34,998 nucleotides of DNA from Gemmatimonadaceae bacterium (GTDB lineage Bacteria; Latescibacterota; UBA2968; UBA8231), in NCBI GenBank assembly GCA_002726335.1, contig PBSR01000125.1:1-34998 (forward strand), in the 5' to 3' direction. The notes beneath the pieces were generated by a model, which was not told the origin of the DNA, did not search any database, and saw nothing but the letters and a program-made list of their open reading frames with translations. Of this stretch, positions 1 through 34,998 are shown piece after piece. The position numbers and the translations under genes are program-made. Within the stretch, counting starts at the first letter, position 1. Each line of letters opens with the position of its first letter.

Positions 1-579
1 GTCGGCACTCGTGGCCACCGGCACCATCCGCGGTGCGTTGACGGCGTCCGTATCCAGGGTGATGTAAATGGTGCCGTCGTCACCGATGTACATGCCTTTC
101 ACCACCTCGATGCGGTAGTCTTCCCGTGTTGCCACGACGGTCCTCGGGGCGGCGATGATGTTCCCATTCGACGTGGACAGGGCATATCTGATCCCGTCCA
201 CCGGGTTCACCGCCCGCGTTTCACCCTCCCGGTGTACTTCGCGGATTGCCTCGATCGGTACCCCGGCAGGCAGATCGACAGACGGTCGGATCATGCTCCA
301 CTGGAGACTGCCAGCGGCATCGGGCCGGCCCTGTGCGATGGTTTCACCCACAAGATCCTCCGGTCGGGAAATCTCGAGGCGCTGGATCGTACCGTTGTTG
401 ACCTGCACGTAGAGCCGGTGACTCAGTGGGTCCTTTTCGATGCGGAAAGAGTTACGCTCCAGGTTTACCACGTGGCGCACCTGGATGTCGTCCCGCAGGG
501 GCGTGGGATCAGAAAAAACCGGCACCGCGATGGTGGCGCCCGCGAACAACAGCATGATAAACAGGGCTCTGCGATTCAT
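1..579 (-). CDS. Secreted protein of unknown function, N-terminal part only (runs off window start)
   Basis: An open frame of 193 codons starts at the ATG at 579-577 and continues through base 1 without a stop, so only the N-terminus is present. Residues 1-23 form a clear Sec signal peptide (MNRRALFIMLLFAGA, then a hydrophobic run ending near VFS). The mature part is rich in short beta-strand-like segments such as RLYVQVNNGTIQRLEI and GMYIGDDGTIYITLD, which recall beta-propeller blades, but I do not recognise a family. A strong Shine-Dalgarno (AGGGAG on the minus strand, about 583-590) sits in the 16-bp gap after the cytochrome gene, so it is co-transcribed with it. A redox partner such as a PQQ or sugar dehydrogenase-like propeller would make sense beside a cytochrome, but this is a guess. 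Confidence 0.75.
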   Translation of the reverse strand, partial: MNRRALFIMLLFAGATIAVPVFSDPTPLRDDIQVRHVVNLERNSFRIEKDPLSHRLYVQVNNGTIQRLEISRPEDLVGETIAQGRPDAAGSLQWSMIRPSVDLPAGVPIEAIREVHREGETRAVNPVDGIRYALSTSNGNIIAAPRTVVATREDYRIEVVKGMYIGDDGTIYITLDTDAVNAPRMVPVATSAD

Positions 580-595
580 ACGGACTCCCTTGTCG

Positions 596-1975
596 TCATT
601 TCAATTGGATGAGTTTGCGCTTCAGACTCTGGTCGGGGGCCTGGAGCCGGTAGATGTAGGCGCCGGAGGCGGCCTGCTGTCCTGCGTCGTTGCGGCCGTC
701 CCACCGTGTCGTGTACTGACCAGGGGGGTGGAACCGATCCACCAGAACCCTGACCGACTGGCCGGCGGCGTCGAATACGGTCAGCGAAACGGGTCCAGCA
801 CGGCCGACGCGGTAGCGGATCGTCGTCGACGCGTTGAAGGGATTGGGGAAATTCGATTCGAGGGCGTACCCCGCGGGCAGATCCTGATCGACGCTCACGT
901 GCGTCTTCACATCGATCCGATCGATCCAGCGCCGGATGACCTCAGCGCTTTGCGAGTCGATCAGTTCCGTGGCCAGGGGTGGCATGCGGTTGGAATCGGT
1001 GGCCAGCATACGCTTGTACAGGCTTGAGTTGAGACCGTCCCCGGACCTGATGATGCGCGCGTCATCCGAGTCGAAGCTCCCCAATGTGGGGATACGGTCG
1101 AGGGCCCGTGTCCGCTCCAGCGGCGTCTCGAAACGCAGGTCGATGTCGGCCTTGTCGATCACGCCCGGACGATGGCAGTGGGCGCAGTTCGCCTCGAGGT
1201 ACGAACGGGCCCGGACATCGAGATCCTGTGACTCGTCCAGGGGATCCACCATGCGCGGCAGATCCCCGAGCTCGGACTGGATGTCGCGGGTGAACACGCC
1301 CAGACGGTTGAGGGTGTGCAGCTGGTTTTCCGTGACCGCGCCGTAGTCGAAGAGTCCGTTCAGCTGCCCCGTGTTGACACCGAGGACGGATCCGGCCTCC
1401 GCCACGTGGCAGCGGTCACACAGCGGACGGCTGGGAAAGAAGTGTTTGTGTTCGCGGATGCCGTCCTCCGCCCTTGGGTCGAGGACGAAGTAGGACTCGG
1501 TGGCCTCTCGGTCCAGCAGCACCGCATCGCTGCCGTCGTCCGCCCACCGATAGCTGAAGCCGTGCCACTTGTCGGCCTGCCCATCGTACACCAGCAGGCG
1601 GGTCTCGATCAGGTCGCGGCTGCTCGGGTCACCGGTGTCGAACTCCAGGTAGAAGTTCTTCACCAGCACGGTGCCGTCGGGAAAACGCCAGAGATCTCTG
1701 GCCGAGAACTCGATCCGCTCCGTCCCCGGCAAGGCGATAAAGCGCTCCTTGTAGGCCCCGTCTGACCACAACACGGCGTTCACACCGTACGGGATGATTC
1801 CCGGGGAAACCGTGCGGATCTCGCTGTCGCTGTAGAGGCCGGAGGACGAGATCGTCGACGGCGGGTCCTGTGGCGAAATCAGGAGCGATCGATTGGCGAC
1901 GCGCGTCTCGACATCGAACACCTGGGCATCGGCCACGGCGTGTAGTAGAAGCAGGCCGTTGAGCATCATTCGCAT
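596..1975 (-). CDS. Diheme c-type cytochrome (SO2930/HNE_0200-like) with C-terminal FlgD-type domain
   Basis: The 459-aa secreted protein has two haem c attachment motifs, CDRCH near residue 186 and CAHCH near residue 264, and a candidate axial Met in NRMPP near 331. The body matches my recollection of the SO2930/HNE_0200 family of periplasmic diheme cytochromes of unknown function (motifs such as GVNAVLWSDGAYKERF and FPDGTVLVKNFYLE). Unusually, residues about 370-459 form a FlgD-type Ig-like domain (SNFPNPFNASTTIRY, TRWDGRNDAGQ, SGAYIYRL), like those on the surface proteins upstream. I start it at the ATG at 1975; a TTG one codon earlier is possible. No strong Shine-Dalgarno is visible. A short hydrophobic leader (LNGLLLLHAVADAQ) fits export. 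It lies 33 bp after the TPR gene and 16 bp before the next one. Role: electron transfer, partner unknown. Confidence 0.85.
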   Translation of the reverse strand: MRMMLNGLLLLHAVADAQVFDVETRVANRSLLISPQDPPSTISSSGLYSDSEIRTVSPGIIPYGVNAVLWSDGAYKERFIALPGTERIEFSARDLWRFPDGTVLVKNFYLEFDTGDPSSRDLIETRLLVYDGQADKWHGFSYRWADDGSDAVLLDREATESYFVLDPRAEDGIREHKHFFPSRPLCDRCHVAEAGSVLGVNTGQLNGLFDYGAVTENQLHTLNRLGVFTRDIQSELGDLPRMVDPLDESQDLDVRARSYLEANCAHCHRPGVIDKADIDLRFETPLERTRALDRIPTLGSFDSDDARIIRSGDGLNSSLYKRMLATDSNRMPPLATELIDSQSAEVIRRWIDRIDVKTHVSVDQDLPAGYALESNFPNPFNASTTIRYRVGRAGPVSLTVFDAAGQSVRVLVDRFHPPGQYTTRWDGRNDAGQQAASGAYIYRLQAPDQSLKRKLIQLK

Positions 1976-2008
1976 CAATACTTATGGTATGAGCCGCTTC
2001 GGGCAGGG

Positions 2009-3568
2009 TCAAGGATCACCCCGGACCTGGTGGGCCCGGAACGTGCGCAGTGCGGCAATCGCCTGAATCGTGTCTCCCAGGCCCCGGTGGGCCATCGCCC
2101 TGCCGTAGTGTGCGGTGACGTACGACGAGTCAGCCCCCAGGACCGAGTTGTAGTGCTCGAGTGCCTCGGAGTAGTCCTCTTTCTGCAGGGCCACGTTGCC
2201 CAGACCGTGCAGGGCATCGGCGTATCCCGGATGCAATTCGAGAACTTTGCTGTAGGCCAACCGCGCCTGCCCGAGGAGTCCTTCCATCAGGTAGGCGTTG
2301 CCAAGATTGTTCCAGGCCAGTTTGTACGTGTCGTCGATGGACAACGCCTGCCGATAGGCGACGATCGCCTCGTTGACCTGCTCCATCCTCATGTTGGCGC
2401 TGCCCAGGTTGTGCCAGGCCTGAGCATGCATCGGGTTGATCGCCAGGGAGTGCCGGAACTGTTCAGCCGCCTTCTCCGGAAGGCCCAGTTTGGTGTACAC
2501 CGTTCCCATGTTGTAGTGGGCTACTGGATCGTTGGGATTGGTCGCCAGCAGCATACGACTCTTGCGGATCGCATCGAAGTAGGAATTGACGCGATCAAAC
2601 ACGGCCTTCTGCCGCTGCCCTTCCTCGATCTTGCCTTGTCGCAGATAGACCGAGGACAGGTTGTAGTGCGCCTCAGGGTAGGCGGGATTCAACCGGATCG
2701 CGTGCAGGAGATGGACCTCCGCCTCCGCGTGCTGGCCGGCACCGGCAAGAGCCTGCCCCAGGCCGTTGCGGGCGGGCGCGGACGATGAATCCAGTGCGGT
2801 GGCCGCGCCAAAGGCTTCGATGGCCTCGGCGTGCCGACTCAGCCGTAGATAAACACGACCCAGACCCGTATGGAAGAGCTCGTTTTCGGGCTCCAGGCGG
2901 ATGGCCGACGCCATGGCCTCGATGGATCCCTCGCACTCGCCCAGCTTCAGACACTGCATGTCACCCAGCGTGTAGAAAGCCAGTCCATACTCGTCGTCGA
3001 GTTCGGTCGCCCGCTTCAGCGAAGCGACGGCAGCGGGATACGAACGCCATCCCGCATAGGCGACACCCAGATTGTAATGTGTTCGTGGGTGGTCTGGCTC
3101 CATGGCCAGAGCTGACTCGAGGGCTTCCTGCGCCTCGATATAGCGTCGGGTGCCAAGGTAGACATCGGCGAGACGCCGATAGGCATCGACGTTCGCCGGA
3201 TCGATGGCGATCGATCTCTTGTAGGCGGCGATGGCCCTCACGGAGTCACCGCGGCGAGACAGCACCTCAGCCATACCGAGGAAAGCCAGCGCCTGGCTGG
3301 GGTCCAGGTCCAGTGCGGCACCATAGGCAGTGAGGGCCTCGTCATACCGGTTCTGTTCCAGCAGCACGTCACCGAGTTCTATCTGGAGCGTGGCGTTCTG
3401 GGGGTCCTGCTGAATCTTCTCGCGGTACGACTTCTCCGTCTGGTGCAGGCGTTCCCGCAGCTGCGCCGTCGTCTCTTGCGGTGGATCCGGTATCGCGCAC
3501 CCCGCGCCGAACCATGACGAGACCAGCAGACAGATCGTGACCGGGTATCGGCGGTGAATTCGGGTCAT
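2009..3568 (-). CDS. TPR-repeat lipoprotein
   Basis: The 519-aa protein begins with a lipoprotein signal (MTRIHRRYPVTICLLVSSWF, lipobox GAGC, Cys24). The rest is about 13 tetratricopeptide repeats of 34 residues, with typical A-x-x-LG-x-x-Y and A-x-x-x-Y/F-x-x-A-L-x-x-x-P patterns; one repeat region around residues 300-330 is degenerate. TPR arrays bind proteins, so it is probably a membrane-tethered scaffold. The ATG at 3568 is separated from the stop of the upstream CRTAC1-like gene by one base (TAACATG), implying translational coupling. TPR proteins and CRTAC1/ASPIC-UnbV proteins often sit together in environmental bacteria, so the two may work as a pair. The frame stays open further upstream, but the lipobox start decides against the longer form. 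Confidence 0.88.
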   Translation of the reverse strand: MTRIHRRYPVTICLLVSSWFGAGCAIPDPPQETTAQLRERLHQTEKSYREKIQQDPQNATLQIELGDVLLEQNRYDEALTAYGAALDLDPSQALAFLGMAEVLSRRGDSVRAIAAYKRSIAIDPANVDAYRRLADVYLGTRRYIEAQEALESALAMEPDHPRTHYNLGVAYAGWRSYPAAVASLKRATELDDEYGLAFYTLGDMQCLKLGECEGSIEAMASAIRLEPENELFHTGLGRVYLRLSRHAEAIEAFGAATALDSSSAPARNGLGQALAGAGQHAEAEVHLLHAIRLNPAYPEAHYNLSSVYLRQGKIEEGQRQKAVFDRVNSYFDAIRKSRMLLATNPNDPVAHYNMGTVYTKLGLPEKAAEQFRHSLAINPMHAQAWHNLGSANMRMEQVNEAIVAYRQALSIDDTYKLAWNNLGNAYLMEGLLGQARLAYSKVLELHPGYADALHGLGNVALQKEDYSEALEHYNSVLGADSSYVTAHYGRAMAHRGLGDTIQAIAALRTFRAHQVRGDP

Positions 3569-3569
3569 G

Positions 3570-5288
3570 TTACGGTTGTTCGCTGACGGGCTCTTCGATG
3601 ACGAGGAACTGGTTGGCCTCGACCTGCTCCAGCGTCTGCCGGATGCCGCTCGGCCAGCGCACTTCAATCCTGTCGGCCATGGTCAGGCTGCCGAGACCGA
3701 AGTGGACCCGGAGGTCGTTCTGCGACAGGTAGCTGCTGCCGGCGCGCACCTCCTCTGACTGCACAAAACCATCGGCATGGACGGTGATCAGGGCGCCGAT
3801 GCCGTCCCGGTTGCTCGTCTCGCCCACGGTCCTGATGGACAACCAGTTGTTGCCGTTCCCCCCGTCGTTGCGCAGCAACATGGGGCGATGGTTGTTGTTG
3901 CTGACGAACAGGTCGAGGTCACCGTCGTTGTCGTAATCTCCCGTTGCCGATCCCCTGCCCACCTTCGGACGATTGTGCTCCAGCCCGGCTTGCTCCGACA
4001 GGTCATCAAAGGTCTTGTCACCGTTGTTGTGGAACAGCTGGTCATGCTGGGCATAATCCGGGCCGCCCTTGTCGATGATGCCGATGTTGGGATCCACATG
4101 GCCATTGGCGATGAACAGATCGAGAAACCCATCGTTGTCGTAGTCGAAGAAATCGGTACCGAAGGTCAGTGTGGCGTACGTCGGTTCCCCCAGTCCTGAC
4201 AGGAACGTCCGGTCCTCGAAAAAGCCGTCCCCCTGATTGGCCAGCAGACGGCAACTCTCCCACTGGAAATTGCAGACGATGATGTCCATCAGTCCATCGC
4301 GGTCATAATCACCCCAGTCGGTGCCCATGCCAGCCTCCGGACGAGCCTCAGGGTTCACCGCCACCCCCGAGGTCAGGCCGATCTCGGTGAATCCACCCCT
4401 GCCGTCGTTGCGGAACAGCCAGTTTGGTTTCGTATCGTTGGCGATGTACATGTCAGCATCGCCATCCTGGTCATAGTCGCTGAACACGACCCCGAGCTGG
4501 CGGCCGGACTCGTCGTAGACACCAGCTTCCCGGGTCACATCGGCGAAGGTGCCATCCCCTTCGTTGTGGTAGAGAACACCCGAGACACCCTCATACTGAC
4601 CAGGCCCACAGTAGACCGGGATGACGCCGTGGCGGCAGTCCCTGGGCTTGTCCATTGGTACATGAGCGTTGTTGGCCACATACAGATCGACAAATCCGTC
4701 GCCGTCGACATCGGCGAAGGCAGCACTGGTACTCATGCGGGGGTCACCTACGCCGGCCTGTCGGGTCACGTCGGAGAACGTGCCATCGCCATCGTTCCGA
4801 AACAACACATTGGGCCCGAAGTTGGTCACATAAAGATCAGCGTCGCCGTCGTTGTCATAATCAGCGGCGCAGACACCCAGGCCGTATCCGAGATCGCCGA
4901 CACCTGCGTGCTCCGTGATATCTGAGAACGTGCCATCGCCGTTGTTCTCAAACAGGGCGTTGGTTGGCTCGAAGGACTCGATAAAACCGGGCAGGGCGGC
5001 GCTGTTGATCAGGTAGAGGTCCTGATCTCCGTCGTTGTCGTAATCGACGAAGACGACACCGGAGCCGTAGGTCTCCGGATAGTAGAACCGTCCGGTGGAC
5101 CCGTTGATGTGCTGGAAATCGATGCCTGACGTCAAGGTGACGTCGATGAAGACGGGAGTTACAGACGCCGAAGGCAGACCCTTCGGCGTCTGTTCACTCT
5201 CTTGCCTGCTGCACGACGATCCAAGAAGAAGCAGGATCGCGAGGGGTGTGGCCGCCCGCCAGAGGGTCGGCAGCGGGCGTCGATCCAA
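3570..5288 (-). CDS. CRTAC1-like lipoprotein: FG-GAP/VCBS repeats plus ASPIC/UnbV domain
   Basis: The 572-aa protein has a lipoprotein signal (TPLAILLLLGSSC, Cys26). It contains at least seven FG-GAP/VCBS-type repeats with Ca-binding loops of the form DYDNDGDxDLY, from about residue 80 to 470, consistent with a beta-propeller. Residues about 480-565 form an ASPIC/UnbV domain (NWLSIRTVG, RAGSSYLSQNDLRVHFGLG, IEVRWPSG). The family is common in Planctomycetes, Acidobacteria and FCB bacteria; its biochemical role is not settled, though surface binding or adhesion is likely. The start is the TTG immediately after the stop of the upstream gene (TAATTG), and no Met lies between it and the lipobox; the Shine-Dalgarno is weak. 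A perfect 14-bp inverted repeat lies in codons 33-43 (see 5161-5193). Confidence 0.87.
   Translation of the reverse strand: MDRRPLPTLWRAATPLAILLLLGSSCSRQESEQTPKGLPSASVTPVFIDVTLTSGIDFQHINGSTGRFYYPETYGSGVVFVDYDNDGDQDLYLINSAALPGFIESFEPTNALFENNGDGTFSDITEHAGVGDLGYGLGVCAADYDNDGDADLYVTNFGPNVLFRNDGDGTFSDVTRQAGVGDPRMSTSAAFADVDGDGFVDLYVANNAHVPMDKPRDCRHGVIPVYCGPGQYEGVSGVLYHNEGDGTFADVTREAGVYDESGRQLGVVFSDYDQDGDADMYIANDTKPNWLFRNDGRGGFTEIGLTSGVAVNPEARPEAGMGTDWGDYDRDGLMDIIVCNFQWESCRLLANQGDGFFEDRTFLSGLGEPTYATLTFGTDFFDYDNDGFLDLFIANGHVDPNIGIIDKGGPDYAQHDQLFHNNGDKTFDDLSEQAGLEHNRPKVGRGSATGDYDNDGDLDLFVSNNNHRPMLLRNDGGNGNNWLSIRTVGETSNRDGIGALITVHADGFVQSEEVRAGSSYLSQNDLRVHFGLGSLTMADRIEVRWPSGIRQTLEQVEANQFLVIEEPVSEQP
5161..5193 (-). 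repeat. Perfect 14-bp inverted repeat (hairpin) inside a coding region
   Basis: ACAGACGCCGAAGG (5161-5174) and its exact reverse complement (5180-5193) are separated by a 5-base loop. The hairpin lies about 95-128 nt into the CRTAC1-like coding sequence, in the linker just after the lipidated Cys (codons 33-43). It has no T-tract after it on the coding strand, so it is not a canonical intrinsic terminator. A structure this stable at that place could slow translation or tune expression, or it may be a remnant of a mobile palindromic element. Confidence 0.8.
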
Positions 5289-7928
5289 TTAGCCGATACC
5301 TGCAAACACAGTCATGAAAATCAGCAGGTTCGTTTCTGACTCGCTCTTGAAGTTCCGCTTCTCCCAGCGGCCACCGAGGTTCGCTCTGAGGCGATAGCCA
5401 AGATAGTGCGACTGATTCGAGAACTGTGTTGCCAGCACGATCTGCTCGAAGTCCTCCCGGTAACCGGCGGGCAGGGGATCGGGACGTGCACGCAGATTGC
5501 GAAAGATCTCGTACTCGAACCCAGATTCGAGACGCAAGGTGGGCAACAGATCATATTGGGCCACGAGGAAGCCGATATTGGACAGTTCGTTGATCTTCAA
5601 TCCGTCCCGGTCCGTCGGGGTCCGACGCATGTACAACTGTTTCCACTTGGGCATCAGCGTCAACTGCGGTCCGGCTTCGAATTCGTAATCTGCCTTGTTG
5701 ATCAGCGCCAGCAGGGTCTCGTCCCGAATGCCGGCACGCTTCGTCTGCTGGTGATAGATCTCGTGCTTGAACTTCGTCTCCAGGTTCAAGTTGGAGAACT
5801 TGCCGATCCTCGTGTCCGCATAGAACGTGTTGATCAGCACGTCTCGAGCAATGAGAGGGTCGGCGAAATCCTGCATGCCACCCGTGGAGAAAGGCGGCTG
5901 CACCCAGAGAATGACGTCCTCGGCAATGTCGTCCTTGACGCTCCGCAGGTTGTTGTACAGCTGCCAGCGAAGTTCATGCTGCGGCACTTCATCGCGAAGT
6001 GTCAGCATACCATACATGGACTTGCTGCGCCGGTCGTCGCTCAACAGTCTTTCCCGCATCCGACCTACCATGAGACGACTTCCAGGCTTGATCTCAACGC
6101 CACCATAGACATTGTAGCCCCGGTGATCCCGCTTGTACGGATAGTCAGCCTCGCGGTCATTCTCGAAGCGATCGATCACCGTGTTGTTGTTCATGTCCGC
6201 CCCGTAGAGAAACTCGAGGGGGTCGACATTGTAGCGGATGAAGGGCTCTATATAGTCAGGCTGGCCATTGTCATTCTGATTGAAGTCGGACTCCAGATCG
6301 TTGTTCTCGTCGTAACCCGGAAATACGGCCAGGTCCGCCGTTCGCGTTCTGGCTGCCTGGTTGCTGCTGCCACCACCGGTGAAGCGACGCGACCAGTCCG
6401 GAAAACGGTCCTGGTCATCGTTGTCATCGACGAACTCAAACAGGTACGTGGCCTCGTTCTCGTAGTCCACAAAGCCACGTTGATCGGGAATGAACATGCC
6501 CGTGTTGTATTCGGGGTCCATGCTGAAGACCTCACCGTACCCAAACCACGGGTACACCGTATGCGAGGCAGTGGCGAAGTAGGCTTCGGCATTCTGCTGG
6601 CCCAGGGCCTGATCCTTCAGAATGTTCTGGTTGGGAAAACGGCTGAACCGCCGATTGACGTCGTATTCTGCACGCACGTTCAAGCCGCCGAACAGGTCCT
6701 TCACATCGATGGTCAGGCCGGCGATCTCGTTGGCCGACGGGATGCCATAGGTAAACCGGACGATACGCTGGTTGGAACCATCCTGAATGTTGCCACGAGC
6801 GGTCTCAATCGGCAGAAAAACCGGCTCGCCAGTGTCATTTGTCTGCACGTTGGAAGCGATGTCGATGGCGTAGTCGTTGGCCAGGACCAGCTCGATTTCA
6901 ACCTTGCCGATTTCACGGAAGTCTGTGATCTGGTCGTCTGGACCCGGAAGAAAGTCACGCTCGATATCGTAGATCAGGGTGATCACGTTGCCGCCGTTGG
7001 CTTCGAGACGACCGCCCCGGCGCACGCCGCCGTCGACCAGGGGTCTGATCTCGGGATGCTGAATGCCATCGATATAAACTCGTTCCAGAAACAGCACTGC
7101 CCCGCCGACACCGTCGGCGGGAGAATCATCAGACAGTCGGACCAGGAGGCGCTGCACATTGCCGGTATTCAGTCGGCCGCTCAGCATGCCTTTCAGCGAG
7201 TTGTTGTTGGCATCGAGAGAGCTGCTCCAGTGGCCGGCGTTGACATAGGTGGCACCCACGTTGACGAAGTCGCCGACCTGCGCCGTGCCGCGGAAACCCA
7301 TCAGGTTCGTGAAGGTTGTACGCGTGGACGGCGGCAGGCCCCGGAAAGAATTCACTGTCGATGGCGCACTCACGCGGGACGCCAGGATCGTCAGGTCGTA
7401 TTTGTCCCAGCTCATGTCCCACTGCACACCATCGAACAGCGGCTTCGAGAAGGTCATGGGTGTCAGGGTCGTCCGCAGCATCTCGCCGATCGTCAACGAC
7501 ATGGCGAACTGACCGCGAGAGGCGGATGAGATCAGGATGCGGTCGAACCACGAGCCGAACTCGATGGATTTAGAGATGCCACTGCCGAATTCTGCGGGAT
7601 GCTCCTGGGTCCAGTTATACACCTGCCAACCACGGGTGATGTAGTTGCCGTAGAGATCGTAGAAGCGATCGCCCTGGAGCTCGAGATCGGTATATCGCTG
7701 GTAGTTGTCCTTGGCGTAGTTGGTATACTCCCAGTTCTTCCAACCATACAGATCGTACAGCGTCTGCGGCAGGTACCACTTGCGCAAGGCGGGAGTGATC
7801 GTCTCTGGCGCGATCCTCACGCCGGTGGTGGCGTACGGGTTGAAAAAACCCGATTCGAGGCCCGCCCCAAGAGCATGGTCTGCCAACAAGACAGTCAACA
7901 ACAAGGTGGGTAGAAGCGTCCGCCGCAT
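5289..7928 (-). CDS. Large predicted outer-membrane (beta-barrel) protein with acidic Ca-loop-like segment
   Basis: The 879-aa protein has a signal peptide (MRRTLLPTLLLTVLLADHALG). I see no catalytic family. It is rich in aromatic and alternating polar/hydrophobic strands (FGSWFDRILISSASRGQFA, LGYRLRANLGGRWEKRNF) and ends LLIFMTVFAGIG, compatible with a beta-barrel closing strand. Mid-protein (roughly 470-590) there are acidic Asn/Asp-rich stretches (DDNDDQDRFPDW, NQNDNGQPDYIEPF, DMNNNTVIDRFEND) that resemble thrombospondin-3/EF-like calcium loops. Start choice: the ATG at 7928 has an excellent AAGGGAG site 7 nt upstream; ATGs at 7943 and 7949 lie before that site. It follows the discoidin/FlgD gene by 17 bp. 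Likely role: membrane-embedded partner or exporter for the surface proteins encoded upstream, but this is inference. Confidence 0.75.
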   Translation of the reverse strand: MRRTLLPTLLLTVLLADHALGAGLESGFFNPYATTGVRIAPETITPALRKWYLPQTLYDLYGWKNWEYTNYAKDNYQRYTDLELQGDRFYDLYGNYITRGWQVYNWTQEHPAEFGSGISKSIEFGSWFDRILISSASRGQFAMSLTIGEMLRTTLTPMTFSKPLFDGVQWDMSWDKYDLTILASRVSAPSTVNSFRGLPPSTRTTFTNLMGFRGTAQVGDFVNVGATYVNAGHWSSSLDANNNSLKGMLSGRLNTGNVQRLLVRLSDDSPADGVGGAVLFLERVYIDGIQHPEIRPLVDGGVRRGGRLEANGGNVITLIYDIERDFLPGPDDQITDFREIGKVEIELVLANDYAIDIASNVQTNDTGEPVFLPIETARGNIQDGSNQRIVRFTYGIPSANEIAGLTIDVKDLFGGLNVRAEYDVNRRFSRFPNQNILKDQALGQQNAEAYFATASHTVYPWFGYGEVFSMDPEYNTGMFIPDQRGFVDYENEATYLFEFVDDNDDQDRFPDWSRRFTGGGSSNQAARTRTADLAVFPGYDENNDLESDFNQNDNGQPDYIEPFIRYNVDPLEFLYGADMNNNTVIDRFENDREADYPYKRDHRGYNVYGGVEIKPGSRLMVGRMRERLLSDDRRSKSMYGMLTLRDEVPQHELRWQLYNNLRSVKDDIAEDVILWVQPPFSTGGMQDFADPLIARDVLINTFYADTRIGKFSNLNLETKFKHEIYHQQTKRAGIRDETLLALINKADYEFEAGPQLTLMPKWKQLYMRRTPTDRDGLKINELSNIGFLVAQYDLLPTLRLESGFEYEIFRNLRARPDPLPAGYREDFEQIVLATQFSNQSHYLGYRLRANLGGRWEKRNFKSESETNLLIFMTVFAGIG

Positions 7929-7945
7929 CGGGCTCCCTTTCATTA

Positions 7946-10261
7946 TCAATATGCCAGATTGATGATTCTGTGGGCTGTCTGCTCTCCAATATCAGCAGCC
8001 AGCGATATTTTGCAGATATACGCCCCGGGCGGCAGTATTTCGCCGCTGTCATCACGCCCGTCCCAGCGGAACCCATCCGCTCCCGCCGCCACAACGCGCA
8101 AATGGCGGCCCGACAGATCATGAATCGACACCGTGGGTTGACTCGTCTCTACCTTGGCCAGAGAAAAATCGATCAGCGCCAGGTCGTTCACTCCGTCCCC
8201 GTTGGGGCTGAACACGGAGGACACCCCGACCTGGCGGATGAGTTTGCCACCGGTCGCGATGGAGGGTACGAACACCGTTGACGCATGCTGCTGTGCGGGC
8301 CTCACGCCCTGCAGCAGATCCTCGCCGGCCACACTCACCCATGAATCAAATAACGTGGCGTTTGACTGAATCCGTGCCTGGAACTCGACCTCGACAGAAT
8401 CTCCCTGGACCCGCTCCGGAAGATCGATCTGCAGAGAATCGCCCAACATCGCCACCGCTGCGGGGAGGACCGGATCACCAGCCACCCGGACCGAAACCTC
8501 GCCCACTGGGGACGGTGTCTGGATCCTGATCCGATCAAAGCCCTGATCGCCAAACCGAAACACGGGATTGAGTACGTAGGTGAAGGTCTGCAGTGAATCG
8601 AATTCCACCTGCCGCGGGTGAATCCTGCTCGTCACGCCGCCGCTGATCAACGCATCGTCGAAGTGCAGCGAGATATCACGTAGCAATGGCGCCACGTCGG
8701 GGTTGTCGTTGCCCAGCTTGACCTGCAGCTGCACGTAGCGGCGGGGCGACGGAGACAGGAAAACACCCTCCGGCTCGGCGTAGACCTGGCTCCAGCCCGA
8801 CCAGTCAGTCCCTGGTAACTGGAGCTCGACGATGTCCAGCTTCTGCGATTTCGGCAGTTTGTTCCATTGTGCTTCCGAGATCGCGACGCCGTTCTTGTTG
8901 TAGAACTCCTCCCTGATGACGAAAGTGTCGCCCGTCTGCGTGCGGATCTCCACGTACGTGCCGGCTGGCAGCTCCGCATCCCACGTCAGCCTGCGAATGC
9001 TGCTCGTGCCTCCCAGATCGATGAAGTCGGAGACCATTTCTACTTCGGCTACATACCCATCGCCGTAGAGAGCGTGCTCCACCACCAGGTAGAAAATCTT
9101 TCGGGCCGGCTCGAAGGAGGAAGAGCGCCGGAAGAAGATGTGTCGGGTCTTGCGCGGCTCGAACTGCAGATCATAGATGGCACGCACAGGAGTCTTGGAG
9201 GCGTCGATCAGAGACAGCAGATCATAGTCGAAGTTGCTGCGGATCCTGTCGGTGGTCAGACCGCCCGACTGGGTACCGTCCGACGTGGAGATCTCCATGT
9301 CCTTGATCACAGCATTGCCACCGTAGACGATGGGTGCGCCCACCTCGACGACCATACGGTTGAGCCAGAAGGTGGCGCCCAGATCCCACTCGTACCAGTG
9401 GCCGTTCTCTTCCCAACTGATGGCTCCGGACAGCGCCCAGGTCGTGTTGTGGTCGCCATCGCTGAACAGGGCACTGTTGCCCTGGCTCGTGCCAGCGCGC
9501 ACCGAGCCACCCCGCCCAACAGTTCCCAGCGCCACGTTGTCACCGAGGGCCTCCACTTCGATCTCCGCCAGAGCGGCCCCGTCGTGGATCTCCTCGGGCA
9601 CGAAGCGGACATACTGAACGGGAGCGAAACTCAGCGTATCAACGGCCAGTAGGTGCTCGCCTGTGGCCGGACCGGGATCGAACGTGCTCAACTCATACTC
9701 GACGACGCGCGACTCGTTCGGTGAGGTCGTGCGTCCCACTCGAGTGAATTGGAAGATGTCCTTGGCTGCTGTCGAGCGTTCACCGTCGTTGACGTACACG
9801 CTGAAGTTTCGGAACGGAACGGCGTCGGTAGTGTCCGGGAAGGTCAACCTGATTTTCGTGGCGTTGACCATGCGTCCCAGGTCGACCTCGACCCACCAGT
9901 CGTCGATCACGTCGGCCTGGGAGGGTTGCCAGTACGTTTCGCCCAGGCCGTCTATCAGATTCCCCACGCTCTCCTCATTGGAGAATCCGCGCACGCCACC
10001 GGGGACCGGATCACGTGTACGTTTCACCGTGTGCAGGAATTCTGTCGCGTTGCTCGCGGCGTTGATTGCCTCGTCCACCCGGCTCAGGGTAATGCTGCCA
10101 TTGTCATTCTGTACAAGCACCCCGGGTGGGAAGGCCCAGGAGTCCCAGTCCTGCTTGCTGTTGAACTGGAACACGTCCGCCATCGAGGCGCCGCTCACGA
10201 GAGTCAGCACGACGGCCGCTTGCGTCACTGTGGACCGCAGTTTCGTGTGGTGCCTTCTCAA
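7946..10261 (-). CDS. Secreted two-module discoidin-like (F5/8 type C) surface protein with FlgD-type C-terminus
   Basis: The 771-aa secreted protein probably starts at the TTG at 10261, preceded by GAGGGG in the same reading stretch; this gives nearly the length of its paralogue at 28097-30391 (764 aa). A hydrophobic leader ends near GASMA|DVF. Residues about 92-238 and 240-400 each look like a galactose-binding/discoidin module (NLIDGLGETYWQP, WWVEVDLGRMVNATKIRLTF, SDGDHNTTWALSG, WYEWDLGATFWLNRMVVEV). A further beta-rich region (QTGDTFVIREEFYNKNGV, TDWSGWSQVYAEPEGVFLS) is followed by the FlgD-type domain at about 681-771 (SPNGDGVNDLA, VSIHDLSGR, FRWDGRDDSG, tail RIINLAY). The family suggests carbohydrate or surface binding; the ligand is unknown. 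It sits 67 bp after the related surface gene and 17 bp before the barrel gene. Confidence 0.82.
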   Translation of the reverse strand: MRRHHTKLRSTVTQAAVVLTLVSGASMADVFQFNSKQDWDSWAFPPGVLVQNDNGSITLSRVDEAINAASNATEFLHTVKRTRDPVPGGVRGFSNEESVGNLIDGLGETYWQPSQADVIDDWWVEVDLGRMVNATKIRLTFPDTTDAVPFRNFSVYVNDGERSTAAKDIFQFTRVGRTTSPNESRVVEYELSTFDPGPATGEHLLAVDTLSFAPVQYVRFVPEEIHDGAALAEIEVEALGDNVALGTVGRGGSVRAGTSQGNSALFSDGDHNTTWALSGAISWEENGHWYEWDLGATFWLNRMVVEVGAPIVYGGNAVIKDMEISTSDGTQSGGLTTDRIRSNFDYDLLSLIDASKTPVRAIYDLQFEPRKTRHIFFRRSSSFEPARKIFYLVVEHALYGDGYVAEVEMVSDFIDLGGTSSIRRLTWDAELPAGTYVEIRTQTGDTFVIREEFYNKNGVAISEAQWNKLPKSQKLDIVELQLPGTDWSGWSQVYAEPEGVFLSPSPRRYVQLQVKLGNDNPDVAPLLRDISLHFDDALISGGVTSRIHPRQVEFDSLQTFTYVLNPVFRFGDQGFDRIRIQTPSPVGEVSVRVAGDPVLPAAVAMLGDSLQIDLPERVQGDSVEVEFQARIQSNATLFDSWVSVAGEDLLQGVRPAQQHASTVFVPSIATGGKLIRQVGVSSVFSPNGDGVNDLALIDFSLAKVETSQPTVSIHDLSGRHLRVVAAGADGFRWDGRDDSGEILPPGAYICKISLAADIGEQTAHRIINLAY

Positions 10262-10328
10262 TTTCCCCTCGTCTCTTGCAGCACCGTCATCAGCAGTTGC
10301 ACAAGTGGCCACGTTCCGCACCCCGAGA

Positions 10329-12320
10329 TCAGTACGCGATTGCAATCGTGCGTGTTTTCTCGAAGGTGCCCAGATCGGTTGCCACGGCCACGCGCAGCAG
10401 GTAGGTGCCGGGCGGCGTTTGTGTGCCCTTCACCATGGTATCCCACGACTCGGCATAGCGCCCTTCTCCGCGGGGCTCGGATACCAACCGGTGAATCAAC
10501 CGTCCCGAAAGGTCATAGATACCGACGTCGACATTGGCCCCCTCGATCCCGTGCAGCGTGAAGGACAACTCGAGGACATCATTGACACCATCGACGTTCG
10601 GCGTCAGTACCGGGGAACTCAGATCCAGTTCCGAGAGTACCTCGAGTCTGTCGAGAGGAGCGAATACACGCAGATCATTGGTCGACACCAACGAACTGGC
10701 GTCTCCGCCGTCAATCGACTGGGGCAGGTTCTCGCCGCCGATCTGGAAGACCTCGCCCTCAAACAGGGTGTTGAAATTGAACACCCGTGTACTGAAAGTG
10801 AGACGGATCGGCGTGTTCGTCGCCTCTGCTACCGGGTTCGACGGGAAGTAGACTGCCAGGGAATTCTCATTGACGATCAAGCTGTCAGGTTGCACGTCGA
10901 CCAGCGGCTCCCCCATCTCGAATCGCTGAAATTCCACGGCCTCGGGCGTATTGAGGCGGATGGCGCTGAACCCCGTCTGTGACGACGAGGAGAACTCAGC
11001 CCGCACGTCGTAGGTCAGAGTGATGGGTTCACCAAGGGGCACCTCGACAACCCCATTCTGGGGGTTTGGTTCGTCCACCAGGGCCACTTCACCGAGTACC
11101 GGATTGGCCAGCAGCGGCGAGAACTCGATGGACATGGACTTCAGCCTGCCGAAAGCGAGGACCTCCTCGCTCGTCAGAAATGCTCGTACCTGGATGAACT
11201 GACGTCCGTCCGGCGCACGGATCGCTTCACCGGACGTCAGGTGGGCAGCGGACCAGAAGCTCCAGTTGGCTACGTCGTCGAGGACGTCACCTCGCTGGCC
11301 GGGCGCCACGCCCTGGAACTTCACCGCGTCCGAGCCGCCGCCACTGGGGGCCGGGGCGCGATTGAACGTCTTCAGATCCACGACGCGCTGGCTGCCCAGT
11401 TCGGTGATGACGTGGTAGATCAGCGGCGTTTCATCGCGTCCGGTGCGCGTCTCTACGGCAAGCTGGACCGCCGCGTCAGGAGCCAGGACCTGTTCGGTGC
11501 CAAAACCCGTCGTCCGGTGTCTCTCGAAGACATAATGCAGCCGACCGAAGTTTACCGGTTCGCCCATATCGAACAGCTGCGACACATACTTTGTCTGCGG
11601 GGCGAATCCCTCGCCGTAGACAAAGACCTCGGCGATGAATCCCGGAACGGGAAAACGCAGGCGCAGAAAGCGGAAGAACTGGGTGGCAAACCGCACGTCG
11701 GCGACGCGCTCACTCTGGTTGAGATTGTGTTCCAGCACCACGTCAAAGTCATCTTCAAACCTATTGCTGAACAGATACTCCGCGTCGCTGAGGCTGCCGG
11801 AAACGACATACTGTCGAGGATACAGATCCTTGACGAGAAGTCCTGAGGCGCCCAGGGCTCTGGTCGTCGTTCTGCCTCTCGAGGGAGGAAAGAAGACCAC
11901 GCGACTGATCGGCAGGGGTAGGCCGAAGTCGAAGCTGTAATTCCTGACCATGTCTGTCGAGGTGGTCAGGCTGGTGTCGCCGTCGGTGACCTCTCGCCGG
12001 CCACGGGACCCATACACGAAGGGGCTGCCATCGGTGGTCAGAATGTCGGGTGCGTTTGTCGAAATCCCCCAGATGCCGCCGAAGATGTTGGTGAACTGAC
12101 CGCTCTCGGTGAGGGGACCCACGTTGATGTTCACCGACGGATTCAGTTCGACAGGCTGCAGCCCGTTGGCAGCCAGGGCCGTGTCCAGGCCGATCGTCTG
12201 CTCGATCGTACTGGCCCAGTCCGCACCCCCCTCACCGATGACGAGGGTCTGCACCTGGGCAGCCAGGGACGCAGGCAAGGCCAGCAAGCCGGCCAGCAGC
12301 ACTCGGGTTGAGGTCCGCAT
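10329..12320 (-). CDS. Secreted surface protein, discoidin-like N-terminus and FlgD-type C-terminus
   Basis: The 663-aa protein has a signal peptide (MRTSTRVLLAGLLALPASLAAQ) followed by a motif VIGEGGADW shared in form with the proteins at 12328-14229 and 33231-34998. The N-terminal third has discoidin-like features (TDGDTSLTT, YSFDFGLPLPISRVVFFPP, FRFLRLRFPVPGFIAEV). The C-terminal 95 residues are a FlgD-type Ig domain (TPNVDGVNDVLELSF, IYDLSGRLIHRL, TPPGTYLLRV) with the tail RTIAIAY. The middle is not recognised. The ATG at 12320 has a strong GAGGTGA site, which lies 7 bp after the stop of the upstream paralogue, so the two are coupled. It is clearly homologous to the truncated gene at 33231-34998 (for example FGRLKSMSIEFSPLLANPVLGE against FGRLKSMAIEFSPLLANPVLGE in 10-20 residue blocks). 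Function inferred as surface glycan or matrix binding. Confidence 0.82.
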   Translation of the reverse strand: MRTSTRVLLAGLLALPASLAAQVQTLVIGEGGADWASTIEQTIGLDTALAANGLQPVELNPSVNINVGPLTESGQFTNIFGGIWGISTNAPDILTTDGSPFVYGSRGRREVTDGDTSLTTSTDMVRNYSFDFGLPLPISRVVFFPPSRGRTTTRALGASGLLVKDLYPRQYVVSGSLSDAEYLFSNRFEDDFDVVLEHNLNQSERVADVRFATQFFRFLRLRFPVPGFIAEVFVYGEGFAPQTKYVSQLFDMGEPVNFGRLHYVFERHRTTGFGTEQVLAPDAAVQLAVETRTGRDETPLIYHVITELGSQRVVDLKTFNRAPAPSGGGSDAVKFQGVAPGQRGDVLDDVANWSFWSAAHLTSGEAIRAPDGRQFIQVRAFLTSEEVLAFGRLKSMSIEFSPLLANPVLGEVALVDEPNPQNGVVEVPLGEPITLTYDVRAEFSSSSQTGFSAIRLNTPEAVEFQRFEMGEPLVDVQPDSLIVNENSLAVYFPSNPVAEATNTPIRLTFSTRVFNFNTLFEGEVFQIGGENLPQSIDGGDASSLVSTNDLRVFAPLDRLEVLSELDLSSPVLTPNVDGVNDVLELSFTLHGIEGANVDVGIYDLSGRLIHRLVSEPRGEGRYAESWDTMVKGTQTPPGTYLLRVAVATDLGTFEKTRTIAIAY

Positions 12321-12327
12321 AGTCACC

Positions 12328-14229
12328 TCAGTAGGCCACCTGAACGAGGCGTGTCTTGCTGATATCCCCGGTGGCCGTTTCGATGTTGATCCGGGCCATA
12401 TACACACCCGGAGGCACCGGACTCCCCGCCCCGTCGGTGCCATCCCATGCCGGTGCGTAGATACCGGCCGTCAGAGTTTCCGATGAGACGTCACGTACGA
12501 GTCGACCGGACAGGTCGTAGACTGAGACCTGACTTGCCGCGGGCTCTACTAGATGGATCAGGACAAAGCTGAATTCGGCCGCATCGTTGATCCCGTCACC
12601 ATTCGGTGTGATGACGGGCGGAACGATCTCAAAGCCCTGTACGAGATCCTCTCCGGCACGGTCGAATATCATGCGCAGGGAATTGCTGCCCACATCGATG
12701 CTCGCATCGCCCTCGGCGAGGGCCTGCGGCAGACTGCCCCTGGTATCGAGAAGTTGGCCGGAGAACTCGGTGCTGAACAGGAACAGGCGGGACCGGAAGG
12801 TGACGCGCAGTCGCTGGTCCCGGCCCTCAGTGATTCGGTTGGAGGGAAAATAGACGAGCAGCTCGTCGGTCTCCTCGCGAACACTGTCGGGTGCAATGTC
12901 GATCAGGTCGGCGCCAAACTCCAACTTGACGAATTCGGCAGCAGCAGAGGTCGCGATACGCAGCCCGTCGAAACCGCTACCGGGATCAGCACCCATGTCG
13001 ACGCGTACATCGTATGTGAGTGTGGTATCGACACCGGCCCGAACCGATGGGATGCCGAAGGCAGGGTTCGGATCATCGAGCAGCGCAACCTCAGCGACTG
13101 CCTGGGCGGCCAGGGCCGGTGAGTTGGTGATGGCCAGGCTGTCGACCTGCACACCATCTGTCGCCGTGCCTTCGAAGGCCAGCCGGTACTGAAAGAATGG
13201 GCGGGGACCCGGAAGTTCAAGGCGGGCACTGTAGACGCTGTCCACATCGGCAAAAATGGGTTCGGTCCATGGCGACCAGTTGGTCAGGTCCGGTCGTATC
13301 GAGCCTCTTTCCTCGGTGGGCGCCGCGTCGTACTCATCCTGTGTGACGACCTGTTCGGCACCCGTCTCCAGATCTACGATCTGGTAGTACTCCAATGGTG
13401 TCTCGTCGCTGCCGTTGCGCATCTGAACCGTCACACTGCCACCGGCGTGAGAGGCATCCGGATTGTCGCCGATCCGTGAAGCCTTGAATGTCAACTGGCC
13501 GAAGTTGACGGGATCCGGCAGTTCGACAAGCTGTGACAGGTACGACCCTCTCGGCACGAAGCCCTCACCATGCACCTCGACTTCAGCGATCTCGAACGGC
13601 CCCGGCGAGCGCACGGTGAGTTTGATGAAACGCAGCAACTGGGGAGGGAAACGGATATCCACCCGCGGCTCGCGGTTCAACTCCACCAGACGAAGAGTCT
13701 CGTAGATCGGGGTATTGCTGGTGTTGTAAAGCCTGCCATCGTTGATGGCGATGGCATAGGCCCGGACAAAGTCAATCTCGCCCTGGGGGCTCGGAAAAAA
13801 GCTGATCTGGCTGGCGGGAAAGGAGGCTCCGAGATCGAGGAAGAAAATCCGACCGGTCTGATCGATGCCGAAACTCTTGAACCGCTCTCCGGTAGTAGTG
13901 GTGGGGTCGCCGTCGACGATCACCGCCGGCGATCCCTGGGTAGCAGCATTGTCCCAGACGTGCCCCTGAGACTCGCTGACGAAATCAACCGTACGATTAT
14001 CTTCCCATGTGATCGCCTCGATCACATTGTCGTCCAGTTCGAAATTGACCGGACGCAGTTCGCCGGCGGCTCCCACGACCAGGCCGGCGATGACGTCGGC
14101 GGGCACCTCCCAGGATTGCCCGCCCTTGCCGACAACCCAGACATCGATCTGGCCGGTGGCGGGGAGCGCGGTCAAGGCCCAGACCAGACCGACAGCACTC
14201 AGAAGGTGGGGGGAACTGAGTCGCGTCAT
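12328..14229 (-). CDS. Secreted surface protein, discoidin-like N-terminus and FlgD-type C-terminus (divergent paralogue)
   Basis: The 633-aa protein has a signal peptide (VGLVWALTALPATGQ) and then VVGKGGQSW, the same post-signal motif as its downstream neighbour. Discoidin-like traits follow: VDGDPTTTTG, IFFLDLGASFPASQISFFPS, LLRFIKLTVRSPGPFEIAEV. The FlgD-type domain occupies about 537-633 (TPNGDGINDAAEFSF, VYDLSGRLVRDV, APAWDGTDGAGSP), ending RLVQVAY. It is more distant from the other two members than they are from each other. Its ATG overlaps the stop of the upstream lipoprotein gene by 4 bp (ATGA), and its stop is 7 bp before the next start. This suggests that the lipoprotein and the two surface proteins are made in fixed ratio and may form a complex; that is inference. 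Confidence 0.8.
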   Translation of the reverse strand: MTRLSSPHLLSAVGLVWALTALPATGQIDVWVVGKGGQSWEVPADVIAGLVVGAAGELRPVNFELDDNVIEAITWEDNRTVDFVSESQGHVWDNAATQGSPAVIVDGDPTTTTGERFKSFGIDQTGRIFFLDLGASFPASQISFFPSPQGEIDFVRAYAIAINDGRLYNTSNTPIYETLRLVELNREPRVDIRFPPQLLRFIKLTVRSPGPFEIAEVEVHGEGFVPRGSYLSQLVELPDPVNFGQLTFKASRIGDNPDASHAGGSVTVQMRNGSDETPLEYYQIVDLETGAEQVVTQDEYDAAPTEERGSIRPDLTNWSPWTEPIFADVDSVYSARLELPGPRPFFQYRLAFEGTATDGVQVDSLAITNSPALAAQAVAEVALLDDPNPAFGIPSVRAGVDTTLTYDVRVDMGADPGSGFDGLRIATSAAAEFVKLEFGADLIDIAPDSVREETDELLVYFPSNRITEGRDQRLRVTFRSRLFLFSTEFSGQLLDTRGSLPQALAEGDASIDVGSNSLRMIFDRAGEDLVQGFEIVPPVITPNGDGINDAAEFSFVLIHLVEPAASQVSVYDLSGRLVRDVSSETLTAGIYAPAWDGTDGAGSPVPPGVYMARINIETATGDISKTRLVQVAY

Positions 14230-14966
14230 TGGATGTCACTGAGCCATTCGGCCGGAGGCTGGTAGCCCTTGTGGACTTCCCGCTCGAAGCGGAAACTGAG
14301 ATCGATCGTCTCGACGGGTTCGCCCTTATAGTCGAAGCGTACGGCCACATCACTGACGTTGACGACGAAGGACTCGACATCCGGATCGAGCGCCGGGAAG
14401 ACGATGTAGCTCTCGGCCTCCTGACCGCTGAACAGCGGGTCGCCTTTGAACATGGTTCTGTTGAGGATATCCTCGCGGGCCTTGAAACGTTTGTAGTCGT
14501 TCCCCGCGTAGGCGATGATGTGGGAGTAGTAGTACTCGACAATCTCCAGCATCTCGAGTGTCTTGTAGGTGCGGTAGCCGTCATCGGAGATCAACTCGAT
14601 CTTGGCCGGATCGACCCGGATCTTGGGATAGGCATAATTCTTGATCCGCAATCGCCAGACGCTGTAACGGGGCGGAATCCACTCTTCGCCCATGCGCGTC
14701 CAGTTGCCATAGGTGTACGGGTTTGTCGAGGCGGCTCCTTTGTCTGAAATGCCCGGAAACTGTCGATTGAGTTCCCCGTCCGACATGGGCAACAGACCGA
14801 TCTCGAGGCGCTCGTACACGTAGGTGACTGATCTGTCATCCTGCACGACCATGTGGTCGGCTTGCTCGGTCTCGGACAGCGGCTGGATCACGCCACCGAA
14901 GTAGCGACCGCAACCTCCGAGCAACACGAGGGCACATAACAACAAGACCGGCGACCTTCTCATCAT
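14226..14966 (-). CDS. Lipoprotein of unknown function
   Basis: The 246-aa protein has a strong lipoprotein signal (MMRRSPVLLLCALVLLGGC, lipidated Cys at about residue 19). I do not recognise the mature domain. It is mixed alpha/beta with a charged, aromatic character (RYSVWRLRIKNYAYPKIRVD, YYYSHIIAYAGNDYKRFKA) and ends with a beta-rich part (SYIVFPALDPDVESFVVNVS, ETIDLSFRFEREV), which could be a small Ig-like sandwich. Two adjacent ATGs at 14966 and 14963 are preceded by AGAAGG; either may be used. The 4-bp overlap with the surface-protein gene that follows makes it a likely membrane anchor or partner for that protein. Confidence 0.78.
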   Translation of the reverse strand: MMRRSPVLLLCALVLLGGCGRYFGGVIQPLSETEQADHMVVQDDRSVTYVYERLEIGLLPMSDGELNRQFPGISDKGAASTNPYTYGNWTRMGEEWIPPRYSVWRLRIKNYAYPKIRVDPAKIELISDDGYRTYKTLEMLEIVEYYYSHIIAYAGNDYKRFKAREDILNRTMFKGDPLFSGQEAESYIVFPALDPDVESFVVNVSDVAVRFDYKGEPVETIDLSFRFEREVHKGYQPPAEWLSDIQ

Positions 14967-14992
14967 CTCTGCCTTCTCTGGAATAGACTGGG

Positions 14993-15024
14993 GGTGAGGC
15001 AGGAACCATGGCCCCTGCCTCACC
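14993..15024 (-). other. Intercistronic hairpin (11-bp perfect stem)
   Basis: GGTGAGGCAGG (14993-15003) and its reverse complement CCTGCCTCACC (15014-15024) flank a 10-base loop. It lies in the 81-bp gap between the CBM9-like gene and the lipoprotein gene. No U-run follows it on the minus strand, so a full intrinsic terminator is unlikely. A partial attenuator or an mRNA-stabilising structure that raises the level of the CBM9-like protein over the downstream products would fit. Confidence 0.65.
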
Positions 15025-15047
15025 TCCAAACTGCATGAAACAGACTG

Positions 15048-15962
15048 CTAGCGGGCGAATGTTGCCTTGATCTTGCCCCACGCCTGGGCTTCGACGGCCG
15101 TGCTGCCGGTGCCCTGGTCGTCGTACTCGCCGATTCCCAGCAGCGTGTATTCGGAAAGGAAGTCCCCGTTGCCGGAGGCGCCCTCCTCACCAGCTGTGGC
15201 GACCTGGTGCGTACGACGAGTCTCGGGGTTGTCAGCTTCGTTCAGCTGATAACCGAAACCGATGGTTTGCCCCACCTCATTGAGGTGCAGCGTGCTGGCA
15301 TCCTGGCCATCAGGAAGAGCGGTATCCCACAACGGCATGGCGAACTCGTAGTGGACCGTGACATCCGTCGCACCGTTGCCCTGGCCGGCGGGTACCGTGG
15401 TGGTCGTGGCTTCGACCAGCTCGTCGAGCCAGTGCATCTCGGGCGCGACCTGCCAGCGGAGCCACCAGGAACCGTCGCCGTAGTCTGACTCGTACCCGTT
15501 GGTTGCCAGGTGCATCGTGAACTGCTGACCGGCGACGCCACGGGTGTCGAACTCACCCTCCATCGGGCCGCCACTGAGGTCAGGATCGGCAACGACCTCG
15601 AGGTCGTCATCGCGCCAACCGTCGTCCAGCAGGGTCTCGATGACGGTCAACGTGTCATCGGTGACACGGACGAAACCGAAAATCTTGTTGTCGCGGTCCG
15701 TACCGGTCCACGCCGTATAGGCGGCGATGTCGAGATCGGCCTTCGTCGGCATCTCGCCAGCGAGAATCTCGGTCATGTCGTCCGGCCCGTAGATGAAATT
15801 GGGGTCGAACCAGGACCAGTCACTGATGTCGCCATCGGCGGTGATCGTGTGGCCTGCCGGGACTTCGAGAGCGAAATAGCCAATGCCGTTGGCATTGGAG
15901 CCGGCGATGCTGGCGCTTGCCATGGCAAGGACCAGCCCCGCGGCGGTAGCGAAACGTCTCAT
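15048..15962 (-). CDS. Secreted CBM9-like/DOMON-like sugar- or haem-binding domain protein
   Basis: The 304-aa protein has a signal peptide (MRRFATAAGLVLAMASASIAG). Most of it is a single beta-sandwich resembling carbohydrate-binding module family 9 and related DOMON-type domains: an opening ITADGDISDWSWFDPNF, then AAYTAWTGTDRDNKIFGFVR, DDDLEVVADPDLSGG and, later, VHYEFAMPLWD and GQTIGFGYQLNEADN. In that family these segments carry the ligand groove; the ligand here cannot be told from sequence alone. The ATG at 15962 has a strong AGGAGAG site. A 156-bp gap separates it from the foldase gene upstream, so it may have its own promoter, although I see no convincing -35/-10 pair. The hairpin at 14993-15024 follows it. 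Confidence 0.75.
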   Translation of the reverse strand: MRRFATAAGLVLAMASASIAGSNANGIGYFALEVPAGHTITADGDISDWSWFDPNFIYGPDDMTEILAGEMPTKADLDIAAYTAWTGTDRDNKIFGFVRVTDDTLTVIETLLDDGWRDDDLEVVADPDLSGGPMEGEFDTRGVAGQQFTMHLATNGYESDYGDGSWWLRWQVAPEMHWLDELVEATTTTVPAGQGNGATDVTVHYEFAMPLWDTALPDGQDASTLHLNEVGQTIGFGYQLNEADNPETRRTHQVATAGEEGASGNGDFLSEYTLLGIGEYDDQGTGSTAVEAQAWGKIKATFAR

Positions 15963-16118
15963 GCTTCTCTCCTGAAAGAGTGATCGGGGGAACAGCTTCT
16001 TTTGGGTAGTTTGGCTCCTGACCCGCATCCGGGCGGAGTAAACGCCTGTACAACAGATAGTTATGGCCTCCTTTCGCGCTTGGTCATGCATTGATTTCTA
16101 GCACTCGAACGCCGAATC

Positions 16119-17852
16119 TTAGCGGAATCCTTCGGCGGTTGTCAAGACGTCGTCATAAACGACGACAGAAGTGGCATAGCGTTGCCGCAGATTCTCCAGG
16201 TAGCTGTAGAAGGATCGGGTGATCTCTTTCCTGAATTCGTGTCTCATCTGGCGTCGAACCGTGTCCTGGACGGTCGGATCGTCGTAAGCGAGAACTTGTG
16301 CCGGCACCACGGCCAACGCCTGCACAAGCAGGTATCCCAACGAGCCATCTTCAAATGGTAATTCCAGGGGTCCGCCGATGTCGCCAGGCTGCAGGTTGCG
16401 CACCAACTCCACCGCTTTCGCCCACCGTGCCCCATGGGAGGCGTCCGTCCTGGAAGTGGTAAAGTGGAACACATCGTAGGTACGCCACTGCTCCGAGAAC
16501 GCCGGGTATTGCTTCATGATGGCAGCAAGACCTTCGCCGCGTCTCAGGCGCGCCAGGACCTGCTCTGCCTCGGTCTTCGATTCGACGAGGCCGCCTTCGA
16601 AGAAGATTCGTTCCGGCTCGAGGAAATCCGGTTGATGGTTCTCGTAATAGGCGTACCGGACTTTTTCTGTGAGATACTGGTCTTCAATGACTGTCCGGCG
16701 CAGCATCTCGACCATGGCCTGGTCACGTTTCTCATCCAGGTAGGAGGCGACGTCGTCATCCTCATGCCAGCCCTTCCGCTCGGCCACGATGGGCAACACC
16801 ACCCGTTGCATGGTCTCCTGCTCGACGTACTGGGCAATGGCGGTGCTGTCCACCGCCCGAGGGCGGTCGTCCATGGTCGTGTCCCGCAGCATTTCCAGAT
16901 AGTCGCCGAGACTGATCTCGCCTTCGCTGTGTCGAGCCAGAATCCTCGTGTGTTCCGCCGTTGCGATCGGCGGCATGCGGTACACCGCAAGTCGGCCTTC
17001 GTCGAGCAGATACTCCAGGGTTCCGGTGTCGACGGTGACTGCGAAGCGATCGCGTTCCTCGGCGAGATATTCAGCCCACCGGGCTCTCTTTTTCTGTCGT
17101 TGCAGAGCCCGTCGTATCTGGTCAACCTGCCGTTCGAAGCCCAGCAGTCGATGCTCGGTTACCTTGACCAGATGGAACTTGCCTCGGGCGTTCCGGTAGG
17201 GCTTGGCAATCTTGCCCAACTCCACGCCGATGAACTGCTGTACGAATGAACTCCTGCGAGCGTCCTCTTCCTGCCAGAAGCCGAGATCGCCCCCCTTCTG
17301 TGCCGTCGGCGCATCGAGGGACAACTCGCGGGCCAGATCGGCAAAGTCCTCGCCGGCATCCAGACGATGCATGATCGCCTCGAGATCTTCGGGCTTGTCG
17401 ACGAGGATGTGGCTTGCCCGGACCTCCCGCTTCTGGTCGAGTCCGTTGTCCACGAAGTGCTGCCGGGTCTCGGCGTCGGTGACCACCACGGAATGAGAGA
17501 TCTCCTCGCGGTAGACCTTCTCGGCCAACTGCCGGCGGCGAATCCCGGCCAGCGTCCGCTGCACTCTCGCCGATGTGTCCAGGCTTGTCTTGCGCGCTTC
17601 CAGCAGCAACAGTTCGCGGTCGATGAAGGGCTGCAGTAGCTCCCTGTTCTCCTGGTTCTCCCGGAAACGGCGCAGTCGGCGTTCGGCACCGAGCAGATCC
17701 CCCATGGTGATCTGCCGTTCGCCAACCCTGGCCACGACGGCGGAATCCACGGATCTGGCCGCCGCCCTGACCGGCGTTGCTGGCATCAGGGCAAACAAGC
17801 ATATAAACGCAGCCAAGGTGGGCGTCTTGATCAACAGGGTCCTCGTAACCAT
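16119..17852 (-). CDS. Exported parvulin-type peptidyl-prolyl isomerase/chaperone (SurA/PrsA-like)
   Basis: The 577-aa protein starts with a signal peptide (LAAFICLFALMPATPVRA, about residues 12-30). A SurA-N-like helical region follows (about 35-140). A parvulin domain spans about 143-235, with the usual REVRASHILV entry, ARELSLDAPTAQKGGDLGFW and KFHLVKVTEHR. The C-terminal half repeats the plan in degenerate form, with a helical segment and a second PPIase-like unit around 430-530 (PERIFFEGGL, GLAAIMKQYPAFSEQW). Such proteins help outer-membrane and secreted proteins fold in the periplasm. Being the first gene of the long minus-strand block, it probably serves the barrel and surface proteins downstream. 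I chose the ATG at 17852, in front of the signal sequence; the frame extends 30 codons further up, but that part is Cys-rich and unlike a leader. Confidence 0.86.
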   Translation of the reverse strand: MVTRTLLIKTPTLAAFICLFALMPATPVRAAARSVDSAVVARVGERQITMGDLLGAERRLRRFRENQENRELLQPFIDRELLLLEARKTSLDTSARVQRTLAGIRRRQLAEKVYREEISHSVVVTDAETRQHFVDNGLDQKREVRASHILVDKPEDLEAIMHRLDAGEDFADLARELSLDAPTAQKGGDLGFWQEEDARRSSFVQQFIGVELGKIAKPYRNARGKFHLVKVTEHRLLGFERQVDQIRRALQRQKKRARWAEYLAEERDRFAVTVDTGTLEYLLDEGRLAVYRMPPIATAEHTRILARHSEGEISLGDYLEMLRDTTMDDRPRAVDSTAIAQYVEQETMQRVVLPIVAERKGWHEDDDVASYLDEKRDQAMVEMLRRTVIEDQYLTEKVRYAYYENHQPDFLEPERIFFEGGLVESKTEAEQVLARLRRGEGLAAIMKQYPAFSEQWRTYDVFHFTTSRTDASHGARWAKAVELVRNLQPGDIGGPLELPFEDGSLGYLLVQALAVVPAQVLAYDDPTVQDTVRRQMRHEFRKEITRSFYSYLENLRQRYATSVVVYDDVLTTAEGFR

Positions 17853-17874
17853 CGCAGGGGAGCGGTCCCTGTCC

Positions 17875-17904
17875 TTGCTGGGACCATTACAGCAGTTATA
17901 TAAT
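17875..17904 (+). promoter_or_regulatory. Candidate sigma70-type promoter for the DUF6785-like gene
   Basis: A perfect -10 box TATAAT (17899-17904) lies 18 bp after a weak -35-like TTGCTG (17875-17880). The -10 sits in the palindrome TTATATAA (17896-17903), so the same AT-rich island could also serve the divergent foldase gene. The expected transcript start near 17911 gives a leader of about 65 nt before the GTG at 17976. Confidence 0.4.
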
Positions 17905-17952
17905 AGGGCCCGATTCCCACGCAAACAAACTTTACAGCACACTTAACCGGGA

Positions 17953-17964
17953 AGAACCGGTTCT
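17953..17964. promoter_or_regulatory. Candidate LacI/GalR-type operator palindrome
   Basis: AGAACCGGTTCT is a perfect 12-bp palindrome. Its core AACCGGTT fits the AANCGNTT core known for LacI/GalR-family operators. It lies in the leader of the DUF6785-like gene, 12 bases before the GTG start and about 50 bp after the TATAAT box. A further AACCGG occurs at 17945-17950. No LacI-type regulator gene is in the window. Confidence 0.35.
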
Positions 17965-17975
17965 GAGTATGGCTC

Positions 17976-19931
17976 GTGCCCCAAGAAGCTGACCCGGGTC
18001 GCCCTGGACCTGGCCGAGGTGTCTCCCTCCGGGCCGTAGGTCTCGGGGTCCTCGGCTGTCTGACCATCGCCGCCGGTGAGCCCTACGGTGTGCTGATGAT
18101 GCAGAGTTCGCCCATGGCGGCCGATTACTCCACCGGGGCCGCCATTTTCCTGTTCTTCCTCATCACCCTGTTGCTCAACCCCCTGTCGCGGGGCCTCACC
18201 GGCACCAGTCTGAGGCCAGGCGAGCTCGCCACGGTCTACATCATGATGATCGTCGGCGCTGCCATCCCGTCCTGGGGGCTGTCGATGAATCTGATCCCTT
18301 TACTGGGTGGGTTTCTGTATTACTCGACACCCGAGAACGATTGGGTCGCCCTCATCCTGCCGTACCTGGAACCGGCTCTGGTGCTGAGCGACGGTGACGC
18401 AGTGCAGAAGCTGTTCGAGGGACGGGCCAAGGGCGAACCCATCCCATGGGGTGCCTGGGTGGGCCCCCTGTTCTTCTGGACTCTGTTCATCCTCACCAAC
18501 TACTTCGTCACGCTGTGCCTGCTGGTCGTACTCCGCCGGCAGTGGGTGGACCGCGAGCGTCTGACCTTTCCGCTGGCGACTCTCCCCCTGCAGATGAGTG
18601 CCGATACCGAGGGCCGGTTGCTACCACCGTTCCTGCGCAACTATCTGACCTGGGTCGGCTTTGCCATACCGGCGCTCATCGGCTCGATCAACGCCCTGCA
18701 TCGCTACTTCAACTACATCCCCTGGATCGACCTCAACGTCTACCTGCCGATTCTGCGGCGTTCGGTCTGGCTCAACCTCAAACCCCACTTCGAGGTCATC
18801 GGCCTGTCCTACCTGCTCAACCTCGATGTCTCGCTCGGGATCTGGTTGTTCGCCCTGCTCAACATCCTCGCCATGGGCACCCTGCGCATGGTCGGTCTGA
18901 CCATCGGTCCCGAGCAGCCGTACTCCTCACCCTCTCCTCCGAGTCTCGCCCATATCGCTCTGGGGGCGTTATTCTTTCTCGTCGTCTCCAACTTCTGGTC
19001 AGGGCGGGAGCACCTTCGATCCGTGGTGCGCAAAGCGCTCGGGCGGGCGCCCGAGCTGGATGACAGCGAGGAGCTGCTACCCTACCGCGTCGCCGTTTTC
19101 GGCTTCCTCATCGGCTTCGTCGCCGGTATTATCTGGCTCGTATTTGCGGGCATGAACGTTGCCACGGCCTTCGTCTTCCAGCTCTCAGCGCTGGTTATCT
19201 TCATCGGCCTGGCGCGGATCATCTCGCAGGCTGGCCTGGCCTACTGCCGGGCCCCGGTGGCCCCGCCGGTGTTCACCGTCAACACCCTCGGCAGTTCCTT
19301 CGTCGGGCCTTCGGGAATCGCCACGCTGGCCCTCAACTTCCCCTGGTCCGCCGACATCCGGACCTTCGTCATGGCGTCGGCAGCCACGGGGCTGAAGCTG
19401 GCCGAGGTCACCCGGCTCGAGTACCGGCGACTGTTCTGGGCCATCGTCACGGCCATCATCGTGACCATGGTCGGATCAGCTTTCACCGTCATCTACCTGG
19501 GATACACTCACGGCGGCATCAATCTGGCCAGTTGGCAGTTCGGCCATATGACGACCTATACGGGAAACTGGATCACGCACAACATCAGCAATCCGGCGCC
19601 CGTCGAGATCTGGCACCTGTCATTCACCGGCGTCGGCGCCGGACTGATGGCCTTGCTGACCTTTGTGAAGAACCGCTTCGTCGGCTTTCCCATACACCCC
19701 ATCGGTCTCGCCGTCGGTCTGCCCCATCCCGTACAGCTGATCTGGCCGTCAATCTTCTTCGCCTGGCTCCTGAAAGCCATCATCCTCAAGTACGGGGGGC
19801 CCCTGCTCTATACCAGGCTGCGCCCATTCTTTCTGGGACTGGTCCTGGGCGCCTTCGGCACCGCCGGCATCTGGCTCATCATCGACTTTCTCACCGGCAT
19901 GACGGGCAACCGGCTGATCAGTATCGGTTGA
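17976..19931 (+). CDS. DUF6785/DUF6784-like polytopic membrane protein, putative OPT-like transporter
   Basis: The 651-aa protein is strongly hydrophobic, with roughly 13-15 membrane segments. Features such as SSPMAADYSTGAAIFLFF, LNPLSRG, LRPGELATVYIMMIVG, GLAYCRAPVAPPVFTVN and GFPIHPIGLAVG match what I recall of the DUF6785/DUF6784 family. That family is frequent in Planctomycetes, Lentisphaerae and Latescibacteria and is possibly related to oligopeptide (OPT) transporters; no substrate is known. The start is uncertain: GTG at 17976 is the first start after an in-frame stop, and a GTG at 18021 is possible; neither has an ideal Shine-Dalgarno. It is divergent from the foldase gene and convergent with the MalG-type gene (6-bp gap). 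Position next to a sugar ABC operon suggests nutrient transport. Confidence 0.8.
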   Translation: MPQEADPGRPGPGRGVSLRAVGLGVLGCLTIAAGEPYGVLMMQSSPMAADYSTGAAIFLFFLITLLLNPLSRGLTGTSLRPGELATVYIMMIVGAAIPSWGLSMNLIPLLGGFLYYSTPENDWVALILPYLEPALVLSDGDAVQKLFEGRAKGEPIPWGAWVGPLFFWTLFILTNYFVTLCLLVVLRRQWVDRERLTFPLATLPLQMSADTEGRLLPPFLRNYLTWVGFAIPALIGSINALHRYFNYIPWIDLNVYLPILRRSVWLNLKPHFEVIGLSYLLNLDVSLGIWLFALLNILAMGTLRMVGLTIGPEQPYSSPSPPSLAHIALGALFFLVVSNFWSGREHLRSVVRKALGRAPELDDSEELLPYRVAVFGFLIGFVAGIIWLVFAGMNVATAFVFQLSALVIFIGLARIISQAGLAYCRAPVAPPVFTVNTLGSSFVGPSGIATLALNFPWSADIRTFVMASAATGLKLAEVTRLEYRRLFWAIVTAIIVTMVGSAFTVIYLGYTHGGINLASWQFGHMTTYTGNWITHNISNPAPVEIWHLSFTGVGAGLMALLTFVKNRFVGFPIHPIGLAVGLPHPVQLIWPSIFFAWLLKAIILKYGGPLLYTRLRPFFLGLVLGAFGTAGIWLIIDFLTGMTGNRLISIG

Positions 19932-19937
19932 TGCCCG

Positions 19938-20798
19938 TCACCCCTTGACGGCACCCAGCTGGATGCCGCGCACGAGGTGCCGCTGGAGCAGCACGAAGAT
20001 GAGGATCATGGGCACCACCGACATGGTGATGGCCGCCATCAACAGGTTGGTCTGCTGACCCTGGGTCGAATCGAAGAACATCAGGCCGATGGGGAGCGTG
20101 TAGCGATGGACGCTCTTCATCATCACCAGGGGCCAGAAGAAGCTCTGGTAATTGCCGATGAAGGTAAAGATCGCCAGCGTGATCATACCCGGGCGGGCCA
20201 GAGGCAGAATCACATCCCAGCACAGTTGCCATTTGCTGGCGCCGTCGATCTCGGCTGCCTCGTCCAGTGAGGCCGGGATTCCGAGCATGAACTGGCGCAG
20301 CAGGAACGTGCCGAAAGCGCTGAACGACGCCGGAATGATCAGTCCCCAGTACGTGTCGACGATACCCAGCTTGATCATCAACTGGTAGTTTGGCACCATC
20401 ATCACGAGAAAGGGCAGCATCATCGTGCCCAGGTAGAGGAGAAACACCTTGTCTCGTCCGGGCCACTTCAGTCGGGAGAAACTGAAGGCGGCCAGCGAGC
20501 TGGTGAGAACCTGCAGGAAGGTGACGGTGGCGGCGATGTAGAGACTGTTCCAGTACCAGCGGCCGAACTGGATGCCCTTTGTCGCGAAGACATCCGAGAA
20601 ATTCGACCACATGAACTGCTCCGGCAGCCAGGTATCCATGCCGGCTTCCTCGATCGTCTTGAGGCCGGTGAGGGCCATCCAGACAAAGGGCAGCGCCAGA
20701 CTCAGACTGCAGAGGGTCAACACCACGTGCAACAACGCCGTGGTCGTCAACTTGCGCCGCAGGAACGCCCGGGTGCGGTTTTCGATCATCTCAGTCAT
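19938..20798 (-). CDS. Sugar ABC transporter permease, MalG type
   Basis: The 286-aa inner-membrane protein has six predicted membrane helices and the conserved EAA loop that contacts the ATPase (EAAEIDGASKWQLCWDVILP, about residues 190-209). Length and layout are normal for the CUT1 carbohydrate-importer family. It begins with ATG at 20798, overlapping the end of the MalF-type gene by 8 bp, and is the last gene of the operon that runs from 26259. It pairs with the MalF-type subunit; no ATPase gene is present, so a shared MsmX/UgpC-type ATPase encoded elsewhere is expected. Its 3' end faces the DUF6785-like gene with no clear terminator between. Confidence 0.93.
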   Translation of the reverse strand: MTEMIENRTRAFLRRKLTTTALLHVVLTLCSLSLALPFVWMALTGLKTIEEAGMDTWLPEQFMWSNFSDVFATKGIQFGRWYWNSLYIAATVTFLQVLTSSLAAFSFSRLKWPGRDKVFLLYLGTMMLPFLVMMVPNYQLMIKLGIVDTYWGLIIPASFSAFGTFLLRQFMLGIPASLDEAAEIDGASKWQLCWDVILPLARPGMITLAIFTFIGNYQSFFWPLVMMKSVHRYTLPIGLMFFDSTQGQQTNLLMAAITMSVVPMILIFVLLQRHLVRGIQLGAVKG

Positions 20799-22266
20799 TG
20801 ATCTGCCGGCTGCCGAATTTCCAGTTGAACAGCGTCACGGAGAACACCAGAGCGAACATGGCCCAGGCGACGCCGGCGGCGTAGCCCAGGCGGCCCGTGG
20901 TGAAGCCCTCGTTGTAGACGTAGTAGCTCAACGTCGTCGTCGAGCCGGCGGGACCTCCCTCGGTCATGACGCGGGCCATCTCGAATCCCCCCTGCAACCC
21001 GCCGATCGTACTCATGACGACGATGAAAAAGGTCACTGGCGCCAGCTGCGGCCAGGTGACGTGCCAGAACTTCTGAAATGCCGTCGTACCGTCGATCTCG
21101 GCGGCTTCGTAGAGTTCGCCGGGCACGTTGGACAGCCCGGCCAGGTAGAGCAGCATGTTGTTGGAGCCGATGGCCGCCCACAGCCCCATGAACATCAGCG
21201 AAGGCTTGGCCCAACTGTAGTGGGTGAGCCACTCGGGCGTCTCCAGCCCGGCTGCGGCCATCGCCGGCAGGTCGTAGAGCACGTTACCGAGTCCGAGCAG
21301 GCCGAAGCCGATGACCATCAGGGTGGCACCGAAGATGATGCCGTCTCCCAGACCTTCGTCAGCGCGACAGACATATTCACGGCCACGGGCAGCGCGGCCG
21401 GCAAACAGGAGAACACTTACGGCAGCACCACCTGCGATCAGTATCGCTGCGATGGGCTGGTTGGCCCAGACCAGAGCGCAAAGGGCCGGCAGGGCCATGA
21501 AGGCGAGCCCGAGCAGCACCGTGAAACCTCCCATCTCCCCGTCTCTCCAGGACAAAAAGAGCCTGCGAACCCCCTGATAGAAGCCTGCGACCATAAGCAG
21601 CACGCAGAGCCACGAGCAGATCTGCACCAGCTGCGTTGGCAGGGCGGCAACCAGGGCGCCCGTGACGTCGAGCAAGGGCTGCAACGCGGTCGTCACGGGG
21701 CCCGTGCTCGGATTGTAGAGCTTCTTCCACAGGATGAACGTCGCCACCCCTGAGGTGAAGTGGGGCAGGAAAAAGAGCGTGCGGTAGACGGTGGTGCCGC
21801 CGGTGGTGCCACCCAGCAGAATCGCCCCGGCCAGGCCAACGATGAGGATCGTGACGGCCGATGAACCGGCTCCGGCCAGAACCAGGCAGCTGACACCGAG
21901 GACCAACCCGGCGCCAGCCATCAGTCGTTGACGCACCCAGTTGCTGCCGCCGTCGGTATCCTGACTCAACAGGATAGCGGCCACCAGACTGCCGGCGATG
22001 GCGAAGGGGATGGACATCATCAGAAACAGCGTGTTGCCCAGGTACTGCCAGAAGTCCGGATCCTCGAGCATGCGGGAGAAGTTCTCCAGCAACACGAACC
22101 GGAGCTCTTCCTCCTTGAACATGTTGTGCAGGCGCAGGTCCCAGTTGGTGAACGCCAGGTACATGCTGAACAGCAGCGGACCCAGGGTGAACACGAGGAA
22201 CCCCAGGATATTCGGCGCCAGGAACCCCAGCCCGATGCTGACGTCGCGTACGTCGCGGCGGTTCAC
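20791..22266 (-). CDS. Sugar ABC transporter permease, MalF type, with large extra membrane insertions
   Basis: I start it at the GTG at 22266, which overlaps the stop of the upstream binding-protein gene by 4 bp (GTGA), giving 491 aa; the frame stays open upstream, but that stretch is internal to the other gene. Conserved MalF features are present: LAPNILGFLVFTLGPLLFSM at the N-terminus, YRTLFFLPHFTSGVA (about 161), WKKLYNPSTGPV (about 180), and the EAA loop EAAEIDGTTAFQKFWHVTWP (about 388). Two segments interrupt the usual plan. Residues about 103-158 add one or two hydrophobic helices, and about 200-342 add roughly four helices where the family normally has a loop of some 15 residues. Usual CUT1 MalF-type subunits are about 290-320 aa. 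Role: inner-membrane channel for sugar import, with the MalG-type subunit. Confidence 0.9.
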   Translation of the reverse strand: MNRRDVRDVSIGLGFLAPNILGFLVFTLGPLLFSMYLAFTNWDLRLHNMFKEEELRFVLLENFSRMLEDPDFWQYLGNTLFLMMSIPFAIAGSLVAAILLSQDTDGGSNWVRQRLMAGAGLVLGVSCLVLAGAGSSAVTILIVGLAGAILLGGTTGGTTVYRTLFFLPHFTSGVATFILWKKLYNPSTGPVTTALQPLLDVTGALVAALPTQLVQICSWLCVLLMVAGFYQGVRRLFLSWRDGEMGGFTVLLGLAFMALPALCALVWANQPIAAILIAGGAAVSVLLFAGRAARGREYVCRADEGLGDGIIFGATLMVIGFGLLGLGNVLYDLPAMAAAGLETPEWLTHYSWAKPSLMFMGLWAAIGSNNMLLYLAGLSNVPGELYEAAEIDGTTAFQKFWHVTWPQLAPVTFFIVVMSTIGGLQGGFEMARVMTEGGPAGSTTTLSYYVYNEGFTTGRLGYAAGVAWAMFALVFSVTLFNWKFGSRQIND

Positions 22267-23765
22267 GCTCCGCTCCTCGTCGTCACCGAATCGACCCACC
22301 CTTTTGACTCGTAGTACACCCGGTGAAAGGGGTTCTTGATCCACTCGATCGGTATGGGTCGGCCTTCCTGTCGGTGGCTGTCGATCTTCTGTTGAAGGGT
22401 GACCGCCTCGGCGTAACGGCGGCGCAGGCTGGGGCTGTCCACCAGGGTCAGCTGGATCTCGGCGTCGATGCGGCTCGACGCCTCCGCCGCGGCGTGCTCG
22501 GGCGTGGCCAGGCCGGCCATAACCTGCTCCAGAGCCTTCTTCTTGTAGCGGTCGACCGTCGACGACGGCACGAAAGGACTGGTGGACAGGGTGATGGCGA
22601 TCGTTTCCGCTCCTTCTGCAGGCACTTCGTGGGCCCCCCATTCGTTGGGGTGTGCCGCAGGTCTCAGGTACCCCTCGGTGCGGGTGAACTCGGGACTTGG
22701 CGGCATGGCATCGGCGGATTCGACGATGCCAATGTTGTACACCTCACTCGCCAGGTAGGCCAGAAACAGCTGGGCCTCATCCAGATGCGGCGAGCCGGCG
22801 TAGACGGCGGCCGTGCGGGCGGCGATGAGAGCGTTCGGGAACCCGCCGTGGGGGAAGTGACTGGCCGACACCCTGGGCGGCTTCTCGAACTGTCGCAGCC
22901 GGATCAGCACCCAGCGTCCGATCGTGTAGGCGCCGTAGTTGCCCTGGTTCAGCAAGGTCAGACCGGCGCCGCTGTAACCAGACTCAGCCGAGAAGGCCGT
23001 CTCCTCTGCTTTGCTGGCGGCGATGTGGTCTTCGAAGGTCCACTTGTGGATACGGGCCATTGTCTCGGCGAATCCGGCGTGGTTCAAGCCCGATGCAGTC
23101 ATCGTCTCATTGAAGTCCGAGACCCCGAGACTGCGGTGCAGTGCGCGGATGAAGAAGGCGTGCTCGATACGGTTGACGAAGAATACCGTCTGTCGTTGGC
23201 CCGGGGGATTTGCCCGTCTGACAAACTCCTTGCCGATGCGTTCGAAGGTATCCCAGTCCCAGTACGTCGGCGGCGGCGCCATCCCCAGCTTTGCGAAGGT
23301 GTCGACGTTCACCCACAGTCCCATGACATAGACGTTGCAGGGAAATCCGTACTGCCGTCCATCGACGGTGAGCAGCGGCTCCAGCGCCTCGTAGGTGGAG
23401 TCCATGCCGAAGCCGTAGCGCTCGGCGGCATCGGTCACGTCGGCGAGAATGCCGATCGACTGGTACCAGGGGATGTGGCAGTCCATGATATCGGCAGCCA
23501 CGCCGGAGACACCCTGGATGATTCCCTTGCGATCGGCGGCCACCGTCTCCAGGCGCAGCTCGACATTCGCTCTGCCGTCTGTCGTGGTGTGACCGTTCTC
23601 CACCAGCCATTCGTGGAACTGGTCGACTTGCCGGATTCGTGCCGGGTTGGGATCGGTGGACCAGTAGATGACGGGAACATCGCTGGCCATATCCGGCTCG
23701 GTCAGCAGGGTTGCCATCCCGGCGCCGGCGAGCACGAGAGAACAGAGGAGTGTCAGTTTCCGCAG
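22263..23765 (-). CDS. Sugar ABC transporter solute-binding protein, second of a tandem pair (CTG start)
   Basis: This family-1 solute-binding protein is about two-thirds identical by eye to its upstream neighbour along its whole length (for example LRLETVAADRKGIIQGVSGV, ANPPGxRQxVFFVNR, GYSGAGLTL, YKKKAL). It captures the substrate for the MalF/MalG permease. No ATG or GTG lies at the position equivalent to the neighbour's start; the aligned codon is CTG at 23765 (CTG CGG AAA CTG against ATG CGG AAG CTG), and it yields exactly 500 aa, as in the paralogue. A GAAGGG site at 23776-23781 precedes it. The next possible start, GTG at 23735, would cut the signal sequence. No lipobox is seen, so it is either periplasmic or held by the N-terminal helix. 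Confidence 0.9.
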   Translation of the reverse strand: MRKLTLLCSLVLAGAGMATLLTEPDMASDVPVIYWSTDPNPARIRQVDQFHEWLVENGHTTTDGRANVELRLETVAADRKGIIQGVSGVAADIMDCHIPWYQSIGILADVTDAAERYGFGMDSTYEALEPLLTVDGRQYGFPCNVYVMGLWVNVDTFAKLGMAPPPTYWDWDTFERIGKEFVRRANPPGQRQTVFFVNRIEHAFFIRALHRSLGVSDFNETMTASGLNHAGFAETMARIHKWTFEDHIAASKAEETAFSAESGYSGAGLTLLNQGNYGAYTIGRWVLIRLRQFEKPPRVSASHFPHGGFPNALIAARTAAVYAGSPHLDEAQLFLAYLASEVYNIGIVESADAMPPSPEFTRTEGYLRPAAHPNEWGAHEVPAEGAETIAITLSTSPFVPSSTVDRYKKKALEQVMAGLATPEHAAAEASSRIDAEIQLTLVDSPSLRRRYAEAVTLQQKIDSHRQEGRPIPIEWIKNPFHRVYYESKGWVDSVTTRSGA

Positions 23766-23768
23766 CGA

Positions 23769-25271
23769 CTAGGCGCCCTTCTGCACACCCGTCGTATCGG
23801 CCCAGCCCATGGCCTGGTAGTAGGCCCTGTGAAAGGGGTTTCTGATCCATTCCAGCGGCACTGGTCGTCCCTCACGGCGATATCGGTCGATCCTCTCCTG
23901 CACCTCGATCGCGGCGGCGTACCGCTGGCGCAGGACCGCGCTCTCCTTCAACGTCAGCGCGATCTCGGCATCGATCCGCCGCGCCGCCTCGGCGGCGGCC
24001 TCTTCCGGCGTGGCCAGCTGGGCCATCACCTCATCGAGGGCCTTCTTCTTGTAACGGTCCACCGTGGCCCCGGGCACGTAAGGGCTGATGGCGGTGGCGA
24101 TGGCGATCGTCTCGGCACCCTCCGCAGGGAGCTCGTGGGCACCCCACTCATTGGGAAAGTCCGCCGGACGGGTGTATTCCTCGATCTGCGTGAACGCCGG
24201 ACTCGGCGGCAGGGCATCGGCGGAGTTGACGATGCCCATGTTGTACTTCTCGCTGGCCAGGTAGGCCAGAAACAGCGTCGACTCCTCGGGGTATTTCGTC
24301 GCCGCGTAGACACCGGCAACACGAGTACCGATGACGGCGTTGGGAAACTCGGCGTAGGGATAGTGGCTGACAGAAACCCTGGGAGGCTGCTTGAATTCCC
24401 GCAGACGGATCAGGATCCAGCGACCGATGTTGTACAGACCATAGTGGCCCTGCTGAAACAGCGTCAGCCCGGCGCCGCTGTATCCTGACTCCGTAGAGAA
24501 GGCCGATTCTTCGGCCTTGCTGGCAGCGATGTGGTCCTCGAAGGTCCACTTGTAGATCCGTGCCAGCGATCGGGCGTAGCCGTCATGGTTCAGCCCCGAG
24601 GCCGTCATCGTCTCGTTGAACTCGGAGGCACCGAGGCTGCGGTGCATGGTGCGCACCAGGTAGGCGTGCTCGAAGCGATTGACGAAGAACACCGACTGGC
24701 GCTCGCCGGGCGGGTTCGCCCGCTGGATGAACTCTTTGCCGTAGCGCTCGAAGGTATCCCAGTCCCACGTCGGCGGCGGCGGCTCCATGCCGATCTTTTC
24801 GAAGGTGTCCAGGTTGATCCACAGGGCCATGACATTGACGTTGCAGGGGAATCCGTACTGGCGGCCGTCGACCCGCAGCAGCGGCTCGAGGGCCGGGTAC
24901 GTCTGATCCATACCGAAGCCCTGCTTCTCTGCCGCCTCGCTCACGTCCTTGAGCAGGCCGATGGCCTGATACCAGGGCACGCTGCACTGGATGATGTCGG
25001 CCGACACGCCGGACACGCCCTGGATGATTCCTTTGCGGTCGGCAGCCACCGTCTCCAGGCGCAACTCGACTCGGGGCCGTCCGTCAGGGGTTGTGTGCCC
25101 GTTCTCCACGAGCCACTCGTGGAAGTCGGCGACCTGCTGAATCCGCGCGGGATTTGGGTCGGTCGCCCAATAGATGACGGGCACATCGCTGCCCATGTCC
25201 GGCTCGGTGAGCAGGGTGGCCGCCCCGGCGCCGGCGAGGACGAGGAACGTGAAGATCGTCAGCTTCCGCAT
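23769..25271 (-). CDS. Sugar ABC transporter solute-binding protein, first of a tandem pair
   Basis: The 500-aa family-1 solute-binding protein has an N-terminal hydrophobic leader (MRKLTIFTFLVLAGAGAATLL). The mature protein starts with SDVPVIYWATDPNPARI, the usual first strand of sugar-binding proteins, and has the aromatic pattern of CUT1 binding proteins (PWYQAIG, YGFPCNVNVMALWINLDTF, WDWDTFERYGKEF). It is somewhat longer than typical members (about 420-450 aa). It lies 7 bp after the mutarotase-fold gene and ends 3 bp before the CTG start of its duplicate. Two binding proteins sharing one permease pair could widen the substrate range; the ligand cannot be told from sequence. Confidence 0.92.
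   Translation of the reverse strand: MRKLTIFTFLVLAGAGAATLLTEPDMGSDVPVIYWATDPNPARIQQVADFHEWLVENGHTTPDGRPRVELRLETVAADRKGIIQGVSGVSADIIQCSVPWYQAIGLLKDVSEAAEKQGFGMDQTYPALEPLLRVDGRQYGFPCNVNVMALWINLDTFEKIGMEPPPPTWDWDTFERYGKEFIQRANPPGERQSVFFVNRFEHAYLVRTMHRSLGASEFNETMTASGLNHDGYARSLARIYKWTFEDHIAASKAEESAFSTESGYSGAGLTLFQQGHYGLYNIGRWILIRLREFKQPPRVSVSHYPYAEFPNAVIGTRVAGVYAATKYPEESTLFLAYLASEKYNMGIVNSADALPPSPAFTQIEEYTRPADFPNEWGAHELPAEGAETIAIATAISPYVPGATVDRYKKKALDEVMAQLATPEEAAAEAARRIDAEIALTLKESAVLRQRYAAAIEVQERIDRYRREGRPVPLEWIRNPFHRAYYQAMGWADTTGVQKGA
23776..23781 (-). promoter_or_regulatory. Ribosome-binding site supporting the CTG start at 23765
   Basis: GAAGGG on the minus strand, inside the last codons of the upstream binding-protein gene, lies 10 nt before CTG 23765. 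It supports initiation at the non-standard codon instead of GTG 23735. Confidence 0.45.
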
Positions 25272-25278
25272 CTCTCAG

Positions 25279-26259
25279 TCAGCGCGCCTGCTGGTCGACG
25301 ATGGCTGCCACCGCTTCGAGATCGACGGACTGACTCTCGGCAGGATAGTCATATGGCAACAGCCACCAGTCTTCGGTGAAGGAGGAGGATTCGCCGGGCG
25401 CCAACAGCTCACGCGGACCGATCGGTTCCAGTTCGGTCATCTCCTCCTTGTTGTACCAGATCGAGATCGTCAGGCCCGCCATCTCGTTGTACACCCGTTC
25501 GGGGTACACAGGATACCGCTTGACCCACATCAGGTCGTTCTTCGACACGTACGAGAACCAGCCAGCCCTGGAGTCCATGCCGAGCTTGGCACGTTCGGGC
25601 GGACCGGTGATCTCGAGGAACCCATCTCGAACCCGGATGCTGGCATCCACCGGACGGTAGTTGATCACCGGCCCGGGACCATACATCACGTAGTGGTTGG
25701 GAAACCGGCTCTGGCCTGCCAGCGGAATGACGACGATGCCGCCGCCCAGGCCGAAGGTGCGACTCCAGTGACACCATTCCGTCGTCCCGTCGGAGATGTT
25801 CCGTATCGTCTGAGTCACACTGAGATGCGATGAGTTCTCGTCGAGAACGAAGTCGCGCATCAGCTGCACGCCGGTAGCCGCATGCTCCACGCTGGTCAAT
25901 CGTGCCGAGCGGGGGCCGGTGATCTCTGCCTGCCACTCTCCCAACCACAATTCGGGTCGGCGGGGAATGATCGCCTCGGGGCCGATGTCCAGCCGACCGC
26001 CCGTGGGATCGACAGTGGGTTCACCCGGCACGTAGACCCAGCCCTCCTGGGCCGGATCCAGGTGGATGGCGTTCTCGCCATCCCGTGAGTATTCCAGAAT
26101 GCGCCCGCCGTGGGTGGTCAGGACGACCCGGATGTCGTCATTCTGCAGCGCCACGCAACCTGAATAGCCGAAATAGTCGATCTTCTCCGCCTCCGCGGTT
26201 GCCTGACTCTGATCAGCCAGCAGGGCCAACCCGATCAGCAAGGTACCAATGGACCTCAT
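25279..26259 (-). CDS. Secreted mutarotase-fold protein (DUF4380-like), first gene of the sugar ABC operon
   Basis: The 326-aa protein has a signal peptide (MRSIGTLLIGLALLADQSQA). The mature part has the layout of galactose-mutarotase-like sandwiches: VVLTTHGGRILEYSRDGENA, then LWLGEWQAEITGP, LSVTQTIRNISD, WCHWSRTFGLGGGIVV. The pattern TTHGGRIL plus a WCHWSRT core is like DUF4380 proteins, which are thought to bind or act on sugars; I cannot identify catalytic residues with confidence. The ATG at 26259 has a GAGGGAG site. It is followed at 7 bp by the first binding-protein gene and diverges from the family-5 binding protein gene across 93 bp. A role in presenting or epimerising the imported sugar is inferred. 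Confidence 0.78.
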   Translation of the reverse strand: MRSIGTLLIGLALLADQSQATAEAEKIDYFGYSGCVALQNDDIRVVLTTHGGRILEYSRDGENAIHLDPAQEGWVYVPGEPTVDPTGGRLDIGPEAIIPRRPELWLGEWQAEITGPRSARLTSVEHAATGVQLMRDFVLDENSSHLSVTQTIRNISDGTTEWCHWSRTFGLGGGIVVIPLAGQSRFPNHYVMYGPGPVINYRPVDASIRVRDGFLEITGPPERAKLGMDSRAGWFSYVSKNDLMWVKRYPVYPERVYNEMAGLTISIWYNKEEMTELEPIGPRELLAPGESSSFTEDWWLLPYDYPAESQSVDLEAVAAIVDQQAR

Positions 26260-26294
26260 GGCAGTCTCCCTCTTTCTTCGACTCGCGTCCCGGA

Positions 26295-26302
26295 AGTATA
26301 GT
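26295..26302. promoter_or_regulatory. Possible shared -10 region between two divergent operons
   Basis: The sequence AGTATAGT reads TATAGT on the plus strand (26297-26302) and TATACT on the minus strand (26295-26300), each 5 of 6 matches to a -10 box. It lies mid-way in the 93-bp divergent gap. Good -35 boxes are lacking on both sides, so the call is weak; activator dependence would be one explanation. Confidence 0.3.
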
Positions 26303-26352
26303 CTGCGTGCAGGCAACCGTCATTGGACCCAAACCGGTGAGGAGATCTCTGG

Positions 26353-28083
26353 ATGAAGTACCGAGCGCTGCTGCTGCTGCTGTGTCTGACGCTGGGTTCC
26401 TGCGGCGGCGGCTCCGATAGTGGCTCCCCGACGTCTCTCAAGCAGGTACCGCGCAATCGTACGCTCATCTTCGGCATACTGCTGTTGACGGACTATGACT
26501 CTTTCAACCCCTTCATTCTCGGTACGTCCTCTCCGGGCTTCGACTATCAGTACGAACCACTCTACTTCTACAACGCCTACGTCGAACAGGACAACATCAT
26601 CCCGTGGATCGCCACAGGGCATGAGTTCAACGACGACTTCACACAGGTAACCATCCACATCCGCGACGGCGTCACCTGGAGCGATGGTCATCCGTGGACG
26701 GCCCACGACCTGAAATACACCGTGGACATGCTCAGAAACCATGCGCCGGAACTGGCCTTCTCTACAGACATGGCCACCTGGGTCGAGAAGGTCGACGTAC
26801 CCGACGATCTCACCGCCGTCATCAGCCTGACCGCACCCAACCCGCGGTTCGTCTTCTCCTATTTCACCTACAACTTCGGCAACGGCCTGCACATCGTGCC
26901 GAAGCACATCTGGGAACACCAGGACCCGACGACCTTCAGGAATCTGGACCTGGCCTCGGGACTGCCCGTGGTCAGCGGCCCGTACCGCCTGGCCCTGTCC
27001 CAGCCGCTGCAGCGCATCTGGGATGTGAGACCCGACTGGTGGGCGGCGACGATCGGCTTCCAGGATCTGCCGAAGGTGGAGCGTATCATCTACCTGCCCC
27101 AGGGTGACGAGAACAAGTGGGTCCAGCTGTTTATCACCGACGAGATGGACATGTGTGTCGATTTGCGCCCGGCCAACATCAAGGCCCTGCTCGATGCCAA
27201 CCCCAGAGTCACCACGTGGTCCGGACGCGATCTGCCCTATGGTTACCGCGACTGGTGGCCGCCGGTGCTGGGCTTCAACAATCTGGAGCCGCCCTTTGAC
27301 GATCCACAGGTCCGCTGGGCAGTCAACTACGCCATCGACCGAGCCCAGCTGGTCGAGATCGGCTGGCAGGGCGCCGGCGAGTTCAGCCTGCTCCCCTTTC
27401 CCGACTTCCCTCCCCTGGCCAGGTATACGGCGCAGGTCCAGGACCTGGTCGAAAAACATGGCGTCAACGTGCACGATCCAGGCAAGACGACCGAGATCAT
27501 GCAGAGCAAGGGATGGGTCCTCGACGAGGAAGGCCTCTGGGTCAGAGACGGACAGCGGGTAAAGGTGCCCATCGTCGTCTATCCAGGCCTGTTCCAGGAT
27601 TTCACCCCCGTCCTCATCCGTCAGTTGCGTAACGCCGGTTTCGACGCCACCTTCCGCATGTACTCTGATGCCTACACGAACATCTCCCAGGGAACGGCGC
27701 GGGCTTTCATCATGGGAGTCGGTGGTTCGGTGCGTGATCCGTACTTCACTCTCAGGCTGTTCCACAGTCGTTTCGTCGAGCCAACAGGTACACCCACGCC
27801 GTATTACTATCGCTGGTCGAACGACGAGTTCGACGATCTCGTCGATCAGATGGGCCAGACCTCACCAGATGATCCGGCGCTGATCCCGCTGTTCCGCCAG
27901 ACCATGGACATCTGGCTCACAGAATTGCCCGCCGTGCCATTGCTGCAGTGGTTTCACCGTATCCCCCACAACCAGACGTACTGGACGAACTGGCCTTCGG
28001 CGGAAAACCCCTACATGAACAGCGCCTTCTGGGTGCGCTCTGTCCTGATCGTGTTGCTGGGCCTGGAGCCAACACAGAAGTAA
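26353..28083 (+). CDS. Family-5 extracellular solute-binding lipoprotein (peptide/oligosaccharide type), without its permease
   Basis: The 576-aa lipoprotein (MKYRALLLLLCLTLGSC, lipidated Cys17) has the hallmarks of the SBP_bac_5 family: DYDSFNPF near the N-terminus, IPWIATGHEFNDDFTQVTIH, IRDGVTWSDGHPWTAHDLKY, and VRWAVNYAIDRAQLVEIGW. Members bind peptides, nickel or oligosaccharides and pass them to DppBC-type permeases, but no such permease or ATPase is in the window. The ATG has a GAGGAG site 8 nt upstream. It is followed 13 bp later by a discoidin/FlgD surface-protein gene, an unusual pairing that suggests an oligosaccharide rather than a peptide substrate; this is inference. Confidence 0.92.
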   Translation: MKYRALLLLLCLTLGSCGGGSDSGSPTSLKQVPRNRTLIFGILLLTDYDSFNPFILGTSSPGFDYQYEPLYFYNAYVEQDNIIPWIATGHEFNDDFTQVTIHIRDGVTWSDGHPWTAHDLKYTVDMLRNHAPELAFSTDMATWVEKVDVPDDLTAVISLTAPNPRFVFSYFTYNFGNGLHIVPKHIWEHQDPTTFRNLDLASGLPVVSGPYRLALSQPLQRIWDVRPDWWAATIGFQDLPKVERIIYLPQGDENKWVQLFITDEMDMCVDLRPANIKALLDANPRVTTWSGRDLPYGYRDWWPPVLGFNNLEPPFDDPQVRWAVNYAIDRAQLVEIGWQGAGEFSLLPFPDFPPLARYTAQVQDLVEKHGVNVHDPGKTTEIMQSKGWVLDEEGLWVRDGQRVKVPIVVYPGLFQDFTPVLIRQLRNAGFDATFRMYSDAYTNISQGTARAFIMGVGGSVRDPYFTLRLFHSRFVEPTGTPTPYYYRWSNDEFDDLVDQMGQTSPDDPALIPLFRQTMDIWLTELPAVPLLQWFHRIPHNQTYWTNWPSAENPYMNSAFWVRSVLIVLLGLEPTQK

Positions 28084-28096
28084 TCATCAGGGAGTC

Positions 28097-30391
28097 ATGA
28101 AGCTACCGGCAGCCATCGCATTGCTCCTGCTGAGCACCTGGGCCTGCCTGGCCGATGAGTATCGTTTCGACCGCAAGGCCGACTGGGATGGTTGGACCTT
28201 CCCCCGTGGTGCCGTGGTGCAGAACGAGGATGGTAGTATCGGCCTGGGCCGGATCAACCGGTCGATCGATGCCGTCACCGCGGCGCGCGACTTCCGCCAT
28301 GTGATCAAGAGCAGCAAGGACCCGGTACCCGGCGGCATCCGCGTGGTGGGGTCCGGGGCGGAATCGGCGGACAACATCATCGACGGACGGAAAGACACCT
28401 GGTGGCAGCCGCCCCAGGATCACGTGATCGAGGACTGGTTCATCGAGGTCGATCTGGGCCGTATGGTCCTGGCCACCAAGATCCGCCTGACCTTCCCCGA
28501 CACGCTGGACGCGCGACCTTTTCGCAGTTTCAGCCTCTACACCAACGATGGCCTGCGGGCCTCTGCGGCCCGCGACGTGTTTCAGTATTCCCGTGCCGGC
28601 CGTGCCAGCGAGCCAAACGAGGAACGCGTTGTCGAATATGATCTGCAGACGATCTGGCCCGGTGGGGCGACGGGTGAACACCTGGTCACCGGCGATACGC
28701 TGGACCACGCCATGGTGCAATACGTGCGTTTTGTCGCCGAGGGACAGAACCCCGGGGCGGCTCTGGCCGAAATCGAAGTGGTGGGTATCGGCGACAACGC
28801 GGCCCTTGGGAGCCTTGAACGCGGCGGTGGCGTGCGCGGTGGAACCGACCTGAACAATCTTTCAACCCTCATCGACGGCGACAAGAACACCTCCTGGTCT
28901 CTGTCCGGCCCCAACGACTGGGTACTGGAGGGTCATTGGTTCGAAATCGACCTGGGCGCCACCTACTGGATCGACCGGGCCTTCATGCACGTCAGCAGGT
29001 CGCGAAGCTTCTTCGGCAGCTTCGAAATCGCCACCTCGGACGGCACGCAGGCCGCTGGTGTGACGACGGACCGTGTGCGCGGCAACTTCGATTTCCAGCA
29101 ACTGACCCGCGTGGACAACATCGCCAGCCCCCTGCGTCGGGTGTTCGACTTTCGATTCCCGCTGCGCAAGACTCGCTACATCTTCTATCATCGTCTCAAC
29201 TTCACGCGAATCGCGGGAGCTCAGGGAGGCACACACAACCCGTTCTATACGCTCACCGAGTTCATGCTCTTCGGCGACGGCTACGTGGCCGGCGCACAGA
29301 TGGAGTCCAACTTCATAGATCTGGGTGGTACCAAGAGCATCCGCACATTGAGCTGGGACGCAGAGCTGCCACCCGAAACCTTCGTCGAGATCCGTTCGCA
29401 GACGGGGGACACGTTCCTGTTCGAAGAGAAGTACTACAACAAGAACGGTGTGGAGATCTCACAGGCGCAGTGGAACAAACTGCCGAAGTCGCAGAAACAG
29501 GACATTGTCGAAATCCAGCGGCGGGGTCCTGACTGGTCGGGCTGGAGTCAGGCGTACGATGTCCCCGGGGAAGTGTTCCTGTCACCCACACCAAGGCGTT
29601 TCGTGCAGTTGCAGGTACGGTTGGGTAACGACAACCCCGCCGTAGCGCCGCTGTTGCGCAGTATCTCTCTCCACTTCGACGATGCTCTGGTCAGCGGTGG
29701 CGTCACCAGTCGCATCCTGCCACGGCAGACAGGCTTTGACTCACTGCAGACGTTCAGCTTCGTGCTCAAGCCGGTCTTCCGATCTGGCGACCACGGGTTT
29801 GACCGCGTCCTTATTCGGACCCCCGCCCCTGCTGCTACCACGCAGGTGAAGGTGGCCGGCGACACTGTGGCGCCGCTGGCGGTGGCCATGGCGGGCGACA
29901 CGTTGCGGATCGACCTGGCGGAACGCGTGCAGAGCGACTCGGTGGAGGTCGTGTTCGACGCCCGGATCCAGGCCAACGCGACAGCCTTCGAGGCCTGGGT
30001 GAGCCTGTCTGGATCTGGTGTGATGCAGGGGGCGCGACCGGCTGAGCAGCACGCGGCCACGGTGTTCGTGCCCTCGGTGGCCCTCGCCGGCGCCCTGATC
30101 CGGTCTGTGGACGTGACCTCACAGGTGACCCCCAACGGGGACGGCGTCAACGATGTGGCCTCGATCCGCTTCGCCCTGGCCAAGGTTGAGTCAGCCGTGC
30201 CGGAGGTGACGATCCACGATCTGTCAGGTCGAACGATGCGGGTGGTGGCAGCTGGCGCGGATGGTTATGGGTGGGACGGTCGGGATGATGCGGGGCGCCT
30301 GTTACCGCCTGGAGTCTATCTCTGCCGGATCGCCGTGGCTGCTGATGTGGGTGAGCGATCCGTGCGGCGAATCATCAATCTGATGTACTAG
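28097..30391 (+). CDS. Secreted two-module discoidin-like surface protein with FlgD-type C-terminus (paralogue of 7946-10261)
   Basis: The 764-aa protein has a signal peptide (MKLPAAIALLLLSTWACLA) and the same domain order as the protein at 7946-10261. It has two discoidin-like modules (NIIDGRKDTWWQP, FIEVDLGRMVLATKIRLTF; STLIDGDKNTSWSLSGP, WFEIDLGATYWIDRAF), a shared middle (QTGDTFLFEEKYYNKNGV, QWNKLPKSQKQDIVEI), and a FlgD-type domain at about 674-764 (TPNGDGVNDVASIRF, IHDLSGRTMRVVAAGADG, YGWDGRDDAG) ending RIINLMY. Identity with the paralogue looks near 60% by eye. AGGGAG precedes the ATG at 28097, 13 bp after the binding-protein gene. Binding to a carbohydrate is likely from the fold; the ligand is not known. 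Its 3' end converges with the GH99-like gene 20 bp away. Confidence 0.88.
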   Translation: MKLPAAIALLLLSTWACLADEYRFDRKADWDGWTFPRGAVVQNEDGSIGLGRINRSIDAVTAARDFRHVIKSSKDPVPGGIRVVGSGAESADNIIDGRKDTWWQPPQDHVIEDWFIEVDLGRMVLATKIRLTFPDTLDARPFRSFSLYTNDGLRASAARDVFQYSRAGRASEPNEERVVEYDLQTIWPGGATGEHLVTGDTLDHAMVQYVRFVAEGQNPGAALAEIEVVGIGDNAALGSLERGGGVRGGTDLNNLSTLIDGDKNTSWSLSGPNDWVLEGHWFEIDLGATYWIDRAFMHVSRSRSFFGSFEIATSDGTQAAGVTTDRVRGNFDFQQLTRVDNIASPLRRVFDFRFPLRKTRYIFYHRLNFTRIAGAQGGTHNPFYTLTEFMLFGDGYVAGAQMESNFIDLGGTKSIRTLSWDAELPPETFVEIRSQTGDTFLFEEKYYNKNGVEISQAQWNKLPKSQKQDIVEIQRRGPDWSGWSQAYDVPGEVFLSPTPRRFVQLQVRLGNDNPAVAPLLRSISLHFDDALVSGGVTSRILPRQTGFDSLQTFSFVLKPVFRSGDHGFDRVLIRTPAPAATTQVKVAGDTVAPLAVAMAGDTLRIDLAERVQSDSVEVVFDARIQANATAFEAWVSLSGSGVMQGARPAEQHAATVFVPSVALAGALIRSVDVTSQVTPNGDGVNDVASIRFALAKVESAVPEVTIHDLSGRTMRVVAAGADGYGWDGRDDAGRLLPPGVYLCRIAVAADVGERSVRRIINLMY

Positions 30392-30411
30392 TTCCAGCAA
30401 GGCAGCCGCCC

Positions 30412-31647
30412 CTAGTCTGGCGGAATCGCGGCGTTCGCCAACAACTCCCTGGCTGCCTCACAGTCGGCCGAGAACAGAAGACGGGAGACACGATCCAGCA
30501 ACCGGGTGGCGACCGTGTCATCGGATGCCTGCCTCCGGAGTTCGTACAGCCGTACGGGCAGGCGCAGGTCATCGGCCCGAAAGGCGAACGCCTCGTGAGC
30601 CTCGATACTCTTCCGCTGGACCATTTCGAGATAGCGATATCCGTCTGTGCGCGTCGGCTCGATGGCGGTGCCCTCACCATGGTCGTTCCAGGTAGCGATC
30701 TGGATCATCGGCGAGGGACTCTCCCAGGCCCGGTCGAGGGTTTCCTGAAATGTCCTGCCCCCCCGAGCGTCGATGGTTCCATAGCTGTCATGCAGCCCGG
30801 CCTCCGCGTATATATCGTGGTACTTGGGGAACACGGGTGCGAGGACGGACTCTCCCTGCTGGCCCCGGGCGTACAGATCGGCCAGGTATTGCCGCCATAC
30901 GGAGGGCAAGATCTCGGTGCCGCCGTATACGGGAGGCCAGCCGAAAACTCCGTCTGCGCCAGCCACACGGGAAAGATGTGGTAACGCATATAACCAGGGT
31001 CGGGGTGTCAGGCCGGCCGTCATCGTCACCCATTCAGCCTCTGTGAAGTGCTGTGGACCGAACACGAGGAGTACCGGTCTGCCGTCGACTTGCAGATAGG
31101 CATCGTCGGCAAACCAGTTCTGCTGCAGCCACGCAAGCACTTCGGTCCCATGGGCCACGTCCTCCTCTGCCTGCAGAACGCCACCCTCCATCATGTGCCG
31201 CACTGCCTGGTCCTCATAGCAGACGGCGAATCGGAGTCCGGCTTTCCTGATGTACTCGATCAAGTGTCCGGCATTGCGGTGAATCGCGGCGTAATCTCTG
31301 TAATCCTCAATACCGTACCAGTCGATGATCACCCCATCGATGCCACTCAGTTTCATCAATAGCAGGTGACACTCGAGGGCGTGGGGATCGCTGGAGTCAT
31401 ATGGGCCGATCAGGGGGTAGTCGTGGGCTGCCACTGAGCGGGTCCCGTTGTCTGACAGCCGTTCGGGGTCAAAATGGCCCATCGTCCAGTGCCAGCCCCA
31501 GTATCCACTGACCGGTTCTGAAGCAAACCAGGGCATGTAGTGTACCAGCGTCGTCTTGGGCACATCCTGGGCCGGCAGCGGTGCCGCCAAACAGACCGAA
31601 GACACCCAGCACGACAGGTTGACGATGTGGCGACGGCTTGGAATCAT
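30412..31647 (-). CDS. Secreted GH71/GH99-like glycoside hydrolase
   Basis: The 411-aa enzyme has a leader (VNLSCWVSSVCLAAPLPAQ) and the signs of the family 71/99-like TIM barrel: VHYMPWFASEPVSGYWGWHW (about 35-54), GIDGVIIDWYGIEDYRDY (about 102-119), AVCYEDQAV, DGRPVLLVFGPQHF, and near the C-terminus IATWNDHGEGTAIEPT. GH99 enzymes are endo-alpha-mannosidases/mannanases and GH71 are alpha-1,3-glucanases; which activity applies here cannot be decided. The ATG at 31647 overlaps the GH4 stop by 4 bp (ATGA), so the two enzymes are made together. A frame extension of 66 codons upstream lies inside the GH4 gene and is not coding. Confidence 0.86.
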   Translation of the reverse strand: MIPSRRHIVNLSCWVSSVCLAAPLPAQDVPKTTLVHYMPWFASEPVSGYWGWHWTMGHFDPERLSDNGTRSVAAHDYPLIGPYDSSDPHALECHLLLMKLSGIDGVIIDWYGIEDYRDYAAIHRNAGHLIEYIRKAGLRFAVCYEDQAVRHMMEGGVLQAEEDVAHGTEVLAWLQQNWFADDAYLQVDGRPVLLVFGPQHFTEAEWVTMTAGLTPRPWLYALPHLSRVAGADGVFGWPPVYGGTEILPSVWRQYLADLYARGQQGESVLAPVFPKYHDIYAEAGLHDSYGTIDARGGRTFQETLDRAWESPSPMIQIATWNDHGEGTAIEPTRTDGYRYLEMVQRKSIEAHEAFAFRADDLRLPVRLYELRRQASDDTVATRLLDRVSRLLFSADCEAARELLANAAIPPD

Positions 31648-32948
31648 GCGTCGAAGTAACTCAGCAGATCTCCTTCCGCCGTCCACAGCTCTTCGAACAT
31701 CTCGCGGATCTGCGGCAGCGGGACGACGGCCGCCGTCAACGGGTCCAGGGCGCAGGCATGGAAGGCCGCCTCCCGGTCCCGGTTCAGCACGGCCTCCACG
31801 GCCAGCTCCTGCACGCTGACATTCGTCCGGTTCAGAGCCGCGCACTGCGTCGGCAGATCACCGACGAAGGTGGCATGGACGCCTTCGGCATCGGCCAGAC
31901 ACGGCACCTCCACACAGCAATCCTCGGGCAGGTTGGGGATCGAGCCGTTGTTCATCACGTTGCCGTTGAAGGCGAAGGGCGTGTTCTCCATCCGGGCTTC
32001 GATGATAAGCGACGCGTACTCGTGTGAAGCGGTCAGCGGCGGCACGTCGTCTTCCCCGTCGTCCTCGACCCCTGAGTCCTTCATCCAATCCCGCTTCCGG
32101 ATGTTCTCCATCGATACCGGATTGCGCTGGGGCACGCCATAGAAATCGCAGAGCTCCGTCGTCCGCCGAAAGTAGGGCAGATACTCGGCGTTGTGGCGGG
32201 TGCTCTCCGTGACGAAGTAGCCGAACTGCCGCATCATCTCCACACGCACCTTGTCCTGTTCGAACGACTCGTGGGAGTCGATGGCCTGCCATAGTGCGGG
32301 GTAGAGATCCTCCCCCCGGTGCTGGAGACTCAGCACCCAGGCCTGGTGGTTGATCCCCGCCACCGTGTAGCTGACCTCATCGTACGGGGCACCCACAGCG
32401 GCGGTGAGTTTCTTCGTCGTACCCTGCACACTGTGGCACAGGCCGACATTCTCGATCGTCGTTCCCACCGAGTGCAGCCAGGTGAGCATACACATGGGGT
32501 TGGTGTAGTTGAGCAGCAACGCCTGGGGACACAGCCGTTCCATGTCGAGGGCGAACTGCAGATGCTCGTCGGCCGTGCGCAGGAAGCGGAAGATCCCGCC
32601 CACGCCGATCGTGTCGGCCACCGTCTGCTGCACGCCGAACTTCATGGGAATCTCCACTTCGGATCGGTACGGCTCACCCCAGTAGGCGGCACCGCCGATG
32701 GACACGGCTGTGACCACGCAGTCGGCTCCGGGCAGCAACTGTTCGCGGTCGGTGGCCGCCACCACCTTGCCGGGCAGATTGTGGCCGTCCACAGCCCGCT
32801 GCACATAACTGCGCACACCCTCGAGTCGCTCCTCGTCGATGTCGCAGAGAGCGATGGTGGAATCCTTCAGTGACTCGCGCGACAGTATGTCGATGGACAG
32901 ACGGCTGCCGAAGCCGCTCCCCGCGCCGATGATGACAATCTTGGCCAA
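31644..32948 (-). CDS. GH4 glycosidase, alpha-galactosidase/alpha-glucosidase type (MelA/LplD-like)
   Basis: This 434-aa cytoplasmic enzyme uses the NAD+/Mn2+-dependent oxidation-elimination mechanism of GH4. It has the nucleotide-binding motif KIVIIGAGSGFGSRL at the N-terminus, the metal-site Cys171 in GLCHS and His201 in GINH, the NYTNPM motif (147-152), and ADTIGVGGIFRFLR, which resembles the MelA/LplD alpha-galactosidase branch. Length is normal. The start is the TTG at 32948, six bases after a strong GAAAGGA site; upstream frame to 33068 lacks coding character. It is first in a two-gene operon with the GH99-like gene and has a good promoter candidate at 32998-33026. Confidence 0.93.
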   Translation of the reverse strand: MAKIVIIGAGSGFGSRLSIDILSRESLKDSTIALCDIDEERLEGVRSYVQRAVDGHNLPGKVVAATDREQLLPGADCVVTAVSIGGAAYWGEPYRSEVEIPMKFGVQQTVADTIGVGGIFRFLRTADEHLQFALDMERLCPQALLLNYTNPMCMLTWLHSVGTTIENVGLCHSVQGTTKKLTAAVGAPYDEVSYTVAGINHQAWVLSLQHRGEDLYPALWQAIDSHESFEQDKVRVEMMRQFGYFVTESTRHNAEYLPYFRRTTELCDFYGVPQRNPVSMENIRKRDWMKDSGVEDDGEDDVPPLTASHEYASLIIEARMENTPFAFNGNVMNNGSIPNLPEDCCVEVPCLADAEGVHATFVGDLPTQCAALNRTNVSVQELAVEAVLNRDREAAFHACALDPLTAAVVPLPQIREMFEELWTAEGDLLSYFDA

Positions 32949-32954
32949 AACTGT

Positions 32955-32961
32955 TCCTTTC
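32955..32961 (-). promoter_or_regulatory. Ribosome-binding site deciding the TTG start of the GH4 gene
   Basis: GAAAGGA on the minus strand lies 6 nt before TTG 32948, and the protein then begins AKIVIIGAGSGFG, the normal GH4 N-terminus. Confidence 0.7.
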
Positions 32962-32997
32962 TGATCCAGTGCGTTACACGCCAGCAGTTGGCTCCGG

Positions 32998-33026
32998 GAT
33001 ATAGTGGAGATCAAGTGCCCTGACAA
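32998..33026 (-). promoter_or_regulatory. Candidate sigma70 promoter for the GH4-GH99 operon
   Basis: On the minus strand, TTGTCA (33026-33021; 5 of 6 to consensus), a 17-bp spacer and TATATC (33003-32998; 4 of 6). The predicted transcript start lies about 43 nt before the TTG start of the GH4 gene. Confidence 0.5.
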
Positions 33027-33085
33027 GCCACACATGGAGCTCAGACCTGCCAAGGTCGCCGCGCCCATGCCATTACCTGCACAGC

Positions 33086-33114
33086 TTGCTCGCCTCCTGT
33101 GGGCTTGCTATCAT
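33086..33114 (+). promoter_or_regulatory. Candidate promoter for the surface-protein gene at 33231
   Basis: TTGCTC (33086-33091), a 17-bp spacer and TATCAT (33109-33114; 5 of 6 to consensus). It would give a leader of about 110 nt. It lies in the 282-bp divergent gap between the GH4 gene and the surface-protein gene; apart from these promoters I see nothing in that gap. Confidence 0.4.
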
Positions 33115-33230
33115 TTTTGTACTTAAGGTGAGGTATCGACAGGTCGATCCTCGGTTCCATCCAGACGCCACCGTGTCAGCCTGCGGCACGAGTGCGACTG
33201 CATTCTCCCCCTGAGGCCGGAGCCTAGAGC

Positions 33231-34998
33231 GTGCACACGCGGAATCACTTTGTCCTCGCGATGGCCTTCTGCCTGCTGGTGCTTCCCGCTGCGTCGACGG
33301 CGCAGGTCTCCCACCTCGTGATCGGACAGGGAGGACTGGACTGGCGGGGATCCGCAGTGGAAACAGTCGGCATTGACACATCTGTGACTGCAAGCCTGCA
33401 GCCCTTCGAGCTTGATCCTGCTGCCAATATCGCCGTGGGACCGGTCACCGAGGGCGGCGCCTTCACGACCGTCTTTGGCCACAGGTGGGAAAGATCCTTC
33501 AGCGCTCCGCCCGCCGTTGAGGACAAGCAGCCCTGGGTCTACGGTTCGCGTGGGCAGATCCTGACCATCGACGGCGACGACGACCAGCCCACGGATATCG
33601 CCGAGGTAGGCGGCTACAGCTTCGACCTGGGAATGCTGTTGCCCATCAACCGGGTCGTGTTCTTTCCGCCCGAGAAGGGTACGACCACCGGCGCCGGTGT
33701 GGGGACCTTCGAAAACGCCTTCTCCGAAGGCTCACAGGGACAGCTGTACAAAGACCAGTATCCACGACACTACATCGTCTCTGCTTCCGTGAACGAGGGT
33801 GAGTTCTTGCGGCAGAGCACCGCCAATTGCGCGACACATCGAACAGGGCCTTGCCGTGACTTTGACACCATCGTCGGCAGCAATACCAACCATTCCCAAC
33901 GGGTCGCGGACGTGCGATTCGACACCGATTTCCTCCGCTTCATTCGTCTTCGGTTCCCCGTCACGGGATTCATTGCCGAAGTCAAGTTCTACGGCGAGGG
34001 CTTCGTGCCGGAAACACGCTGGGTGTCACAGCTGTTTGACATGGGCGAACCGGTCAACTTCGGGCGTCTGAACTATGATTTTGAAGTCTATCGCAGTCCC
34101 GGGTTTGGCCTGGAACCCGAACTGGACCCCCATGCCGATGTGCGGGTCGAAATAGAGCTCCGCAGCGGACGCGACGACTCGCCTCAGATACACCATATCG
34201 TCACTGAGATCGGGACCGAGGCAGTCGTGAGTGAGAAGGACTTCAACCGGGCTCCGAGCACCTACCTGGGATCGGGCAGCGGCATCGCCATCCCCGGTCA
34301 GCAGGGCTCGATCCTGGACGATGTGGAAAACTGGAGTTTCTGGTCGGCGCCGCACACTTCACCGGGAGAGGAGATCCGCTCGCCCGATGGCCGTCAGTTC
34401 ATCCAGGTGCGGGCCTTCCTCACCAGTTCCGACGTGTTCGCCTTCGGCCGCCTGAAATCGATGGCCATAGAGTTCTCACCCCTGCTGGCCAATCCGGTCC
34501 TCGGCGAGGTGGCGCTGATGGATGAGCCTCAGCCGGAAGACGGTGTGGTTGAAGTCCCGTTGGGCGAACCGGTCAGCCTGACCTACGACGTGCGCGCCGA
34601 TTTCACCTCCGACTCACAGGTCGGCTTCGACGCGATCCGCCTCGAAACGCCCGAAGCGGTCGAGTTCCAGCGCTTCGAAATGGGCGAGCCCCTGGTGGCC
34701 GTCACGCCCGACAGCCTCATCGTCGGGACGGGCGCTCTCGTCGTCTACTTCCCGTCGAATCCTGTGCTGCCTGCGGCGAACACCCCGCTGCGGCTCACTT
34801 TCAACACGCGCGTCTTCAACTTCAGCACCGAATTCAGCGGCCAGGTGTTCCAGATCGGCGGTGAGAACCTGTCCCAGTCGATCGAAGGCGGCGACGCCAC
34901 ACCCACGGTCTCGACCAACGACCTGCGGGTGATCGCACCCCTCGACAAGCTCGAGGTGCTCTCCGAGCTGGACCTGGAATCACCGGTGATCACACCCA
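33231..34998 (+). CDS. Secreted surface protein, paralogue of 10329-12320 (C-terminus beyond window)
   Basis: An open frame of 589 codons runs from the GTG at 33231 to the window end. The GTG is the first start after an in-frame TAG at 33225, with GGAG about 9 nt before it. A signal peptide follows (VLAMAFCLLVLPAASTAQ), then VIGQGGLDW, the post-signal motif shared with the two left-hand paralogues. Discoidin-like features include TIDGDDDQPTD, YSFDLGMLLPINRVVFFPP and FLRFIRLRFPVTGFIAEV. The alignment with 10329-12320 is continuous (GEPVNFGRLNY, SPDGRQFIQVRAFL, GGENLSQSIEGGDA). It stops at LESPVITP, where the FlgD-type domain begins in the paralogue, so roughly 90 residues are missing. Expected role: extracellular surface binding next to the GH4/GH99 pair. 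Confidence 0.85.
   Translation, partial: MHTRNHFVLAMAFCLLVLPAASTAQVSHLVIGQGGLDWRGSAVETVGIDTSVTASLQPFELDPAANIAVGPVTEGGAFTTVFGHRWERSFSAPPAVEDKQPWVYGSRGQILTIDGDDDQPTDIAEVGGYSFDLGMLLPINRVVFFPPEKGTTTGAGVGTFENAFSEGSQGQLYKDQYPRHYIVSASVNEGEFLRQSTANCATHRTGPCRDFDTIVGSNTNHSQRVADVRFDTDFLRFIRLRFPVTGFIAEVKFYGEGFVPETRWVSQLFDMGEPVNFGRLNYDFEVYRSPGFGLEPELDPHADVRVEIELRSGRDDSPQIHHIVTEIGTEAVVSEKDFNRAPSTYLGSGSGIAIPGQQGSILDDVENWSFWSAPHTSPGEEIRSPDGRQFIQVRAFLTSSDVFAFGRLKSMAIEFSPLLANPVLGEVALMDEPQPEDGVVEVPLGEPVSLTYDVRADFTSDSQVGFDAIRLETPEAVEFQRFEMGEPLVAVTPDSLIVGTGALVVYFPSNPVLPAANTPLRLTFNTRVFNFSTEFSGQVFQIGGENLSQSIEGGDATPTVSTNDLRVIAPLDKLEVLSELDLESPVITP

Follow-up and report, generated by a model that had tools for sequence, protein, structure and literature searches.

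The window, i.e., the whole stretch of 34,998 nucleotides analysed here, comes from the lineage Latescibacterota. Its first half is filled by the run that the first-pass annotation had counted as eleven same-strand genes, and this count stands, with 10 complete (-) genes at 596-17852 and a partial one at 1-579. The features are listed below.

1-579 (-): partial gene, cut by the window edge
596..1978 (-): diheme cytochrome with a T9SS-type tail (TIGR03806, TIGR04183, two CxxCH)
2009..3568 (-): TPR protein, probable lipoprotein (Pfam)
3570..5288 (-): CRTAC1-like FG-GAP/UnbV_ASPIC protein, probable lipoprotein (Pfam)
5289..7943 (-): predicted 884-aa outer-membrane beta barrel, family without a name; 7928 is a possible alternative start
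7946..10321 (-): D1, a surface protein with two F5/8 type C stretches and a CHU_C/FlgD tail; its start codon is uncertain
10329..12320 (-): D2, a surface protein with a CHU_C/FlgD tail (both tail matches below cut-off) and a head that is discoidin-like by family
12328..14229 (-): D3, a surface protein with a T9SS-type tail (FlgD_ig, CHU_C, TIGR04183) and a head that is discoidin-like by family
14226..14966 (-): Ig-like beta-sandwich lipoprotein of 246 aa with the lipobox LGGC
15048..15962 (-): CBM9-like secreted protein, 304 aa (CBM9_1 at family level)
16119..17852 (-): PpiC/SurA-like periplasmic foldase, 577 aa (Rotamase Pfam matches)
17976..19931 (+): DUF6785/DUF6784 multi-pass inner-membrane protein, divergent, possible permease partner (PF20581, E 2e-117)
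19938..25271 (-): sugar-type ABC importer, two BPD_transp_1 permeases and two SBP_bac_1, adjoining the operon
26353: SBP_bac_5 gene, among the neighbours of the second D cluster
28097..30391 (+): D1 paralogue, 61% identical to D1, with no barrel for it within the window
33231..34997 (+): D2 paralogue, 61% identical to D2, cut by the window edge

Gene organization of the window

Most junctions in the run are short. The foldase and CBM9-like genes are separated by 156 bp and the CBM9-like and lipoprotein genes by 81 bp, whereas the lipoprotein and D3 genes overlap by 4 bp. D3 and D2 are 7 bp apart, and the choice of start codon places D2 and D1 anywhere between a 17-bp overlap and a 7-bp gap. 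The subsequent junctions measure 2 bp (D1-barrel), 0 bp (barrel-ASPIC), 1 bp (ASPIC-TPR), and 30 bp (TPR-cytochrome). The cytochrome, assigned to the SO2930 family, scores 213 bits with TIGR03806, below the cut-off of 313, and its tail scores 30.4 with TIGR04183 (cut-off 23). Both CxxCH motifs found among the window's translated genes lie in this protein.

Tracing of the second D cluster (28-35 kb) into the nearest genome ended without reaching a barrel, as that genome breaks inside the D2 paralogue. It had been described as paralogues sitting amid sugar importers and glycosidases. The two D paralogues, a GH99/WbsX-like gene, and a GH4 gene are indeed present, but the binding protein at 26353 is of the SBP_bac_5 class, best known for peptides and nickel, and not of the sugar-type SBP_bac_1; SBP_bac_1 and BPD_transp_1 genes are found instead at 19.9-25.3 kb.

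Recurrence of the gene set

Family HMMs were built from 80 retrieved loci and applied to a complete 6.27-Mb chromosome in which six of these loci lie. Control regions lay 10 kb or more from any barrel. The chromosome encodes 47 full-length barrels in 31 clusters, and the core genes occupy approximately 7% of it. Discoidin/FlgD-tailed D genes were found in all 31 barrel regions and in 3/31 controls. The corresponding figures were 26/31 against 0/31 for the PpiC foldase family, 24/31 against 0/31 for the CBM9-like family, 12/31 against 0/31 for the lipoprotein family, 20/31 against 4/31 for the TPR family, 13/31 against 4/31 for the ASPIC family, and 13/31 against 3/31 for DUF6785, with Fisher p values from 1e-14 (D) to 0.011 (ASPIC). 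The tail in the D profiles is common to other T9SS proteins as well; coverage of half or more of a D profile was seen for 85/89 D genes in barrel regions, 5/5 in controls, and 180/195 in the 80 loci. Of the 74 loci that have a gene before the barrel, 67 have a same-strand discoidin/FlgD gene immediately upstream of it (median gap 27 bp), and 66 of these genes reach the same half-profile coverage.

The same set recurs in many loci and genomes, some Latescibacterota carrying dozens of copies each, contrary to the prospect that the genes would occur together in this genome only. As an observation, the set is confirmed, and it is larger than the first-pass annotation could see. The cytochrome, previously counted as part of the apparatus, falls outside the conserved set (CYT label in 6/80 loci).

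The barrels of the 6.27-Mb chromosome share a mean identity of 0.42 and their partners 0.24-0.38, and partner distances track barrel distances (Mantel r 0.54-0.94). Duplication of whole units could also give rise to such a correlation, with no need for physical interaction.

Surface-binding proteins and type IX secretion

D1 is the only one of the three D proteins with a direct F5/8C match in Pfam (F5_F8_type_C_2, E 4e-11, two stretches). D2 aligns with the D3 family (alignment A6), 7 of the 20 sequences chosen for this alignment have an F5/8C match, and D2 and D3 can be called discoidin-like at the family level. The tail of D1 scores just above the cut-offs (CHU_C 27.2 and FlgD_ig 27.6, both against 27), that of D2 stays below them (CHU_C E 2e-5, FlgD_ig E 4e-5), and that of D3 exceeds them for FlgD_ig and CHU_C and reaches 25.5 with TIGR04183 (cut-off 23). 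CHU_C and FlgD_ig were both detected in 20/20 chosen members of alignment A6 (E<=0.01). The tails had been named FlgD-type; they are better read as type IX secretion sorting domains. Ten genomes of relatives, chosen by the author via the retrieved loci, all have SprA and the PorV family, and nine of the ten have PorU above the cut-off.

The window's CBM9-like protein alone gives a weak CBM9 signal (E 0.016) and no match at E<=0.01. A CBM9_1 match was obtained for 6 of 21 members of its family, and the family profile matches the CBM9 of Thermotoga maritima xylanase (1i82, E 1.1e-4), so that membership of the CBM9 family is supported at the family level. In the alignment with the T. maritima protein, the first tryptophan of the two-Trp sugar clamp (W71 and W175 in T. 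maritima) is conserved and the second is not.

The barrel family

The barrel has no credible sequence match in Pfam, NCBIfam, or PDB. Its homologues comprise 627 proteins at E<=1e-3 among 7995 candidates scored, and the family is present in 39/64 genomes of a phylum sample in which about 14 candidates were scored per genome, making match counts lower bounds. A plasmid search for the barrel gave no match. Two barrel sets were drawn from 120 listed barrels, each with the window's own added (A1, 34; A2, 27). When 35 members were compared with Pfam, no family was matched at E<=5, including the TonB-receptor plug and barrel domains and usher PF00577, and a TonB receptor or an usher was rejected by sequence on this basis. 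SprA was likewise rejected (hhalign probability 1.9%, with only two rows on the SprA side); the TIGR04189 matches listed fall into one or two SprA-like frames in each genome, and none of them coincides with a barrel. In the two barrels inspected, what looked like an in-frame TAG proved to be an ordinary stop just past the last strand.

The AlphaFold2 (AF2) model is strand-rich, of middling confidence (pLDDT 65.5, pTM 0.61), and by its fold the protein is modelled as an outer-membrane barrel. Foldseek matches of the model include MtrB, SlpA, FimD, LptD, and porins. The top match is 6r2q_B (MtrB; E 6.7e-9), with TM-scores of only 0.26/0.32, and the usher matches, FimD/PapC, reach E values down to 5e-6, also with low TM-scores. 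The model resembles exporters (ushers, LptD) as well as importers. Judging from strand positions in the model, a beta-sandwich domain, at residues 261-377, is inserted after the barrel's first strands. A conserved Asp/Asn-rich loop, at residues 500-606, is probably calcium-binding. Neither a TonB plug nor another energy-coupling element was found in the barrel. TonB-receptor genes are found as well (PF00593, 10/10 genomes, 10-24 matches); hence, the cell also has the classical route.

Inner-membrane partners

The best-linked inner-membrane partner of the barrel is DUF6785, which has expanded in parallel with it (50 matches). In two complete genomes, DUF6785 loci within 15 kb of a barrel numbered 26/46 against 7.8 expected and 16/38 against 6.0 expected, with p of about 7e-4 in each, the floor of 1,500 rotations; 3 of the 44 matches of genome G002 were left out. 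At 3 kb, neither genome showed an excess (p 0.92, 0.88), and at 8 kb one of the two again showed none (p 0.30). Inner-membrane transporters taken together (DUF6785, MalF/G, or SBP1 labels) were found in 16/31 barrel regions and 4/31 controls (p=0.0012); MalF alone was not enriched (4 vs 1, p 0.18).

A true OPT gene adjoins the barrel in locus L022. DUF6785 and OPT profiles (PF03169; 32 vs 59 rows) are colinear over 496 columns (E 0.0076, hhalign probability 5.1%); control pairs of DUF6785 with MalG and the barrel gave E 0.28-0.39, and a comparison with one OPT sequence gave a probability of 1.7%. The likeness to OPT is suggestive, and DUF6785 as a proven OPT member was rejected, the hhalign probability being 5.1% at best. 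The DUF6785 profile retrieved nothing from PDB sequences at E<=1, and a literature search on DUF6785 found no paper.

Proposed function and alternatives

There is, in our judgement, about an even chance that the locus represents a single unit of an outer-membrane nutrient-uptake system that is specific to the lineage, hugely paralogous, and open to many substrates, and that works like SusC/SusD but is built of unrelated parts. The discoidin-type proteins, which bear the sorting tail, would reach the cell surface via type IX secretion and, together with the CBM9-like protein, would capture the ligand. The barrel of approximately 880 aa may then act as a gated outer-membrane channel admitting it. 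The SurA-like foldase may aid folding of barrel and cargo, with the lipoprotein and the TPR/ASPIC proteins as putative accessories. The inner-membrane step would be taken by the linked permease, mostly DUF6785 and, in some loci, a sugar-type ABC importer or OPT. Both the direction of transport and the ligands are inferred; the ligands may differ by unit, comprising various small organic molecules. Sugars or sugar acids are likely ligands of the unit in the window, though not of all units.

A narrower version of this uptake reading is less likely than not. It holds that part of the Latescibacterota may possess a separate, plug-less outer-membrane acquisition machine. Its large orphan barrel would contain an internal gate domain and, for docking, an Asp/Asn-rich loop of calcium type, and would work with type IX-exported discoidin and CBM9-type capture proteins and with a paired OPT-like DUF6785 expanded in parallel, at a cost of some 7% of a complete genome and with no SusD or TonB-receptor parts.

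That the units are dedicated glycan-capture machines, the Latescibacterota counterpart of SusC/SusD polysaccharide-utilisation loci, appears unlikely. Discoidin and CBM9-like domains are often carbohydrate-binding, SusD was not found in 8 of the 10 genomes, and sugar-type ABC genes lie beside the window's operon and some other units (MalG label in 11/80 loci). In other genomes, the neighbours of the orthologous unit include MR_MLE, DHDPS-family, and SBP/MalF/MalG genes; this setting agrees with the broader uptake reading, and the MR_MLE/DHDPS-family enzymes also suit glycan use. However, sulfatases near barrels numbered 5/46 loci against 5.6 expected in the genome tested (3 of the 55 sulfatase matches were left out as fragments adjacent to retained ones). 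Pairs of sugar-type ABC permeases, defined by an ad hoc cut as those under 80 bits, were only marginally associated with barrels (4/13 within 10 kb against 1.6 expected, p 0.07); p was 0.63, 0.16, 0.07, 0.054, and 0.044 at 5, 8, 10, 15, and 20 kb, the last nominally in favour. Neighbours were also compared with 68 of 368 control ORFs; of 134 neighbours listed, 33 were left out by hand (L072, near-duplicate loci, and a few others) and 101 used. No glycoside hydrolase was among the listed families of non-core neighbours (68 neighbours, best 25 of 55; 101 neighbours, best 25 of 126), while the families listed for the controls include one GH32. FGE-sulfatase domains, in contrast, occur in 4/68 neighbours and are not among the families listed for the 68 controls. 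Homologues of the window's GH4 and GH99 were found in 0/80 loci, and other barrel loci adjoin an OPT transporter, M28 or S9 peptidases, GDSL acylhydrolases, or MR_MLE/DHDPS-family enzymes; the peptidases and OPT again speak against a glycan machine. Of the outer-surface, SusC/SusD-like machine first proposed, the co-inherited apparatus is retained, its sequences having shown no relation to SusC/SusD in the tests made, and the glycan specificity was not borne out.

It is also doubtful that the barrel displays or assembles the D proteins, in the manner of an usher or an S-layer, for adhesion or a protein coat. The Foldseek matches to FimD/PapC and Deinococcus SlpA point this way, as do the foldase in 26/31 units and the inserted beta sandwich, which recalls the plug of ushers; discoidin domains, moreover, suit adhesion. 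Yet the genomes already have a T9SS, by which the D proteins would be exported, the usher domain is missing from the Pfam matches of 35 members even at E<=5, and linkage to inner-membrane transporters is not expected of an export or anchoring device.

That there is no common machine, only neighbouring envelope genes with separate functions, is very improbable: the order and strand of TPR, ASPIC, PpiC, and DUF6785 differ between loci, and in locus L072 (17.3 kb) the barrel stands without any partner, but the set recurs in 31/31 clusters of one chromosome, with tight D-barrel junctions and co-varying divergence. An MtrB-like electron conduit, suggested by the top Foldseek match and the diheme cytochrome, is the most improbable reading, given the low TM-scores of that match, the rarity of the CYT label, and the lack of a multihaem protein among the window's translated genes.

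A literature search judged by titles and abstract beginnings, with subscription papers and preprints outside its scope, found no description of the system. Passages of the Latescibacteria genome paper assign polymer-breakdown products to 'non-specific porins', and vitamin B12 and iron to TonB receptors (PMC4454575). The question touched here concerns the ways in which abundant, uncultured phyla outside Bacteroidota obtain organic matter that is scarce or large; a single system, with a central barrel that has no Pfam or NCBIfam name, takes up approximately 7% of a complete genome. Identification of the ligands would explain the niche of a whole lineage and assign a function to DUF6785; it would also supply nature's second answer to the problem solved by SusC/SusD and add a defined part in surface capture to the roles of type IX secretion.

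Comparison with known systems

OPT oligopeptide transporters (PF03169) resemble the system through the OPT gene at the L022 barrel and the colinearity of DUF6785 over 496 columns, a similarity that is only suggestive (probability 5%). Deinococcus SlpA/SDBC and MtrB are likewise large beta barrels and give the best Foldseek E-values, but no sequence relation was found, the TM-scores are low, and no partner genes match. Chaperone-usher systems (FimD, PapC) share a predicted large barrel with a beta sandwich inserted after early strands, whereas the present units have no usher Pfam domain, no pilin or FimC-type gene was seen in them, and the TM-scores are low. The D proteins and the cytochrome resemble cargo of the T9SS (SprA, PorU, PorV) in their CHU_C, Por_Secre_tail, or FlgD_ig tails; the barrel of approximately 880 aa, by contrast, would be an additional partner, not SprA by the tests made and no T9SS core part. 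Distinct from SusC/SusD (RagA/RagB) of Bacteroidota, the Latescibacterota barrel lacks a TonB plug or TonB-receptor domain by Pfam, the binding proteins bear T9SS tails, no sulfatase enrichment was found near barrels in the genome tested, and PF07980 (SusD) was not found in 8/10 genomes, the other 2/10 having one partial match with an in-frame stop. Like SusC/SusD, the system has many paralogous copies per genome, an outer-membrane barrel gene that adjoins more variable surface-binding protein genes, domains of carbohydrate-binding type, and inner-membrane importers nearby.

Gene set of the window

The operon comprises the following features:
596-17852, minus: ten intact genes, PpiC foldase first, diheme cytochrome last
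16119-17852, minus: PpiC foldase (Pfam/NCBIfam)
596-1978, minus: diheme cytochrome, SO2930-type (Pfam/NCBIfam)

An eleventh minus-strand gene of the run is partial, cut by the window edge. From the lipoprotein gene to the TPR gene, all junctions overlap or span at most ~20 bp. PpiC, FG-GAP/UnbV, TPR, the SO2930-type cytochrome and three FlgD_ig/CHU_C-tailed proteins (hereafter D, with discoidin-like heads) were confirmed using Pfam and NCBIfam; the window barrel (884 aa, 5289-7943) and lipoprotein (14226-14966) were assigned no family in either. Two tandem SBP_bac_1 genes (22263-25271) with 72% mutual identity lie beside a single BPD_transp_1 permease pair.

Recurrence and genome-wide enrichment

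In a degenerate scan, at least 592 stretches of genome contigs matched, at least 287 of them confirmed relatives; the best 80 loci were kept, and their genes were counted by best label (Table). At least half a D profile was covered in 72 of the 80. Six of the seven D-less loci lie at a contig end and start with the barrel or close to it; the true exception, L072 (17.3 kb), carries a barrel without any usual partner. A same-strand D gene immediately preceded the barrel in 67 of the 74 loci having a gene there, with a median gap of 27 bp (≤ 100 bp in 54/67). GH4 and GH99 homologues were found in 0/80 loci.

The barrel profile gave 18 to 67 matches per genome in ten whole genomes (50-67 in G001, G002, G005, G006, and G007; 18-41 in G003, G004, G008, G009, and G010). 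From the sample labels, our guess is that the high-copy genomes are sponge-associated. The 60 matches in G001 (OX638377, complete chromosome) formed 48 stretches in 31 clusters, whose regions contained 47 barrel genes longer than 780 aa; G002 (OY282352) had 56 matches in 28 clusters. In G001, D precedes 33 of the 47 barrels having a gene before them, and another barrel precedes 9 more. Control regions for the G001 clusters were 31 stretches of 20 kb taken at random from this chromosome, compared by Fisher test. Barrel distances, with one barrel taken per cluster, were correlated with those of the nearest partner (every p ≤ 6e-4).

Table. Partner genes of the barrel. Columns: gene; loci among the best 80; loci with ≥ 22 kb of sequence (n = 29); G001 barrel clusters vs control regions (n = 31 each; Fisher p); distance correlation r (n).
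D; 73; 29; 31 vs 3 (1e-14); 0.65 (31)
CBM9-like; 51; 25; 24 vs 0 (3e-11); 0.76 (24)
Lipoprotein; 44; 23; 12 vs 0 (6e-5); 0.94 (12)
PpiC; 40; 25; 26 vs 0 (8e-13); 0.63 (22)
TPR; 34; 20; 20 vs 4 (3e-5); 0.64 (20)
ASPIC; 31; 16; 13 vs 4 (0.011); -
DUF6785; 18; 11; 13 vs 3 (0.004); 0.54 (13)
MalG; 11; -; -; -
MalF; 9; -; 4 vs 1 (0.18); -

The correlated distances show that units (a barrel with its partner genes) are inherited as blocks, which is not proof of contact. Barrels are better conserved than D (mean identity in G001, 0.42 vs 0.28). The core genes (barrel, D, PpiC, CBM9, lipoprotein, TPR, and ASPIC), including 89 D genes, amount to 464 kb of G001 by open-frame length, or 7.4% of the chromosome (6.3% without TPR and ASPIC, both found elsewhere too). 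D genes are also clustered without a barrel in reach, at window 28097-34998, in loci L150 and L151, in 3/31 G001 control regions and in the nearest relative.

Linkage to DUF6785

G001 had 50 matches to the inner-membrane family DUF6785, represented in the window at 17976-19931, and G002 had 44; both numbers are close to those of the barrels. In G001, 26/46 DUF6785 loci lay no more than 15 kb from a barrel cluster (7.8 expected), and in G002 16/38 did (6.0 expected; p about 7e-4 for each). Within 8 kb, the counts were 15 vs 4.7 expected (p 0.002) and 5 vs 3.7 (p 0.30), respectively; within 3 kb, neither genome showed an excess. Barrel linkage to DUF6785 is stronger than to sugar-type ABC or sulfatase genes. 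DUF6785 aligned colinearly with OPT transporters; their kinship is possible, at a level below proof.

Probable surface route

D tails matched T9SS sorting models, some over curated cut-offs. SprA (over cut-off) and the PorV family were present in 10/10 genomes, and PorU, which adjoins PorV in G001, was over cut-off in 9 of the same 10. Therefore, the "FlgD-type C-termini" of the first-pass annotation are better read as marking type IX cargo. PorV-family matches numbered 10 to 15 per genome, far above the SprA-like frames (one or two); the PorV paralogues may differ in the cargo that they sort. Identity of the barrel with SprA was rejected by profile comparison with two SprA sequences. The classical TonB-receptor family PF00593 was found in 10/10 genomes, with 10 to 24 matches each.

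Possible substrates and the barrel loop

Several observations favor a glycan substrate: the domains in the units include discoidin and CBM9 types, some units have sugar-type ABC genes next to them, and in other genomes the orthologous unit is accompanied by SBP/MalF/MalG and by one enzyme each of the MR_MLE and DHDPS families. Of 13 sugar-type ABC pairs, 1, 3, 4, 5, and 6 lay within 5, 8, 10, 15, and 20 kb of barrel clusters (p 0.63, 0.16, 0.07, 0.054, and 0.044, respectively). Against this reading, sulfatase loci were not enriched near barrels (5/46 within 10 kb vs 5.6 expected; 1 within 5 kb vs 3.4 expected), and neighbor families were mixed. Among the 25 families listed for each set, the 68 non-core neighbors included FGE-sulfatase (4), PhyH (4), and MR_MLE (3), and 68 control ORFs included PhyH (5), GH32 (one), and sulfatase (one). 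Other units are adjoined by an OPT transporter, M28 and S9 peptidases, an M28-FtsX fusion, and GDSL acylhydrolases. The M28 peptidase-FtsX permease fusion (L093:1915-6540) lies inside a barrel unit with DUF6785; ORFs of 1.4-1.5 thousand residues in L061, L062, L064, and L068 resemble it in size and place only.

The most conserved barrel stretch is Asp/Asn-rich, around residues 541-600 (3.3-3.4 bits per column). In the surrounding loop (~503-606), D+N reaches 29% vs 14% overall, and many Asp/Asn positions are invariant; the AlphaFold model has low confidence there. The loop appears to resemble calcium-binding thrombospondin-type loops.

Placement in Latescibacterota

Homologues put the window in Latescibacterota; the closest of the best 80 loci is from UBA8231 (95% identity over the best barrel segment). 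Some "Gemmatimonadetes" MAGs among the loci (RS822, SAT162) belong to Latescibacterota class UBA2968 according to entries in a published table (PMC9874027). The barrel contigs L018 (12.9 kb, labelled Desulfobacterales) and L059 (3.2 kb, labelled Thermoplasmata) are probably misbinned Latescibacterota. The barrel profile matched 39/64 genomes of a phylum sample, four of them (G016-G019) only distantly (best E about 1e-48 to 1e-50). The other 25 had no match, and 24 of these are 3.5-6.5 Mb; thus, in this sample the system is limited to part of the phylum.

Comparison with SusC/SusD

The observation of the first-pass annotation is confirmed: a gene set recurs and is co-inherited. At its centre is a barrel family without a name; binding proteins with type IX tails belong to the set, and inner-membrane transporters are linked to it. 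These features support its interpretation as a surface capture apparatus in part; its glycan link fared less well, given the sulfatase counts and mixed neighbors. We infer import, ligand diversity, and gating. Compared with SusC/SusD, the barrel system most likely works alike without being a member.
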